Shown: in pieces, positions 1 through 64,000 of the stretch | Layout: each line of letters begins with the position of its first letter | Numbering within the stretch: the stretch's first letter is position 1 | DNA from: Phytohabitans rumicis | GTDB lineage: Bacteria; Actinomycetota; Actinomycetes; Mycobacteriales; Micromonosporaceae | Reading direction: 5' to 3' | Length of the DNA: 64,000 nt | Assembly (NCBI RefSeq): GCF_011764445.1 | Contig: NZ_BLPG01000001.1 | Coordinates: forward strand, 4,092,001-4,156,000 | Position numbers and translations under genes: made by a program | Notes under the pieces: model-generated | Told to the model about the DNA's origin: nothing | Seen by the model: only the letters and a program-made list of their open reading frames with translations | The model's database searches: none

Positions 1-1128
1 GTTGACGCTCTCGGTGAGGTCGCGCCAGGTGCCGGACACGCCGCGCACCTGCGCCTGACCGCCGAGCTTGCCCTCCGTACCCACCTCGCGGGCCACCCGG
101 GTGACCTCCTCGGCGAACGACGAGAGCTGATCCACCATCGTGTTCATGGTGTTCTTCAGCTCCAGGATCTCGCCCTGCGCGGCGACCGTGATCTTCTGGG
201 AGAGGTCGCCCTTCGCCACCGCGGTCGACACCTGGGCGATGTTGCGGACCTGGGCGGTGAGGTTGGACGCCATCGAGTTGACGTTGTCGGTGAGGTCCTT
301 CCAGATGCCGGCCACGTTGGGCACCTCGGCCTGACCGCCGAGCTTGCCCTCCGTACCCACCTCGCGAGCCACCCGCGTCACCTGCTCGGCGAAGGTCCGC
401 AGCGTGTCCGTGAGCGAGTTGATCGTGTACGCCAACTCGGCGACCTCGCCCTTCGCCGAGACGGTGATCTTCTGCGACAGGTCGCCGCGGGCGATCGCCG
501 TGGTCACCTGCGAGATCGAGCGCACCTGGCTGGTCAGGTTCGAGGCCATCGTGTTCACCGAGTCGGTGAGGTCGCGCCAGGTGCCGGCCACGCCGCGCAC
601 GTCGGCCTGGCCGCCCAGCGCGCCCTCGGTGCCCACGTCACGGGCCACCCGGGTCACCTCGTCCGCGAACGAGGAGAGCTGGTCCACCATCGTGTTGACC
701 GTCCGGCCGATGCGCAGGAACTCGCCGCGCAGCGGACGCCCATCGATCTCCAGCGCCATGTGCTGGGTCAGGTCGCCGTCGGCCACCGCCACGATGACCC
801 GGGAGATCTCCGTGGTCGGGCGGCCCAGGTCGTCGATGAGCGAGTTGATGGCGCGGGCATGGTCGGCCCAGGCGCCGTCGACGCCCTCCTCGTCCAGGCG
901 CTCGGTGAGCCGGCCGTCCCGTCCGACGATCCGGCTGATCTTCCGGACCTCGAGGTTCTGCCGCTCCTGCAGCGACACCACGTCGTTGAACGCGTCCGCC
1001 ACCTCGCCGCCGACTCCAGCGCGCCGGGGCAGCCGTACCTTCAAGTCACCGCGGCCCACCCGACGTAGCGCGTCCGCCAGCTCACGAAGAACGGCGGCCT
1101 CGTCGGTCATCTGCTTCGCCGTGGTCAT
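1..1128 (-). CDS. multi-HAMP sensor histidine kinase, N-terminal part (cut by window edge)
   Basis: The visible 376 codons are the N-terminus of a large cytoplasmic sensor kinase; the rest, presumably more HAMP units, GAF and kinase domains, lies left of position 1. After a short lead ([20 protein letters not shown]) the protein is a string of HAMP units of about 92 residues, each with the repeated phrases [22 protein letters not shown] and GDLSQKITV. The DNA itself repeats with a period near 276 bp. The ATG at 1128 has a GAGG-type ribosome site close upstream. It is divergent from the phosphatase at 1235, which recalls the osaA/osaC pair of Streptomyces coelicolor. No transmembrane segment is visible in this part. 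The family call is firm; the osaA relationship is inference. Confidence 0.85.
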
Positions 1129-1234
1129 GCGATTCCTCACTCACCCTCGGTGTCCACTCATCATTGCGCCTAGGCAGTGACAGATGCGAGCGTCCGGCTT
1201 GGATGAACCCGGTCGCGCGGTAGAGGATGCAAAC

Positions 1235-3271
1235 GTGTCAGCGGAGGTCAGCGGTGCGGTGGTGCCCCCCTCGGTCGAGGAGCACACCCGCCACGTACGC
1301 CTACCCGCCGACCGCCGTACGCCCGCGGCCGCCCGGGCGGTCGTCCGCACCGTGCTCGCCGAGGCACACCTCGACGAGCTGCTCAACGAGGCCCTGCTGC
1401 TCACCACCGAGCTGACCACCAACGCGGTCGTGCACGCCGGCACCGAACTCGACATCGAGGTCGTCGCCGGCCCGACCGGCCTCACGGTGACGGTGACGGA
1501 CTTCGAGGCCACCCCGGTGGAAAGCCTCACCGCCGGCCCGCGTAACGACAACATAGACATCTCTGATGTATCGGAACGCGGTCGCGGATTGTTACTGGTC
1601 GACCATTTCGCCAGCCGCTGGGGCACCACCCACATGCCCACCGGCAAGGGCGTCTGGTTCCGGCTGGACCGCAAGGAGCCCGTTCATCCGGCGGCGCCCG
1701 CGGACGGGCCGGCGCCCACCGCCGGTGCGCTCACCGCGCTGCTGCAGATCATGCCGGAGCCGCACGCCGAAGACGCGCTCGGCGACTTCGCCAGCCACCT
1801 GCTCGTACGGGTCGCCGAGCTGGTCGGCGCCGCCGGCGGTGCGGTACGCCTCGACCGCGGCGACGGCGCCGGCGCGCAACTCCTCGCCCGGTACGGCCGC
1901 CCGTCCGGCCCCGGCGCCGACCTGCTCCGCGTGCCGCTGGCCGTCAACCGCCCGTACGCCGGCGAGCTGGAACTCGACGTGGCACCGTCCGGATACGCCA
2001 GCCCGCTCGCCGCACTCGCCGCCGAACGCCTCGCCCTGCACCTGGAAAACGACCGCCTGCGCCGCGCCGACCTGCGCCGCCAGACCTGGCTCACGTTTCT
2101 CGCCGAGGCCAGCGAGCTGCTCGCACAGTCGCTCGACGTCAACCTCACGCTCGCGCTGATCCCCCAGCTCGTGGTGCCCCGCCTCGGGCAGTGGTGCGCG
2201 GTGCACACCACCGACGAGTGGGGCCGCCTCCAGCTCGCCGCCGCCACCCACGCCGACGAGTCCGCGCTGCCCGAACTGCACGCGATGTTTCTCCAGACCG
2301 GGCCGGACTCGGCGATCGCCCGGCTGCGGGAGGCGTCCCGCTCCGGCTCGCAGGTGCCGCTCAGCGCCCCGGCCGAGGGCTTCGCCGTACCGCTCGTGGC
2401 CCGCGGTCAGCGGCTGGGCACGCTCGCGGTCGGCCGGCACCTGCGCCACCGGCACGACGCCGACGAGATCGCGATCCTGGAAGACGTCGCCCGCCGGGCC
2501 GCCCTCGCCGTCGACAACGCCCGTATCCACGACGAGCGCCGCCGGGTGGCCCACACGCTCCAGCAGTCGCTGCTCCCGCCCGTACTGCCCGTGGTACGGG
2601 GCATCGGCTTCGCCGCCGAGTACGTGCCCACCGGCGACGCGGCCGAGGTGGGCGGCGACTTCTACGACGTGGTGCCGCTGCCCGACGGCCGCTGGCTGGT
2701 GGTGGTCGGCGACGTCTCCGGCAAGGGCGTACAGGCCGCGGCGGTCACCGGCCTGGTCCGCGACGTGATCCGGGTGCTGGTCCGGGACGGCAAGCCGCTG
2801 CCCGAGGCGCTCGGCCGGCTCAACGACACGCTCGTCGAACGCGGCGGCGGCCGGTACTGCACGCTGGCGCTCGCCGCGGTGGAGCGCGGCGACGACGGCC
2901 GGCTGGACGTCTCCCTGCACCTGGCCGGCCACGACCGCCCGGTCCTGGTACGCGGCGACGGCCGCGCCTCCTTCGTAGGTACCGGAGGCACCGCACTCGG
3001 ACTGCTCGACTCCATCGCCACCCCGGTCGCCGCCGTACCCCTGGCCCCCGGGGACGCGCTGGTCTTCTACACCGACGGCGTGACCGAACGCCGGCGCGGT
3101 CGGGAGCTCTTCGGCCCCGAGCGGCTCCGCGACACGGCGGCGCCGCTGGCCGGCTACTCCGCCGACGTGGTGGCCGCCCGCCTGAAAACGGCCGCGATCG
3201 GCTTCTCCACCGAAGCCCCGCGAGACGACATAGCCATCCTCGTCCTCCGCAACGACCCAGACCCCACCTAG
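1235..3271 (+). CDS. SpoIIE/PP2C serine phosphatase with RsbW-like ATPase and GAF domains
   Basis: Multidomain partner-switching regulator of about 678 residues. Residues ~20-143 are an anti-sigma-factor type HATPase (N-box ELTTNAVVHAG, glycine loop GRGLLLVD). Residues ~290-440 form a GAF-like sensor region. Residues ~460-675 are a PP2C/SpoIIE phosphatase with metal-binding GGDFYD and terminal DDIAIL. Such proteins phosphorylate and dephosphorylate STAS anti-anti-sigma factors and so release alternative sigma factors. The GTG at 1235 is preferred because AGAGGA lies 7 nt upstream; an in-frame ATG at 1184 has no clear ribosome site. It is divergent from the multi-HAMP kinase, as osaC is next to osaAB in Streptomyces. 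All key metal aspartates are present. Confidence 0.88.
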   Translation: MSAEVSGAVVPPSVEEHTRHVRLPADRRTPAAARAVVRTVLAEAHLDELLNEALLLTTELTTNAVVHAGTELDIEVVAGPTGLTVTVTDFEATPVESLTAGPRNDNIDISDVSERGRGLLLVDHFASRWGTTHMPTGKGVWFRLDRKEPVHPAAPADGPAPTAGALTALLQIMPEPHAEDALGDFASHLLVRVAELVGAAGGAVRLDRGDGAGAQLLARYGRPSGPGADLLRVPLAVNRPYAGELELDVAPSGYASPLAALAAERLALHLENDRLRRADLRRQTWLTFLAEASELLAQSLDVNLTLALIPQLVVPRLGQWCAVHTTDEWGRLQLAAATHADESALPELHAMFLQTGPDSAIARLREASRSGSQVPLSAPAEGFAVPLVARGQRLGTLAVGRHLRHRHDADEIAILEDVARRAALAVDNARIHDERRRVAHTLQQSLLPPVLPVVRGIGFAAEYVPTGDAAEVGGDFYDVVPLPDGRWLVVVGDVSGKGVQAAAVTGLVRDVIRVLVRDGKPLPEALGRLNDTLVERGGGRYCTLALAAVERGDDGRLDVSLHLAGHDRPVLVRGDGRASFVGTGGTALGLLDSIATPVAAVPLAPGDALVFYTDGVTERRRGRELFGPERLRDTAAPLAGYSADVVAARLKTAAIGFSTEAPRDDIAILVLRNDPDPT

Positions 3272-3316
3272 CCCTCTGCGCCCGCTCCCCGCGCCGCCCG
3301 CCCCTCTCTCCGCGCC

Positions 3317-3415
3317 GATCAAGGGCTTGCCCGTCGATCAAGGGCATATGGCCGTGGTTTGATCTCTTTTCCACGACCATTCGCCCTTGATCGACGCAGA
3401 AGTCCTTGATCGACG
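3317..3415. repeat. 99-bp palindromic intergenic repeat, copy A
   Basis: One of five related elements in the window (others at 18512, 31100, 31634 and 50834). It begins and ends with GATCAAGG / CCTTGATC and contains a nested inverted repeat CGATCAAGGGC ... GCCCTTGATCG around a central TTTGATC. In this copy the inner arms pair imperfectly (catatggccgtgg against ccacgaccattcg). It lies between two convergent gene ends, so a bidirectional terminator role is possible. No coding capacity is seen. Confidence 0.85.
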
Positions 3416-3440
3416 AAAGAGGAGAGAGCGGAACGGAGGG

Positions 3441-3884
3441 CTAGCTCTCCAGGGAAGCGCGGAGGGCGCGTTCGGTGGATCGCTGGTCTTCGGTCATGTT
3501 CTCCAGTTCCTCGGACTCGCCGACCTGGCGCACCTCGACCACGGCTTCCTGGCCCGGCCCGACCGCAACGTCCACGGGGCAGCGGGAGGCCCACTCGATG
3601 GCCTCTTCCCTCGATCGCACCTGGATGATGTAGAAGCCGGCGATCAGCTCCTTCGCCTCGGCAAACGGCCCGTCGACAACGGTGCGCTTGCCGTCCTTGT
3701 AGATCACCCGCGCGCCGGACGCGCTGGGGTACAAGCCCTCGCCCGCGAGCAGCACCCCGGCCTTGGCCAGGTCCTCGTTGTACTTCAGCATCGCGCCGAT
3801 CAGCTCCTCCGGCGGCTGGGAGATGGCGTCGGTGGAATCGCCATCGACCTGCGGGTCGCCCTTGAGCAGCAGCATGAATCGCAT
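3441..3884 (-). CDS. YCII/DGPF-domain protein
   Basis: Small cytoplasmic protein of about 147 residues starting MRFMLLLKGDPQ. It has the YCII-family features of an N-terminal beta strand, a central KAGVLLAGEGLYPS and the phrase VVDGPFAEAKELIAGFYIIQ, which matches the DGPF signature. These proteins are dimeric ferredoxin-like folds of uncertain function, often paired with ECF sigma factors; no sigma factor is adjacent here. The ATG at 3884 has GAAGGAG eight bases upstream, which decides the start over a longer reading from 3941. The gene is convergent with the phosphatase gene across repeat copy A. Confidence 0.88.
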   Translation of the reverse strand: MRFMLLLKGDPQVDGDSTDAISQPPEELIGAMLKYNEDLAKAGVLLAGEGLYPSASGARVIYKDGKRTVVDGPFAEAKELIAGFYIIQVRSREEAIEWASRCPVDVAVGPGQEAVVEVRQVGESEELENMTEDQRSTERALRASLES

Positions 3885-3959
3885 CGTCGACACTCCTTCG
3901 ATCTGTCGGAGCCACCCTGGCTCTATCAGGGCGTCGAACAAGGGAGAGCGACTTCGACC

Positions 3960-5173
3960 TTAGACGCCGAAAAATCTTCCGGGCGCCAGCCGGTGCCGCG
4001 GGTCGAAGCGGTTCTTGACCCGGCGTACGACGTCGGGGCTCGCGCCTGGACCCCACATGTCGACGGCCTCCCGCACCGCGGCCGGGGCGGACACGACGAC
4101 GCAGGAGCCGGCCCGCCCGAGCAGTACGCCGCGGACGGCCTCCAGGATCGCGGTGATCCGATCGGGCTCGGTGCCCCGGGCAGTGCCGCGTGGATGACCC
4201 CGGCTCCGGCCGACCCGCGTACGGGCACGGTGACGCCGGCGGCGTCGCGTACGGCGTAGATCGCGGCGTGCAGGTCGGCGGTGGGCACGGTGATGCGCAG
4301 CGCCACGTCGCCGGCGCCGAACGGGTAGCGCCCCCACCACGGGGGTGCCTCGGTGCGGACCTCCGCGTCGCCGCCGAGCAGGTCGACGATCCGGGTGGAC
4401 CGCTCGGCCACCGCCCCGGGCTCGCCCTCCAGCAGGATCGCGAGGGTGCCGGGGCCGCGCGGAGCCCGCTGGCGGGGCACGAGTACGGGCTTGGTGGTCG
4501 GGAGGTCCAGCTCCACGGCGGCCACCTGGACCGAGCTGGCCTGCACCTCGCGGACCAGGTCGTACAGCTCCAGCGGGGTCCACACCGACCGCTGCACCCA
4601 GGCGCGCGCGGCCGGCTCGACGTGGACCCGGAACGTGGCGGAGACCAGTACGCCCAGGGCTCCGAACGACCCGCACAGCAACCGCCCGACGCCCTGGTCC
4701 GTGTCGCCGGAGTGGGTCAGCGTGCCGTCCCCGTTCACGTAGCTGACGCCGAGGATCTGGTCGGCGGCGGTGCCGTAGCGGTGGGCGAGCGGGCCGGACT
4801 CGTCGGCCGCGATCAGGCCGCCGATGGTGGCGCCGGCCGACGGGCTGTCGAGCGCGAGCCGGCGCCGGGACTGGCTCAGCACGGCCTGCACCGCGCGCAG
4901 CGGTGTGCCTGCGCCGATCTCCGCGAGGAACTCGCCGGGCGGGTGGTGCCAGACGCCGGCGAGCCGGGCGGTGTCGAGCACCAGGTCGGCGCGGGTCGGG
5001 CGGGAGCCCCAGTCGAGCTTCGTCCCGGCGCCCCGCGCGACGACGGCGAGGTCGTGCTCGGCGGCGAACCGCACCGTGGCGGCCACGCCGTCCACCGTGG
5101 CGGGTGCGGCGACCCAGCTGGCCGGCACACCGGCGACCGTGTCCGTCGCGCCGGCCAGCCGCACGAACCGCAT
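3960..5173 (-). pseudogene. FAD-binding oxidase, GlcE-like (frameshifted as sequenced)
   Basis: FAD-linked oxidase of the glycolate oxidase subunit GlcE/PCMH type. The first frame carries the FAD-binding phrases WVAAPATVDGVAATVRFA, ARGAGTKLDWG, SPSAGATIGGLIAADESGP and SFGALGVLVSATFRV. The typical C-terminus (NRFDPRHRLAPGRFFGV) continues in another frame. Reading joins correctly if one base is restored in the C run at 4174-4177, giving ...ALPGGTEPDRITAILEAV. A single lost base in a homopolymer suggests a sequence error rather than decay. The start is uncertain: ATG 5173 (MRFVRLAG) fits the family best, with alternatives at 5221 and 5257. No glcD or glcF partner is next to it, so the substrate is unknown. 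It is divergent from the peptidase gene at 5287. Confidence 0.75.
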
Positions 5174-5286
5174 CCCGCAGATGTCCACGAGTCCCCGAAA
5201 GATCGCGCCGCGTGTCGGCATCGAACAAGTGTACGACTGGCTGCCACCCGACGCCATCCCGAGGGCTGCCGGTAACGTGGTCGGAC

Positions 5287-7370
5287 GTGACCACCGAACC
5301 CGCTGCGACCCCGCCGGTTGCCAAGCGTGTCCCGGCCGAGCGCACCCACCACGGCGACACCGTCGTGGACGAGTACGCCTGGCTCGCCGACAAGGAAGAC
5401 CCGGACACCATCGCCTACCTCAAGGCGGAGAACACGTACACCGAGGCCGCCACGGCTCACCTGAAAGAGCTGCGCGAGACGCTGTTCGAGGAGACCAAGC
5501 GGCGCACCAAGGAGACCGACCTGTCGGTGCCCAGCCGCAAGGGCGGCTACTGGTACTACACGCGCACGGTCGAGGGGCAGCAGTACGGCATCCAGTGCCG
5601 GCGGGCGGTACGGGACGGCGAGACGGACCCACCGTCCACGGTGGACGGCACCCCGCTGGACGGCGAGGAGGTGCTGCTCGACGGCAACGCGCTCGCCGAG
5701 GGGCACGAGTTCTTCGCCCTCGGTACGTTCGACGTCAGCCCGGACGGGCGGTGGCTGGCGTACAGCACGGACTTCGCCGGCGACGAGCGCTTCACGCTGC
5801 GGGTCAAGGACCTGAACACCGGCGAGGTGCTGGGCGACGAGGTGCCGGACACGTTCTACGGCACCGCGTGGTCGGCTACCGGCTCGACGCTGTTCTACCT
5901 GACGGTCGACGAGGCGTGGCGGCCGTACCGGGTGTGGCGGCACGCGGTGGGCACCCCGGCCGGCGACGACGTCATCGTGTACGAGGAGAGCGACGAGCGC
6001 TTCTGGGTCGGTGTCGACCTGACCCGCTCGGAGAACTTTGTCGTTATCGACGTACACAGCAAGGTGACCAGCGAGGTGCTGGTGATCCCGGCGAGCAACC
6101 CGACCGGCGAGCCGGCCGTCATCGCGCCGCGCCGGCAGGGCGTCGAGTACTCGGTGGAGCACCACGGGCATCGCTTCCTGATCCTGCACAACGACGGTGC
6201 GGAGGACTTCGCGCTGGCGTACACCTCGGCGGACGCCCCGGGCGAGTGGGCGACGCTCATCCCGCACTCCCCGGGCACCCGACTGGAGTCGGTCGACGCG
6301 TTCGCCAACCATCTGGTCGTCTCGCTGCGCAAGGACGGCCTGACCGGCCTGCGCGTGCTGCCGGTGGGCTCCACCGACACGTACGACATCGACTTCCCGG
6401 AGCCGCTCTACAGCGTCGGCCTGGAGGCCAACCCGGAGTACGCGACGGCGACCGTGCGCCTGCACTACGCCTCGCTGGTCACCCCGGATTCGGTGTACGA
6501 CTACGACCTGGTGACCCGGGAGATGGTGCTGCGCAAGCAGAAGCCGGTGCTGGGCGGGTTCGACCCGGCGGCGTACGAGCAGCACCGCGACTGGGCCCTG
6601 GCCGACGACGGCACCCGGGTGCCGATCTCGCTGGTGTGCAAGGCCGGCACCCCGAGGGACGGCTCGGCGCCGTGCGTCATCTACGGGTACGGCTCGTACG
6701 AGGCCAGCATGGATCCCTGGTTCTCGATCCCGCGGCTGTCCCTGCTGGACCGTGGCGTGATCTTCGCGGTCGCGCACATCCGCGGCGGCGGTGAGCTGGG
6801 CCGCCGGTGGTACGAGGACGGCAAGATGCTGGCCAAGAAGAACACGTTCACCGACTTCGTGGCCTGCGCGCGGCACCTGGTCAAGGCCGGCTGGACCTCG
6901 TCCGACCGGCTCGTGGCTCGGGGCGGCTCGGCCGGCGGCCTGCTGATGGGCGCGGTCGCCAACCTCGCCCCGGACGCGTTCGCCGGGGTGGTCGCGCAGG
7001 TGCCGTTCGTCGACGCGCTCAACTCGATCCTCGACCCGTCGCTGCCGCTGACCGTGACCGAGTGGGAGGAGTGGGGCAACCCGCTCGACGACCCGAGGTG
7101 TACGCGTACATGAAGTCGTACACGCCGTACGAGAACGTGTCCGCTGTGGACTATCCGCCGATCCTGGCGGTGACCAGCCTCAACGACACCCGGGTGCTCT
7201 ACCACGAGCCGGCGAAGTGGATCGCCCGCCTGCGGGCCACCACCTCGGGCACCTACCTGCTCAAGACCGAGATGGGCGCCGGCCACGGCGGCCCGAGCGG
7301 CCGGTACGACTCCTGGAAGGAGGAGGCGTTCGTCGCCTCCTGGGTCCTGGACCGGCTGGACCGAGCCTAG
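5287..7370 (+). pseudogene. prolyl oligopeptidase, S9A family (frameshifted as sequenced)
   Basis: Cytoplasmic serine peptidase that cleaves short peptides after proline; the reconstructed length of about 694 residues is normal for S9A. The N-terminal beta-propeller begins after RTHHGDTVVDEYAWL. The hydrolase domain has the nucleophile motif RGGSAGGLLMG, the aspartate in SLNDTRVLYHE and the histidine in GAGHGGPSGR. The frame breaks at about 7092-7096, where CCGAGG should read CCGGAGG (LDDPEVYAYMKSYTPYENV); one base is missing. With that base restored all catalytic residues are in one protein, so a sequencing error is the simplest explanation. The start is a GTG at 5287 with a weak ribosome site. 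The stop overlaps the convergent dehydrogenase stop in CTAG. Confidence 0.85.
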
Positions 7371-8194
7371 GGCCGCGCCGGGCGGTGTGCCGGGCCGCCG
7401 GGCCGGCTGGCCAGGTCGGCCCAGATGTCGTCCGGCACCGGGACGCCCTCGCGCACGCGGGTCATGCGGGTGGCCGACTCGATCTCGCCGGGGATCGGGC
7501 CGGCGCCCGCCGACAGCAACGCGCAGAACTCCTCGGCCCGCTGCCGAAACTCGGCCACCGGCCGGAACGCCGCGATCTCCATCGCGACGATGACCGTGCC
7601 GTTGCTGTCCTCCCGGGTGGTGAGGCCGGACACGCCCGCGCCGGAGAGCAGGCCGCCGATCAGCTCGATCAGCACGCCCAAGCCGTGACCGGCCTCCGGC
7701 GCGGCGAAGTCGACCACCAGCGCCGGTCGCCCCGGCGCGCGCGGCGCCGCTAGCGCCAGCGGGTTGGTGCCGCGACCGCCGAGGGCCAGCCCGACCGTCT
7801 CGTCGTTCGCGAGCAGCTGGACGTACTCGCCGAGCCGGCCGACGTGTTCGCAGTTGTTGATCGCGACGCTGGCCACGCCGTACTGGCGGGCCAGCCGCCG
7901 GACGTGGTCGACCGCCGTGCGGGCCGCGAGCTGCCCGAAGCCGCTCCGCCCGTCCACCACGGCCGCCGCGGCGCGGACACCGCCCAGCTGCGGCCGCGCC
8001 GCCGGGTCGATCCGCCCCGCGCGCACCATTTCGAGGTACGACGGGAGCCGGCGAACGCCGTGCGAATCGTGCCCGACGAGATCCGACTCGACCAGCGACG
8101 CGGCGACCACCTCGGCACCGGCGCGCGGGGTGCCGGCGGCGAGCAGCACCTTCGTCGCGATCGCGGTCAGGTCGTTGGCATGGACAAGGGTCAT
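7367..8194 (-). CDS. malate/L-lactate dehydrogenase (Ldh_2) family oxidoreductase, short form
   Basis: NAD(P)-dependent oxidoreductase of the AllD/ComC/YlbC family. Recognisable blocks are DLVGHDSHGVRRLPSYLEMV near the N-terminus, VASVAINNCEHVGRLGEYV with the conserved histidine, TNPLALAAP, and a C-terminal REGVPVPDDIWADLA. It has 275 residues against about 340 usual. The segment that normally lies between the strand ending VVDFA and the helix GHGLGVLIELIGG is about 55 residues shorter, in frame. Whether it is still active is unclear. The ATG at 8194 begins MTLVHANDLTAIA. It is convergent with and overlaps the peptidase stop by three bases. Confidence 0.78.
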   Translation of the reverse strand: MTLVHANDLTAIATKVLLAAGTPRAGAEVVAASLVESDLVGHDSHGVRRLPSYLEMVRAGRIDPAARPQLGGVRAAAAVVDGRSGFGQLAARTAVDHVRRLARQYGVASVAINNCEHVGRLGEYVQLLANDETVGLALGGRGTNPLALAAPRAPGRPALVVDFAAPEAGHGLGVLIELIGGLLSGAGVSGLTTREDSNGTVIVAMEIAAFRPVAEFRQRAEEFCALLSAGAGPIPGEIESATRMTRVREGVPVPDDIWADLASRPGGPAHRPARP

Positions 8195-8310
8195 GAATGT
8201 GGTCCCAGACGGTGCGTTCCGCTACACGGGAACCTAATTCCATCACGCTGGTATGGAAGCCGTAAAGCCGAGCGCTTTTGGACACTTGCCGCGCTACGCC
8301 CGAGACCGCC

Positions 8311-9252
8311 TCAGCCCAGCGCGGCCGCCAGCAGCGCCGGATCCACATTGCCGCCCGAGATCACCGCGACCGTACGGCCAGCGGGCAGCTCCTCGCGGTG
8401 GAAGAGGCGCGCCGCGGCGGCCACCGCCCCGCTCGGCTCGACGACCAGCCGGCTCTCCCGGACGATCCGGGCCATCGCGGCACGGATCTCGTCCTCGCTG
8501 ACGGTCACCACGCGATCGAGCCGGGCGCGCAGGTGGGCGAGGGTCAGCTCGGACAGGTTCACCCGCACGCCGTCCGCGATCGTGCGGTAGCTGCGCTCCT
8601 CCGGCCAGGTCACCAGGCGGCCGGCGGCCAGCGACTCCTGGGCGTCGGCGGCCAGCTCGGGCTCCACGCCGATCACGACCGCCCGCTCGCTGAGCGCGGT
8701 GACCGCGGTCGCCACGCCCGAGGCGAGCCCGCCGCCGCCCACCGGCACCAGCACGACGTCCACGTCCGGCAGGTCCTCGACGATCTCCAGCCCGGCGGTG
8801 CCCTGGCCGGCGATGACGTCCCGGTGGTCGTACGGCGGGATGAGCGTGAGGCCGCCCTCGGCCGCCCGCTGCTGGGCGACCGTGAGCCGGTCCGCCGGTG
8901 GTACGAGGACGACCTCGGCGCCGAGCGCCCGCACCTGTTCGATCTTGACGGTCGGGGCCACGTCGGGGATCACCACGGTGCAGGGTGCACCGGCCTTGCG
9001 GGCGGCGTACGCGAGGGCCTGCCCGTGGTTGCCCGACGAATGCGTGATCACGCCGCGGGCCCGCTGCTCGGCGGAGAGCCGGGCGACCGCATTGGTGGCC
9101 CCGCGCAGCTTGAACGAGCCGACCGGTTGCAGGCTCTCCGGCTTGAGCAGGAGCTGGTCGTCCCACCGGCAGGGCAGGAGCGGGGTGCGCAGGGTCACCC
9201 CGGCGATGCTGCGGGCCGCGGCGCGTACGTCCTCGATGGAGATCAGCTGCAT
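8311..9252 (-). CDS. threonine/serine dehydratase (PLP fold type II)
   Basis: Pyridoxal-phosphate enzyme of about 313 residues that deaminates threonine or serine to the 2-oxo acid. The PLP lysine lies in VGSFKLRGATNA, the substrate loop in SSGNHGQALAYAA, and the phosphate-binding glycine loop in VPVGGGGLASGVA. There is no C-terminal ACT regulatory domain, so it resembles the catabolic or promiscuous racemase-like forms rather than biosynthetic IlvA. The start at ATG 9252 (MQLISIEDVRAAA) fits the family; a GAGG lies rather far upstream. It is divergent from the membrane protein at 9303 with only 50 bp between. Specificity cannot be set from sequence. Confidence 0.88.
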   Translation of the reverse strand: MQLISIEDVRAAARSIAGVTLRTPLLPCRWDDQLLLKPESLQPVGSFKLRGATNAVARLSAEQRARGVITHSSGNHGQALAYAARKAGAPCTVVIPDVAPTVKIEQVRALGAEVVLVPPADRLTVAQQRAAEGGLTLIPPYDHRDVIAGQGTAGLEIVEDLPDVDVVLVPVGGGGLASGVATAVTALSERAVVIGVEPELAADAQESLAAGRLVTWPEERSYRTIADGVRVNLSELTLAHLRARLDRVVTVSEDEIRAAMARIVRESRLVVEPSGAVAAAARLFHREELPAGRTVAVISGGNVDPALLAAALG

Positions 9253-9302
9253 GGCGTCAAGAATGCGCCTCGACGTCCCGGACAAAAGCCTAGAATCGCC
9301 CA

Positions 9303-9863
9303 ATGACGACAGCGGATGACGCGCCGAACGGCAAGGGCGCGCGCGTCGCGGTCTTCGTCGGCGCCGCCATCGCGCTGCTGTCGCTCTGTTGCTGCGTCGG
9401 CTTGATCGTGAGCGCCGCGACCTGGGGCGACGACCTCTATCACCGGGTCACCCGGGAGCGCGGCGACACCGTACGGATGGGCACGGCCGGCCGGGACGGC
9501 GAGTTCGAGTTCACGGTCGTCCGCCTCGACTGTGGAGTGGCCCAGATCGGCGACTCGTTCGTCAGCCAGACCGCGGTCGGCCAGTTCTGCCTGGCCGAGA
9601 TGACCGTGCAGAACGTCGGCACCAAGCCGGCGACGTTCACCGACACGCTGCAGCGGGCGTACGGGCCGGACGGGGTGCGCTTCGGCGCCGACAGTGCGGC
9701 CGGCATCCTTGCCAACTCCGACCAGCAGGTCTTCCTCAACGAGATCAACCCGGGCAACCAGGTGACCGCCGTCGTCGTCTACGACATCCCGCCCGACAGC
9801 CGGATCCTCAAGCTGGAGCTGCACGAGTCCGCGAGCACCCCGGGCCTGACCGTCAACGTCTAG
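9303..9863 (+). CDS. single-span membrane protein with DUF4352-like ectodomain
   Basis: Protein of 186 residues with one hydrophobic helix at about 14-40 (VAVFVGAAIALLSLCCCVGL) and an exported C-terminal beta-rich domain. The ectodomain has the DUF4352 pattern: FEFTVVRLDCG, a strand FCLAEMTVQNVGTKPATF, then VFLNEINPGNQVTAVVVYDIP. DUF4352 is an immunoglobulin-like fold of unknown role found on the outside of Gram-positive cells. The helix contains a run of three cysteines (LCCC), which could be acylated. The stop codon TAG is the first base triplet of the terminal inverted repeat of the mobile element that follows. Function unknown. Confidence 0.75.
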   Translation: MTTADDAPNGKGARVAVFVGAAIALLSLCCCVGLIVSAATWGDDLYHRVTRERGDTVRMGTAGRDGEFEFTVVRLDCGVAQIGDSFVSQTAVGQFCLAEMTVQNVGTKPATFTDTLQRAYGPDGVRFGADSAAGILANSDQQVFLNEINPGNQVTAVVVYDIPPDSRILKLELHESASTPGLTVNV

Positions 9864-9975
9864 GGCGTGTCTGGTGGATCTTGTGGGTGCGAGGCGAGGT
9901 CCAGGCGGCGACCGGTGCCGCTGGTCGTCGTCTGGGCCCGCCGCAGCCCCGCAAAGATCCGCCAGACACGCCCTA
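9861..9975. mobile_element. 115-bp MITE-like element with 22-bp terminal inverted repeats
   Basis: Left end 9861-9882 and right end 9954-9975 are inverted repeats matching at 21 of 22 positions (TAGGGCGTGTCTGG...). The outermost TA at each end could be a duplicated TA target, as for IS630/Tc1-type insertions; this is inference. The interior has no open frame. Both flanking genes terminate in TAG codons supplied by the element ends, one on each strand. Confidence 0.75.
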
Positions 9976-11517
9976 AGCTCGGCGGATCGCCACCAGGGCG
10001 ATGTCGTCGTCCACCTCGGGGCCGGACAGCTCGGCGAGCAGCCGGTCGCAGAAGCGCTCGATGTCGGCGTCCACCCGCGACGCGGCGTTGGCCAGCGTGC
10101 TCAGCCCCTCGTCGATGTCGCTGCCCCGCCGCTCGATCAGCCCGTCGGTGAAGAGGACGAGCGTGCCGCCCTTCGGCAGGGTGAACTCGATGTCGTCCGG
10201 CCTATGCGCCCGGACGCCCAGCAAGGTGGCCAGGTGCTCGTGATACCGCACCTTCCGGTCGCGGGTGACCACCAGCGGGGGCAGGTGTCCGGCGCTGGCC
10301 ATCCGGATGCGGCCGGTGCCCGGGTCGAGCAGCAGCAGGCAGAGGGTGGCCAGCTCGCCGGGCAGCAGCGTCCGCATCATCACGTCGACCCGGTGCAGCA
10401 CCGCGCCGGGCGGGTGCCCCTCCACCGCGTACGCGCGGACGGCGTGCCGCAGCTCGGCCATCACGGTCGCGGCGTGCAGCGAGTGGCCGGTCACGTCGCC
10501 GATCGCCACCAGCAGGTCGCCTTCGATCATCGTCAGCTCGTAGAAGTCGCCGCCGATCTCGGTCTCCGCGCTCGCCGGCTCGTACCGCACGGCGATGTCC
10601 AGCCCGGCGATCTGGGGCACCCGCGGCGGCAACAGGCTGCGCTGCAACGTCACCGCGATCCGGTGCTCCTCGTCGTACGAGCGCTGCGCCTCGACCGCGG
10701 CCGCGACGGCCTGGGCGAGCTGGCGCAGCATCGGGTAGCCGGACATCTGGGTGCCGGTGGCGACGGCCACGTACACGGGCGCGCGGTCGACCCGCAGCCG
10801 TGCGATCGCGACGGAGACGGTGTCGCCGGCGGGCCACGCGGCGAGCGGCCATCCGCCGGGCGCGTCGACGCGTACGGCGATGCCGACCGGCGCGCCCGGA
10901 TCGTCGACGTTCATCACGTGGATGGCGGTGGGCGAGTCCGGACCGTTCGTCGCGGCGGCCATGCCGGCGCCGTCGACCGTTTCGGCGAACACCACGGCCG
11001 GGCCCTCGAAGATGCGCGCGGCGCCGGCGGACGCGGCCTCCAGCAGCTTGGCGACGGACGGAGCCAGGCTCAGCGCGAGGGTGGTCTCGGCCAGCCGCGT
11101 CATCCGCTGGGCGAGCTGCTCGGCGTGCCGCCGGGCGTGGTAGTAGCGCAGCAGCGAGTGCACCGACGCGATCAGCTCGTCGGCCTCGAACGGCTCGGTC
11201 AGGTAGGCGTCCGCGCCCCCGGACAGGCCGCGCGTGCGGTCGATCATCTGCACGGCCAACGCCGACACGTAGATCACCGGCAGGGCGGCGTGCCGCTCGG
11301 TCGACTTGATCCGCTCGCACACCTCGAAGCCGGTCACGTCGGGTAGCTTCACGTTGAGGACGACGAGGTCGACCGGCTCGGCATCGACGAGCGCCAGCGC
11401 TTCCGCGCCGGTCCTCGCCTCGATGGTCCGGTGGCCAGCCGCCTTCAACCGGTCCACGAGCCGCTGGCGTTTTGCGGCGTCCTCGTCCGCCACCAGCACG
11501 ACTGCAGACTCAGCCAC
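9973..11517 (-). CDS. receiver-domain SpoIIE/PP2C phosphatase with degenerate receiver
   Basis: Fusion of about 514 residues. Residues ~7-125 are a receiver-like domain, ~150-290 a linker or GAF-like region, and ~310-512 a PP2C/SpoIIE phosphatase (IGGDFYELTMIEGD, DGLIERRG, DDDIALVAIRR). The receiver lacks its phosphoacceptor: the usual VVLD is VVLN, with Asn at residue 55 (codon at 11353-11355), and the switch lysine in LTKPF is Glu (LTEPF). It is therefore probably not phosphorylated in the usual way. The phosphatase metal ligands are intact. GTG 11517 starts VAESAVVLVADEDAA. It is divergent from the STAS gene at 11600, its likely substrate or partner in sigma-factor partner switching. Confidence 0.85.
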   Translation of the reverse strand: MAESAVVLVADEDAAKRQRLVDRLKAAGHRTIEARTGAEALALVDAEPVDLVVLNVKLPDVTGFEVCERIKSTERHAALPVIYVSALAVQMIDRTRGLSGGADAYLTEPFEADELIASVHSLLRYYHARRHAEQLAQRMTRLAETTLALSLAPSVAKLLEAASAGAARIFEGPAVVFAETVDGAGMAAATNGPDSPTAIHVMNVDDPGAPVGIAVRVDAPGGWPLAAWPAGDTVSVAIARLRVDRAPVYVAVATGTQMSGYPMLRQLAQAVAAAVEAQRSYDEEHRIAVTLQRSLLPPRVPQIAGLDIAVRYEPASAETEIGGDFYELTMIEGDLLVAIGDVTGHSLHAATVMAELRHAVRAYAVEGHPPGAVLHRVDVMMRTLLPGELATLCLLLLDPGTGRIRMASAGHLPPLVVTRDRKVRYHEHLATLLGVRAHRPDDIEFTLPKGGTLVLFTDGLIERRGSDIDEGLSTLANAASRVDADIERFCDRLLAELSGPEVDDDIALVAIRRA

Positions 11518-11599
11518 GCAGAGAACTGTACGGGTTATGCCCCTCTCCTGCGCACACGCTCGCTGTGGAGTACCTTCGTCCCGTAACGGGAGGTCGCGA

Positions 11600-11956
11600 A
11601 TGTCCTTGACAGTGAGCACCGAGCAGCGCGGCGACATGGTCATCGTCGTGGTCGCCGGTGAGCTCGACATGGCTACCGCACCGCAGCTCCAGGACCAGAT
11701 CACCGACCTGCTCGACAAGGGGCGCAGCCGGCTGGTGTTCGACCTGGCCGAGGTGTCGTTCTGCGACTCGACCGGGCTATCGGTGTTCGTCCGCGCGAAA
11801 AACAACACCGACGAGGCCGGAGGCACGGTCCGGCTCGCCGCACCGCAGCGCGGCGTGCTGCGGATTCTCGAGGTCAGCGGCCTGGTCGAGGTGCTGGACA
11901 CCTATCCCAGCGTCGACGAGGCCCTCGCCGCCGAGACTGCGCCCGTCACCGACTAA
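11600..11956 (+). CDS. STAS-domain anti-sigma factor antagonist (RsbV/SpoIIAA type)
   Basis: A 118-residue single-domain protein. It has the STAS features VVVAGELDMATAPQLQDQI and the phosphorylatable serine in EVSFCDSTGLSVFVRA. The unphosphorylated form binds an RsbW-type anti-sigma kinase and frees a sigma factor; phosphorylation switches it off and a PP2C phosphatase resets it. The phosphatase encoded divergently at 11517 is the natural candidate, and the kinase could be the HATPase domain of the 1235 gene. ATG 11600 has GGGAGG just upstream. No anti-sigma or sigma gene is adjacent. Confidence 0.9.
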   Translation: MSLTVSTEQRGDMVIVVVAGELDMATAPQLQDQITDLLDKGRSRLVFDLAEVSFCDSTGLSVFVRAKNNTDEAGGTVRLAAPQRGVLRILEVSGLVEVLDTYPSVDEALAAETAPVTD

Positions 11957-11959
11957 CAA

Positions 11960-12015
11960 CGTGATCAGGGCGTCCTTCAAGTCGTTAGAACGACTTGAAG
12001 GACGCCCTGATCACG
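11960..12015. terminator. perfect palindrome, bidirectional terminator
   Basis: Two 27-bp arms are perfectly complementary around a 2-bp centre (11987-11988). It sits between the convergent STAS and glpD genes and includes the glpD stop codon. The right arm begins AACGACTTGAAGGACGCC. There is no T tract, as is common for actinobacterial terminators. Confidence 0.85.
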
Positions 12016-13705
12016 AGACCTTGAGGCGCTCCGCGTCCGCCGAGGCGTCGTCGGGCTGCTCCTGCGACGCGCGCTCCGCGCGTACCCGCGCGAGGTAGTG
12101 CGCGACCTCCTTGTCGACCCGCTCCGGGGACCAGCCCAACACCCCGGCCATGAGCTCCGCCGCGGGCCGGGCCGCGGTCACGCCGCGGTCGAAGACCTCG
12201 ATCGAGATCCGGGTACGCCGAGTGAGCACGTCTTCCAGCCGCAGCGCGCCCTCGTGGCTGGCCGCGTAGACCACCTCGGCGCGCAGGTAGTCGTCGGCCC
12301 CGTCGAGCGGCTCGCCCAGCGCGTGATCCTTGTCGATCAGCTCGAAGAGCTCGTCCACCAGCGTGCCGTACCGCCCGAGCAGGTGCTCGACCCGGGCGAT
12401 GTGCAGCCGGTGCTCGGCGGCCAGGGCCCGGCGCTGGTTCCACCGCGCGGCGAAGCCGTCGGCACCGACCAGCGGGGTCCGGTCCGTGACCGACCCCGGC
12501 GCGGAGCCGCCCAGCCCGTCCACCGCCGCGTCCACCGCGTCCGCGGCCATCACCCGGTACGTGGTGAACTTGCCCCCGGCCACCACGACCAGGCCGGGCG
12601 CCGGGCTGCCCACGACGTGCTCGCGGGACAGCTTGGAGGTCAGTTCCGACTCGCCGGCCAGCAGCGGGCGCAGCCCGGCGTACACGCCCTGGACGTCCTC
12701 GCGCGTCACCGGCGTCACCAACACCCGATTGACCTGCTCCAGCAGGTAGTCGATGTCCTTCCGGGTCGCCGCCGGGTGCGCCTTGTCCAGATGCCAGTCG
12801 GTGTCGGTGGTCCCGATGATCCAGTGCCGCCCCCACGGGATGACGAACAGGACGCTGGTCGCCGTGCGCAGGATCAGGCCGGTCGAGGAGCGGATGCGGT
12901 CGCGCGGCACCACGAGGTGGATGCCCTTCGACGCCCGTACGTGGAACTGCCCGCGCTCGCCGACCAGCGCCTGGGTGTCGTCGGTCCAGACGCCGGTCGC
13001 GTTGATCACCTGGCGGGCGCGCACCTCCACCTCGCGCTCGGTCTCCTCGTCGCGCACCCGTACCCCGGAGATCCGGTCGCCCTCGCGCAGGAAGCCGACG
13101 ATGCTGGCCCGGGACACGGCGTACGCCCCGTACGACGCGGCTGAGCGCACCAGGAACTCGGTGAACCGGGCGTCGTCCACCTGCGCGTCGTAGTACTGCA
13201 ACGCGCCGATGAGCGCGTCCTTCCTGAGGCCGGGGGCGACGCGCAGCGCGCCGCGCCGGGTCAGGTGCCGGTGCCGGGGCAGGCCGCGCGAGTGTCCACT
13301 GGAGACGGCCAAGGTGTCGTAGAACAGGACGCCGGTGCCGGCGTACACGCGTTCCCAGGCGTGGTGCTGCAAGGGATAGAGGAACGGCACCGGCCGGACC
13401 AGGTGTGGGGCGAGGCGTTGCAGGAGCAGGCCCCGCTCCCGCAACGCCTCCCGGACGAGCGCGAAGTCCAGCATCTCCAGGTAGCGCAGGCCACCGTGGA
13501 TCAGTTTGCTGGATCGGCTGGACGTACCACTGGCCCAGTCACGGGCCTCGAACAGCGCCACGGACAGGCCGCGGGTGACCGCGTCGAGCGCGGCACCCGC
13601 GCCCACCACGCCGCCACCGACGACCACCACGTCGAGCTCGGGCCCGCCGGCGAACGCGGCGAACGCCTGCTCGCGGGCCTGCGGGGACAGGGGTACGGGG
13701 TTCAT
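12011..13705 (-). CDS. glpD: glycerol-3-phosphate dehydrogenase (FAD, aerobic)
   Basis: Membrane-associated flavoenzyme of 564 residues that oxidises sn-glycerol 3-phosphate to dihydroxyacetone phosphate and feeds electrons to the quinone pool. The FAD dinucleotide fold is at ~24-55 (LDVVVVGGGVVGAGAALDA), followed by the GlpD signature GTSSRSSKLIHGGLRYLE. A C-terminal DAO_C-type domain follows DRTPLVGADG. The ATG at 13705 overlaps the glpK stop by one base (TGATG), so translation is coupled. It is the third gene of glpF-glpK-glpD, the order of the Streptomyces gyl operon. The stop lies inside the palindromic terminator. Confidence 0.96.
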   Translation of the reverse strand: MNPVPLSPQAREQAFAAFAGGPELDVVVVGGGVVGAGAALDAVTRGLSVALFEARDWASGTSSRSSKLIHGGLRYLEMLDFALVREALRERGLLLQRLAPHLVRPVPFLYPLQHHAWERVYAGTGVLFYDTLAVSSGHSRGLPRHRHLTRRGALRVAPGLRKDALIGALQYYDAQVDDARFTEFLVRSAASYGAYAVSRASIVGFLREGDRISGVRVRDEETEREVEVRARQVINATGVWTDDTQALVGERGQFHVRASKGIHLVVPRDRIRSSTGLILRTATSVLFVIPWGRHWIIGTTDTDWHLDKAHPAATRKDIDYLLEQVNRVLVTPVTREDVQGVYAGLRPLLAGESELTSKLSREHVVGSPAPGLVVVAGGKFTTYRVMAADAVDAAVDGLGGSAPGSVTDRTPLVGADGFAARWNQRRALAAEHRLHIARVEHLLGRYGTLVDELFELIDKDHALGEPLDGADDYLRAEVVYAASHEGALRLEDVLTRRTRISIEVFDRGVTAARPAAELMAGVLGWSPERVDKEVAHYLARVRAERASQEQPDDASADAERLKVS

Positions 13706-15222
13706 CAGTCCACTTCCACCCAGTCGAGCGTGCGCTGCACGGCCTTCTTCCACTTGGCGTAGCCCTCGTCGCGCCGCTCCTGCGACCACGTGGGCTCCCA
13801 CCGCTCGCTCTCGTTCCAGTTCTGCCGCAGCTCGTCGGTGGACTTCCAGAAACCGACCGCGAGACCGGCGGCGTACGCGGCGCCGAGCGCGGTGGTCTCG
13901 GCGACCACCGGCCGGCTCACCGGTACGCCGAGGATGTCCGCCTGGAGCTGCATGCACAGCCGGTTGGCGGTCACGCCACCGTCCACCTTGAGCACGTCGA
14001 GGTGGACGCCGGAGTCCTTCTCCATCGCCTCGGAAACGTCGCGGCTCTGGTAGCAGATGGCCTCCAGGGTGGCGCGGGCCAGGTGCGCGTTGGTGTTGTA
14101 GCGGGAGAGCCCGACGATCGCGCCGCGGGCGTCCGAACGCCAGTACGGCGCGAAGAGCCCGGAGAACGCCGGCACGAAGTAGACGCCGCCGTTGTCCTCC
14201 ACCTGCGCGGCGAGCGACTCGCTCTGCGCCGCCCCGCTGATGATGCCGAGCTGGTCGCGCAGCCACTGCACGGCCGACCCGGTGACCGCGATCGAGCCCT
14301 CCAGGGCGTACACGGCCGGATCGTCGCCGAGCTGGTAGCACACCGTGGTCAGCAGGCCGGAGTTCGAGCGGACGAGCGACGTACCCGTGTTGAGGAGCAT
14401 GAAGTTGCCGGTGCCGTAGGTGTTCTTCGCTTCGCCCTCGGCGAAGCAGACCTGGCCGACGGTGGCCGCCTGCTGGTCCCCGAGGTCCGCGGTCAGCGGC
14501 ACCTCGCCACCCAGCGGCCCGCTGGGCAGCGTGACGCCGTAGCGGCGCGGGTCGGACGACGGGCGGATCTGCGGCAGCATCGACCGCGGGATGTTGAAGA
14601 ACGACAGCAGCTCGTCGTCCCAGTCGAGGGTCTCCAGGTTCATCAGCATGGTGCGGCTGGCGTTGGTCACGTCGGTGACGTGCACGCCGCCGTCGACCCC
14701 GCCGGTGAGGTGCCACAGCAGCCAGGTGTCGGTGTTGCCGAAGAGGGCCTCACCGCGCTCGGCCGCGGCGCGTACGCCGTCGACGTTCTCCAGGATCCAC
14801 TGCACCTTGCCGCCGGAGAAGTAGGTGGCCGGCGGCAGGCCGGCCTTGCGCCGGATGACGTCGCCGCGCCCGTCGCGGTCGAGCGCCGCGGCGATCTGGT
14901 CGGTGCGGGTGTCCTGCCAGACGATCGCGTTGTAGTACGGCCGCCCGGTGCGCCGGTCCCAGACCACGGAGGTCTCGCGCTGGTTGGTGACGCCGAGCGC
15001 GGCCAGGTCGGAGGCGTGCAGGCCGCGGGCGTTGAGCGCGGTACGGATGACCGCCGTGGTCCGCTCCCAGATCTCCACCGGGTTGTGCTCGACCCAGCCG
15101 GCCCGCGGCAGGATCTGCTCGTGCTCCAGTTGGTGGCGGGCGACCTCGTTGCCACCGTGGTCGAAGATCATGAATCGGGTGCTGGTGGTGCCCTGATCCA
15201 CCGCGCCGACAAAGTCAGCCAT
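13705..15222 (-). CDS. glpK: glycerol kinase (first copy, in the glpFKD operon)
   Basis: FGGY-family kinase of 505 residues that phosphorylates glycerol with ATP. Seen in the sequence: the N-terminal phosphate loop [16 protein letters not shown], the substrate region [20 protein letters not shown], the FGGY signature area around [20 protein letters not shown], and a family-standard length. It lies 12 bp after glpF and overlaps glpD by one base. A second, divergent glycerol kinase gene is at 16952. Regulation is likely by the IclR protein at 16201, as GylR regulates the Streptomyces glycerol operon. Confidence 0.96.
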
Positions 15223-15234
15223 GCTGGGTCTCCT

Positions 15235-16074
15235 TTACTGTCCGGCCTTCACGGTCTCAGCATCTGCTGGGGTGGGCACGCGGCCCGGCTCGGGCGGCTC
15301 TTCCTTTGGCAGGAACCTGCCGATCAACGCCTGGTAGAGCCCGGCGCCGACGAGTCCGCCGATGAGCGGGCCGACGATGGGCACCCAGAAGTAGAGATCA
15401 CCATATTGATCTCGCCAGGCTGTGCCGTACCCCGTGATGTAGGACGCCAGGCGCGGGCCGAAGTCACGGGCGGGGTTGATGGCGTATCCGGCGTCGGTGC
15501 CCCAGGCCATGCCGATGGCGACGACCAGCAGGCCGATGACCACCGGGGCGAGGTTCGCCAGCGGCGGGGTGCTGCGAATGTCGGTGAGCGCGAGGATCAC
15601 GAAGAGCAGGATCGCCGTACCGATGATCTGGTCCCGGAAGCCGCCCCACATGCCGACCGGGAGGGTGCCGTTGCCGGGGAGGGTGGAGAAGACGCCCTGC
15701 GACTTGATCGTGTGGCCGGGGTCGAAGGCGCCGAGCACCTCCGTGTAGTTCCACCGGACGATCAGCGCGGCAATGAACGCGCCGGCGGTCTGGGCCAGGA
15801 CGTACGGCATCACCTTGCGCCAGGAGAAGCCCTTGAAGACGGCGAGTGCGAGGGTGACCGCGGGGTTGAGGTGAGCGCCGCTGATCCGGGCGGCGACGTA
15901 GACACCGAGCGTGACGCCCAGGCCCCAGGCCCAGGCGATGCTGTCGTGGTCACCGATGCCGCCCGCAACGACCTGGGCCACCACCCCCACCCCGAAGAGG
16001 ATGAGGATCATCGTGCCCGCGAACTCCGCGGCCAACTCGCCGAGGAGTCCGGGGAGTCTCATGCGCTGTGCCAT
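15235..16074 (-). CDS. glpF: glycerol facilitator / aquaglyceroporin (MIP family)
   Basis: Integral membrane channel of 279 residues with six predicted helices and the two half-helix NPA motifs, GAHLNPAVTLALA and AINPARDFGPR. The Asp after the second NPA (NPARD) is typical of glycerol-conducting rather than water-only channels. ATG 16074 (MAQRMRLPG) has an excellent GAGGAGG ribosome site. It is the first gene of glpF-glpK-glpD and brings glycerol in for the kinase. The C-terminal 25 residues are a proline-rich cytoplasmic tail. Confidence 0.94.
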   Translation of the reverse strand: MAQRMRLPGLLGELAAEFAGTMILILFGVGVVAQVVAGGIGDHDSIAWAWGLGVTLGVYVAARISGAHLNPAVTLALAVFKGFSWRKVMPYVLAQTAGAFIAALIVRWNYTEVLGAFDPGHTIKSQGVFSTLPGNGTLPVGMWGGFRDQIIGTAILLFVILALTDIRSTPPLANLAPVVIGLLVVAIGMAWGTDAGYAINPARDFGPRLASYITGYGTAWRDQYGDLYFWVPIVGPLIGGLVGAGLYQALIGRFLPKEEPPEPGRVPTPADAETVKAGQ

Positions 16075-16152
16075 GTTTCCTCCTCGTGCCCGGGTTGTTA
16101 CGAAGGGCAACGCTAGGAGCTTGGGTTGGGGCGGTCAACGAACCATGGTCGG

Positions 16153-16168
16153 CATTGTCGAACATTGT
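16153..16168. promoter_or_regulatory. candidate operator between glpF and the IclR gene
   Basis: The 126-bp divergent intergenic region (16075-16200) contains the direct repeat CATTGT at 16153-16158 and 16163-16168, ten bases apart, within GGCATTGTCGAACATTGTT. This is one helical turn, fitting binding by a dimeric regulator such as the adjacent IclR protein. The region must hold promoters for both transcription units. The assignment is inference. Confidence 0.4.
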
Positions 16169-16200
16169 TGGTGAAGGCGGAACAGAGTTAGCATTCGCCC

Positions 16201-16968
16201 GTGCCCGGTCAGGTCCAGTCCATCGCCCGTGCGGCAGCCATCCTTCGACTGCTCGCCGGCGGGTCAGGCCGGCTCGGGCTGCTCGAGATCGCCCGCTCGT
16301 TGGACCTGCCCAAGGGCACCGCGCACGGCATCGTGCGCACGCTGCAGGACGTCGGCTTCGTCGAGCAGGACAAGACCTCCGGCAAGTACCAGCTCGGCGC
16401 GGCCCTGCTCCACCTCGGCACCAGCTACCTCGACGTCAACGAACTGCGTTCGCGCTCGATCAACTGGGCGGATCCGCTCGCGGCGCGCAGCGGCGAGGCG
16501 GTCCGGATCGGCACCCTCCTGCAGGACCGGGTGCTCGTCGTCCACCACGTCTTCCGGCCGGACGACACGCTCCAGACCCTGGACGTGGGGGCGCTCCTGC
16601 CCCCACACGCCACGGCGCTGGGCAAGGTGCTGCTCGCGTACGAGACCGGGGTCTTTTCCGGCAACCTCGAGCCGTACACCCGGCGTACGCTGGCCTCCCC
16701 CCGCACCCTCGCACGGGCGCTCGCCGCGATCCGCGAGGCCGGCTGGGGAGCCGACATCGAGGAGATGACCATCGGCGAGGCCGGCATCGCCGCCCCGATC
16801 CGGGGGTACGGCGGCCTCGTCGTCGGCGCCATCGGCATCTCCGGCCCGGTCGAACGGGTCTGCGACGCCCACGGCAGACCCGACACATCGCTGGTGGCGT
16901 ACGTCCGCGACGCCGCCCGCGCCGTCTCTCGTGACCTTGGAGGCCGGGTGTATGACCTCTCTCCGTGA
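16201..16968 (+). CDS. IclR-family transcriptional regulator, GylR-like
   Basis: Protein of 255 residues. The N-terminal winged helix (residues ~5-65) includes [21 protein letters not shown], with the recognition region [19 protein letters not shown]. The C-terminal IclR effector domain contains [16 protein letters not shown] and [16 protein letters not shown]. In Streptomyces the IclR protein GylR represses the glycerol operon and responds to glycerol or glycerol 3-phosphate. The position between glpF and a glycerol kinase gene supports the same role here. GTG 16201 is the start. The 3' end overlaps the second glpK by 17 bp, so the regulator and kinase are co-transcribed. Confidence 0.9.
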
Positions 16969-18451
16969 CCGCTACGTCCTCTCCATCGACCAAGGGACCA
17001 CCTCCACCCGGTGCATCGTCTTCGACCGTCGCGGCCAACTCGTCTCCGTCGACCAGCGCGAGCACGCCCAGCACTTTCCCCGCCCAGGCTGGGTCGAGCA
17101 CGACGCCATGGAAATCTGGCGGAACGTCGAGAAGGTCGTCCCGCGCGCGCTCGCCCGCGCCGGGATCGACGCCAGCCAGATCGCCGCGATCGGCATCGCC
17201 AACCAGCGGGAGACCACCGTCGTGTGGGACCGCCGCACCGGCGTACCGGTGGGGCACGCGATCAACTGGCAGGACACCCGGACCGACACGCTCGTCGAGG
17301 AGCTGTCCCGCAAGCCGGGCGCGTCGGCCGTTCAGCATCGCTGCGGGTTGCCGCTCGCCACGTACTTCGCCGGGCCCAAGCTGCGCTGGCTGCTCGATCA
17401 CACGCCCGGCCTGCGGGAACGGGCCGAACGCGGCGACGTGCTCTTCGGCACCATGGAGAGCTGGCTGATCTGGAAGCTGACCGGCCTGCACATCACCGAC
17501 GTGACGAACGCCAGCCGGACCATGCTGATGGATCTCGCGACGCTGTCCTGGCACCCGGACTCGCTCGCGTTCTTCGACATCCCGGCGGCGATCCTGCCGG
17601 AGATCCGCTCCTCCGCCGAGGTGTACGGGACCACCCGCACCGTGCTGCCCGGCGTGCGACTCGCGGCCGCGCTCGGCGACCAGCAGGCGGCGCTGTTCGG
17701 GCAGACCTGCTTCACCCCCGGCGAGGCCAAGTGCACGTACGGCACCGGCAGCTTCCTGCTGCTCAACACCGGTGCCGGGCCGGTGCGCTCCAGCCACGGG
17801 CTGCTCACCACCGTCGGCTACCGCATCGAGGGCGAGCCCGCCGTCTACGCGCTGGAAGGCTCGATCGCGATCACCGGGTCGCTGGTGCAGTGGTTCCGCG
17901 ACGGGCTGGGCCTGATCACCACCGCTCCGGAGATCGAGACCCTGGCCCGCACGGTCGACGACAACGGCGGGTGCTACATCGTGCCGGCGTTCTCCGGGCT
18001 CTTCGCGCCGCACTGGCGCAGCGAGGCGCGGGGCGTGATCGTGGGGCTCACGTCGTACATCACCAAGGGTCACCTGGCCCGCGCGGTGCTGGAGGCGACC
18101 GGCTGGCAGACCCGCGAGGTCGTCGAGGCCATGAACGCCGACTCGGGGCTGTCGCTGAAGGCGCTGAAGGTGGACGGCGGGATGACGTCGGACAACCTGC
18201 TCATGCAGTTCCTCGCCGACGTGCTGGACGTCCCCGTCGTACGCCCGATGGTGGCGGAGACGGTGTCCCTGGGTGCGGCGTACGCGGCCGGGCTGGCCGT
18301 GGGCTACTGGCAAGACCTGTCGGAACTACGCCGCAACTGGCACCGGGCGGCCCAGTGGCTGCCCGACGTGGACCCGCAGTGGCGCAAGACCGAATACGAC
18401 AACTGGCAACGCGCCGTGGAACGCACCTTCGGCTGGCTCCAACCCCACTAA
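16952..18451 (+). CDS. glpK: glycerol kinase (second copy)
   Basis: A second FGGY glycerol kinase of 499 residues beginning [20 protein letters not shown]. It has the same motifs as the operon copy: [31 protein letters not shown] and [20 protein letters not shown]. The ATG at 16952 has GGAGG eight bases upstream and lies inside the IclR gene end. Co-transcription with the regulator, away from glpFKD, suggests a copy expressed under different conditions, or an enzyme with a different polyol preference. The sequence is clearly diverged from the first copy, so it is not a recent duplication. It is followed by repeat copy B. Confidence 0.94.
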
Positions 18452-18511
18452 GCCCGCCGCCCGCGCCAGGCCCCGCGCGGCGTACGGCGCGCGCCGCCCG
18501 CGCCGCGCGCC

Positions 18512-18610
18512 GATCAAGGTCTTGCCCGTCGATCAAGGGCAAACGGTCGTGCTTTGATCTCCAATCCACGACCGTTTGCCCTTGATCGACGCGAAAGTCC
18601 TTGATCGGCG
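18512..18610. repeat. 99-bp palindromic intergenic repeat, copy B
   Basis: Same family as the elements at 3317, 31100, 31634 and 50834. Inner arms pair fully: GGGCAAACGGTCGTG on the left and CACGACCGTTTGCCC on the right. It lies between convergent gene ends, just before a separate terminator. Confidence 0.88.
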
Positions 18611-18637
18611 CGGGCCTGCTGTCCTGCGGGACCGGAG

Positions 18638-18676
18638 CGCCAGGGACGTTATGTGGACGGGATAACGTCCCTGGCG
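18638..18676. terminator. stem-loop terminator between convergent genes
   Basis: Fifteen-base perfect arms (CGCCAGGGACGTTAT and its complement) around a 9-base loop. It lies 16 bp from the stop of the minus-strand gene at 18692 and downstream of glpK copy 2. Confidence 0.75.
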
Positions 18677-18691
18677 TTCCACTCCCGAGGG

Positions 18692-19183
18692 CTACTTGCT
18701 CTCGGTCACCGACTCCGCGGTCACCGTGCCCTCGGCGTCTGTTGCGCCCTCGACCGAGACCTTGTCGCCCGCCTTCAGGTCCTTCAGCGCCCCGGGTACG
18801 CGTACAGCCGTCTCCCCGTCGGTGCGGACCGTGATCAGCTCGCCGGACGCCGTCTGCACGTACACCGTGGTGCCGTCGACGAGCTTGACCGTGCCGGTGG
18901 TGGCGTTCGACGCGGCCGTGCCCTGGGCACCGCCTTGCGCACCGCCGGGGAACGCCGTGGGCATCCCGCCACCGGGGAAGCCGCCGTAGCCGCCCGCCCC
19001 GCGCTGGCCGGTGCCGCCGCCGGGCCCCGCCGCGGTGCCGGTGTCCGAGCCGTACGCCTTCTGCACCTCGATGCCCGCCACGAAGCCGCCCACGAGCACC
19101 AACGCGACACCGAGGATGACGGTGTACCTGTTCCACCACCGCCGGCCCGCGGCGGCGGCAAGCTCAACGTCAAGGGTCGTCAC
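18692..19183 (-). CDS. membrane-anchored DUF5666-like protein of the export operon
   Basis: A 163-residue protein. After a short N-terminus (MTTLDVELAAAAGRRWWNRY) one hydrophobic helix spans about 21-42. A glycine-rich stretch follows, then a small beta domain (GTVKLVDGTTVYVQTASGEL ... VSVEGATDAEGTVTAESV) like DUF5666/OB-type domains. It is the last gene of the MacAB-like operon, 16 bp after the permease. Proteins like this often accompany MacA-type exporters in actinobacteria; the role is unknown. Confidence 0.75.
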   Translation of the reverse strand: MTTLDVELAAAAGRRWWNRYTVILGVALVLVGGFVAGIEVQKAYGSDTGTAAGPGGGTGQRGAGGYGGFPGGGMPTAFPGGAQGGAQGTAASNATTGTVKLVDGTTVYVQTASGELITVRTDGETAVRVPGALKDLKAGDKVSVEGATDAEGTVTAESVTESK

Positions 19184-19198
19184 AACGGTCTCCTCGGT

Positions 19199-20397
19199 TT
19201 ACTCGTAGCGCAGCGCGTCGATGGGGCGCAGGCCGGCGGCCCGGTTGGCCGGCACGCTGCCGAAGAACAGTCCGATCGCGACGGACACGCACAGGGCCAG
19301 CACGACGGAGCTCGGTACGATCACCGGCTGCACGCCGACGATCTTGAAGTTGCTGCCGATGAGCGCCGCGGCGACGCCTAACCCGCCACCCAGCAGGCTC
19401 AGCATGGTCGCCTCGGCCAGGAACTGGGTGAGGATGACGCGGCGCGGGGCGCCGAGCGCCTTGCGGATGCCGATCTCGCGGGTCCGCTCGGTGACCGTCA
19501 CCAGCATGATGTTGGTGATGCCGATGCCGCCGACGAGCAGGCTGATGCCGGCCACCGCGCCCAGCAGCGTCGTGAACGTCTCCGCCGTCTCGGTCTGCGT
19601 CTCCAGCAGCTGCGAGGCGTTCTGGATGCGGTACGGCGTGCTCGTCGACGAGCTGGTCGAGGTGGCGGACACCTTCAGCCGCTGGTCCAGCACGGTCGCG
19701 ATCTGCGTCTGCACGTCGGAGACCTTGTCCGGCGAGTCCGCCTCGACCACGATCGAGTTCAGCGAGCCGAACCCGGTCAGCGCCTGCCGTACGGCGGTGA
19801 GCGGCGCGACCGCGACGTCGTTGGCGTCCTGGAAGCCGCTGGAGGAACTCTTCTCGTCGAGCACGCCGACGACGGTGAAGAGCGCGCCGCTAACCGTGAG
19901 CTCCTGGCCGATCGGGTCGACGCCGGGGAAGAGCTCCTCCGCCACGGTCTGTCCAATCACGACGACGCGCCGGCCCTGCTCGACGTCCTCGGTGGTGAAC
20001 GCGGAGCCGGTGCCGACCGGAGAGTTCGACGCGCCGAAGTACGTGGGGTACGTGCCGACGAACTGGTTCACCGAGTGGTCGGTGCCCTCGTACGTGAGCG
20101 TGGCGGACGTGCTGACCACCGGCGAGACCGACTTCACGTCGGGGGCGAGGACCGGATCGTGCAGCGCCTCGGCGACCTCCACGGTCAGGGCCGAGCTGCC
20201 GCCCGTGCTCTGCACGGTCAGCGTGTTGGTGCCCAGCGCCTCGATGCGCTGCGCCACCTCTTGCGCCGAGCCGTTACCGACGGCCACGAGCAGGATGACC
20301 GCCGCCACGCCGATCAGGATGCCCAGCATGGTCAGGCCGGAGCGCAGCTTGTTGGCGCTGATGCCGCGCACGGCGAAGCGCAGGATCTCCCACGTGC

Positions 20398-20401
<4 letters not shown>
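19199..20401 (-). CDS. MacB-like ABC transporter permease
   Basis: About 400 residues with the FtsX/MacB layout. An N-terminal helix begins FAVRGISANKLRSGLTMLG. A large extracellular MacB_PCD domain (~50-270) contains VVSTSATLTYEGTDHSVNQF and VVVIGQTVAEELFPGVDPIG. Three C-terminal helices follow, the first after VAGISLLVGGIGITNIMLVT, with the coupling motif RTREIGIRKALGA. ATG 20401 overlaps the ATPase stop (ATGA). With the ATPase and the MacA-like adaptor it forms a tripartite-type exporter; Gram-positive versions often export peptides or drugs. The substrate is unknown. Confidence 0.93.
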
Positions 20402-21092
<691 letters not shown>

Positions 21093-21096
<4 letters not shown>

Positions 21097-22265
21097 CTCC
21101 CTCCTCCGGTGCGGGTGCCGCCGCCGGTGAGGCCGCCGCCGGGCCCGCCGCCGCCCTGGAACCCGCCTCCGCCGGGGAAGCCGCCACCCGGGAAGCCGCC
21201 CTGCGTCGTGGACGTGGACGACGTGTTGATCACGACCTGCTCGCCCACGGTGAGGCCGGACGTGATCTCGGTGGCCTGGTCGCCTTCGAGTCCGATCTCG
21301 ACGCTCCGGGTCACCCGCTGGCCGTTTTCCACCACGGTCACGGTGTGCCGGGTGCCGACGCTGGTGAGCGCCGCGGAGTTGACGTAGACGGCGTTGTCCA
21401 CCTGGCCCACGACCACGGACACCTCGACGCTCTGCCCCGACTTCACCCCGTCGGGCAGCTCGCTGAGGGTGAACGTCACCCCGTACGTCACGACGTTGTT
21501 CGACGTGGTCGCGTTCGGGTCGATGGCGGCGAGCTTGGCCGTGGCCTGTGCCTCGGGCAGCGCGTTCCAGGTGACCGTGCCGGCCTGCCCGGCCTTGAGC
21601 TTGGTGGCGTCGGCCTCGGCCACCGACGCCGAGATCTCCAGCTTGCTGAGGTCGGCGATCTCGACGAAGCCGGTGGACGAGGACGAGGAGGACGACGAGG
21701 AGTTGGAAGGCGAGGACGAGCCCCCGGACGAGCCGCCCGACGAGCTGCCGACCGTCCCGGAGACCGCGGTCACCGTGCCGGCCATCGGCGCCTTCAGCAC
21801 CGTGCCGGACACGCCGTCTTCGGCCTCGTCGACGTCGAGCTCGGCCTGGGTGACCTGCGCCTCGGCGTCGGAGGTGTCGCTGCCCTCGTCTTCCGCCCGG
21901 TCGAGCGCGTCCTGGGCGGCATCGAGGTTGGCCTCGGCCGCCACGAGCTGTCGGTTGGCCGCGGTGGCGTCCACCTTGGCCAGCACCTGGCCCTTGGTGA
22001 CCTTGTCGCCCACCTTGACGCGGATCTCGGTGACCGTGCCGGACGTGTCGAACGACGCGCTGGCCGTCGAGGAACTCTGCACGGTGCCCGAGGCGGACAC
22101 CGTGGACGTGACGGTGCCCTGGGCGACCGCCACGGTCCGGCTGCTGCCGGCGCTGGTCTCGGCCGCCTCGGCGCTATTGAAGGAGGTATATGCCCATGTC
22201 CCGGCGCCAATGACCGCAACCGCGAGCACGGCGTTGACGAGCACCGCCGGAGGAGGCAAACGCAT
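21093..22265 (-). CDS. HlyD/MacA-family adaptor protein
   Basis: Membrane-fusion-type protein of about 390 residues. One N-terminal helix (LPPPAVLVNAVLAVAVIGAG) is followed by the first lipoyl half (VRVKVGDKVTKGQVLAKVD-like region), a short alpha hairpin, the second lipoyl half, a beta barrel and a membrane-proximal domain ending EITSGLTVGEQVVINTS. Two low-complexity stretches stand out: a serine/glycine run in the second lipoyl region and a glycine-rich tail (GGFPGGGFPGGGG). ATG 22265 is chosen; upstream in-frame TTG codons at 22280 and 22298 are possible. It follows the histidine kinase by about 40 bp in the same operon. Confidence 0.88.
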
Positions 22266-22306
22266 GCGCGTCAGCTTCAAGCAAACGGCTCGGAGCAACC
22301 CCCGCG

Positions 22307-23824
22307 CTAGCTCAAAGCTGACTGAGAACCGGTCGGCAGCAAGACCCGGAACGCCGAACCGCGCCCCTGCATCGTATCCAGCTCCACCCGGCCACCGTGG
22401 CTGCTGACGATCGCGGCCACGATGGACAGTCCGAGACCCGAGCCACCGTTACGCCGGGTGCGGCTCGGATCGGCCCGGTAGAGCCGCTCGAAGATCCGCC
22501 CCGCGTGCTCGGGCGGCACCCCGGGCCGTTGTCCACAACCTCCAGCACCGCGATCGGCACCTGGCCCGCCAGGGCACCGCCGACGGCCGCGGCCGGCGCC
22601 CGGTACGGCTGGTACGCCCCCAGCCGCCCCACCCGTACGGTGATGTTCGCCTGCGCGGGGTGTGCTGGAGCGCGTTGGCGACCAGGTTGGTGGCCACCTG
22701 GCGGAGCCGGTGCTCGTCGCCCAGCACCGTCACCGGCTCGAAGCCGCCCTCGTCCGGCCCGTACCCGGCCAGCCGCACCGGCCGGTCGGGGCGGCGGGCG
22801 TGCGCATCGCGGATGGTGTCGGCGGCGATCGCGAGCAGGTCGACCGGGCGCCGCTGCGGCTCGCGCTGCCGGTCGAGCTTGGCCAGCAGCAGCAGGTCTT
22901 CGACCAGGATCCCCATCCGGGCGGCCTCGGCCTCGATCCGGGCCATGGTCTCGTCGAGCACGGGGCCGGGCGGGTGCCACCGCGCCGGTACAGCTCGGCG
23001 AAGCCCCGGATCGAGGTCAGCGGGGTGCGCAGCTCGTGCGAGGCGTCCGCGACGAACTGGCGGATCCGCTGCTCCGACGCCGTACGCGCGGCAACCTCGG
23101 ACTCGATCCGGTCGAGCATGGAGTTGATCGCGATGCCCAGCCGCCCGGGCTCGGTATGCGGGTCGGCGTCGTCGACCCGGCTGGACAGGTCGCCCGCGGT
23201 GATCTCTGCCGAGGTCCGCTCCATCTGGGTCAGCGGGCGCAGCCCGATCCGCACCACCGACGCCGCAACCATGCCCAGCAGCAGGAGCACGATGAACATC
23301 ACGGCCAGGTCGATGACCAGCAGCAGGTCGGCGGTGGCGTCCACCTGACGCAGCGAGATGGCCGCGACCGCGACGCCGCCGCTGTCGCGCGAGACGACCA
23401 CCACCCGCCAGGAGCTCTCACCGTCGGCGGACTGCACCGTGTACGGCGCGCCACCCGCCCGCTCCGTCAGCTTGTCGAACGCCTCCAGGTCGGGCAGCGA
23501 GATGGCGGAGTCCACCGTCCTCGGCCGCACCCGCTCGCCCTCGGCGTTGAAGGAGAGCATCACCTTGTACGGGTCGAACTTGGTGCTGGGGAACGGGTCC
23601 GACTCGGGGTTGGGCTCGATGAACGAGTCGGAGGGCGGCGGGCGCTCCCGTTGGGCCATGCGGCTCATCCCGACGAGTTGGTCGTCGATCTGGTCCGTCA
23701 GATACCGGCGCAGCAGGAGCAGCCCGGCCGCGTTCGCCACGATCAGCGCGACCGCGGTCAGCGCGGCCGCGACGACGACGAGACGGGACCGGAGCGTCCA
23801 GTGCCGCCACCGGGGAAGCTTCAT
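22307..23824 (-). pseudogene. sensor histidine kinase of the export operon (three frameshifts as sequenced)
   Basis: OmpR-partner kinase with an N-terminal membrane helix (~15-38), an extracytoplasmic sensor, a second helix, HAMP and a dimerisation/phosphoacceptor domain with FVADASHELRTPLTSIRGF. After the H-box, the ATPase domain is split over three further frames: QVATNLVANALQHTP, then VLEVVDNGPG, then GRIFERLYRADP and GGSGLGLSIVAAIVSSHGG. One added base at each of the G/C runs 22962-22965, 22657-22660 and 22519-22522 restores a normal kinase of about 500 residues. Three single-base losses in one gene point to consensus errors. The start ATG overlaps the regulator stop (ATGA). Confidence 0.85.
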
Positions 23825-24537
23825 TCCTCCGGCGCCCTCGGCAGGCGCAGCGCGTATCCGACGCCGCGCACGGTGTGGATCAACGGTGGCTCCCAGCAGT
23901 CGATCTTCTTACGGAGGTAGTAGACGTAAGACTCCACGATCCGGCCGTCGCCGCCAAAGTCGTAGCTCCACACCCGGTCGAGGATCTGCGCCTTGCTCAC
24001 CACCCGCCCGGCGTTGACCATCAGGTAGCGCAGCAGGTTGAACTCGGTCGGCGACAGCTCCACCAGCTTGCCGGCACGCCGTACCTCATGGGCGTCTTCG
24101 TCGAGCTCCAGATCGGCGTAGCGCAACACCCCGGCGTCGCCCTCGCCGTCCGGCTCGACGCGGCTGCGCCGCAGGATCGCGCGGATCCGCAGCACCACCT
24201 CTTCCAGGCTGAACGGCTTGGTCACGTAGTCGTCGGCACCCACGGTCAGGCCGGAGATGCGGTCCTCGACCGCGTCGCGCGCGGTCAGGAAGAGCACCGG
24301 CACGCCGGGGCCGGAGCCGGCCCGCAGCCGCTGCGCGACCTGAAAGCCATCGAGGTCCGGCAGCATCACATCGAGTACGACGAGGTCGGGCTCGAACTCG
24401 GCGGCCGTGATCAGCGCCTCGTGGCCACCGCTGGCCACCTTCACCTCGAAGTCGATGAGCCGCAGCGTCGCCGACAGCAGGGCACAGATATTGGGCTCGT
24501 CATCAACCACGAGCACTCTCGTCAACCGCGCAGCCAC
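23821..24537 (-). CDS. OmpR/PhoB-family response regulator
   Basis: A 238-residue regulator with a complete receiver (VVDDEP acidic pair, phosphoacceptor in LVVLDVMLPD, switch lysine in DDYVTKPFS) and a C-terminal winged helix (ELSPTEFNLLRYLMVNAGRV ... VESYVYYLRKKID, VRGVGYALR). It pairs with the kinase encoded next to it. Start GTG 24537. It sits between two HlyD-type adaptor genes, so it probably controls this exporter operon, perhaps through the AGTTGNCT direct repeat upstream of the operon. Confidence 0.95.
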   Translation of the reverse strand: MAARLTRVLVVDDEPNICALLSATLRLIDFEVKVASGGHEALITAAEFEPDLVVLDVMLPDLDGFQVAQRLRAGSGPGVPVLFLTARDAVEDRISGLTVGADDYVTKPFSLEEVVLRIRAILRRSRVEPDGEGDAGVLRYADLELDEDAHEVRRAGKLVELSPTEFNLLRYLMVNAGRVVSKAQILDRVWSYDFGGDGRIVESYVYYLRKKIDCWEPPLIHTVRGVGYALRLPRAPEE

Positions 24538-24581
24538 GTCACACTTCTAAGGGTGTTGGCTCAGAATTAGCTGGGAGCCAC

Positions 24582-25757
24582 CTAGGTGCCAGCTATGACG
24601 ACCTCATCGCCTTCGATGAGACCGGACTTTATCTCGGTGTACTGGTCGCCGCGTACCCCGATCTCGACCGACCGGGTCTCGTCGCCCGCCGCCGCGCGGA
24701 CGACGACCTGCCCGTCGCCGCGGACCGCCGTGGACGGCACCCGCAGGACGTCGGCGAGCTTGCTGATCACGACCTTCACGCTGGCGCTCTGACCCACCAG
24801 AAGGTCGCTGGGCACGGTCTCGAACGCGAGCACGGCCCCGTACTTGACCATGTTGCCATCGGCGACCCCCACCGGATCCACCTGCACCACGCGGGCCGCG
24901 AACTGCTCGCCCGGCCGGTCGGCCAGGGTCACCGTGGCGGTCAGGCCGGTCTCCAGGTGGCCGGCGTCGGCCTCCGGGAAGCTGGCCGCCACCTGCATGC
25001 CGGCCACGTCGGCCAGCGTGACGAACGTGCCGCCCCCGTTGACCTCGGCGCCCACCGAGCCGGCGACCGTGAGCACCTTGCCCGCGATCGGCGCCTTGAC
25101 CTTCGTACCGGCCAGGTCCTCCTCGGCCTCGGCGAGCGCCAACTCGGCGCTGGTCACCCGCTGCTGGGCGCTGAGGATGGGGTCGCTCCTGCTGGTGCAG
25201 GTCCGGGACGAGGCGCTGGGGCTCGGCGCCGTGCTCCGCGTCGAGCGCGTCGGTGACGCGGTCGGAGCCTGCGTGGTCGCCGAGGCGCTCGGGGTCGGTG
25301 TGGGAGTGGCGGACGGCGTCGGCGTGGCGGAGGTCAGCGCCGCGGGCACGATGGACCCGCTGCCGCTGCCGCTGCCGCAGCTGCTGCTGTCGCCGCTCTC
25401 GGCCTCGTCCAGCGCGTCCTGCGCCTCGTCGAGCGTGTCCTCGGCGTCGTCCACCTTCTCCTGGGCGTCGGTGGCGTCGATCTCGGCGAGCACCTGACCG
25501 GACGCGACCTGGTCCCCCGGGCGCACCTTGACCGTGGTGACCGTCCCGGCGACGGCGAAGCCGAGGCTCCGCGTCTGCGCCGGCTCCAGCGACCCGGTCG
25601 TCGCGACGGCCGTGGTCACTTCGCCCCGGTCGACCTTTGCCGTGCTGGTCTTGGCCGGCGCCGCCGGCTCGTCACTGGCCAACGCGTACGCCCCGACGGA
25701 CGTGAGCAGGATGGCCACCGCGACCAGGCCACCCACGACCCACCGCCTTATACCCAT
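24582..25757 (-). CDS. HlyD/MacA-family adaptor protein with Ser/Thr/Pro-rich hairpin insertion
   Basis: About 391 residues, first gene of the export operon. One N-terminal helix (VVGGLVAVAILLTSVGAYAL) and a lipoyl half (VKVRPGDQVASGQVLAEIDA) lead into an acidic helix (VDDAEDTLDEAQDALDEAES). An insertion of roughly 75 residues of Ser/Thr/Pro/Ala repeats follows, bounded by two cysteines (SSSCGSG and SRTCTSR). The returning helix is VTSAELALAEAEEDLAGTKV; the second lipoyl half and beta barrel follow. The insertion sits where the tip of the alpha hairpin should be. ATG 25757 is chosen; a GTG at 25781 is an alternative. Confidence 0.87.
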   Translation of the reverse strand: MGIRRWVVGGLVAVAILLTSVGAYALASDEPAAPAKTSTAKVDRGEVTTAVATTGSLEPAQTRSLGFAVAGTVTTVKVRPGDQVASGQVLAEIDATDAQEKVDDAEDTLDEAQDALDEAESGDSSSCGSGSGSGSIVPAALTSATPTPSATPTPTPSASATTQAPTASPTRSTRSTAPSPSASSRTCTSRSDPILSAQQRVTSAELALAEAEEDLAGTKVKAPIAGKVLTVAGSVGAEVNGGGTFVTLADVAGMQVAASFPEADAGHLETGLTATVTLADRPGEQFAARVVQVDPVGVADGNMVKYGAVLAFETVPSDLLVGQSASVKVVISKLADVLRVPSTAVRGDGQVVVRAAAGDETRSVEIGVRGDQYTEIKSGLIEGDEVVIAGT

Positions 25758-25786
25758 GAGCCGCGAGTGTCGAGCGCTCACCTCGC

Positions 25787-25816
25787 AGTTGACTGAGGTG
25801 GACCTCGGAGTTGCCT
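25787..25816. promoter_or_regulatory. candidate response-regulator site upstream of the export operon
   Basis: The 213-bp divergent region between 25757 and 25971 holds a direct repeat AGTTGACT (25787-25794) and AGTTGCCT (25809-25816), 22 bp apart, two helical turns. OmpR-type regulators bind such direct repeats. A 10-bp perfect hairpin (25889-25898 with 25913-25922) lies further toward the lipoprotein gene. The function is inferred from position. Confidence 0.4.
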
Positions 25817-25970
25817 CAGAGTCTATTTGGAGCGTTCTCCCAGGTTCGCCTGACGTGTCGTGGAGGTTGAACCAGTTGCATTCGTCATCGTGCCGCGGTG
25901 CAACCCCCAGGCCCGCGGCACGACCTAAGTTCCTGCGGGCATGACCACGATGGAGGAACCAGTAGCAGTG

Positions 25971-26546
25971 ATGAACCGGCGAATGCGATGGACCCTCGCT
26001 CTGGCAACCGGGTCCGCGGCGCTGCTCTTCGTCGCCGCGTGCGGCTCCGACGACAACTCCGACGCGGGTACGGGCAACGGCAGCGCGGGCGGCTTCAACG
26101 CCTACGCCGACTGCCTTCGCGAGCAGGGCATCACCCTGCCCACCAACCAGCCTCGCGCGAACGGCTCGGGGCGCCCGACGGCGTTCCCGTCCGACCGGCC
26201 TACCGCGTTTCCGTCGGGCCGGCCGTCCGGCGGCCCCAGCGGAGAGCCCAGTGGCGGCCCGGGTGGCGGCATGGGCGGGCCCGGCGGCGGCTTCCGGCCG
26301 GAGGGCGTCGACGACGCGACCTGGCAAAAGGCGCAGGAGGCGTGCCAATCGGTCCGGCCCACGGGCGGGCCGGGCGGCGGCGGGCCGGGCGGCAACAACG
26401 GTGGCGGCAACCGCCAGGCCGACGCGGCCTACCGCAACTGCATCAGCGACCGCGGCGTCGACCCGCAGGCCACGACCGACCCCAAGTACGCCGCGGCCGC
26501 GCAGGCATGCGCCGTGCTCTCCCCATCCCCCTCACCGTCCTCCTGA
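25971..26546 (+). CDS. secreted lipoprotein, glycine/proline-rich
   Basis: Protein of about 191 residues with a lipoprotein signal: charged MNRRMRW, a hydrophobic core, then lipobox LLFVAAC (Cys at ~25) and an acidic SDDNSDAG. The mature part has two similar short motifs with cysteines (YADCLREQGITLP and YRNCISDRGVDP) separated by a Gly/Pro/Arg-rich linker. The two motifs look like an internal duplication. It is divergent from the MacAB-like operon and such lipoproteins often accompany it. GGAGGA lies 10-13 bases upstream of the GTG 25968 / ATG 25971 pair. Function unknown. Confidence 0.78.
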   Translation: MNRRMRWTLALATGSAALLFVAACGSDDNSDAGTGNGSAGGFNAYADCLREQGITLPTNQPRANGSGRPTAFPSDRPTAFPSGRPSGGPSGEPSGGPGGGMGGPGGGFRPEGVDDATWQKAQEACQSVRPTGGPGGGGPGGNNGGGNRQADAAYRNCISDRGVDPQATTDPKYAAAAQACAVLSPSPSPSS

Positions 26547-26547
26547 T

Positions 26548-26605
26548 GTGCAAGGAAGGGCCCCTTGTTATCGCTTTTTGCATAACAAGGGGCCCTTCCT
26601 TGCAC
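26548..26605. terminator. 24-bp-arm hairpin terminator
   Basis: Perfect arms 26548-26571 and 26582-26605 (GTGCAAGGAAGGGCCCCTTG...) with a loop CGCTTTTTGC. It lies one base after the lipoprotein stop and one base before the stop of the convergent MFS gene, so it serves both. Similar AAGGAAGGGGCCC hairpins are common in Micromonosporaceae. Confidence 0.88.
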
Positions 26606-26606
26606 T

Positions 26607-27806
26607 TCAGTCTTCTACGTAGCGGACGCGGGACACCGCCAGGCCAGCCACCAACTGGACCAGGGCGGCGGCGATCAGGAAGACCAGCGGGATCCGCCAA
26701 CCGCCGGTCGCCTCGTAGAGGGCACCGACCACGAGCGGACCGAGCGCCGCGATCAGGTAACCGACGCACTGCGTGAACGCCGAGAGGGCCACCGTGCCCT
26801 CCGGCGTACGCGCGCGTAGGCCGATCACCACCAGGCTGAGCGGAAACGCGCCCTGCCCGATCGCCAGCAGCACCACCCACGCCAGCGCACCGCCGTGCGG
26901 CGCCAGCGCCAGGCCGACGTACGACGAGATCATGGCGACGGCCAGCACCAGCACCAGCGGGCGCAGGTTGCCCAGCCGGGTGGCGAGCGTCGGCATCGCC
27001 AACGCCACCGGGATGCCGACCGCGGTCACCGCGGCGAGCAGCAGTCCCGCCGACTGCGGCCGGTAGCCCGAGTCGCGGAAGAGTTGGGCCAGCCAGCCGA
27101 TCGTCGCGTACCCGCTCAGGGCCTGCGTGCCGAAGTAGACCGCCATCGCCCAGCCCAGGCGGGTGCGGCCGGCCCGTACCCGACCACCGGCCGCCGTGGG
27201 CACGGCCCGCGCGCCGGTCCGGCGCCGCAGGATCGGCAGCCACGGGAGTACGGCCACCGCGGCGAGCAGCGTCCACGCGCCCAACCCGGCCCGCCAGGAG
27301 CCGAAGGCGTCCGCGATCGGCACCGCCGACGCGGCGGCCACCGTCGCGCCGGCCGTCAGCGACACCGTGTACGCCCCGGTGATGAGCCCGGTCCGCTCCG
27401 GGAAGTGCTGCCGGACCAGCAGCGGCAGCAGGATGTTGGCGACCGCGATCCCGGCGAGGGCCAGCGCGCTGGTCGCCACGAAGACGGCCGTCGAGCCGGT
27501 GCTGACCCGTACCGCCTCGCCGGCGACGAGCGCGACCATCGCCGCGACGAGCACCCGGCTCGGGGCGAAGCGGCGGACCAGCCACGGCGTCACCGCCCCG
27601 AACACGGCGAACGCGATCGTCGGCATGGTCGTCACCACGCCGGCCATGGCGCCGGAAAAGTGCAGGCCGACGCGCACCTCGTCGAGGAGCGGGCCCAGGC
27701 TGGTGATGGCGGCCCGCAGGTTGAGCGCCACGAGCAGGATGCCCGCGAGGACGAACGCGGTGCCCTTGGTGCGACTGGTGGGGAGGGTCGTTGCTGGCGC
27801 TACCAC
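26607..27806 (-). CDS. MFS transporter, CynX/NimT family
   Basis: Twelve-helix major facilitator of 399 residues starting VVAPATTLPTSRTKGTAFVL. The first helix (GILLVALNLRAAITSLGPLL) and the conserved loop after TMPTIAFAVFGAVTPWLVRR are typical of the CynX/NimT (cyanate/nitroimidazole) group. GTG 27806 is the best start because it lies just before the first helix. It is divergent from a GntR/FadR-type regulator with a palindromic operator between them, so the regulator probably controls this transporter. The substrate is not known. Confidence 0.9.
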   Translation of the reverse strand: MVAPATTLPTSRTKGTAFVLAGILLVALNLRAAITSLGPLLDEVRVGLHFSGAMAGVVTTMPTIAFAVFGAVTPWLVRRFAPSRVLVAAMVALVAGEAVRVSTGSTAVFVATSALALAGIAVANILLPLLVRQHFPERTGLITGAYTVSLTAGATVAAASAVPIADAFGSWRAGLGAWTLLAAVAVLPWLPILRRRTGARAVPTAAGGRVRAGRTRLGWAMAVYFGTQALSGYATIGWLAQLFRDSGYRPQSAGLLLAAVTAVGIPVALAMPTLATRLGNLRPLVLVLAVAMISSYVGLALAPHGGALAWVVLLAIGQGAFPLSLVVIGLRARTPEGTVALSAFTQCVGYLIAALGPLVVGALYEATGGWRIPLVFLIAAALVQLVAGLAVSRVRYVED

Positions 27807-27820
27807 GGATCCGATCCTAG

Positions 27821-27835
27821 AATCATGGGATGATT
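27821..27835. promoter_or_regulatory. palindromic operator AATCAT-GGG-ATGATT
   Basis: A perfect 6+3+6 inverted repeat in the 50-bp region between the divergent MFS and GntR-family genes. FadR-type regulators bind such short palindromes, so this is the likely operator for both. The spacing to each start is 15-22 bp, overlapping the expected promoter. Confidence 0.6.
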
Positions 27836-27856
27836 TATGGTCGGGTGATGTAACCG

Positions 27857-28513
27857 ATGACACTCGCTGTTGGTTCCCGCCCGACGCTGGTCCGGCAGGT
27901 GATCGATCAGCTGCGCGAGCAGGTCGCCAGCGGGCAGTGGCCGGTCGGCGCCCGGATCCCGACCGAGCCGCGGCTCGTCGAGGCGCTCGGCGTGGGCCGT
28001 AACACGGTCCGGGAGGCGGTGCGCGCGCTGGTGCACGCCGGCGTGCTGGAGTGCCGTCAGGGCTCGGGCACCTATGTGATCTCGTCCGACGAGATGTCCG
28101 GTGCGGTGACCCGCCGGCTGGCGGCCGCCCGGACGGCCGAGGCGGTCGAGGTGCGCCGGGCCTTCGAGGTGGAGGCGGCACGGCTGGCCGCGCTACGGCG
28201 TACCAAGAAAGACCTGGCGGCGCTCGACGGCGCGCTCGCGGACCGCGAGGCCGCGTGGCGATCCGGCCGGGTCTCCGCTTTTGTCGAGGCGGACGCGGCG
28301 CTGCACATCGTGATCGTGGCGGCCGCGCACAACGCGATGCTCGCGGAGCTGTACGCGTCCTTCGACGCGGCCATGCGCGCCACGATCGCCGAAGGGGTGG
28401 GCGGCGAGCTGCACCCGGACCGGTATGTGGATCACACGCGGCTGGTGGACGCGATCCGGGCCGGCGACCCGGATCGGGCGGCGGCCGAGGCGGGTGCGTT
28501 TCTGGAGGTATGA
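27857..28513 (+). CDS. GntR-family regulator, FadR/FCD type
   Basis: A 218-residue repressor-type regulator. Residues ~8-75 form the GntR winged helix (VIDQLREQVASGQWPVGARI ... GVGRNTVREAVRALVHAGVL, RQGSGTYVIS). Residues ~90-215 form the all-helical FCD effector domain with likely metal-binding residues in EADAALHIVIVAAAHN and DHTRLVDAI. It is divergent from the MFS gene across an AATCAT palindrome. The stop overlaps an ATG upstream of mscL, but the mscL start is placed later. Confidence 0.92.
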   Translation: MTLAVGSRPTLVRQVIDQLREQVASGQWPVGARIPTEPRLVEALGVGRNTVREAVRALVHAGVLECRQGSGTYVISSDEMSGAVTRRLAAARTAEAVEVRRAFEVEAARLAALRRTKKDLAALDGALADREAAWRSGRVSAFVEADAALHIVIVAAAHNAMLAELYASFDAAMRATIAEGVGGELHPDRYVDHTRLVDAIRAGDPDRAAAEAGAFLEV

Positions 28514-28539
28514 CCGCCGCAGGCACTACGGTGCTGGTC

Positions 28540-28947
28540 ATGCTCAAGGGTTTCAAGGACTTCATCATGCGCGGGAACGTCGTCGACCTGGCGGTCGGCA
28601 TCGTGATCGGCGCCGCGTTCACGGCCGTGGTGACACAGCTCACCAACTCCTTCCTCAAGCCGCTCATACAGGTCCTCGGCGGCGGCGGCCAGCTCGCCGG
28701 CGTCTGGAAGATCCGCGGCGTGGACTTCGACTGGGCCGCGTTCGTCAACGCCGCCATCACTTTCCTGCTGACCGCCGCGGCCCTCTACTTCCTCATCGTC
28801 ATGCCGATGAACAGGCTGGCCGAGCGGCGCCGGCGGGGCGAGGAGCCGCCGCCCGCCGCCCCCAGCGAGGAGATCAAGCTGCTCACCGAGATCCGCGACG
28901 CGCTCGTCGCCAACGCCACCAAGACCCAGGTCCCCGGGCAGCGATAG
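28540..28947 (+). CDS. mscL: large-conductance mechanosensitive channel
   Basis: A 135-residue protein beginning MLKGFKDFIMRGNVVDLAVG, the MscL amphipathic N-helix and first transmembrane helix. TM2 is around FVNAAITFLLTAAALYFLIV, and the C-terminal helix carries EEIKLLTEIRDALVA. MscL opens under membrane tension and releases solutes in osmotic downshock. The start is set at ATG 28540 by family alignment; an upstream in-frame ATG at 28510 has its GGAGG too close. It lies 26 bp after the GntR-type gene and may share its transcript. Confidence 0.93.
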   Translation: MLKGFKDFIMRGNVVDLAVGIVIGAAFTAVVTQLTNSFLKPLIQVLGGGGQLAGVWKIRGVDFDWAAFVNAAITFLLTAAALYFLIVMPMNRLAERRRRGEEPPPAAPSEEIKLLTEIRDALVANATKTQVPGQR

Positions 28948-28963
28948 TCGAACATCTGTTCTA
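28948..28963. promoter_or_regulatory. LexA-like SOS box
   Basis: TCGAAC-ATCT-GTTCTA differs at one position from the actinobacterial LexA consensus TCGAAC-N4-GTTCGA. It lies 12 bp before the ATG of the small gene at 28976 and just after the mscL stop, a position suited to repression. Confidence 0.5.
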
Positions 28964-28975
28964 TACAGTGTGCCG

Positions 28976-29203
28976 ATGGAGCAGCGAAAACACTGGTGGA
29001 ACGGCAAATGGGGGCGGATCGCACGCAAGGACGTGTTCCTGCGTAACGACGCCGACCAGTGGTACGTCGAGCAGCGCGCAGGCGGCGCCGAGGGCATCTC
29101 CCGCTTCTATGAGTACGACAGCGAGGACGAGGCGTACGACGCGATCCGCGCGCTGCTCGACGGTCCGGACGAGTGGCGCCCACTAGATGGCGGCACTATC
29201 TAG
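28976..29203 (+). CDS. small hypothetical protein behind a LexA-like box
   Basis: A 75-residue cytoplasmic protein, rich in Trp, Tyr and charged residues (MEQRKHWWNGKWGRIARKDV, then DADQWYVEQRAGGAEGIS and YDSEDEAYDAIRALLD). I do not recognise a family. There is no ribosome site, and a TATACAG-like sequence is close upstream, so a leaderless or near-leaderless message is possible. GTG 28970 is an alternative start. The stop TAG overlaps the PadR operator. If the SOS box is real, this gene is DNA-damage inducible. Confidence 0.65.
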   Translation: MEQRKHWWNGKWGRIARKDVFLRNDADQWYVEQRAGGAEGISRFYEYDSEDEAYDAIRALLDGPDEWRPLDGGTI

Positions 29204-29218
29204 GTAGCCGTGCTACCT
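29202..29218. promoter_or_regulatory. PadR-type operator, AGGTAGC-CGT-GCTACCT
   Basis: Perfect 7-bp inverted repeat with a 3-bp centre, ending 8 bp before the GTG start of the PadR gene. It overlaps the stop of the preceding gene. PadR-type regulators commonly autoregulate through such palindromes, often with an AGGTAG half site. Confidence 0.6.
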
Positions 29219-29226
29219 TCTTCGGC

Positions 29227-29571
29227 GTGGATCAAGACCGGCGGGGTCAGTGGCTGCGCGGCGTACTCGACGTCTGCGTGCTGGCGCTGCTGAGCCACCG
29301 CGAGTCATACGGCTACGAGCTGGCCCAGGCGTTCGACGAGGCCGGGATGGGCCAGATCCAGGGCGGCACGCTGTACCCGGTGCTGCTGCGCCTGCAGCGC
29401 ACCGGGCTGGTCGCGGCCGAGTGGCGCGAAGGCGAGGCCGGTCCGGCCCGCAAGTACTACCGGCTCACCCCGTCCGGGGAGCAGAGCATGCGCCAGCTGA
29501 CCGCCGACTGGGCCGCGTTCGCCGGCCGGGTGGACGCCATATTGGGAGGTGGCTCTCAGCATGAACAATGA
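29227..29571 (+). CDS. PadR-family transcriptional regulator
   Basis: A 114-residue winged-helix protein beginning VDQDRRGQWLRGVLDVCVLA. PadR hallmarks are LLSHRESYGYELAQAFDEAG, GGTLYPVLLRLQRTGLV and KYYRLTPSGEQSM. The C-terminal helix mediates dimerisation. Start GTG 29227, immediately after the palindromic operator. The end overlaps the ABC ATPase gene, so the regulator heads the operon and likely responds to a compound the transporter handles. Confidence 0.92.
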   Translation: MDQDRRGQWLRGVLDVCVLALLSHRESYGYELAQAFDEAGMGQIQGGTLYPVLLRLQRTGLVAAEWREGEAGPARKYYRLTPSGEQSMRQLTADWAAFAGRVDAILGGGSQHEQ

Positions 29572-30373
29572 CCACTGGTTGCACGCCCTCGGCCAGGAGT
29601 TGGCCCGGCAGCAGCTCGGCCCGGACGTGGCACGCCACGTCATCGCCGAGGCCGCCGCCCACCTGCGCGACAGCGGCCAGCCGGCGCTGCGGGCCTTCGG
29701 CACGCCACAGGGATACGCGACCGCCGTCGCCGAGAGCCTCACCGCCCAGCGCCGCCCACCACGGCGTCCGCCCGGCGGCGTCCGGCTCGACGCCCGCCGG
29801 ATCACCAAGCGGTACGGCCGCCGCGCCGTCCTCAAGGACGTCAACCTGACCGTACGGGCGGGCGAAGTGGCGGCCATCGTCGGCGCCAACGGATGCGGCA
29901 AGAGCACGCTCCTGCGGATCTGCGCCGGCCTGGTCTCCCCCGACTCGGGCACGGTGGTCGTGGACGGCGTGCTGGGCTACTGCCCGCAAGACGCCGGCAC
30001 GTACGACTTCCTCCTGCCCGACGAGCACTTCGTCCTGGTCGGCGCCGGCCGGGGCATGGACCGCGCCCAGTCCCGGCGGGTCGGCCGGGCCGGCGCCGCC
30101 ACGTTGCAGTGGGAGCCGACCGTTGGCGTGCAGGCGCGCCACCTGTCCGGCGGCACCCGGCAAAAGCTCAACCTGGTGATGGCGTCCATGGGCGACCCCG
30201 ACGTGCTGCTGCTGGACGAGCCGTACCAGGGGTTCGACCGCGGCACGTACCTCGACTTCTGGCAGCACGTGTGGCGCTGGCGCGACGAGGGCCGGGCGAT
30301 CGTGGTGGTTACCCACCTGCTGAGCCAACTGGACCAGGTGGATCAGGTGGTCACGCTGGAGGGAGCCGCATGA
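29561..30373 (+). CDS. ABC transporter ATP-binding protein with N-terminal HAAS-like domain
   Basis: A 270-residue protein. Residues ~1-62 (LARQQLGPDVARHVIAEAA ... LRAFGTPQGYATAVAESL) resemble the helical HAAS/permease-prefix domain that usually sits in the protein encoded next to a PadR regulator. Residues ~72-270 are an ABC ATPase: Walker A GANGCGKSTLLRICAG, signature LSGGTRQKLNLVMA, Walker B DVLLLDEPYQGFD, H-loop VTHLLSQL. The ATPase is short. GGGAGG lies 11 bases before ATG 29561, inside the PadR gene. It is coupled to the permease by ATGA. Confidence 0.87.
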   Translation: MNNDHWLHALGQELARQQLGPDVARHVIAEAAAHLRDSGQPALRAFGTPQGYATAVAESLTAQRRPPRRPPGGVRLDARRITKRYGRRAVLKDVNLTVRAGEVAAIVGANGCGKSTLLRICAGLVSPDSGTVVVDGVLGYCPQDAGTYDFLLPDEHFVLVGAGRGMDRAQSRRVGRAGAATLQWEPTVGVQARHLSGGTRQKLNLVMASMGDPDVLLLDEPYQGFDRGTYLDFWQHVWRWRDEGRAIVVVTHLLSQLDQVDQVVTLEGAA

Positions 30374-31152
30374 GGATCATTACCGTCGCCGAGATGGCGT
30401 TGCGCGAGATGCTGCGCCGCCGGGGCGTACTCGTCCTGCTGCTGACCCTCCCGCTGGCGTTCTACCTGGTCCGGCGGGGCGACCACGTCGGGCAGTCGAT
30501 CCGGTTCCTGTTGCTGGGCATCGCCTGGGCGGTCAGCACCGCGGCGCTCTTCGCCAGCGGCACCAGCCGGCCGATCGAGCCCCGCCTACGGCTGTCCGGC
30601 TACCGCAGCCACCACCTCTACCTCGGTCGGTTGGCCGCGATGTGGCTACTCGGCCTGTCCATCGCGGCAGCATTCTTCCTGCTGATCGCCGTCGACCACG
30701 GCGACCAGGTACGCCTCGGCGCGGTCGCCCTGGCGATGCTGCTCACGGTCACGGTGGCCGCACCGTTCGGCCTGCTGATCGGGGCGGTGGTGCCGCGCGA
30801 CCTGGAGGGCACACTGCTCCTGCTCGTCGTGGTCGGCGTCCAGATGATGATCGACCCGGCCGACTCCGTTACGCGGATCACGCCGTTCTGGTCCAGCCGC
30901 GAGCTCGGCACGTACGCCGTCGACCACACCGGCACCGAGTACCTGACCCGCGGCCTGCTGCACGGCGTCCTCTTCACGCTGGCGGCAACGCTCTTGGTCG
31001 CGCTGCTCTCCACCCTCCGCCTCCGAACCCGCCCCACATCCGCTACCTCTAACCCATCCCCACTCCTCACCCCGTCCCCTCCATCCCTCTCCCTGCGTCG
31101 ATCAAGGACTTCCTCGTCGATCAAGGGCATATGGTCGTGCTTTGATCTCTAA
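30370..31152 (+). CDS. ABC transporter permease subunit (3' end reads into a repeat)
   Basis: ABC-2-like integral membrane protein with about six helices, starting MRIITVAEMALREMLRRRGV. It is the partner of the ATPase at 29561 (ATGA overlap). Up to about residue 222 it looks normal. The last ~38 residues (after STLRLRTRP) are low in hydrophobicity, and the final 18 are encoded by repeat copy C, which supplies the stop codon. A one-base loss in the C run near 31033-31036 would instead give an end ...RTRPHIRYL at about 31051, so the tail may be an artefact. Substrate unknown. Confidence 0.82.
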   Translation: MRIITVAEMALREMLRRRGVLVLLLTLPLAFYLVRRGDHVGQSIRFLLLGIAWAVSTAALFASGTSRPIEPRLRLSGYRSHHLYLGRLAAMWLLGLSIAAAFFLLIAVDHGDQVRLGAVALAMLLTVTVAAPFGLLIGAVVPRDLEGTLLLLVVVGVQMMIDPADSVTRITPFWSSRELGTYAVDHTGTEYLTRGLLHGVLFTLAATLLVALLSTLRLRTRPTSATSNPSPLLTPSPPSLSLRRSRTSSSIKGIWSCFDL

Positions 31153-31198
31153 TCCACGGCCGTTTGCCCTTGATCGACGCGAAAGTCCTTGATCGACG
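31100..31198. repeat. 99-bp palindromic intergenic repeat, copy C
   Basis: Same family as 3317, 18512, 31634 and 50834. It overlaps the permease 3' end and contains its stop codon. It is matched without mismatch over about 80 bp by copy D in reverse orientation 430 bp further on. Inner arms are imperfect in this copy (CATATGGTCGTG against CACGGCCGTTTG). Confidence 0.88.
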
Positions 31199-31256
31199 CA
31201 GGGTGCGGGTCGTGGGTGGGGTGGCGGCGGTCCTGGGGTGTGCGCCTGCCCCCAGA

Positions 31257-31375
31257 AGGGGACCCCTATTGGGTGTTCGCGCGTGAGGAGGGCGCCCCTA
31301 TACCTGCGTGGGCGGGTGTAGGGGCGCCCTCCTCAGGGTCCGCACCCCATAGGGGCCCCTTTTGGTGGGCGGGGC
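31257..31375. repeat. nested long hairpin in the non-coding island
   Basis: The stretch 31199-31633 has no credible gene. Its main feature is a nested palindrome: inner perfect 16-bp arms 31275-31290 and 31319-31334 (GAGGAGGGCGCCCCTA) and outer, slightly imperfect arms around AAGGGGACCCCTATTGGGTG and its complement near 31345-31372. A second hairpin follows at 31407-31467. Function unknown; strong termination or a repeat insertion are possibilities. Confidence 0.65.
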
Positions 31376-31406
31376 GGGCGGCGAGGCCGCTCGAATCAAG
31401 ATCTGC

Positions 31407-31467
31407 GCAATGTCCCGGAAACTGCTGCCTCAGCGACCCTAGGAAGCAGCAATGTCCCCGACATTGC
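31407..31467. repeat. imperfect hairpin with GCAATGTC ends
   Basis: Outer arms GCAATGTC (31407-31414) and GACATTGC (31460-31467) enclose an inner pair CTGCTGCCT / AGGAAGCAG. It looks like another dispersed intergenic hairpin of the kind frequent in this island. No coding potential. Confidence 0.5.
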
Positions 31468-31633
31468 CTCCGGAGGGCCGGCCCAGTGTCGGGGCTCGCA
31501 CACCGCCTCGGCGCCGAACGCAGGGCGCCTCGCCCGCGCCAACCGTGGGCCGCACCCCGCCACCCTCGGCACGGGTGGGCCGCCACGCTCAAGCGCCCAC
31601 GCCCGGCACCCAACCCGCTCCGCCCGCGCCGTC

Positions 31634-31713
31634 GATCAAGGACTTTCGCGTCGATCAAGGGCAAACGGCCGTGGATTAGAGATCAAAGCACGACCATATG
31701 CCCTTGATCGACG
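31634..31713. repeat. palindromic intergenic repeat, copy D (inverted, truncated)
   Basis: Reverse complement of copy C over about 80 bp, lacking the last ~19 bp of the family. With copy C it flanks the hairpin-rich stretch 31199-31633 as a long inverted pair. The 17-bp tandem repeat begins 28 bp after it. Confidence 0.85.
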
Positions 31714-31740
31714 GCGCGGGGCCGAGGCCCGGGCGCGAGC

Positions 31741-31842
31741 CGGGCGCGGGCGCGGGCCGGGCGCGGGCGCGGGCCGGGCGCGGGCGCGAGCCGGGCGCGG
31801 GCGCGAGCCGGGCGCGGGCGCGAGCCGGGCGCGGGCGCGGGC
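31741..31842. repeat. 17-bp GC-only tandem repeat, six units
   Basis: Six consecutive units of CGGGCGCGGGCGCGAGC, with A/G variation at one position (GAG or GGG), and no other difference. It lies 25 bp beyond the stop of the minus-strand kinase gene at 31868. Composition is essentially all G and C; copy number probably varies between strains. Confidence 0.85.
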
Positions 31843-31867
31843 TGGATATAGGGGCGGGAGTTGAGGG

Positions 31868-33568
31868 CTACGCCGATCGTGGGCTTTCGGCGGGGACGGA
31901 GTGGCGCGGTTGGGAGGCGGCGGCCGGGGTGAACGGCGGAGCCGCCAGCGGAGGAAGCGTGATGGTGAACGTCGTGCCCACGCCCAGTTCGCTCGCCACC
32001 GTGATGGTGCCGCCGTGGTCGGTCACGATCTGGCGGGCGATCGCCAACCCCAGCCCGCTCCCGCCCGTACGGCGGCCACGCGCCGAGTCGGCCCGCCAGA
32101 ATCGGTCGAAGACGTACGGCAGTGAGCGTGCCGCGATGCCCGTCCCCGTGTCGGCCACCCGCACGACCACGGAGGGGCCGACCGGCGCCGCCGCCAGCGT
32201 CACGCTCCCGCCCGCGGGGGTGGCGCGCAGCGCGTTCGTCACCAGGTTGCCGAGCACCTGCCGGAGCCGGTCCGGGTCGGCGTGCACCAGGACGGGCGAC
32301 ACGGCGGCCACGACCAGCCGTACGCCCGCGGACTCCGCCACGGCGTGGTGCGCGGCCCGGCTGGTCTCCATCAGTTCGGCCAGGTCGATGACGGTCCGGT
32401 GGTAGTTCAGCGTCCCCGCCTCGGCCAGCGCCAAGTCTTGCAGGTCGTTGACGATGCGCTGCTGGAGCACCGCCTCCTCGTGCAGTGACGCGAAGAGGTC
32501 GACGTCCGGCGCGATCACGCCGTCCTTGAGCGCCTCCAGGTAGCCGCGCAGGTTCGCCAGCGGCGTACGCAGCTCGTGGGCGACGTCGGCGACCAGCCGG
32601 CGCTGGCGTTCTTCGCCGCGTTGCAGCGAGTCGGCCATCCGGTTGAACGACCGCCCGAGCTCCGCCACCTCGTCGCTCCCGACGACGGCGACGCGGCTGC
32701 TCAGGTCGCCCTTGCCGAGCCGGCCCGCCGCCTCGGTGAGCCGCGCGATCGGGCGTAGCACCCGGCGGCTGAGCAGCGCCGTACCCGCGATGGCCAGGAC
32801 CGCGACGCCGGCCGCGGCGGCGAGCATCGGCCCGGCCTGCAGCGGCGACTGCTGTTCGCCGACCACTCCGATGGTGACCCGCAGCGGCACGGCCGCCACG
32901 TCGCTGATCTGGTCGGTGAACACGCGCGCCAGGCAGGTGCTCAGCGGCTCGAATTCCACGCCGGCGTGGCACGCCTCGATCCGCTGCTGGTCCACCGCCA
33001 GGTCGCGGCCGGGCTCGCGGGCCCGTTCCTGGCAGTCGGCCTCGGCCGTCTTGTCGGTGCCGGCGGCCGCCGCGAACCCCGGGACGCCCAGCGCGCCACT
33101 CGTCATCGTGACGTCGTACCCGCTACGGGTGAGGCAGGCCGCGAACCGCACCCCCAAGCGGTACACGGTGATCGATTTGAGCACGGAGCCCGACGGGTCA
33201 CCGTTGGTTGGCAGGGTGATGGTTGGGCGCGGGTCGACCAGCGTCACATCGCTGCCCAGCGGGCGCGCGGTTCGGCCGTCGAGCTGGTCGGTGTCCGACA
33301 CCACGACGCCGGTCTCGCTGGCCAGGTGGATCCGCTCGCCGGTCTGCTGCCCCAGGTCGATGACCGTGGATGGCACGCCTTCCCACGTGCCGTGCCGCTG
33401 CCCGTACGACAGCAGCTGGTCGTGGACCAGCTGGACCACGCGCTGGTCGGCCCGGTCCGACTCGGTGATCTGCTGCGACGCCTGGCGCAGCGTCAGCCAG
33501 GCGGTCGCCCCGATGGCGGTGACCGCCACCAGCATGACCAGCGCCAGGACCCGCAGGCGAAAGCTCAA
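31868..33568 (-). CDS. sensor histidine kinase, BaeS/MprB-like
   Basis: A 566-residue membrane kinase. TM1 is at ~5-26. A long extracytoplasmic domain (~27-240) carries several cysteines (AACLTRSG, ADCQERA, EACHAG, STCLARV), suggesting disulfides. TM2 is at ~246-268, followed by HAMP (RRVLRPIARLTEAAGRLGKG), the H-box LVADVAHELRTPLANLRGYL and the ATPase boxes VLGNLVTNALRATP, VADTGTGIA and GGSGLGLAIARQIV. The C-terminus is proline/serine-rich. The start is a TTG at 33568 overlapping the regulator stop (TTGA). It pairs with the response regulator at 34251. Confidence 0.93.
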   Translation of the reverse strand: MSFRLRVLALVMLVAVTAIGATAWLTLRQASQQITESDRADQRVVQLVHDQLLSYGQRHGTWEGVPSTVIDLGQQTGERIHLASETGVVVSDTDQLDGRTARPLGSDVTLVDPRPTITLPTNGDPSGSVLKSITVYRLGVRFAACLTRSGYDVTMTSGALGVPGFAAAAGTDKTAEADCQERAREPGRDLAVDQQRIEACHAGVEFEPLSTCLARVFTDQISDVAAVPLRVTIGVVGEQQSPLQAGPMLAAAAGVAVLAIAGTALLSRRVLRPIARLTEAAGRLGKGDLSSRVAVVGSDEVAELGRSFNRMADSLQRGEERQRRLVADVAHELRTPLANLRGYLEALKDGVIAPDVDLFASLHEEAVLQQRIVNDLQDLALAEAGTLNYHRTVIDLAELMETSRAAHHAVAESAGVRLVVAAVSPVLVHADPDRLRQVLGNLVTNALRATPAGGSVTLAAAPVGPSVVVRVADTGTGIAARSLPYVFDRFWRADSARGRRTGGSGLGLAIARQIVTDHGGTITVASELGVGTTFTITLPPLAAPPFTPAAASQPRHSVPAESPRSA

Positions 33569-34251
33569 GAGTCCGCCAGGCGATATCCCCGCCCGTAGAC
33601 GGTCTGCACGTACCGCGGCTCGGCGGCGTCCTCCTCGATCTTGCGGCGCAGGTTCATCACGTGCGCGTCCACCGTGCGCTCCAACACGTAGTGATCGAAC
33701 CCGAACGCACGGTCGATGATCTGCGCCCGGGTGAAGGCCCGCCCCGGCTCGGCCGCCAGCACCTCCAGGATCCCGAACTCCTTCGCCGTCAACACGATCG
33801 GCCGCCCCGCCACGCGTACCTCAAATCGGCCTGGATCGATCTCCAGGTCGCCGACGCGCAGCACCGCGTGGTTGCCGGCGCTCACCGCGCCGGCACGGCG
33901 GAGCAGCGCGCGCACGCGCGCGGCCAGCTCGCGCGGGCTGTACGGCTTGGTGATGTAGTCATCCGCCCCGATGTCGAGGCCCAGCAGCACGTCCTCTTCG
34001 GTGGTCCGGGCGGTCAGCAGCAGGATCGGCACGTCTGATTCGCCGCGCAGGATCCGGCACACGTCCAGCCCGTCCACCAGCGGCATCATCACGTCGAGCA
34101 CCACCAGGTCGGGCCGGCGCGTCCGGCACTGCTCCAGCGCGGCCCGGCCGTCGCCGACGAGCAACACGCTGTGACCCTCCCGCTCCAGGTAGACCCGGAC
34201 CAGGTTGGCCTGCTTGGGGTCGTCCTCGGCGACCAGGATCCGCGCGCTCAT
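33565..34251 (-). CDS. OmpR/PhoB-family response regulator
   Basis: A 228-residue regulator with an intact receiver (VAEDDP, phosphoacceptor in LVVLDVMMPLVDG, DDYITKPYSPREL) and winged helix (LTAKEFGILEVLAAEPGRAF, VDAHVMNLRRKIEED, VYGRGYRLADS). ATG 34251. Cognate kinase downstream with TTGA overlap. The region before it contains two pairs of 11-bp-spaced TGAAGA repeats, the spacing used by PhoB/OmpR proteins, so autoregulation and control of the divergent gene at 34354 are likely. Confidence 0.95.
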   Translation of the reverse strand: MSARILVAEDDPKQANLVRVYLEREGHSVLLVGDGRAALEQCRTRRPDLVVLDVMMPLVDGLDVCRILRGESDVPILLLTARTTEEDVLLGLDIGADDYITKPYSPRELAARVRALLRRAGAVSAGNHAVLRVGDLEIDPGRFEVRVAGRPIVLTAKEFGILEVLAAEPGRAFTRAQIIDRAFGFDHYVLERTVDAHVMNLRRKIEEDAAEPRYVQTVYGRGYRLADS

Positions 34252-34273
34252 GGTGTTCCATACTGCATGCTGA

Positions 34274-34329
34274 TGCGGTGAAGATGCAGTGAAGAACGGC
34301 AGACAGACGGCTTCTTCAATGGTTCTTCA
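34274..34329. promoter_or_regulatory. paired 11-bp direct repeats, candidate response-regulator sites
   Basis: TGCGGTGAAGA (34274-34284) is followed directly by TGCAGTGAAGA (34285-34295). The complement, TTCTTCA, occurs at 34312-34318 and 34323-34329, again 11 bp apart. Two tandem sites in opposite orientations in the 102-bp divergent region suit a PhoB/OmpR-type regulator acting on both promoters. Confidence 0.6.
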
Positions 34330-34353
34330 TAAGCACGTTCGTACCTTCCAGAT

Positions 34354-35085
34354 ATGAAAAGCGTCGTTGTCGCGGCCCTCGCCGCCGTCGTGGGCGGGCT
34401 CCTGATCGCAACCGCCGGCTACGCGATTGGTGATAATTCGGGTACGCCCGCCGCCTGGTCCGGGGCTTCGAGCGATCCGACGCCAACCTCCGTCAAGCCC
34501 ACCACCGCCAAGCCGACGCCCCCGCCCACCACCCCGCCGCCCACGTTTCCGCAGTCGGGCGAGGGAACGTTTCGCAAGGCCAGCGGCAGCGCGAAGCGGG
34601 TCGGCACCGGAAAGGTGCTGCGCTACCGGGTCGAGGTGGAGCGGGGCCTGGACGAGGATCCGGAGGAGTTCGCCGAGTGGGTCGACCAGATCCTGGCCGA
34701 CCCGCGGGGATGGACGGCCGCCGGCCAGTGGGCCTTTCAACGCCCGGCCGCCGGCAGCGTGGACTTCATCGTGCGGCTCTCCACGCCGGACACCGTCGAC
34801 CGCATCTGCGGCTCGTACGGCCTGGACACCGGCGGCGAGGTCTCCTGCCGTGGCCAGGAGAACGTCATCATCAACATAAAACGGTGGCTCCTGGCGATCC
34901 CGGCCTACAACGGCAATGTGGACATGTACCGCCATACGGTGGTCAACCATGAGGTGGGTCACTTCCTGGGCCACAGGCACGCCACCTGCCCCGGAAAGGG
35001 CAAACCGGCACCCGTCATGCAGACCCACATCTACGGCATGCACGGTTGCGTTCCCAACGGCTGGCCGTACCCAAATCGAGGCTAG
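34354..35085 (+). CDS. DUF3152 protein, secreted metzincin-like
   Basis: A 243-residue exported protein. The N-terminal signal/anchor helix is at ~4-25, then a Pro/Thr-rich linker (~40-65), then the DUF3152 domain. It contains NHEVGHFLGHRHATC, which fits the metzincin zinc site HExxHxxGxxH, followed by APVMQTHIYGMHGC with a possible Met-turn. Catalytic Glu and all three His are present. DUF3152 proteins are widespread in actinobacteria and generally uncharacterised. It is divergent from the two-component system at 34251, with shared repeats between, so it may be a target of that system. Confidence 0.88.
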   Translation: MKSVVVAALAAVVGGLLIATAGYAIGDNSGTPAAWSGASSDPTPTSVKPTTAKPTPPPTTPPPTFPQSGEGTFRKASGSAKRVGTGKVLRYRVEVERGLDEDPEEFAEWVDQILADPRGWTAAGQWAFQRPAAGSVDFIVRLSTPDTVDRICGSYGLDTGGEVSCRGQENVIINIKRWLLAIPAYNGNVDMYRHTVVNHEVGHFLGHRHATCPGKGKPAPVMQTHIYGMHGCVPNGWPYPNRG

Positions 35086-35119
35086 CTGAGGCGGCGGGCA
35101 GCGCCTATGCTCCGGAATC

Positions 35120-35740
35120 GTGTCAAGCGTCGGCGGGGGGCCGGGCGCGGGCCGGCAGGGGCTCGGCGCCCGTATTGTCGCTATTCCACTGCGTTGGCTC
35201 GGTTTGAGCGCCGGGGCCGCGGCGCTCGCCGCGTCCGGTCTCTTCGGCGGCTTGGAGCAGGTCAGGAAGCCCGAGATCCCGCCCGCCACGCTCAACGAGC
35301 TCAACAAGGGCGAGCCGTGGAACGTGACGGTGACCGGCGGCCGGCTCGTCGGCGAGTTGCCCGGGCTGAGCCTGCAGGACGACGCCAACCACTGGGTCGC
35401 GGTGGTGGCCACAGTGGAGGTCACCGCCCCGGAGAGCCGCAACGACATGCGGGAGATCGTCGACATCTCGGGGGTTGACGGCCTGCTCCACCCGGACGAG
35501 CCTGACCGCATCCTGGTCGTACGCGACGCGACCCCGGTCGACTACCTCAACCCGGGCATGCCGGAAAAGCTGGCCTTCCTGTGGGAGCAGTCCGGCAGCG
35601 TGCCCGTGCCGACCGAGATGCGGGTGACCATCTACCAGAAGACGTACCGGCTCGACACCCTCGGCCGGAGCATGGAGTGGCTCGACCTGGAGCCACGCGC
35701 CGAGCTGACGGTGCCCATCGAAGACCGGCGCGAAGCATGA
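35120..35740 (+). CDS. single-span membrane protein, first of three coupled ectodomain genes
   Basis: A 206-residue protein starting at GTG 35120 with a Gly-rich N-terminus, one hydrophobic helix around 28-45 (LGLSAGAAALAASGLFGGL) and an extracytoplasmic beta-rich domain (GEPWNVTVTGGRLVGELP, HWVAVVATVEVTAPESRN, PVPTEMRVTIYQKTYRLD). The domain resembles DUF4352-type immunoglobulin-like folds, without a confident family match. The stop overlaps the next start (ATGA). The three genes at 35120, 35737 and 36390 form one operon. Confidence 0.75.
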   Translation: MSSVGGGPGAGRQGLGARIVAIPLRWLGLSAGAAALAASGLFGGLEQVRKPEIPPATLNELNKGEPWNVTVTGGRLVGELPGLSLQDDANHWVAVVATVEVTAPESRNDMREIVDISGVDGLLHPDEPDRILVVRDATPVDYLNPGMPEKLAFLWEQSGSVPVPTEMRVTIYQKTYRLDTLGRSMEWLDLEPRAELTVPIEDRREA

Positions 35741-36393
35741 ACCCACCCGGCACCGACCCCGAGCAGGTACGCAGCCACCGGGCGCCACCCGGCCCGGTCC
35801 AGCGCGCCGGCACCCGGGCGAGCGTCGGCTCCCTGGTCGTCGCGGCGCTGGCGGTCGGCGGGCTGGTCGCCAACTGGCGTCCCGTCGACGGTGCCCGCGC
35901 CGACGCCCGCGAACGCCCGTACATCTCCGCCGGCCAGGTCGGCGACTCCGTGTCGGCGCGCTCCTTCGAGGCCAAGGTGCTCGAGGTCCGGGGCGCCAAG
36001 GTGGTCGGCTTCCGCGGCACCGGCCACGACACCGACGGCGTCTGGATCCTGGTCCAGGTACGGATCACCGCGACAACCGAGGACACCCTGCTCAACTATG
36101 CGGCGCTGGTGGACGACAAGGACCGCGTCTACCGGGCCACGGGCCGGTTCGACCAGCCGTTCACCGCCGGCCGTACGCTCCAGCCCGGCATCCCGGTCGA
36201 AGGCGAGATCGCGTTCGAGGTGCCCCGCGACGTGGCCACCTCGCTGCGCATCCGGCTCGCCGCGCCACTGATCGACCAGCGCATGGACGGGATGGCGGAG
36301 ATCGAGCTGCCGAAGTTCGACACCGCGACCATCGACAAGTGGGCCACCAACCAAGAACCGGTGATCTTCAAGACCCCGGCGGTGGCACCGTGA
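35737..36393 (+). CDS. single-span membrane protein, second of three coupled ectodomain genes
   Basis: A 218-residue protein. It has a charged, proline-containing N-terminus, one helix around 29-46 (VGSLVVAALAVGGLVANW) and a DUF4352-like ectodomain (DGVWILVQVRITATTEDTLL, GRTLQPGIPVEGEIAFEVP, LRIRLAAPLIDQRMDGMAEI). ATG 35737 overlaps the preceding stop, and its own stop overlaps the next GTG (GTGA). The shared topology with its neighbours suggests one cell-surface complex. Function unknown. Confidence 0.78.
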   Translation: MNPPGTDPEQVRSHRAPPGPVQRAGTRASVGSLVVAALAVGGLVANWRPVDGARADARERPYISAGQVGDSVSARSFEAKVLEVRGAKVVGFRGTGHDTDGVWILVQVRITATTEDTLLNYAALVDDKDRVYRATGRFDQPFTAGRTLQPGIPVEGEIAFEVPRDVATSLRIRLAAPLIDQRMDGMAEIELPKFDTATIDKWATNQEPVIFKTPAVAP

Positions 36394-37406
36394 CCCAGCC
36401 CCCGCTGTCGCCGTGGGCCCCGCCGCCACCCCCGCCTCCCGAACCGGGCGAGACCGACACCGCAGTCATCCCCGCGGTGCAGCCCGACGAGCCCGTCACC
36501 GCCGCGATCCAGCGCCCTGTCGACGCGGACACAGCGGCTCTACCGCAGGTCACAGCCCGCGGCTTTGCACAGTCCCCCACCCCTTTCCCGCCGCCCTCAT
36601 CTGTCGCCCCTCTGGAGGCACCGACACAGCCGCTGGCCACGACGCCGCCGCCGTTGACGCCCGCGGCGCTGGCCCTGCTCGCCGCCGCCCCCAGTGCTGG
36701 CCCGCCGCCAGCACCGCCGCCCCCGACTCCGTCGCCCCCGGTCCCGCTGCCAGCACCGGCCGCCGGCCCGCCATTGTGGACGGCCGCACCGCCGGGCCCT
36801 CCCCCATTGGCGCCGCCAGCTGTCCCGCCGCCCGGTCTCGTTGTCCAGCCCGCGGCGGTCCATGCCCCGACCGCCCCGAAGGGCTGGTGGCGCCGGAACC
36901 TGTGGGGGTTGCTGGCGCTGGTGCCGGTCCTCGCGCTGGCCATGGGTCCGGGGGTCAAGGAGGGTTTGGACGTCTACAACCGGGTCGACTTCCACGAAGC
37001 GGTCAACCCCGGCGCGGATGGCTGGGTCAGCTACTCCGACGCCCGCATCAAGCTCGCCGAGCTGGCCCCCACGACCGACGTCAAAACCTACGGTGGCGAG
37101 CCGTTTCCGGTGCCCGCGGGCACGCGGGTCTGGCGCGCCACCATCACGTTCGAGGCGTCCACCACCAAGGCGGTCGGGGGCTGCACGCTCGCACTGGAAG
37201 ACAAGGACGGCCGCATGTTCGGCCCTAACCCGGACGAGCTGGATGGCGCCCGCGTGGGCTTTCCAGCATGTACACCGGAGGACGACAACGCGCCTTCGCC
37301 ATGGCAAACGGTGACGTACTTCGTCCTGCCCGAGTCAGCCACGCCGGCCGCCGTCTGGGTCTCCCGCGCGACCTCCATGCCGCGCTACGCCCGCCTCCCC
37401 GCTTAG
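36390..37406 (+). CDS. proline-rich single-span membrane protein, third of the ectodomain operon
   Basis: A 338-residue protein. The first ~165 residues are a Pro/Ala-rich, presumably cytoplasmic or disordered segment (for example PWAPPPPPPPEPGETDTAVI). One helix at ~174-194 (WGLLALVPVLALAMGPGV) precedes an ectodomain of about 140 residues with AGTRVWRATITFEASTTKAV and two cysteines (GGCTLALED, FPACTPED). Start GTG 36390. Long proline-rich leaders before one helix are typical of actinobacterial envelope proteins. Function unknown. Confidence 0.78.
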   Translation: MTQPPLSPWAPPPPPPPEPGETDTAVIPAVQPDEPVTAAIQRPVDADTAALPQVTARGFAQSPTPFPPPSSVAPLEAPTQPLATTPPPLTPAALALLAAAPSAGPPPAPPPPTPSPPVPLPAPAAGPPLWTAAPPGPPPLAPPAVPPPGLVVQPAAVHAPTAPKGWWRRNLWGLLALVPVLALAMGPGVKEGLDVYNRVDFHEAVNPGADGWVSYSDARIKLAELAPTTDVKTYGGEPFPVPAGTRVWRATITFEASTTKAVGGCTLALEDKDGRMFGPNPDELDGARVGFPACTPEDDNAPSPWQTVTYFVLPESATPAAVWVSRATSMPRYARLPA

Positions 37407-37426
37407 GGATTGGCTAGGGTGCCGCA

Positions 37427-37774
37427 GTGACTTCTGCACGCGGGATGGACCCGATCGAAGCGATGAATGCGTTTCTCGCCAGGATCACCGCCCACGACCC
37501 GGAGCCCGACACCACGGTCATGTCCCTGCAGGTGCAGGTCGGCCGGGCCCGCGAAACACTCCAGCTCAGCGCGCGGGCGGTGCACGCCCTCACCGAGGCG
37601 CTGACCCGCTACGTCGACCCGGACGACCACGGCACGTGCGCCAACTGCGGCAAGCCGCTGAGCAAGGACCTCTACTGCCCCGGTTGCGGCCACGTCGACG
37701 GCATCTTCGGCCAGACAGTCGCCAACCACGCGGCCACCGTCCTGCGGCAGGCCGATCGCACCGACGCGACCTGA
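37427..37774 (+). CDS. small zinc-ribbon protein
   Basis: A 115-residue cytoplasmic protein. An N-terminal helical part (MDPIEAMNAFLARITAHDPE ... LSARAVHALTEALTRYVD) leads to a four-cysteine zinc ribbon, CANCGKPL-x7-CPGCG. GTG 37427 is the start; ATG 37445 is an alternative. It lies 20 bp after the ectodomain operon and may be co-transcribed. The family is not recognised; a nucleic-acid or protein-binding role is only a guess. Confidence 0.7.
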   Translation: MTSARGMDPIEAMNAFLARITAHDPEPDTTVMSLQVQVGRARETLQLSARAVHALTEALTRYVDPDDHGTCANCGKPLSKDLYCPGCGHVDGIFGQTVANHAATVLRQADRTDAT

Positions 37775-38113
37775 GTAGGGCCACCCAACAGGGGCGCCCT
37801 CAAGGCCGCAACATTAGGGACCGGTGCGGACGTCAAGGCAGCGACGAGGCGGGGTAGATCTAGACGAGTTATGGCTGACATCGAGCCCTAACTCGTCTAG
37901 ATCTACTGCCAGCTTCGACCTGGCTAAGGGGTGGGCCGGGCCTGCACCCGGATGTATCCGACACAACCAGCCGCTGGATCCCGGTCCGCCCACCGGGCCG
38001 GTGATGTGTTCGACGGCGGGGCCGACCTACGCCGCGACCGTGGCGAACAGTTGCCCCTGGGCGGGCAACTTCTCGACACAGTCGCCAACTACCCGGCCTT
38101 GAGGGCGCCCTAC
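37773..38113. repeat. 340-bp structured non-coding segment bounded by inverted repeats
   Basis: No gene is seen between 37774 and 38110. The ends are inverted repeats: GAGTAGGGC...GCGCCCTCAAGGCCG on the left (with a 12-bp insertion CACCCAACAGGG) and its uninterrupted complement at 38094-38114 on the right. Inside are a strong 18-bp-arm hairpin (37854-37906) and a shorter one (GTTGCCC/GGGCAAC, 38050-38069). It could be a small mobile element, a structured RNA or a complex terminator between convergent genes. Confidence 0.5.
37854..37906. terminator. 18-bp-arm AT-richer hairpin
   Basis: Perfect arms GTAGATCTAGACGAGTTA (37854-37871) and complement (37889-37906) with a 17-base loop. Its base composition is clearly lower in GC than the surroundings. 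It lies 80 bp beyond the zinc-ribbon gene and 204 bp from the convergent gene at 38110. Terminator is the simplest reading; a protein-binding palindrome is the alternative. Confidence 0.55.
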
Positions 38114-39447
38114 TCGGGGGTGAAGGCGGGGGCGGGGGCGTCGGGAGGTGGTAGCGGTTGGAGGCGGAGGACGCGGTCGACGGCGGCGCCCAACAGGCAC
38201 GCCAGCAGTACCACGCCGACCGCGTCGTTGAGGAGGGCGAGCGGGCCGGAGATCGGTATCCACACTTCCTCGAGGTCGCGGGGCCCGATGAGGAAGCGCT
38301 CCGCCTCCCACATCCAGTCGCGCGCGGTCTGCGCCACCAGGAACGCCACGCAGAAGAAGAGCATCGGGGCCAACCCGGCGCGGGCGATGACGCGGATGCC
38401 GTGCACCAGCGGCGTGAACCGCTCCCGTACGTCGGCGGTCACGTTGGTGCCGACGACGCGTACGGGCTTGGGCAGCGCGTTCCATCGCTTGCTCGCCCGT
38501 TGCAACAGTTCCGACCCGGACGGCGCGGGCGGGGCGAGCTTGTGGCCGTACACGACCGCGCCGACGGCCAGCCACGCCAGTGGTACGACGATGACGGTGT
38601 CGGCGTTGGCGATGGCACCGGCGAGCCACTCGCCGGCGGTCCGTACGGGGTTCGTCAACGGCCCGAGCTTGTCCACTGTGCTGTTCCACGCGTCCTGCAC
38701 CCAGAGCACCACCCGGCGTTCCATCACCCAGGTGGTCAGCGGGTCGCGGGCGTTGTTGAGCGCGGCCACCGAGACGATGATCCAGATGACCTCGACGTAC
38801 GCGCCGACGAGTCCGAGCACCCACCAGCGGCGCTTGCCCTGCCACCAGTTCAGCAGCCAGCGCAGGAGCACCGCCACCGCGATCACCGCAACGAGCGTCA
38901 CGGTGACGTCGAACGGCAGTCGGTCGGCCAGTTCGCGGCGGACCACGCCGGGATCGCTGAAGATGCGGGCATCGCCGAAGGTCGCGTCGGCCCACACGTC
39001 GTACACGTACTGGGAGATGTCTTCCTCGAGGTAGCCCCACGACGCGTACACGGCGAGGAACGGCACCAGGGCGCTGGCCAGGTGGTCCATGAGGGTCTTC
39101 GGGCGGGCCGGGTCGGTGGCGTCCGGCGCCGTCGCGGCGGCCAGCCAGGGCAGCGACGGGCGGATGACGCGCAGCATCAGCACGAGCGCGACGAGCGTGG
39201 CGACCGGGCCGAGGATGACGACCAGCGCCCCGAGTACGCCGTTGAGCTTGCTCGCCCGCACCGCCCCGATGAGGATGAACTCCCGCGCCGCGGCGCCCGC
39301 GAAGTAGAGCGCGAACAGCGCCGGCCAGTGCCGCCACAGTAGGCGCAACGCGGTGGCCAGCACGGCGCCGGTCTCGACGACGGCGGCGCTCAGCGTCCGG
39401 TAGCGGCGCGGCCGCGGTGGCAGCGGCGGCGCGACCACTCCCCCCAT
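38110..39447 (-). CDS. multi-span membrane protein of unknown family
   Basis: About 445 residues with at least seven hydrophobic helices (for example VVILGPVATLVALVLMLRVI, VTVTLVAVIAVAVLLRWLLN, VWIPISGPLALLNDAVGVVL). The start is placed at ATG 39447 (MGGVVAPPLPPRPRRY); GTG 39456 is three codons upstream. Soluble loops contain charged stretches such as LLQRASKRWNALPKPVRVVG. It ends in a proline-rich tail. I do not recognise the family. It follows a YqeB-like gene on the same strand by 20 bp, so the two are probably one operon. Confidence 0.75.
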   Translation of the reverse strand: MGGVVAPPLPPRPRRYRTLSAAVVETGAVLATALRLLWRHWPALFALYFAGAAAREFILIGAVRASKLNGVLGALVVILGPVATLVALVLMLRVIRPSLPWLAAATAPDATDPARPKTLMDHLASALVPFLAVYASWGYLEEDISQYVYDVWADATFGDARIFSDPGVVRRELADRLPFDVTVTLVAVIAVAVLLRWLLNWWQGKRRWWVLGLVGAYVEVIWIIVSVAALNNARDPLTTWVMERRVVLWVQDAWNSTVDKLGPLTNPVRTAGEWLAGAIANADTVIVVPLAWLAVGAVVYGHKLAPPAPSGSELLQRASKRWNALPKPVRVVGTNVTADVRERFTPLVHGIRVIARAGLAPMLFFCVAFLVAQTARDWMWEAERFLIGPRDLEEVWIPISGPLALLNDAVGVVLLACLLGAAVDRVLRLQPLPPPDAPAPAFTPE

Positions 39448-39466
39448 GGCGGTCACGCGGCACAGG

Positions 39467-40159
39467 CTAACTGTGCTGCCGGGTGCGCCGCCAGTACTGG
39501 CGCTTGCCTTCCTCGCGTACCACGATGCCGAGCTTTGCCAACTCCGTACCCAACTCTTTGATGTCGGTCTTGTCGTCCTTGTCCAGCGCTTTCGCGCGGG
39601 CCTTGAGCACGGCGGCGGCGCTTCCCGGCAGGTCCGGGTCGTCCGGCACCCAGCGCCGGAAATCGCTCCGGTACGGGTCACCGCCGGTCGCCCAGGGGTA
39701 ACCGTGCGCGACGAACGCCTCGCGGAGCCGATCGGCGCTCAGGTCGAAGCCCTCCCGGGCAATTTCCTCGGCGTCCCGGCCCTGCAGGACGAGCTTCTTG
39801 CCGTCCACGAAGACGGCGGTGACCGCGGCCCGGCCGATCTCCTGGGCCGAGTCGCCGCGCCCCAGCAGCACGCGGTCGCCGGCCACCGTGACGGACAGCG
39901 TCTCCTGCGCCCCGATGAACGCGAGCACGAGGCCGGCCAGCCCACCGATGGCGAGGGCGCCGATGGTGGCCTGCGGCTCGGCGTCGGCGACGGAGGCGAC
40001 GAGGTTGAGCGGTCCTTCGAACGGGACCCACGGCAGCGACGCCAGCCACCCCGCCGCCGCCTGGAGCGCCCACGCGGCGCCGGCGCCGGCGACCGGGAGG
40101 CCGCCCCACATCACGGCCGTCGCCCAGGCGGGATCGGAGACGACCGTCTCGTTGTCCAT
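39467..40159 (-). CDS. YqeB-like membrane protein
   Basis: A 230-residue protein with two N-terminal hydrophobic helices (~15-40 and ~65-85: TIGALAIGGLAGLVLAFIGA) and a long soluble C-terminal part (VTVAGDRVLLGRGDSAQEIG, LQGRDAEEIAREGFDLSADR, WVPDDPDLPGSAAAVLKARA). The layout and the phrases around GKKLVLQGRDAEEI match the YqeB family of Bacillus and actinobacteria, whose role is unknown. ATG 40159 begins MDNETVVSDPAWA with GGCAGG about 12 bases upstream. Confidence 0.78.
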   Translation of the reverse strand: MDNETVVSDPAWATAVMWGGLPVAGAGAAWALQAAAGWLASLPWVPFEGPLNLVASVADAEPQATIGALAIGGLAGLVLAFIGAQETLSVTVAGDRVLLGRGDSAQEIGRAAVTAVFVDGKKLVLQGRDAEEIAREGFDLSADRLREAFVAHGYPWATGGDPYRSDFRRWVPDDPDLPGSAAAVLKARAKALDKDDKTDIKELGTELAKLGIVVREEGKRQYWRRTRQHS

Positions 40160-40228
40160 GCGTTCAGCCTGCCAACGCATGGCGGGCACCGCGTCCGCCC
40201 GCGGTCTATCCGGGTACGACTTTGGTCG

Positions 40229-40260
40229 CTGGCCGGCCCGGCGGCCACCGGGCCGGCCAG
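40229..40260. terminator. GC-rich hairpin after the xyloglucanase gene
   Basis: Thirteen-base perfect arms CTGGCCGGCCCGG and complement with a 6-base loop, 8 bp beyond the stop of the minus-strand gene at 40268. It separates that gene from the YqeB-like gene. Confidence 0.8.
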
Positions 40261-40267
40261 CCTCAGC

Positions 40268-43009
40268 TCAGCTCACCGAGCAAGCCGAGCCGTTCAAGGT
40301 GAACGCGGTCGGTTTGGCGTTGCTCCCGGTCCAGCTTGCGAGGAAGCCGAACGTCGTCGAGGCGCCGGCCGCGATCGAGCCGTTGTAGCTCACGTTCCGA
40401 GCGGTCACGGTCGCCCCGCTCTGGGTGTGTGTGGCGCTCCAGATCTGCGAGATCTGCTGGCCGTTCGCGAACGACCAGACCAGCGTCCAGCCGTTGACGG
40501 CGGTGGCGCTGGTGTTCGTGATCTTCACTTCACCCTGGAACCCGCCGGTCCACTGACCGGCGATCGTGTATGTCACCGCACAGCTACCAGCGGGGCTGGA
40601 CGTGGGCGGAGTGGTCGGGGGCGTGGTGGGTGGGGTCGTCGGCGGCGTCGTGGGAGGCGTCGTCGGCGGGGTGGTTGGCGGCGTTGTAGGTGGCGTTGTC
40701 GGCGGCGTTGTCGGCGTGCCGCCGGTGCGGTCCGCGTACAGCACGCCCCGGCCGTTGGTGCCGAGGTAGACGCGGCCGTAGATGCGGGGGTCACCGGCGA
40801 GCGCCTCACCCATGTTGCCGTACTGGTGAAGGTCGTCGTTGATCCGCAGCCAGGTCGTGCCGGTGTTGTCCGACCGGTACACGGCCTTGACGCCGTCGAC
40901 CGTGCCGACCAGGAAGACCGCCTGGTACGACTGCCCGGGCGCCGCCCTGCCGAAGGCGACGTTGACCCCCTCGGTGACGTTCGTCAGCTTGGTGAAGCTC
41001 GTGCCGGAGTTGGTCGAGCGGAAGAGCCCGGTGCTGCCGGTCAGCCAGATGTCGCCCTCCCGGCCGGGTACGGCCTTGAACTTGACGCCGGTGGTGGGCA
41101 GGCCGGTCGCCGCCGCGGTGAACGTCTGTCCGCCGTTGGTGCTGACGTAGAACGTGCCGTTGCTGACGCCGTAGAACTTCTGCGAGTTGACCCGGTCGGA
41201 CTCGATGACCGCGTTCGCCGGGATGCCCTGCGACTGCGACCAGCTGTTGCCGAAGCCGACCGAGTAGTGCACCTGGATGCCCGAGTCGCCGGGCGCCCAG
41301 ACGAACCGGCTGCCGTCCGCAGCCGCGGCGATCGTGCCGCCGGAGTTGATGCCGCCGGGCTCGCCGCCCTGGAACCAGTTGGCCCCACCGTCGGTGGAGA
41401 ACGCGGCATGGCTGTCGTTGGGCCGGTCCGCGTCGGTGAAGTTGCCGGACCGCACCATCACACTCGGGTTGGTCTCGGCGTAGTCCAGGCTGGTGGTGCT
41501 GGTGAAGTACGGCTGCTGGAACATCATCGGCGGTACGGCGTCCAGGTTGGTGTGCCGGAAGCCGCCGATGTCACCGAGGCCGCTGATCAGGGACGCGCCG
41601 GACGGCGGGCTGATCAGGTCGAGTACGGCCGTCTCCTCCAGGCCCTTCACCATCGGGCGGATGGTGACCGTGCTGCCGGTGTCCCAGTTCTTCAGGTTGG
41701 TGGCGCCGTAGATGGTGGCTCCGGTGCCGTACATGAAGCGGTTGCCGTCGAACGGGTCGATCTCCATGGACTCGGTCATCCAGCCGAGCTTCGGGGTCTC
41801 CTCCGGCGGCGACGGGTTGGCGCCCAGCGAAAGCCACGGCGCCGAGCTGATATCCATCGTGTAGCGCTTGGTCCTGTTTGGATAGCCGTTCCAGTCCCAG
41901 ATCCGGGTCCAGGTCGTGCCGCCGTCGGTGCTGCGGAAGAAGATGACGTCGGGCCACCAGGAAATCTGGGTCGCCACCATGATGGTGTTCGGCGCGGTCC
42001 GGTCGATCGTCAGGCCGCTGTACCCGAAGTAGTCGTCGGCGCTGCTCGACGGGATCGGGCTGATCTGCGTCCACGCGCCGGTCGCGGTGTTGTATTTCCA
42101 CACGTCGCCCTTGGCACCGTCGTACGGGCCGCCGGTGTCGCTGGTGGCGATGTAGAGGAAGCCACCGACCGTGTCCAACACTCCCTTGTGGGCGATGTAT
42201 CCGGTCGGCTGGCCGGCGACCCGCTCCCACGTCGTACCGCCGTTGGTGGTGCGGTAGACGGTGTTCTGCTTGTCCGCCACGCCGACGTAGATGGTCTGGG
42301 TGGTGTTTCCGGCGGTGGCGCTGCGCTTGTCGAACGTCACCCAGACGATGCCCTGGTTGTCACCCTGGTACACGTCGCCGGGTGCGGCCACGTAGTTGCC
42401 GGCGTTGGGGAAGTTGGTGACCTTCGCCCAGGTGGCGCCGTAGTCGGTGCTTCGCCACAGGCCGTTGCCGCTCGGCGCGCCCAGGTACAGGACGCTGTTG
42501 CGGTTGGGGTCGACCGCCAGCCGCTCGCCCATGCCGCGGCCCGGCATGTTGCCGCCGAGCTTGAACGGCAGCGGCGACTCGGCCCAGGTGTTGCCCTTGT
42601 CGGTGGAGCGCAGGATCGCACCGTTGTTGGGGTCCCACGAGTTCGTGTACATGCCCGCGGCCACGTACACCCGGTTGGTCTGCACCGGGTCGGTGGCCAG
42701 GCTGACGACGCCGTTGTATCCCCATTGGCTGTAGCCGTACTTGTCCAGCAGCGGGATCCACGACTGGCCGGCCTGGTCCCACCGGTACGCGCCGCCGATG
42801 TCGGTACGGGAGTAGATGAGGTTGCGCTCGGTCGGGTTGAAGATGATGCCCGGCACGAACCCGCCGCCATCGATCCGCACGTTCTTCCAGTTGTACGGGT
42901 CCGAGGCGGCCGCCGACGCGGTTGTGGTGCTGAGGGCGGCCTGGGCCACGACGGCCACCACGCCGGCGGTCACGACGGTCGCGAGCACGCCGGCAAGACT
43001 TCTTCGCAT
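40268..43009 (-). CDS. secreted xyloglucanase, GH74 with C-terminal CBM2
   Basis: A 913-residue extracellular endoglucanase acting on xyloglucan. Signal peptide ~1-35 (VLATVVTAGVVAVVAQAALS). The GH74 double seven-bladed propeller spans ~38-762. The expected catalytic aspartates are in YSRTDIGGAYRWD (Asp70) and ISGLGDIGGFRH (Asp480), the positions known for the Clostridium enzyme. A (TTPP)n linker covers ~765-806 and is encoded by tandem DNA repeats at about 40600-40720. CBM2 is ~808-913, with a cysteine near each end (GSCAVTY and GSACSVS). ATG 43009 has AGGAG upstream. It is divergent from the isomerase gene, with operator-like palindromes between. Confidence 0.95.
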   Translation of the reverse strand: MRRSLAGVLATVVTAGVVAVVAQAALSTTTASAAASDPYNWKNVRIDGGGFVPGIIFNPTERNLIYSRTDIGGAYRWDQAGQSWIPLLDKYGYSQWGYNGVVSLATDPVQTNRVYVAAGMYTNSWDPNNGAILRSTDKGNTWAESPLPFKLGGNMPGRGMGERLAVDPNRNSVLYLGAPSGNGLWRSTDYGATWAKVTNFPNAGNYVAAPGDVYQGDNQGIVWVTFDKRSATAGNTTQTIYVGVADKQNTVYRTTNGGTTWERVAGQPTGYIAHKGVLDTVGGFLYIATSDTGGPYDGAKGDVWKYNTATGAWTQISPIPSSSADDYFGYSGLTIDRTAPNTIMVATQISWWPDVIFFRSTDGGTTWTRIWDWNGYPNRTKRYTMDISSAPWLSLGANPSPPEETPKLGWMTESMEIDPFDGNRFMYGTGATIYGATNLKNWDTGSTVTIRPMVKGLEETAVLDLISPPSGASLISGLGDIGGFRHTNLDAVPPMMFQQPYFTSTTSLDYAETNPSVMVRSGNFTDADRPNDSHAAFSTDGGANWFQGGEPGGINSGGTIAAAADGSRFVWAPGDSGIQVHYSVGFGNSWSQSQGIPANAVIESDRVNSQKFYGVSNGTFYVSTNGGQTFTAAATGLPTTGVKFKAVPGREGDIWLTGSTGLFRSTNSGTSFTKLTNVTEGVNVAFGRAAPGQSYQAVFLVGTVDGVKAVYRSDNTGTTWLRINDDLHQYGNMGEALAGDPRIYGRVYLGTNGRGVLYADRTGGTPTTPPTTPPTTPPTTPPTTPPTTPPTTPPTTPPTTPPTSSPAGSCAVTYTIAGQWTGGFQGEVKITNTSATAVNGWTLVWSFANGQQISQIWSATHTQSGATVTARNVSYNGSIAAGASTTFGFLASWTGSNAKPTAFTLNGSACSVS

Positions 43010-43095
43010 GTAGGGCTCCTAAAGGGAAGCAGGCGCTAGTGAGGTGGTGATGAGGGAAGCTGCCCAGGCTTCCGCGCCGGCTCCGTGGCAGAGAT

Positions 43096-43140
43096 TCACA
43101 CATGCGACTGTGAGCTGTCAATAGTTTGGCGTGCCAACTA
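43096..43140. promoter_or_regulatory. two palindromes upstream of the xyloglucanase gene
   Basis: TCACA-N8-TGTGA at 43096-43113, and TAGTTTGGC-GT-GCCAACTA (one unpaired T) at 43122-43140. They lie 87-131 bp before the GH74 start. They look like regulator sites, perhaps LacI-type for the latter; the binding protein is unknown. Confidence 0.4.
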
Positions 43141-43178
43141 ATACGGAGGCAGTGGCGTCCGGCAGGCCGTGTCAGATC

Positions 43179-43224
43179 TTGCGAAATCCTGCAACAACAA
43201 GCATACTCTTGCAAATATCGGCAA
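43179..43224. promoter_or_regulatory. pair of TTGC-N8-GCAA operators
   Basis: TTGCGAAATCCTGCAA (43179-43194) and TTGCAAATATCGGCAA (43209-43224) share the frame TTGC-N8-GCAA and their centres are 30 bp apart, about three helical turns. The second ends 15 bp before the isomerase start, overlapping its promoter region. A cooperatively binding repressor is implied. Confidence 0.6.
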
Positions 43225-43239
43225 CTCGAAGGACCAGTA

Positions 43240-44247
43240 ATGACGCTCCTACCCGCGAACACGCCGCGCTCGTTCTACCGCGGTGCGGGCCGCATCCACC
43301 GCTTCCGGGGCGTCGCGGCGCCGGAGGACCCGTTCTACCCGGAGGACTGGATCGCCTCCACCACGAGCCGCTTCCAGCAGGCGCCGCTGGGCCTGACCAC
43401 GCTGCCGGACGGGCAACTCCTGGCCGACGCGATCGCGGAGAGCCCGAAGTGGTGGCTCGGCAAGGAGCACGTGGCCGCCCACGGCGCCGACCCGGCCATC
43501 CTGGTGAAGCTGCTCGACGCCGGCCAGCGCCTCCCGCTGCACGTCCACCCCGACCGCCCGTTCGCCACCGACCACCTCGCCTCCCCGTACGGCAAGACGG
43601 AGGCGTGGGTCATCGTCGAAGCGGCCCCGGACGCGGTCGTACACCTGGGCTTCGCCCGGGACGTCGAGCCGGAGGAGCTGGCGGACTGGGTCGCGAATCA
43701 GCGGGTCGACGCCATGCTGGCCGCCACGAACGCGGTGCCGGTGCGGGCCGGCGACGCGGTGCTCTGCCCGGCCGGCGTGCCACACGCGATCGGCGCGGGC
43801 ATCCTCCTGGTCGAGGTGCAGGAGCCCACCGACTTCTCGGTGCTCCTGGAGTGGGAAGGGTTCGCCATTGACGGGGCCGCCGCCGGGCACCTCGGCCTCG
43901 GCTACGACCTCGCACTGTCCTGCGTGGACCGGGCGGCGTGGACGCCGGACCGCCTGACCGGCCTGCGCGGTACGCGGGCGGGCGATCGCCCCGGCGTACA
44001 GCGGCTCTTCACCGAGCTGGCCGACCCGTTCTTCGCGGCCGAACGGCTCCACCCCGACCCGGAGAGCGTGCTGGAGCCGGCGTTCTCGGTCGTCGTGGTG
44101 ACGTCCGGGTCCGGCGTACTCGAAGCCGAGCACGACGCCCCGCTCGCGGTCCGGGCCGGCGACACGGCCGTCGTGCCGTACGCGGCGGGCCGGTGCGTGC
44201 TCCGCGGCCCGGTAGAGGCAGTGCGCTGCAAGCCCGCCACGCCTTGA
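43240..44247 (+). CDS. manA: mannose-6-phosphate isomerase, class I type
   Basis: Zinc-dependent cupin-type isomerase of 335 residues interconverting mannose 6-phosphate and fructose 6-phosphate. Seen: the start MTLLPANTPRSFYRGAGRIH, zinc-site residues in RLPLHVHPDRPFA and the partner GKTEAWVIVEA, and the later histidine in CPAGVPHAIGAG. ATG 43240 has GAAGGA six bases upstream. The twin TTGC-N8-GCAA operators sit just before it, so it is specifically regulated rather than housekeeping; a role in hemicellulose sugar use next to the GH74 gene is plausible. Substrate could be another hexose phosphate. Confidence 0.82.
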   Translation: MTLLPANTPRSFYRGAGRIHRFRGVAAPEDPFYPEDWIASTTSRFQQAPLGLTTLPDGQLLADAIAESPKWWLGKEHVAAHGADPAILVKLLDAGQRLPLHVHPDRPFATDHLASPYGKTEAWVIVEAAPDAVVHLGFARDVEPEELADWVANQRVDAMLAATNAVPVRAGDAVLCPAGVPHAIGAGILLVEVQEPTDFSVLLEWEGFAIDGAAAGHLGLGYDLALSCVDRAAWTPDRLTGLRGTRAGDRPGVQRLFTELADPFFAAERLHPDPESVLEPAFSVVVVTSGSGVLEAEHDAPLAVRAGDTAVVPYAAGRCVLRGPVEAVRCKPATP

Positions 44248-44280
44248 AACCTCCGCGCGAACATCGAAACACTCAGATGT

Positions 44281-44724
44281 ATGCAGCTTGTATGCCCCGC
44301 TGCGACCCTCCTCGATCAGCGGCCGCTGGCCGGCTGGCAGGAGAAGAGGTTCGCCCTGCCCGGCAAGCCCGACCACGCGGCGGCGTTCAAGGTTTGCGTC
44401 CAGCGAAGCGGCAAGTACCTTCGCGCCTACATCAGCTGGAAGGAAACCGACGTAGCAGACCTGGCCTTGGGCCAGAAGCGCTACGACCTGTTCACCCTCG
44501 GTACTCGGCTGGAGCGCTACGACGGCCACATCGCCTGGAAAAACTGCAACCTGCTGGCCGACATGAACGAAGGCTTCTGGGATGACGGGACGTGCTACAC
44601 GAGCTGGGTCTACACCACGCTGACCGGCGGCTGGACCGGGGACGGCACCCTCTCCGTCGACATCGACAACGACGGTAAGGGTGGGTTCGTTCGGGAGTTG
44701 ACGGGCTCGCCGGTCCTGTACTGA
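44281..44724 (+). CDS. hypothetical protein, possibly N-terminally incomplete
   Basis: A 147-residue protein with no recognised family. It contains a pair of motifs rich in Trp, Tyr and Asp (YISWKETDVADL, GFWDDGTCYTSWVYTTLTGG), a Ca-like DIDNDGKGGF and three to four cysteines, as in secreted proteins, but no signal peptide. ATG 44281 is the first start after the in-frame manA stop at 44245-44247, so no longer N-terminus is available. It may be co-transcribed with manA. Low confidence that the start is right; the ORF ends 12 bp before a terminator. Confidence 0.5.
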   Translation: MQLVCPAATLLDQRPLAGWQEKRFALPGKPDHAAAFKVCVQRSGKYLRAYISWKETDVADLALGQKRYDLFTLGTRLERYDGHIAWKNCNLLADMNEGFWDDGTCYTSWVYTTLTGGWTGDGTLSVDIDNDGKGGFVRELTGSPVLY

Positions 44725-44736
44725 CGCTGCCGCCAC

Positions 44737-44786
44737 GGGAGTCGGGGGTTTGCCTGTCAGGCGAGACCGGCAGAGCCCCGACTCCC
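44737..44786. terminator. hairpin terminator between convergent genes
   Basis: Arms GGGAGTCGGGG (44737-44747) and CCCCGACTCCC (44776-44786), with an inner GCCTGTCAGGC. It lies between the ends of the hypothetical gene (44724) and the LURP-like gene (44796). Confidence 0.78.
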
Positions 44787-44795
44787 CACCGAGGA

Positions 44796-45371
44796 TCAGC
44801 GGCCCTGGAGCGCGTCCAGGCCCACCGCCATCGCGATGACGAGGCGGCGGTCGAGGCGCGGGTCCTGGATGCTGACGACGTACTTGTCGCGCAGGCCCCA
44901 CTTCTTCACCACCGAGAACGCCGGCTGGCCGTCCTCATACACGAAGTCGAAGTGGTAAGGCAGGAACGACAGCGACTCGACGAAGCGGCGCAGGATCGCC
45001 ACCAGCTGGCTGCGCTCCTGGCCGGTCGCCGGGGGCATGCCGCCCTGCTCGACGATCCATGTCGAGCGCAGCAGCGACCGCTTGAAGTCCTTGCGGAACA
45101 GGCCGATCTGCGCACCGGCCGGGTCGGTCACGTCGTACGTGGCGCCCAGATCCATCACCGAGCGGGCCTTGAAGCCCAACACGGGCTGCTGCTTGGTGTC
45201 GTCGGTGTAGAGCGTCACCTGCTCCTTGAAGGCCATGCGCTTCTGCTGCGCGAACGCGACCATCCCGGCCTCGGAGCCGTCCGGCCCGGCCGCGTGCACC
45301 TCGTACTGATTCACCATCATGCGGATCCGCTGCCGCACGATGAGCTCCTGCAATCCCTGAATAGTATTCAC
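44796..45371 (-). CDS. LURP-one-related / scramblase-like protein
   Basis: A 191-residue protein. The tubby-like beta-barrel fold of the LURP1-related family is suggested by repeated strand-turn elements (MVNQYEVHAAGPDGSEAG, LGFKARSVMDLGATYDVTDP, QIGLFRKDFKRSLLRSTWIV) and a hydrophobic C-terminal helix (RRLVIAMAVGLDAL). Bacterial members are uncharacterised; the fold binds membranes or lipids in eukaryotic relatives. Start GTG 45371 with no strong ribosome site; ATG codons around residue 18-19 are alternatives. It is followed by the terminator at 44737-44786. Confidence 0.75.
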   Translation of the reverse strand: MNTIQGLQELIVRQRIRMMVNQYEVHAAGPDGSEAGMVAFAQQKRMAFKEQVTLYTDDTKQQPVLGFKARSVMDLGATYDVTDPAGAQIGLFRKDFKRSLLRSTWIVEQGGMPPATGQERSQLVAILRRFVESLSFLPYHFDFVYEDGQPAFSVVKKWGLRDKYVVSIQDPRLDRRLVIAMAVGLDALQGR

Positions 45372-45389
45372 CCGCGGGAGTGTGCCACA

Positions 45390-46298
45390 TCACTGCACTC
45401 GCAGAATTTGGCGTCCTGACTGCACCAGGGCCATCACATCCGCCGATGCCCGCTCCGGCGACCATACGAGGCCGTACGTCATGCGCAGGTCACCGGCGTC
45501 CAGCGGCACAAACCGCACGTCGGGCCGGCGTACCGTCTCCACCAGCAGGTGCGGCGCGGCCAGCAGCCCGCGTCCGGCCGCGACCAGGTCGAGCGCCGCC
45601 GGCAGGTCGTCGAGGTCGGCCGGGACGGCCGGCGAGCGCAGCCGGGAGGCCAGCGCGTGCCACACACTGCCCGGCGGGCGCAGGCGCGGCAGGAGTACGC
45701 CGCACAACTGGTCCAGCCCCAGCCGGGTGGCCGTCGCCAGCCGGCTGGCCGCCGGGACGGCCAAATGCGTCACGGGTACGTGGAACCGAGCCGTCATCGC
45801 GTACCCGGTCGGGAAGGGTGTGGTCATGAACGCCGCGGCCGCGTATCCCTGGGTGAGCTCGGCGGTCGCCGCGCTCCACCCGGCCCGGCGCAGCTCCACC
45901 TCGATCTCCGGCGAGCGCCGCGCCAACCGGCGGGCGACCCGCGCCGCGAGCGCCCCGACGAGCGGGCAATAAGCCAGCCTGATGGATTCGCTCGCCGGCT
46001 CGGCCAGCCGGGCCGCCTCGGCGGTGAAGGCCGCGGCGTGGTCGAGCATCGCCTCGGCGTACGGCAGGAGCACCTTGCCCGCGTCGGACAGCGCCACCTC
46101 GCGGCTGCTCCGGTCGAAGAGGCGCAGCCCCAGCGTGCGCTCCAGGCGCGCCACCGCCTGGCTGACCGCCGGCTGTGTCATGCCCAGCGCGGCCGCCGCC
46201 CGGGAGAAGCTCAGCCGCTCCGCCACCTGCACGAAGCAGGCGATCTCACGCTGCGGCGGGCCCGGGTCCACACGTCCCAGTATGCCCACCGGGCACAT
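45390..46298 (-). CDS. LysR-family transcriptional regulator
   Basis: A 302-residue regulator. The N-terminal helix-turn-helix (residues ~15-72) has CFVQVAERLSFSRAAAALGM, TQPAVSQAVARLERTLG and LFDRSSREVALSDAG. The periplasmic-binding-like effector domain follows from ~95. It is divergent from metE, the arrangement of metR-metE in enterobacteria, so control of methionine synthesis is possible, though the effector cannot be deduced. ATG 46298 has no ribosome site; GTG codons at 46289 and 46271 are alternatives. An ATAA-N7-TTAT site overlaps the start. Confidence 0.9.
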   Translation of the reverse strand: MCPVGILGRVDPGPPQREIACFVQVAERLSFSRAAAALGMTQPAVSQAVARLERTLGLRLFDRSSREVALSDAGKVLLPYAEAMLDHAAAFTAEAARLAEPASESIRLAYCPLVGALAARVARRLARRSPEIEVELRRAGWSAATAELTQGYAAAAFMTTPFPTGYAMTARFHVPVTHLAVPAASRLATATRLGLDQLCGVLLPRLRPPGSVWHALASRLRSPAVPADLDDLPAALDLVAAGRGLLAAPHLLVETVRRPDVRFVPLDAGDLRMTYGLVWSPERASADVMALVQSGRQILRVQ

Positions 46299-46311
46299 AA
46301 GCAGCGGTTAT
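46297..46311. promoter_or_regulatory. LysR-type box ATAA-N7-TTAT
   Basis: An AT-rich dyad (ATAAGC-AGC-GGTTAT, one mismatch in the arms) with the T-N11-A form of LysR sites, covering the start of the LysR gene and lying 41 bp before metE. Confidence 0.45.
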
Positions 46312-46351
46312 AGACGGCTCGCGGGCTCTTTCTCCGGTGCAGGATGCCCGG

Positions 46352-48519
46352 GTGCGATCGACAATCCTGGGCTATCCGCGGATCGGCCCGCAGCGGGAAC
46401 TGAAGAAGGCGCTCGAGGCGTACTGGGACGGGCGGGCCGGCCGCGCGGACCTCGACCGGGTGGGCGCGCAGCTGCGCGCCGCGGCCTGGCAGCGCCTCGC
46501 GGCCCTCGGCCTCGACACCCTGCCATCCAACACCTTTTCCGAGTACGACCAGGTGCTGGACACCACGGTCCTGCTCGACGCGGTGCCGGCGCGCTACCGG
46601 GCGGCCGCCGACCCGTACTTCGCGATGGCCCGGGGCGCCGACGGGCTCCCGCCGCTGCGCATGACGAAATGGTTCGACACCAACTACCACTACATCGTCC
46701 CGGAGATCGGTCCGGACACGGCGTTTCGGCTGGTCGCCGACAAGCCACTGCGCGAGGTACGCGAGGCGCGGGCGCTCGGGTACGCCACCCGGCCGGTGCT
46801 GGTCGGACCGGTGACGTTCCTGCTGCTGGCCGACGGCCCGGCCGGCTTCGACCCGCTGGGCCGCCTGGACGACGTGCTCGCCGTGTACGCGGAGCTGCTC
46901 GGCGCCCTGAAGCGGGAGGGCGTCGACTGGGTCCAACTCGACGAGCCGGCCCTGGTCACCGGCGCGGGAATCGATGCCGCGCGGCGGGCGTACGGGCGCC
47001 TGGGCGGGCTCACCGACCGGCCGCGCCTGCTCGTCGCCTCCTACTTCGGGGAGCTGGGCGACGCGCTGCCGGTGCTGGCCGCCACGGAGGTCGAGGCGAT
47101 CGCGGTGGACCTGGTCCGCGGCGACCCGGTCGACCCCGCGCTGCTCGGCGGCAAGACGCTCGTGGCCGGCGTGGTGTCCGGACGCGACCCGTGGCGCACC
47201 GACATGGACGCCGCGCTGCACACCCTGCGGCGGTACCCGGACGTCGTGGTCAGCACGTCCTGCTCGCTGCTGCACGTGCCGTACGACCTGGATCAGGAGC
47301 CCGACCTCGACCCTGAGCTGCGGGCCCGGCTGGCGTTCGCCGACCAGAAGGTGGGCGAGGTGGTGGAGCTGGCCGCGCGCCTGGCCCGGGGCGAGGCCGG
47401 GGCGCCGCCGGCGGCCTCGCCAGCGACTCCCGTCGTTGGGTCCACATGGGACAGTCGGGCGCCGTATCGGTTCCGCGCCGCGGCGCAGGCGGCCCGGCTT
47501 GGGCTGCCCGAGCTGCCGGTCACCACGATCGGTTCCTTCCCGCAGACCGGTGAGCTGCGCGCCGCCCGGGCCGCGCTCACCGCCGGGCGGCTGTCCGAGC
47601 CGGAGTACGAGCGCCGGATCGAGGCCGAGATCGAACGGGTGATCCGGCTGCAGGAGCGGCTCGGCATCGACGTACTGGTGCACGGCGAGCCGGAGCGCAA
47701 CGACATGGTGCAGTACTTCGCCGAGCACCTGGACGGCTTCGCCACCACCCGCCACGGCTGGGTCCAGTCGTACGGCTCGCGGTGCACCCGCCCGCCCATC
47801 CTGCACGGCGACGTGAGCCGCCCGGCGCCCATCACCGTGCGCTGGACCGGTACGCCCAGTCGCTGACTGACCGGCCGGTCAAGGGCATGCTCACCGGACC
47901 GGTCACGATCGTGGCGTGGTCGTTCGTCCGGCGGGGCATCCCGCTGCGCGACGTCGTGGCCCAGGTCGCCGAGGCGGTACGCGACGAGGTGCGCGACCTC
48001 GCGTCGGCGGGCACCTCGATCATCCAGGTCGACGAGCCGGCCCTGCGCGAACTCCTGCCGCTACGCCGCGAACGGCAGGACGAGTATCTACAGTGGGCGG
48101 TCGCCGCGTACCGGCACGCGACCTCCAGCGCCGGCGACACCGCGCAGATCCACACCCACCTGTGCTACTCGAACGCCGACGAGGTCATCGCCGCCATCGA
48201 CGGTCTCGACGCGGACGTGACGACGATCGAGTCCGCGCGCTCGGGCGGGCGCGTCCTCGGCGAGCTGGACGGCTTCGCCCGCGGCCTCGGCCCCGGCGTG
48301 TACGACATCCACTCGCCCCGCGTCCCGGCCGTCGACGAGGTTGTGGACATGCTGGAGGCCGTGCTGAAGGTCGTGCCCGGCGACCGGCTGTGGGTCAACC
48401 CCGACTGCGGCCTCAAGACGCGTGGCTACGGCGAGGTCTCGGCCGCGCTCGCCCATCTGGTCGAGGCCGCGCAAACAATCAGGGAGTCCACCCCGCGACC
48501 GCTTCGAGCAGCCGATTGA
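46352..48519 (+). pseudogene. metE: cobalamin-independent methionine synthase (frameshifted as sequenced)
   Basis: Enzyme transferring a methyl group from 5-methyltetrahydropteroyltriglutamate to homocysteine. The N-terminal domain starts VRSTILGYPRIGPQRELKKA; the C-terminal half has [16 protein letters not shown], zinc-site segments [27 protein letters not shown] and [16 protein letters not shown]. About 722 residues, slightly under the usual 750. The frame breaks near 47843-47846: one base after TGG gives PITVRW[14 protein letters not shown]. With it restored, all zinc ligands (His, Cys, Glu, Cys) are in one protein, so a sequence error is likely. GTG 46352 has AGGA upstream. The 3' end overlaps the convergent gene at 48479 by 41 bp. 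Confidence 0.88.
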
Positions 48520-49684
48520 CATCTGATTCGTTGTTGTAATGCACCAGTCCGGCGCGCACCGCGCTACCCGCGTCCCGGATCCCGAGCGCGCCGGTGAGTT
48601 CCCAGGCGTAGTTGTGTCCATTCCACACGTTGACCCGCCGCTGCGCGAGGTGGGCGGCGACCTCGCCCGGCGTACGGCCGGCGACCGTGAAATACACCGT
48701 CGCGGTGCGCCGTGCAGGCTTGCCGTACGTCGTCACATGCGCCATCGACTCCAGCCCGCTCAGCAGGGTGCCGAAGAGCGCGCGCTCGTGCTCCTCGGCG
48801 GCGGCGAGGGACACGAGCAGCCGCTCCCGCCGGGTGCCGGTGACCGCGCCGGCCAGCCCCGCCAGGTGCTCGACCGCGGCGACCACCCCGGCGAAGTCGG
48901 CGAACGGCGACGTACCGGTCTCGAAGCGCGCCGGGACGGTGTCCGGTGACGACGCGAGCTTGTCGGGGCGGAGCGTCTCCAGCAGCCCGGGATCGGCGAC
49001 GACTGCGCCGATGTGCGGACCCGACCACTTGTAGGCGCTGGTCGCGTAGAAGTCCGCGCCCAGCGCGACCATGTCCGTCGGGCCGTGCGCGCTCGCGTGC
49101 ACCCCGTCGACGTAGCTCAACGCGCCGGCGGCCCGCGCCTTCGCCGTGATGGCGGCGACGTCCGGGCGGGTGCCCAGCACGTTGCTCGCCGCGGTCACCG
49201 CCACCAGCCGGGTACGCGGGCCGAGCAGCGCGTCGTACTGCTCCACCCCCAGCTCCCCGGTCGCCGTGTCGGCCTCGGCCCAGCGCACCGTCGCCCCGGC
49301 GCGGTCGGCGGCCTGGACCCACGGCCGCACGTTCGCGTCGTGGTCGAGCCGGGAGACGACCACCTCGTCGCCCGGACCCCAGTCCCGCCCGATCGCGTAC
49401 GCCAACCGGTACGTCAGGGTGGTCATGTTGGGCCCGAGGATCACGCCGTCCGGCTGCCCGCCGACGAGGTCCGCGACCGCGGCACGGCACTCGGCGACGA
49501 TGCCGTCCGAGCGGTGGCTGGCTGGGAACGCCCCGCCGACGTTGCCGATCCCCCGCCGGTACGCCTCCGCGATCGCGTCGATGACCGGCTGCGGCACCTG
49601 GGTACCGGCCGCGCCGTCCAGGTAGGCGTAGCCGTCCGCGAGCGCCGGATAGGCCGCGCGGACCGCGTGTACGTCGAAGGGCAT
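48479..49684 (-). CDS. cysteine desulfurase-like PLP enzyme (class V aminotransferase fold)
   Basis: A 401-residue fold-type I PLP enzyme. Typical segments: [56 protein letters not shown] (PLP-binding Asp/His) and the Schiff-base lysine in [16 protein letters not shown]. It belongs to the CsdA/SufS-related group often named cysteine desulfurase-like protein TIGR01976, whose substrate is uncertain. No suf genes are nearby. ATG 49684 has GAGGAAG nine bases upstream. The gene ends inside the convergent metE gene. Confidence 0.85.
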
Positions 49685-49698
49685 GCGCCCAGTCTTCC

Positions 49699-50268
49699 TC
49701 ACCGCGCCCGTCGCGGCCGCATGACCAGCGCCGCGACGTGGTACGTGCACGGCGTCGGGCCCGCGTTGGCGTACCCGTGGACGGCGTCGGCGGCGAAGTA
49801 GACCGAGTCACCCGCGTGCAGCTCGACGGCCCGGTCGCCGACGGTCAGCAGCAGCGTCCCGGACTCGACCACGACGTACTCGTGGGAGCCGGCCGCGTAG
49901 GCCGGGAAGTCGCCGGCGTCGCAGCCCACCGGCAGGGTGGACCGGATCCACTCGAAGTTCACGCCCGGCACGACCGGGCTCAGGATCACCCGCCGCCAGC
50001 CGCCGGGCTCGTCCACCGCGTCCTGATCGGCCGCGCGCCGCACGATGACCCGGTCCCGGTCCGGCTCCGCGACCAGCGCCGCCAGGGGTACGCCCAGCCC
50101 GTCGGCGATGCGGGCGAGCACGACGACGGTGGGCGCCTTCTGACCGCGTTCCACCGAGGAGAGCATGCTCACGCTCACCGACGCCGTGCCGGCCAGCGCA
50201 TGGAGGGTGAGCGCCCGGTCGAGCCGCAACGCCTGGATCCGCCGGCCGAGCTCAACAAGATCCAGCAT
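49699..50268 (-). CDS. XRE-family regulator with C-terminal cupin domain
   Basis: A 189-residue regulator. Residues ~5-62 are a helix-turn-helix (LGRRIQALRLDRALTLHALA, SVSVSMLSSVERGQKAPTVV). Residues ~105-185 form a small-molecule-binding cupin (GSHEYVVVESGTLLLTVGDR, LHAGDSVYFAADAVHGYAN). This architecture usually senses small metabolites. It lies 14 bp after which the PLP enzyme gene begins on the same strand, so the two may be co-transcribed. ATG 50268 follows an AT-rich TATTATAG without a ribosome site, suggesting a leaderless message. Confidence 0.9.
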   Translation of the reverse strand: MLDLVELGRRIQALRLDRALTLHALAGTASVSVSMLSSVERGQKAPTVVVLARIADGLGVPLAALVAEPDRDRVIVRRAADQDAVDEPGGWRRVILSPVVPGVNFEWIRSTLPVGCDAGDFPAYAAGSHEYVVVESGTLLLTVGDRAVELHAGDSVYFAADAVHGYANAGPTPCTYHVAALVMRPRRAR

Positions 50269-50270
50269 TT

Positions 50271-50298
50271 CGCTATAATAACGACCGTGTCCGCTATA
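50271..50298. promoter_or_regulatory. CGCTATA direct repeat at divergent starts
   Basis: CGCTATA occurs at 50271-50277 and 50292-50298, 21 bp apart (two helical turns), spanning the start regions of the XRE-cupin gene and the divergent GNAT gene. Likely binding site of the XRE-cupin protein; inference from position. Confidence 0.45.
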
Positions 50299-51057
50299 GA
50301 GAAATCAGTCCGGTCGGCCACGGCCGCCGACATGGCTGCGATTGCCTCGATCTACGCCCACTACGTCGCCCACACCGTGGCCACGTTCGACGAGGTCGCG
50401 CCCACCGCGGACGACTGGCGGCGCAAGCGCGACGACCTGACCGGGCGCGGCCTGCCGTTCCTGGTGGCGCTCGCCGGGGACGAGGTCGCCGGGTTCGCGT
50501 ACGCCGGCCCGTTCCGGCCCAAGCCCGCGTACCGGCACACCGTCGAGGACACCATCTACCTCGCCCCCGCGTACACCGGAAAGGGCCTGGGCAGCACGTT
50601 GCTGGAGGCCGTGCTCGCCGGCTGCGCCGAGGCGGGCGCCCGGCAGGTGGTGGCCGTCATCGCGGACACCGGCAGCGACGCGTCCGCCGCCCTGCACCGC
50701 CGCTTCGGCTTCGCCGAAGCCGGCCGCCTGGTCAACGTGGGCTACAAACACGCCCGCTGGATCGACACCCTCCTCATGCAACGCCCCTCTAACGCCCACC
50801 CCGCGCCCGCCCGCGCCCAGCGCGGCCCCCGCCGATCAAGGCTTTCCCCGCCGATCAAGGGCATACGGTCGTGGTTTGATCTCCAATCCACGACCGTATG
50901 CCCTTGGTCGACGCAAAAGTCCTTGATCGGCGGGGGCCGGGCTGGGGCTGGGGGAAAAATCTCGGGGCCGTGTCGAATGTGGGCCACCTTGTGCGACGCC
51001 CTGGTAGAGGCTGGCCACATCGGGCACAGCCCAGCAGACCGAGGAGCGGAACGATGA
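50287..51057 (+). CDS. GNAT acetyltransferase, phosphinothricin/MnaT-like (3' extension suspect)
   Basis: N-acetyltransferase of the PAT/YncA group: RSATAADMAAIASIYAHYVA, TFDEVAPTADDWRRK, AGFAYAGPFRPKPAYRHTVE, the acetyl-CoA loop YTGKGLGSTLLEAVL and SDASAALHRRFGFAEAGRL. Family members end shortly after WIDTLLMQRPL. Here the frame runs on about 85 residues through repeat copy E to 51057. One extra C in the run 50784-50787 would give LMQRPL and a stop at about 50792, so the natural gene probably ends there. GTG 50287 starts inside the CGCTATA repeat region. Substrate likely an amino acid analogue or a methionine derivative. Confidence 0.85.
   Translation: MSAIEKSVRSATAADMAAIASIYAHYVAHTVATFDEVAPTADDWRRKRDDLTGRGLPFLVALAGDEVAGFAYAGPFRPKPAYRHTVEDTIYLAPAYTGKGLGSTLLEAVLAGCAEAGARQVVAVIADTGSDASAALHRRFGFAEAGRLVNVGYKHARWIDTLLMQRPSNAHPAPARAQRGPRRSRLSPPIKGIRSWFDLQSTTVCPWSTQKSLIGGGRAGAGGKISGPCRMWATLCDALVEAGHIGHSPADRGAER
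50834..50932. repeat. 99-bp palindromic intergenic repeat, copy E
   Basis: Same family as 3317, 18512, 31100 and 31634. Inner arms pair fully: GGGCATACGGTCGTG on the left, CACGACCGTATGCCC on the right. Compared with copy B the change A to T on the left is matched by T to A on the right, preserving pairing. Unlike the others it lies between two genes in the same direction. Confidence 0.88.
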
Positions 51058-51656
51058 CGAAGATCACGACCGGGGCCACGATGTCGCTGGACGGCTACAT
51101 CGCCGACGCCAACCACGGCGGCTTCGAGTACCTCTTCCAGTGGTACACCGCGGGCGACGTCGAGGTCCCCACGGGCTTCCCGGACATGACGTTCCGGGTA
51201 TCGCCGGCCAGCGCCAAGCACCTGCACGAGCTGCAGGAGCAGCTCGGCGTGCTGGTCTGCGGGCGCAGGCTGTACGACATCACGAACGGCTGGGGCGGTC
51301 GCCACCCGATGGACAAGCCGGTCGTGGTCCTCTCGCACAGCGTGCCGGAGGGCAAGCCGCAGGAGGACGAGAACTTCGTGTTCGTCTCCGCGGGCATCCA
51401 CGCCGCGATTGACAAGGCCAAGCAGATCGCCGGTGGCAAGGACGTCGGAGTGAACGGCGGCACGATCGCCCAGCAGTGCCTGGACGCCGGCCTGCTGGAC
51501 GAGGTCGCCGTCGACCTCGTGCCGGTGATCCTCGGCAGCGGTATCCCGTTCTTCGGGCAGTTGGAGAACGCGCCCGTGCAGCTCGAAGGCCCGATCTCCG
51601 TCGTGGAGGGCATCGGCGTCACGCACCTGAACTACAAGGTCGTACCGAAGAAATAG
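51054..51656 (+). CDS. dihydrofolate reductase family (RibD C-terminal-like) protein
   Basis: A 200-residue protein with the RibD_C/DHFR-like fold: MTKITTGATMSLDGYIADAN at the N-terminus, LGVLVCGRRLYDITNGWGGR in the middle and VNGGTIAQQCLDAGLLDEVAVDLVP / GSGIPFFGQLEN at the C-terminal side. Such actinobacterial proteins reduce unknown substrates with NADPH; they are not the main DHFR. ATG 51054 has GAGGAG upstream. It lies ten bases before the LacI gene and may be co-transcribed with it. Confidence 0.88.
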   Translation: MTKITTGATMSLDGYIADANHGGFEYLFQWYTAGDVEVPTGFPDMTFRVSPASAKHLHELQEQLGVLVCGRRLYDITNGWGGRHPMDKPVVVLSHSVPEGKPQEDENFVFVSAGIHAAIDKAKQIAGGKDVGVNGGTIAQQCLDAGLLDEVAVDLVPVILGSGIPFFGQLENAPVQLEGPISVVEGIGVTHLNYKVVPKK

Positions 51657-51665
51657 ACTGCCGTC

Positions 51666-54084
<2,419 letters not shown>

Positions 54085-57000
54085 TTATCGCACGAGCCGG
54101 GCCACGCCCCAACGGGAGGTGTCCACGTAGGACCGCCCGGTCGGGTCGTGCCAGGTGGTGGCGGCGGTACGGGTCCCGCCGGTCGCGTCGTTGACCTGTA
54201 GGTCGAAGCCGAGCAGGGAGCCGATGGCCGGCGTGATGCTGTCCAACTCGATGGACGCCTCGACGACGTACCCGCCGGGCACCACGCGGGTGGCGCTACG
54301 CAGGTTGTCGGCGATCCGGAAGCCGCCGAAGTTGCTGGTGACGGTCTGCTTGTTGGTGAAGCTGACCCGGTACTGGCCGTCCTCGTCGTTGTATCCGCTG
54401 CCCTTCGAGTTGTCCGGGTCGACGAAGATCTCGATGGAGTCCTGCTCCCAGGTGTTCGGGCTGGACTCGTCCAGGGTCGGGTCGGTGACGGTGGCGAGGA
54501 CGTAGAGGTGCCCGGCGTCCCACAGCAGCTTCGCCGTGGCGGTCGCACCGTCCGAACCGGACACTCGCACGTTTGTCGTGATGGCACATGCCTTGGACCA
54601 GACCGCCTCGGCGACGCCGTCGAGCACCGGCGTACCCCGTACCACGTCGACGGTGGACACGGCCGGGACCAGCGTGATCTCGCCGCGCTCGGCGGTGCTG
54701 GTGTCCTGGGCGTGCGACTGGTCGTTCCAGGACGCCTGCGCCCCGGTGGCGGCGTCGCGGACCCGCAGGTCCACGCGGAGCTTGGCACCGGCGGACACCG
54801 CCGGGCTGAGCGGGATCGCCGCCTCCACGCGATAGCCACCGTCGATGGGCTTGCTGTTCTTACCGCCGCGCTGGATGCGATGGCGGGTGTCGCCGACGAA
54901 GACGTCGACCGTGTCCGTCTTGTTGTTTGACCGGTCAGTCACCTCGGCGAGCACATACAGCGTGCGGGTGTCCCAGCGGAACTGGAAGGTCGTGCCCAGG
55001 CCGGTCGCGGAGTGCACGTCGGTGCCGGGCAGGTAGTCCCACACCTGATCGCGCTTGCCATCCACTGTGGGTCGTGCACTGGGGACGGTGAGCGTACGGC
55101 CGAGCGACGGCAGCTTCGTCGGGTCGGCGACGCCCCAGTACGCCGGCTTGGCCTGCAGGTCCCGGTCGAAGAGCAGCGGGTCGTCGCGGCGCGGGAACGG
55201 GAACGTGTCCAGCCAGGTGCCGTCGTCGGCCGCGCCCCACAGGGTCACCGAGCTGATCTGGCTGGAGTACCTGTCGAACAGGTCGAACAGGTCCCGGTAG
55301 CGGATCCCCTGCTGGGCCATCGTGGTGGCCGGGAACGACGGGTACGACTCGACAAAGTTGGTGTAGGCGCTCATGTCCAGCTCGGTGACCTGCTGGTCGA
55401 CGCCGAGCGTGGCGAAGAGCTGGATGCTCTTCTCGATCTCGCCGATCCGCTGCCGCTCGATGTTGACGTGCAGCTGGTGGCCCACCCCGTCGATCGGTAC
55501 GCCTTCCGCCCGCAGCAGCTTGACCAGGTTGAAGAGGGCGACCCGCTTGGCCGGGTACTCGGTGTTGTAGTCGTTGATGAAGAGCTTGGCGTTCGGATCC
55601 ACCTCGCGGGCCACCCGGAACGCGGTACGCAGGTAGTCCAGGCCGGCGACCTCGAACCAGCGGCTGCGCCGGTAGCCGTCCGGCTCGCCCTCGTCGACGA
55701 CCTCGTTCGCCACATCCCACGCGTAGATCCGTCCGGCGTACCGGCCGGCGACCGCGCGGATGTGGTTTTCCAGCCGGCTCAGCAGCAGGGCCTTGTCTTC
55801 GGCGCTGCTCGTGAGCGGGGTGCCGTCCGGGCGCTGGAACACCCAGGCCGGCGTCTGCTGGTGCCAGACGAGCGTGTGCCCGCGCAGCCCCATGCCGTTC
55901 GCGGTGGCGAAGTTGGCGATCGTGTCGGCGTCGGCCCACGAGAACTGGCCCTCCACCGGCTCGGTGGCGTCCCACTTCATCGCATTGCCCGCGGTCGCCG
56001 AGTCGTAGTGCTTGGCGACGAGCTTCGCCTTCTCGCCCAGGGTGTCGCTGGGCACCAGCGCGGTGCCGACCGGGAAGTCGTCCGCGAGCACGTCCTTCAG
56101 CGATGGGATGTCGGTCTGGATCGGCATCGGCACCACGTACGTCATCTGGAAGTCGTCCAGGTAGAACGAAGCGGAGGATCCGCCGGCGGTCTCCACGTAC
56201 ACGCTCAGGAAGTCGACGTCGGCGCCCAGCGTGTACGAGCCGGAGATCTGCGACCAGGCCCCGTCGTTCACCGCGGACGCCCCGGCGAGCAGCTCGTACG
56301 ACGGGGTGCCCTGCCACCGCCGCTCGATGGTGAGCCGCAGGTCAGCTGGCGCCTGGCCGGGCGCCAGCTTCACCCACAAGGTAAAGGTGTACTTCTTGCC
56401 CTTGCCCATCCGGCCGAGCATGTTGATCGCCGGACCGGTGTAGCTCTGGGTACGGCCGGTGGTGAGCAGGCTGCGGGTGCCACCGTGGGCGTCGGCGTCG
56501 GTCACCGTCACGGTTTCCGAGCCGATCCGCGGCGCCCAGCCCTGGGCCGTACCGGCCTCGAAGTCGCTGGTGACGCCGGCCTCGTCCGGCGGACCGCCCG
56601 GCGGCGGCGCGGTCATCGTCACGGTGACGTCGTCCATCAGGAACGAGACGGTGGCGTCGGCGCTCTCCAGGTAGAGCTGCAACTCGGTGACGTCGCCGCT
56701 GAAGCGGTACTCGCCGCGCAGCACCACCCAGCCGTCGGGCGTGACGGTCGCGCTGGCCACCCGCTCGAAGGCGGTCGAACCGCCGGCGGGCGTGCGCTGC
56801 ATGGTCACGTGGATGGCCGCCTGCGGGCCACCGGCGGCGACCCGGGCGTACGCCTCGACGACGTACACGGCCTCGGGCAGCAGGACGGCGCGCATGTCGC
56901 GGCCGGGCCCTTGCCAGGTGGCCGCGCGGTTCGTGGTGAGGAGGCTGTGCGTGCCGCCGTGCGCCGCGTCGGTGGTGTTGGCGACGGCCGCCGAGCCGCG

Positions 57001-57147
57001 GGCGAACCAGCCCTGGGTGGCGCCGTCCTCGAAGTCGTTGGTGAGGACGACCTGCGGCGCGGCGGAGGCTGCCGTCGATGGGACGGCCACTGCGGACACC
57101 GCGAGGCCCAACAGGCATGCGGCGACCATGATCCGCGGGTATCTCAT
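54085..57147 (-). CDS. modular secreted endo-1,4-beta-xylanase, CBM22/4_9 x2 - GH10 - CBM9 x2
   Basis: A 1020-residue enzyme. Signal peptide ~1-30. Two related N-terminal carbohydrate-binding modules (~33-180 and ~192-338; repeated pattern DFEDGATQGWFARGS / DFEAGTAQGWAPRIG and AHGGTHSLLTTNR / AHGGTRSLLTTGR). GH10 is ~345-678, with acid/base Glu482 in WDVANEVVDEG and nucleophile Glu589 in VTELDMS. Two C-terminal CBM9-like modules follow (~690-835 and ~838-1020: PTVDGKRDQVWDYLPGTDV, PVLDGVAEAVWSKA). No S-layer or sortase motif. ATG 57147 has GAAAGG upstream. First gene of the xylanase operon. Confidence 0.95.
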   Translation of the reverse strand: MRYPRIMVAACLLGLAVSAVAVPSTAASAAPQVVLTNDFEDGATQGWFARGSAAVANTTDAAHGGTHSLLTTNRAATWQGPGRDMRAVLLPEAVYVVEAYARVAAGGPQAAIHVTMQRTPAGGSTAFERVASATVTPDGWVVLRGEYRFSGDVTELQLYLESADATVSFLMDDVTVTMTAPPPGGPPDEAGVTSDFEAGTAQGWAPRIGSETVTVTDADAHGGTRSLLTTGRTQSYTGPAINMLGRMGKGKKYTFTLWVKLAPGQAPADLRLTIERRWQGTPSYELLAGASAVNDGAWSQISGSYTLGADVDFLSVYVETAGGSSASFYLDDFQMTYVVPMPIQTDIPSLKDVLADDFPVGTALVPSDTLGEKAKLVAKHYDSATAGNAMKWDATEPVEGQFSWADADTIANFATANGMGLRGHTLVWHQQTPAWVFQRPDGTPLTSSAEDKALLLSRLENHIRAVAGRYAGRIYAWDVANEVVDEGEPDGYRRSRWFEVAGLDYLRTAFRVAREVDPNAKLFINDYNTEYPAKRVALFNLVKLLRAEGVPIDGVGHQLHVNIERQRIGEIEKSIQLFATLGVDQQVTELDMSAYTNFVESYPSFPATTMAQQGIRYRDLFDLFDRYSSQISSVTLWGAADDGTWLDTFPFPRRDDPLLFDRDLQAKPAYWGVADPTKLPSLGRTLTVPSARPTVDGKRDQVWDYLPGTDVHSATGLGTTFQFRWDTRTLYVLAEVTDRSNNKTDTVDVFVGDTRHRIQRGGKNSKPIDGGYRVEAAIPLSPAVSAGAKLRVDLRVRDAATGAQASWNDQSHAQDTSTAERGEITLVPAVSTVDVVRGTPVLDGVAEAVWSKACAITTNVRVSGSDGATATAKLLWDAGHLYVLATVTDPTLDESSPNTWEQDSIEIFVDPDNSKGSGYNDEDGQYRVSFTNKQTVTSNFGGFRIADNLRSATRVVPGGYVVEASIELDSITPAIGSLLGFDLQVNDATGGTRTAATTWHDPTGRSYVDTSRWGVARLVR

Positions 57148-57181
57148 GTATCCGGCCTTTCGTGGGGGTGTTTACGCCGGT

Positions 57182-57192
57182 CGGAACTTTCG
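57182..57192. promoter_or_regulatory. candidate xylan-regulator operator CGGAACTTTCG
   Basis: Differs by one base from CGAAACTTTCG, the palindrome known upstream of actinomycete xylanase genes. It lies 35 bp before the start of the large xylanase gene in the 252-bp divergent region to 57400. Likely target of the LacI protein at 51666. The remainder of this region shows no other clear element. Confidence 0.55.
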
Positions 57193-57399
57193 GTGCCCAT
57201 CCGAAAATCACGCGATGCCGCGCACGCTACGGCGCCCGAATCACCGGGGTCAATACCCGTCTCATGCCCAGATTCAGGGCTGGAAGACTTCCGAAATACT
57301 CCCGGTACCCGACGCCCGCGCACTGATGCCGTGGACCCCGCCGGCGAGCGCCCGGATCCAGCCGGAGGAAGACCCTGATGAATATCGTAACTTCGGCCG

Positions 57400-58038
57400 A
57401 TGTCGGTATACGCGGCCCACGACGTCCTGGAGCTGGTGGGGATCTACGTCTTCGCCACCTCCGGCGCCCTGATGGCCATCCGCAAGGGATTCGACGTGGT
57501 GGGGATCCTCATCCTGGCGGAGGTCACGGCGCTCGGCGGCGGCGTCCTGCGGGACCTCATCATCGGTGACATCCCGCCGGCCGCGTTCACGAAGACCAGC
57601 TACCTGCTGCTCCCGATGCTCGCGGCGGCGGTGACCTTCTTCGCGCACCCCGTGGTGGAGCGGCTGAACACCACGATGCTCGTGTTCGACGCGGCCGGGC
57701 TGGGGATGTTCTGCGTCACCGGCACGCTCAAGGCGCTCGACTACGGCCTCGGCTCGTTCCAGGCCGTGGTGCTCGGCGTCACCACCGCCGTCGGTGGCGG
57801 CCTGCTCCGCGACATCACCGCCCGTGAGACGCCCACGCTCGTACAGGTCGACACGGACCTCTACTCGATCCCCGCCGCGGCCGGCGCCACCCTCGTCGCC
57901 GCCGCCTCCCACACCGACCTGCCACTGCCTGCGGTCGCGGTGGGCGCGGCGATCTTCGTGTTCCTCTTCCGGGTGGTCGCGATGATGCGCCACTGGACCG
58001 CGCCCCGGGCCTGGGAACGGCACCGCCGCACCGGGTAG
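57400..58038 (+). CDS. TRIC-type (UPF0126) cation channel protein
   Basis: A 212-residue membrane protein with two homologous three-helix halves and a seventh helix. Each half has a glycine-rich kink: TALGGGVLRDLIIGDIPPAA and TAVGGGLLRDITARETPTLV, the signature of the trimeric intracellular cation channel / UPF0126 (YicG) family. These form monovalent cation channels in bacterial membranes. ATG 57400 (MSVYAAHDVLELVGIYVF) has only a weak GGCCG upstream. It stands alone, followed by a hairpin terminator. Confidence 0.9.
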   Translation: MSVYAAHDVLELVGIYVFATSGALMAIRKGFDVVGILILAEVTALGGGVLRDLIIGDIPPAAFTKTSYLLLPMLAAAVTFFAHPVVERLNTTMLVFDAAGLGMFCVTGTLKALDYGLGSFQAVVLGVTTAVGGGLLRDITARETPTLVQVDTDLYSIPAAAGATLVAAASHTDLPLPAVAVGAAIFVFLFRVVAMMRHWTAPRAWERHRRTG

Positions 58039-58048
58039 CGGTGCATGC

Positions 58049-58078
58049 GCTGACGGGGCCGGGGGCGGCCCCGTCAGC
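58049..58078. terminator. GC-rich hairpin terminator
   Basis: Twelve-base perfect arms GCTGACGGGGCC and complement with a 6-base G-rich loop, 10 bp after the channel gene stop and 22 bp from the convergent gene end at 58101. Confidence 0.8.
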
Positions 58079-58100
58079 AGATCTCGTTGAGCGGTGCTGG

Positions 58101-58919
58101 TCAGGACGTAAGCGTCGGCCTGATTCGTACGGCCACCAGCCAGCTGGAATCCCTCGCGGCATCCACCTTGAGCTGGTCGAGGTTCACGGCCTCACCCACG
58201 GCCACACCGCCGGCGAGGGTCTCGACGCCGGTCGCCGTCTTCCCGTCGGCCGCGGTGCACGTGTGGTGCCTTTCGACAACCCACATCGAGGGTGGGGCCA
58301 ACGGAACGTCCGAATAGGAGCAGACCGGTGCCAGGTCCCGGATAATCTTGTCGGTCACCTCGATGTAGTCGTGCAGGAGGCTGGCGTAGCTGTTTCGGAG
58401 ACCGGCGAATTCGTAGCCCGTCAGCCCGATGGGATAGAGCTTGTGGACAGCGTGCCCCATCTGGTCCGCCGCCCGCCTGTCCTCGACCGCGTTGAGCATT
58501 CCCTTGACATCCGTCGCCTTATGGCCGACCTCTCTCGCCCATTGATCCAGCACGAGATCGTCCTGCCTGATCTGGTCGAAGTCGGCGAAGTCCCGGCTGG
58601 CGCTGATGGCCGCCGACCTCGCCGCCTCCGCCGCGTACGAGTCGATGTGGACGATGACCTCGTTGGTCGCCTGGCTGGACGCGGCGAGGACCACCTGGAT
58701 CAGCGCATGGATATTTGCCGCCGAGGCACCACCCTTGATCAGGTTGAAGACGGCGAACACGAAATCCACCATCGGGCCGGCGGGCGGCATGTCGTCCGGG
58801 CATACGACGTACTCGCATGGTGGATTAGCGGCCTGCGCGGGCTGGACGGCGCCGGTCGCGCCGATCGTCGCGGCCAGGATCGCGGCGACGGCGCCGCGTA
58901 ACAGTTTCCCTTTCATCAT
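58101..58919 (-). CDS. secreted helical protein of unknown family
   Basis: About 272 residues. A clear signal peptide (LLRGAVAAILAATIGATGAV, cleavage after PAQA) is followed by a cysteine pair (PPCEYVVCPDD), then a largely helical body (LIQVVLAASSQATNEVIVHI, SYAAEAARSAAISASRDFAD) and a second cysteine pair (PVCSYSD, HHTCTAADGK). No family is recognised. Two ATG codons in a row at 58919 and 58916 follow AAGGAAGG; a TTG at 58922 is in frame. No neighbour suggests a role. Convergent with the channel gene. Confidence 0.75.
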   Translation of the reverse strand: MMKGKLLRGAVAAILAATIGATGAVQPAQAANPPCEYVVCPDDMPPAGPMVDFVFAVFNLIKGGASAANIHALIQVVLAASSQATNEVIVHIDSYAAEAARSAAISASRDFADFDQIRQDDLVLDQWAREVGHKATDVKGMLNAVEDRRAADQMGHAVHKLYPIGLTGYEFAGLRNSYASLLHDYIEVTDKIIRDLAPVCSYSDVPLAPPSMWVVERHHTCTAADGKTATGVETLAGGVAVGEAVNLDQLKVDAARDSSWLVAVRIRPTLTS

Positions 58920-59057
58920 CAATCACCTTCCTTGACGTTGCCGGCGCGGTGATTCTCTGGACGAGTGCCACGCGCAGGCAATGAGTCGGAAGGTAATTGC
59001 GTGAATCGGCAGGGCCGCGGCGCGTAATCACGCACCGGACGCCAGAACCGCCCTCGC

Positions 59058-59091
59058 CGTCCAGGTCGGCCCGGGTGGGCCGACCTGGACG
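59058..59091. terminator. hairpin terminator after katG
   Basis: Fifteen-base perfect arms CGTCCAGGTCGGCCC and complement with a GGGT loop, 10 bp beyond the katG stop. Confidence 0.85.
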
Positions 59092-59101
59092 TCAGGATCA
59101 A

Positions 59102-61782
<2,681 letters not shown>

Positions 61783-61913
61783 CCAGCGAAGTCTTGCCCC
61801 TTTTCTGGAAAGAGTCAAGAATCTGGGCCGGACGTCACCTGGCCGATCCGGTCGCAGCGGGACGGAAGTCTCAGTCGTCGGCAACCGACGCTCCGGTAAC
61901 CTGGATCACCGGC

Positions 61914-61988
61914 GGGCCGCTAGCTCAATGGCAGAGCTGAGGACTTTTAATCCTTAGGTTCGGGGTTCGAGTCCCCGGCGGCCCACCA
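61914..61988 (+). tRNA. tRNA-Lys (anticodon TTT)
   Basis: A complete cloverleaf: acceptor GGGCCGC / GCGGCCC, D-arm GCTC-AATGGCA-GAGC, anticodon stem GAGGA / TCCTT with loop CTTTTAA, T-arm CGGGG-TTCGAGT-CCCCG, then a discriminator A and an encoded CCA at 61986-61988. The 3' two-thirds are overlapped on the other strand by the end of the recombinase gene. Confidence 0.95.
61925..61988. other. probable integration (att) end of an integrated element
   Basis: The recombinase frame runs into the tRNA-Lys gene and stops at 61925-61927; its last ~21 residues (GGPPGTRTPNLRIKSPQL) are the antisense reading of the tRNA. Integrases ending in a tRNA gene mark the attachment site, with the element restoring the tRNA 3' end. 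The other att copy should lie right of the window. Core length not determinable here. Confidence 0.6.
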
Positions 61989-63589
61989 ACCTCACCATTG
62001 CGCACACCGGTGGGTTGGGTGGCTGTCCTGATGCCGGCGTCGTCGATGACGATGCCGGCATCTTGTCCTGGGATCTTGAATATGGGGATCACCCGCCCTT
62101 CCTGGTTGATGCGGATCTCGGCGACGAGGGCTTCGATGGCTCGTTTGCGTTCGCCGGAGGTGCCCTCGGCGATGGTGTGGTGCAGGTAAGCGCGTAGCCG
62201 TTCGATGGTGCCGGGCGGTGGCGGGGCCGGCTCGGCTTCGAGGCTGGCGGCGAGATCGTCGCGGTGCGCCTTCAGTTGTGTGATCTTGTGCCGGAGTTCT
62301 TGGATGCGGGGTCCGGCGGTGGCGTCGTCCATGGTGCCGTTCTCGAACGCGGTGTGGTATCGGTCGATCGCGGTCTGGGTGGTGTTGATCTGGGCGGTGA
62401 TGGCGTCGAGTTCGGCGTGCCGGTCGGCGTGGGTGTCGTGGAACTCCTGTCTGGCTTCGGTGATGACCTTGTCCAGGACGGTGTGGGCGTTGGTGTAGAA
62501 GTCGTAGAGGGCTTGCAGGACGGCGGTGTCGGTGGGGTCGGCGGCGAGGCGGACGCCGTTGCAGCCGGCGGCGCCGTAGCGGTTGCGGGAGAAGCAGGTG
62601 TAGTAGCGGTATCGGGCGTTGCGGCCGCGGACGGCGGTGCCGATGTACTTGCGTCCGCAGTCGGGGCAGGTGATCAGTCCGGTGAGGTGGTACTCGCTGG
62701 GTGAGGCGGCGCGTTGGGTGTGGGCGTCGGCGCGGGCGCCGGCGATGTCCCGGGCGGTGTTGAAGGTGCTGCGGTCGATGAGCGGGGTGTGGGCGTCGGT
62801 GACGTAGACGTCGCGGTAGGCGATGTCGCCGGCGTAGGCGGGGTTGTCGAGGATGCGGGCGATGGTGTAGCCGGACCAGGGTTTGCCGGTGCGGTTGCGT
62901 ACGCCGCGTTGGTTGAGTTCGGTGGCGATGGCGCGGGTGCCGAGCCGTTCCTGTGTGTAGAGGCGGTAGATGTCGCGCAGGATTGGGGCCTCTTCGGGGT
63001 GGGGGACGAGTTTCTGTGTGTCGCGGTCGACGTGGTAGCCGTAGGGGCGGGTGCCGCCGGGCCATTTTCCTTTGCCGGCTTTGGTGCTCATTCCGTTGAT
63101 CACCCTGTCGATGATGGTTTCTCTCTCGAATTCGGCGAAGACGCCGAGGAGTTGGACGAGCATCCGTCCGATCGGGGTGGAGGTGTCGAATGGTTCGGTG
63201 GCGGAGCAGAACGCGACTCCGGCCTCGTCGAGTTCGTGGAGCAGGTCGAGTAGGTCGGACAGGCGGCGGGAGAATCGGTCGACGCGGACGACGAGTAGGA
63301 CGTCGTATTGGCCGGCTTTGGCGGCGCGGAGTGCGCGTTGTAGGTCGGGGCGTTCGGTGGTGGCGCCGGAGGCGTCGTCGCTGAATTCTAGGACGAGGGT
63401 CCAGCCGGGCTGGGACTTGATGTAGTTCTTGAGGGCGGCGAGTTGGGCGTCGATGGAGAAGGGTTGGTGTTCGTCGTCGGTGGAGCGGCGGGTGTAGATG
63501 GCGATCCGGCGCAGGCCGGGCTCGCGGCCCAGCGCTGTGCTGGTGTAGCGGCGTTTGCCGCGCCTGGGTTTCGGGGTGGCGCTGGGCAT
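61925..63589 (-). CDS. large serine recombinase (integrase)
   Basis: A 554-residue site-specific recombinase. The resolvase domain (~27-175) has the nucleophile Ser36 in RRIAIYTRRSTDDE, VVRVDRFSRRLSDLLDLLHE and ETIIDRVINGMSTKAGKGKW. The recombinase domain (~185-300) has RPYGYHVDRD and NQRGVRNRTGKPWSGYTIAR. The zinc ribbon is TCPDCGRKY ... YTCFSRNRYGAAGC. A coiled-coil segment (~395-450) is followed by a C-terminal tail encoded opposite tRNA-Lys. ATG 63589 has GAAGGAAG. It moves the element that starts at tRNA-Lys and continues past 64000. Confidence 0.93.
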   Translation of the reverse strand: MPSATPKPRRGKRRYTSTALGREPGLRRIAIYTRRSTDDEHQPFSIDAQLAALKNYIKSQPGWTLVLEFSDDASGATTERPDLQRALRAAKAGQYDVLLVVRVDRFSRRLSDLLDLLHELDEAGVAFCSATEPFDTSTPIGRMLVQLLGVFAEFERETIIDRVINGMSTKAGKGKWPGGTRPYGYHVDRDTQKLVPHPEEAPILRDIYRLYTQERLGTRAIATELNQRGVRNRTGKPWSGYTIARILDNPAYAGDIAYRDVYVTDAHTPLIDRSTFNTARDIAGARADAHTQRAASPSEYHLTGLITCPDCGRKYIGTAVRGRNARYRYYTCFSRNRYGAAGCNGVRLAADPTDTAVLQALYDFYTNAHTVLDKVITEARQEFHDTHADRHAELDAITAQINTTQTAIDRYHTAFENGTMDDATAGPRIQELRHKITQLKAHRDDLAASLEAEPAPPPPGTIERLRAYLHHTIAEGTSGERKRAIEALVAEIRINQEGRVIPIFKIPGQDAGIVIDDAGIRTATQPTGVRNGEVGGPPGTRTPNLRIKSPQLCH

Positions 63590-63657
63590 AGGTCGTCTTC
63601 CTTCGTGACGTAGGCAGCCCCGGGTGTTCGGGCCGCCTCCGGATGCTGATGGGGGTT

Positions 63658-63686
63658 GGGGTGGTGGGAGGGGTTCCCACCACCCC
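63658..63686. terminator. hairpin between the small element gene and the recombinase gene
   Basis: Twelve-base arms GGGGTGGTGGGA and complement with loop GGGGT, 7 bp after the stop of the minus-strand gene at 63694 and about 70 bp before the recombinase start. It may partly uncouple the two genes. Confidence 0.6.
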
Positions 63687-63693
63687 GTGTTCT

Positions 63694-63960
63694 TTATGCT
63701 GCGTGGTCGGGATGTGCGCGCCAGTAGCGGGCGACCAGGACTGCGAGGGCTTTTACGGCTTCGGTTTCTTCCTCGGCTGTCATGGTGACCGTTTCTATTC
63801 TTCCGACGCGTACATCGGTTATGGTGGCGGGTGCGCGGCGACGGCGGTCAGGGGTACGCCGACGTTTCGTCGGCGGTTTGTCCGTCGTGTCGCCGCTATT
63901 TGGTGCGGTGTTTTCATCATACCCGTTTCGGGTGATGTCGCCTGCGGCGTGGGAATGCAT
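63694..63960 (-). CDS. small hypothetical protein of the integrated element
   Basis: An 88-residue protein: a basic, disordered middle (KPPTKRRRTPDRRRRAPATI) and a C-terminal helix (MTAEEETEAVKALAVLVARY). ATG 63960 has GGAGG four bases upstream, which makes it a credible gene despite its size. Position next to the recombinase suggests an accessory or regulatory role, for example a recombination directionality factor, but there is no motif for that. It is lower in GC than the core genes around it. Confidence 0.65.
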   Translation of the reverse strand: MHSHAAGDITRNGYDENTAPNSGDTTDKPPTKRRRTPDRRRRAPATITDVRVGRIETVTMTAEEETEAVKALAVLVARYWRAHPDHAA

Positions 63961-64000
63961 ATTCCTCCGGAATTGATGTCACCGATTCGTGCGGGCGAAA

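What the first reader, a model, noticed from the sequence alone, without database searches (positions are those of the whole stretch)
3317..50932. Dispersed ~99-bp palindromic repeat family with a compensatory base change
Five copies (3317-3415, 18512-18610, 31100-31198, 31634-31713 inverted, 50834-50932) share nested GATCAAGG/CCTTGATC arms and a variable inner stem. Copies B and E differ at one stem position, GGGCAAACGG versus GGGCATACGG, and each has the matching change in the opposite arm (CCGTTTGCCC versus CCGTATGCCC). Pairing is conserved while sequence changes, which argues for selection on a folded DNA or RNA, or for amplification of a hairpin element (REP/REPIN-like). Four of five copies lie at convergent gene ends. 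One copy per ~13 kb would mean hundreds in a genome of this kind.
Basis: seen in the sequence. Interest (0 to 1): 0.75.

Follow-up and report, generated by a model that had tools for sequence, protein, structure and literature searches.

The report
Dispersed species-specific bacterial DNA hairpins
A soil bacterium carries several hundred near-identical DNA palindromes, mostly in the gaps where genes end; sister species have other versions or few to none, and the enzyme known to spread similar repeats was not found, so how they spread is open.

Summary
The repeat is real and large. The outer-arm palindrome GATCAAGGGC-N37-GCCCTTGATC occurs 523 times in the 10.7-Mb genome, a Phytohabitans relative (Micromonosporaceae). 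A 2.02-Mb sample gave 175 copies; 165 have perfect outer arms, and 29 of 57 core positions never vary.

At variable stem positions the two arms change independently: 3130 of 3500 Watson-Crick cells against 3137 (sd 11) shuffled. Across 34 copies from 11 genomes the arms do change together (score 0.422 against 0.144, 0 of 500 shuffles). So each genome or subfamily has its own symmetric half-site inside a shared frame: GTCGATCWAGGGC-like arms and an asymmetric GATCTC loop.

By my own gene calls, copies prefer convergent gene ends (1.54 per kb; tandem 0.47, divergent 0.17). Places differ between species; four of six genomes of the genus have few or none. No Y1 (RAYT-type) transposase was detected in 13 genomes, nine of them copy-rich.

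Best reading: a RAYT-free, REPIN-like mobile palindrome family amplified separately in several genera, perhaps standing in for terminator hairpins. The mobilising enzyme is unknown. New variant of a known kind.

The parts
3317..3415 (+). copy A: left 19-bp extension 3317-3335, 57-bp core 3336-3392, right extension to 3415; between convergent genes
18512..18610 (+). copy B: left extension, core 18531-18587, right extension; between convergent genes (FGGY kinase; a gene with a DUF5666 match just below that family's cut-off). The interval of 229 bp between alignment anchors is 45 bp in P. suffuscus
31100..31198 (+). copy C: left extension, core 31119-31175, right extension; left member of an inward-facing pair
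31199..31633 (.). interior of the C/D pair, with other long palindromes (about 31230-31370) similar to interiors of other pairs
31634..31713 (-). copy D: core 31653-31709 on the minus strand, right extension at 31634-31652, no left extension; right member of the pair
50834..50932 (+). copy E: left extension, core 50853-50909 with one arm mutation (CCTTGGTC), right extension; between divergent genes

Best explanation
The repeats are copies of a small non-coding mobile palindrome: a REPIN-like element that works without a RAYT transposase. SHOWN: fixed anatomy (inverted outer arms close to GTCGATCWAGGGC, an inner stem of about 10 bp whose sequence differs by genome, an asymmetric loop with GATCTC; in this genome one further GATCAAGG motif 19 bp outside the right arm in nearly all copies and outside the left arm in about half); several hundred copies in this genome and many in other genera, few or none in four congeners; different places in different species; preference for spacers at gene 3' ends. 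INFERRED: copies are made by an unidentified enzyme that recognises the two half-sites symmetrically, as a dimer on double-stranded DNA or on a folded single strand, and whose specificity for the inner stem changes between lineages; amplification comes in waves, young and uniform in this genome, older and more varied in others; copies in convergent spacers are tolerated or used as bidirectional terminators in place of ordinary terminator hairpins.
For: Copy number by exact outer arms: 523 here, 326 in G004, and 0, 0, 0 and 1 in the four other genomes of the genus, the one in G002 being a real related single copy. Uniformity: of 102 places found by profile in 1.22 Mb, 92 score above 70 bits, none 30-70, 10 below 30. 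Variation only at set positions, arms independent within the genome but symmetric between genomes. Family reach: 31 of 121 genomes of the family match at E<=1e-4, nine of them with 25 or more of at most 44 scored matches; in the order sample 9 of 249 at 1e-6, one of them outside the family. Uniformity differs by genome: mean pairwise identity 0.88 in G000 (60 of 175 copies drawn), 0.95 in G052 (3), 0.72 in G032 (9, two subfamilies), 0.76 in G051 (3). Three G000 spacers with copies (988, 496 and 222 bp between anchors) are 76, 73 and 63 bp in G004; copy B's is 45 bp in P. suffuscus. Context: 87 convergent, 71 tandem, 15 divergent, 2 inside, of 175; in low-copy genomes 15 of 20 matches lie within 100 bp of a stop codon of a gene reading towards them. 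In convergent spacers with a single copy, 6 of 29 have another strong hairpin outside the copy, against 38 of 84 in spacers without a copy, p=0.027.
Against: No mobilising gene was found, and no copy was caught moving: species, not strains, were compared, and empty versus filled sites could also be deletions. No target-site duplication common to the copies. None of the ten genes searched (of 30 called in 16 intervals between neighbouring copies) is mobile. G077 (n=6, p=0.003) and G164 (n=10, p=0.02) show within-genome covariation, which a pure double-strand half-site model does not need. The conserved asymmetric loop is not what a plain dimer site needs. The near-absence of decayed copies in G000 could also mean that each copy is under selection for a host function. 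The terminator part rests on one modest p value and no transcript data.
Confidence: 0.6

Rival explanations
1. Host-selected bidirectional transcription terminators or 3' mRNA stabilisers: the hairpin is kept because transcripts need it, and the family is a favoured terminator cassette.
For: Per kb of spacer about 3 times denser at convergent than at tandem and 9 times denser than at divergent spacers; spacers with one copy tend to lack another hairpin; at one G000 site a different perfect palindrome stands where G004 has the element; in low-copy genomes 15 of 20 matches lie within 100 bp behind a stop codon, three of them (L089, L091, L095) between what read as solute-binding-protein and transporter genes (names from my reading of the translations).
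Against: Selection on the hairpin should favour pairing copy by copy; in G000 there is none, and 125 of 175 copies hold at least one non-pairing position among the outer 21. Sequence is constrained far beyond pairing. 90 of 121 family genomes showed no match. Fifteen of 175 copies lie between divergent genes.
Confidence: 0.2
2. Genome-wide binding sites of a host chromosome-organising or regulatory protein dimer (in the manner of parS, KOPS or matS, recalled), each copy under purifying selection.
For: 29 of 57 positions invariant in 175 copies while others vary freely, hardly any decayed copies, arms obey one degenerate half-site independently; 19-bp spaced extra motifs.
Against: Few or none in four of six genomes of the genus; positions mostly differ between G000 and G004; no marked strand bias in any chromosome block with copies; often in inward-facing pairs around other palindromes.
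Confidence: 0.12
3. Ordinary MITE: the deletion derivative of a DDE-type insertion sequence with GTCGATCWAGGGC terminal inverted repeats.
For: Inverted outer arms conserved between genera, patchy high copy number.
Against: The left boundary is not fixed (83 of 175 copies have an extra 19-bp unit); no consistent 3-9 bp target duplication; no transposase among the ten genes checked; conserved asymmetric middle.
Confidence: 0.08

Closest known systems
REPINs / REP sequences with RAYT transposases (Pseudomonas fluorescens SBW25; PMC3116915, abstract and passages seen)
   Same: Hundreds of extragenic inverted pairs of conserved ends able to fold into a hairpin, with a less conserved part between the ends.
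   Different: No Y1/RAYT gene found in 13 genomes; no GTAG tag; arms of about 24 bp; conserved asymmetric loop; no copy-by-copy compensatory changes in this genome, whereas the REPIN paper calls them common.
CGTC-tagged REPs (PMC3733652, abstract and passages seen)
   Same: Element begins CGTC; palindromic; mostly downstream of genes, at convergent and unidirectional sites; inverted dimers; no dedicated transposase known.
   Different: In CGTC REPs the tag is unpaired, stems are 8-9 bp, loops 4-5 bp and tails CCA-like; here CGTC pairs with GACG, the stem is about 24 bp and the loop about 13-15. The phyla listed there for CGTC and GTAG repeats do not include Actinobacteria in the passages seen, though untagged REP-like repeats of M. 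tuberculosis are mentioned.
MITEs of DDE insertion sequences (recalled; review PMC10969869 seen in the search listing only)
   Same: Short non-coding, inverted ends, high copy number.
   Different: Unfixed left end, no common target duplication, no parent IS seen.

Membership tests
REPIN/RAYT | high-copy extragenic inverted repeats folding into a hairpin | tested here: met
   523 copies; 173 of 175 sampled copies between called genes; folds
REPIN/RAYT | RAYT (Y1 HUH transposase, PF01797) in the genome | tested here: not met
   0 of 13 genomes, 9 of them copy-rich; controls rang in 5 of 14; G164 not tested
REPIN/RAYT | GTAG tag at one end of each REP | tested here: not met
   none seen at the ends of the consensus of 89 copies or of 34 aligned copies from 11 genomes
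REPIN/RAYT | compensatory changes within the genome | tested here: not met
   G000 3130 vs 3137 shuffled; G004 none; G077 and G164 do show some
CGTC REP | unpaired CGTC tag, 8-9 bp stem, 4-5 nt loop | tested here: not met
   CGTC pairs with GACG, stem about 24 bp, loop about 13-15
DDE MITE | fixed ends with target-site duplication | tested here: not met
   two left-end forms; best z 3.8 in 2380 tests (control 2.8) without and 3.3 in 2520 tests (control 2.7) with left extension; the best case concerns 9 of 92 copies
DDE MITE | autonomous IS with the same terminal repeats | tested here: inconclusive
   no dedicated search; none noticed in 2.02 Mb, and the other four fifths of the genome were not read
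IS91-type (Y2) mobilised element | Y2 transposase (PF04986) in copy-rich genomes | tested here: inconclusive
   0 of 20, but no control genome rang either
known RNA family | Rfam match at gathering score | tested here: not met
   only a tRNA in the window
intrinsic terminator | transcripts end at the copies | not testable with these tools
   no RNA data

The most novel reading that the evidence does not exclude
A RAYT-free hairpin mobility system of Actinobacteria: each lineage has its own symmetric barcode of about 10 bp in the stem, set in a shared frame (outer arms seen in eight genera; asymmetric loop with NGATCTC in 218 of 224 copies of seven genomes), and an unknown enzyme reads the barcode and processes the conserved loop, on the logic of single-strand hairpin transposition or rolling-circle origins (conserved loop, species-specific stem, flanking 19-bp direct repeats; the comparison is recalled).
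Probability: 0.3. Interest if true: 0.75.

Novelty: new variant of a known kind. Interest (0 to 1): 0.55.

Why it matters
REP-like repeats without a transposase are an open problem (the CGTC REP paper leaves it open). Here is a family in Actinobacteria with copy-rich and copy-poor genomes side by side in one genus, so the missing enzyme can be sought by comparing gene content. It is also a clean case in which a good-looking palindrome and a 'compensatory change' mislead: within the genome the arms vary independently, and only between genomes do they clearly change together.

Tried and rejected
Compensatory pairing as the rule in this genome: rejected. RAYT: not found. Y2 transposase: no answer, since no control rang. 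Common target duplication: not found. Extended stems in the flanks: 3.33 against 3.01 (sd 0.14) shuffled, marginal, not used. Strand bias by chromosome block: none marked. Phage or plasmid carriers: no match of the window element in plasmids or phages and of a G052 element in plasmids; 20 viral stretches matched a loose pattern but none is palindromic; stricter patterns 0. Genes between neighbouring copies: ten of 30 searched, nine with a Pfam match (one below its cut-off), none mobile. An orientation rule (left side towards the stop codon) is real in G000 convergent sites (69 of 87) but partly follows from inward-facing pairs; tandem sites 38 of 71, no bias; single copies 26 of 34 convergent, 22 of 34 tandem. 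It was not counted in other genomes. An apparent second form of the element in G004 with GGAACTAGCC beside the right arm is an artefact: that script, and the one, reversed the lower-case flanks of minus-strand rows without complementing them; I drew no count from those flanks.

Rows dropped: 4 of 179 palindromes with poor arms; 1 of 90 of unclear orientation; spacers outside 40-500 bp or with more than one copy (113 of 291 convergent pairs used); the G000 site 4223719 (2436 against 7 bp between anchors), left out of the empty sites as possibly rearranged. Sampling: of the 99 own-genome pieces only the 15 evenly spaced ones (L041-L055; 12 copies in 300 kb) were chosen without regard to copies; the others lie around the window or in stretches where earlier calls had listed copies. 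Gene calls are from my own codon-usage script, not a standard caller.

Print: searches showed no paper on this repeat in their listings; PMC3733652 (abstract and passages), PMC3116915 (abstract excerpt and passages) and PMC13155455 (passages; no mention of Phytohabitans or Micromonospor-) were opened. 'Not in print' is claimed only for those searches.

Full report
1. Observation. The five copies are present as described. In the window's genome (10,714,690 bases, 3 contigs) the half-site pattern with up to 3 mismatches has 582 forward and 585 reverse matches, against 2 and 0 for the reversed control. The exact palindrome of the outer arms occurs 523 times, control 0. Among the named loci found with one window protein the closest by DNA are Phytohabitans maris, P. 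flavus and P. suffuscus; Phytohabitans belongs to the Micromonosporaceae. The window's own species may be left out of that collection, so its name is not established here.

2. Anatomy. From 89 copies in 1.22 Mb and 175 copies in 2.02 Mb: a 57-bp core with inverted arms GATCAAGGGCRWAYGGYCGTG around an asymmetric loop STTYGATCTCYNATC; outside the right arm a further CCTTGATCG.CG at a 19-bp step (7 or 8 of 8 letters of CCTTGATC in 170 of 175 copies); the same unit outside the left arm is nearly all or none (7 or 8 of 8 letters in 83 copies, 0-4 in 91, 6 in 1). Of 57 core positions 29 never vary. A profile search of the first 1.22 Mb finds 102 places: 92 above 70 bits, none between 30 and 70, ten below 30; of the seven weak ones printed, six are partial matches. 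So decayed full copies are nearly absent.

3. Pairing. For the five clearly variable stem pairs the number of Watson-Crick pairs lies near or below the shuffled value (10/46: 130 vs 123.6, p 0.08; 11/45: 98 vs 90.6, p 0.10; 13/43: 71 vs 74.7; 16/40: 77 vs 95.2, fewer than nearly all shuffles; 19/37: 145 vs 145.7). Over 20 pairs: 3130 of 3500 against 3137.0, sd 10.8. At 16/40, mismatch C-A (58) is commoner than T-G (40), which RNA pairing on this strand would not favour. On average 1.2 of the 21 outer pairs per copy do not pair even with G-U allowed. The sister genome G004 (16 copies) also shows no excess (299 vs 302).

4. Between genomes the picture reverses. An alignment of 34 copies from 11 genomes in 8 genera (MAFFT, no structure used) has 91.6% paired cells, a covariation score of 0.422 against 0.144 shuffled (0 of 500) and 0.05-0.09 for slid partners; 16 of 24 pairs have changes on both sides. 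The copies were found by palindrome rules, by a profile or by a model that includes pairs, so the percentage paired leans towards structure; the two-sided changes are visible by eye: inner arms RWAYGGY (G000), RAAYGCA (G004), AAATACGT (G052), TTRTTCAC (G077), GGATTCC (G051), TTAGCGA (one G032 type). Within genomes, G077 (6 copies, 128 vs 119.9, p=0.003) and G164 (10 copies, 200 vs 192.8, p=0.02) show covariation; G032 (9 copies, 166 vs 146.1, p=0.0005) does so while mixing two subfamilies, and four copies of one of them alone do not (77 vs 77.5); G051 (3 copies, p=0.33) does not, and G052 (3) does not vary. I read this as symmetry of a recognised half-site that changes by lineage or subfamily. 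A folded single strand is not excluded, and the asymmetric loop, with NGATCTC in 218 of 224 copies of seven genomes, speaks for it; three of the six low-copy rows of the alignment lack that loop.

5. Distribution. Exact outer arms: G000 523, G004 326, another genus (G032) 3, G002 1 and G041 1; 295 of 300 family genomes none. The G002 hit is the single related copy of locus L081; the G041 hit has an unrelated interior. With model R1, 31 of 121 family genomes match at E<=1e-4; G000, G004, G032, G042, G051, G052, G077, G015 and G071 have 25 or more of at most 44 scored matches, both strands of a palindrome counting apart. In an order-wide sample, 9 of 249 match at 1e-6, one of them outside the family (G371, one palindrome), and a further copy-rich genome, G164, appears. 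Congeners G002, G003 and G005 share one related copy, with a right extension, between the same two genes (NlpC/P60-like and AlkA-like by my reading of the translations). Low-copy loci (20, 3 kb each) show no common neighbouring transposase gene by eye; in 15 of 20 the match lies within 100 bp of the stop codon of a gene reading towards it.

6. Placement and turnover. Of 175 copies: 87 convergent, 71 tandem, 15 divergent, 2 inside a gene call; per kb of non-element spacer 1.54, 0.47 and 0.17. Of 53 neighbour pairs under 1.2 kb, 38 face inward, 8 are ++, 7 are -- and none face outward. Interiors of 21 pairs were compared: many carry other long palindromes, several shared between pairs. In the region syntenic with G004, of 30 G000 copies 11 have anchors: 5 have some copy in the matching interval (two of them of the opposite orientation) and 6 have none; of 11 G004 copies, 5 have some G000 copy in the interval, 5 have none and 1 has no anchors. 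The window's C/D pair lies in a 988-bp interval that is 76 bp in G004; two other sites are 496 versus 73 bp and 222 versus 63 bp. In the opposite direction G004 has a copy in a 133-bp interval where G000 has a different palindrome. P. suffuscus has 45 bp between anchors where the window has 229 with copy B. At one G164 site none of 12 relatives fetched has the element behind the same gene; four of the twelve (G238, G278, G507, G510) match on both sides of the spacer, which ranges from about 3 bp (G507) to one with a different hairpin (G238, G278); the other eight match only on the left side. In G000, convergent spacers with a single copy hold another strong hairpin less often (6 of 29) than spacers without a copy (38 of 84), p=0.027.

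7. Machinery. PF01797, the RAYT domain, gave no match in 13 genomes including nine copy-rich ones, while five of 14 control genomes rang. PF04986 gave no usable answer. Ten of 30 genes lying between neighbouring copies were searched; none is mobile. No carrier was found among plasmids, phages or viral contigs. No target duplication common to the copies.

8. Reading. The patchy, wave-like, place-changing distribution is that of a mobile element; the anatomy is REPIN-like; the RAYT test fails; the DDE-MITE tests fail or are open. I therefore describe it as a REPIN-like family that works without RAYT, with the enzyme unknown, and do not file it as a REPIN. The strict conservation of every copy in this genome can come from recent spread or from selection on each copy; the heterogeneity in G032 (9 copies, two subfamilies) and G051 (3 copies), mean identity 0.72 and 0.76 against 0.88 in G000, favours waves of spread and decay, on small numbers.

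Noticed in passing
31199-31633 and interiors of other pairs in L003, L004, L007, L015, L020, L021, L023, L029: Other long palindrome families (for example a GTGAGTAGGGCGCCCCTATAC type and a GTGACTGGAACACCAGTGCTGTT type) sit between inward-facing element pairs.
   Followed up: partly
own genome sample, outside element neighbourhoods: Other repeated intergenic words (GCAAGGAAGGGCAC, AGGGCACCTTGTTA, TATGCAAAAAGCGA), 16-23 times each in 2.02 Mb and never within 700 bp of the element.
   Followed up: no
30370-31152: A frame with weak ABC2-membrane matches runs into copy C and ends at a TGA inside its loop; the G004 relative seems to end differently.
   Followed up: no
31720-31850: GC-rich short tandem repeats next to copy D.
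   Followed up: no
61914-61988: tRNA-Lys gene (ttt anticodon).
   Followed up: no
L089 and L091 (G005, G003): A shared single copy of a related palindrome between what read as a solute-binding-protein gene and a transporter ATPase gene.
   Followed up: partly
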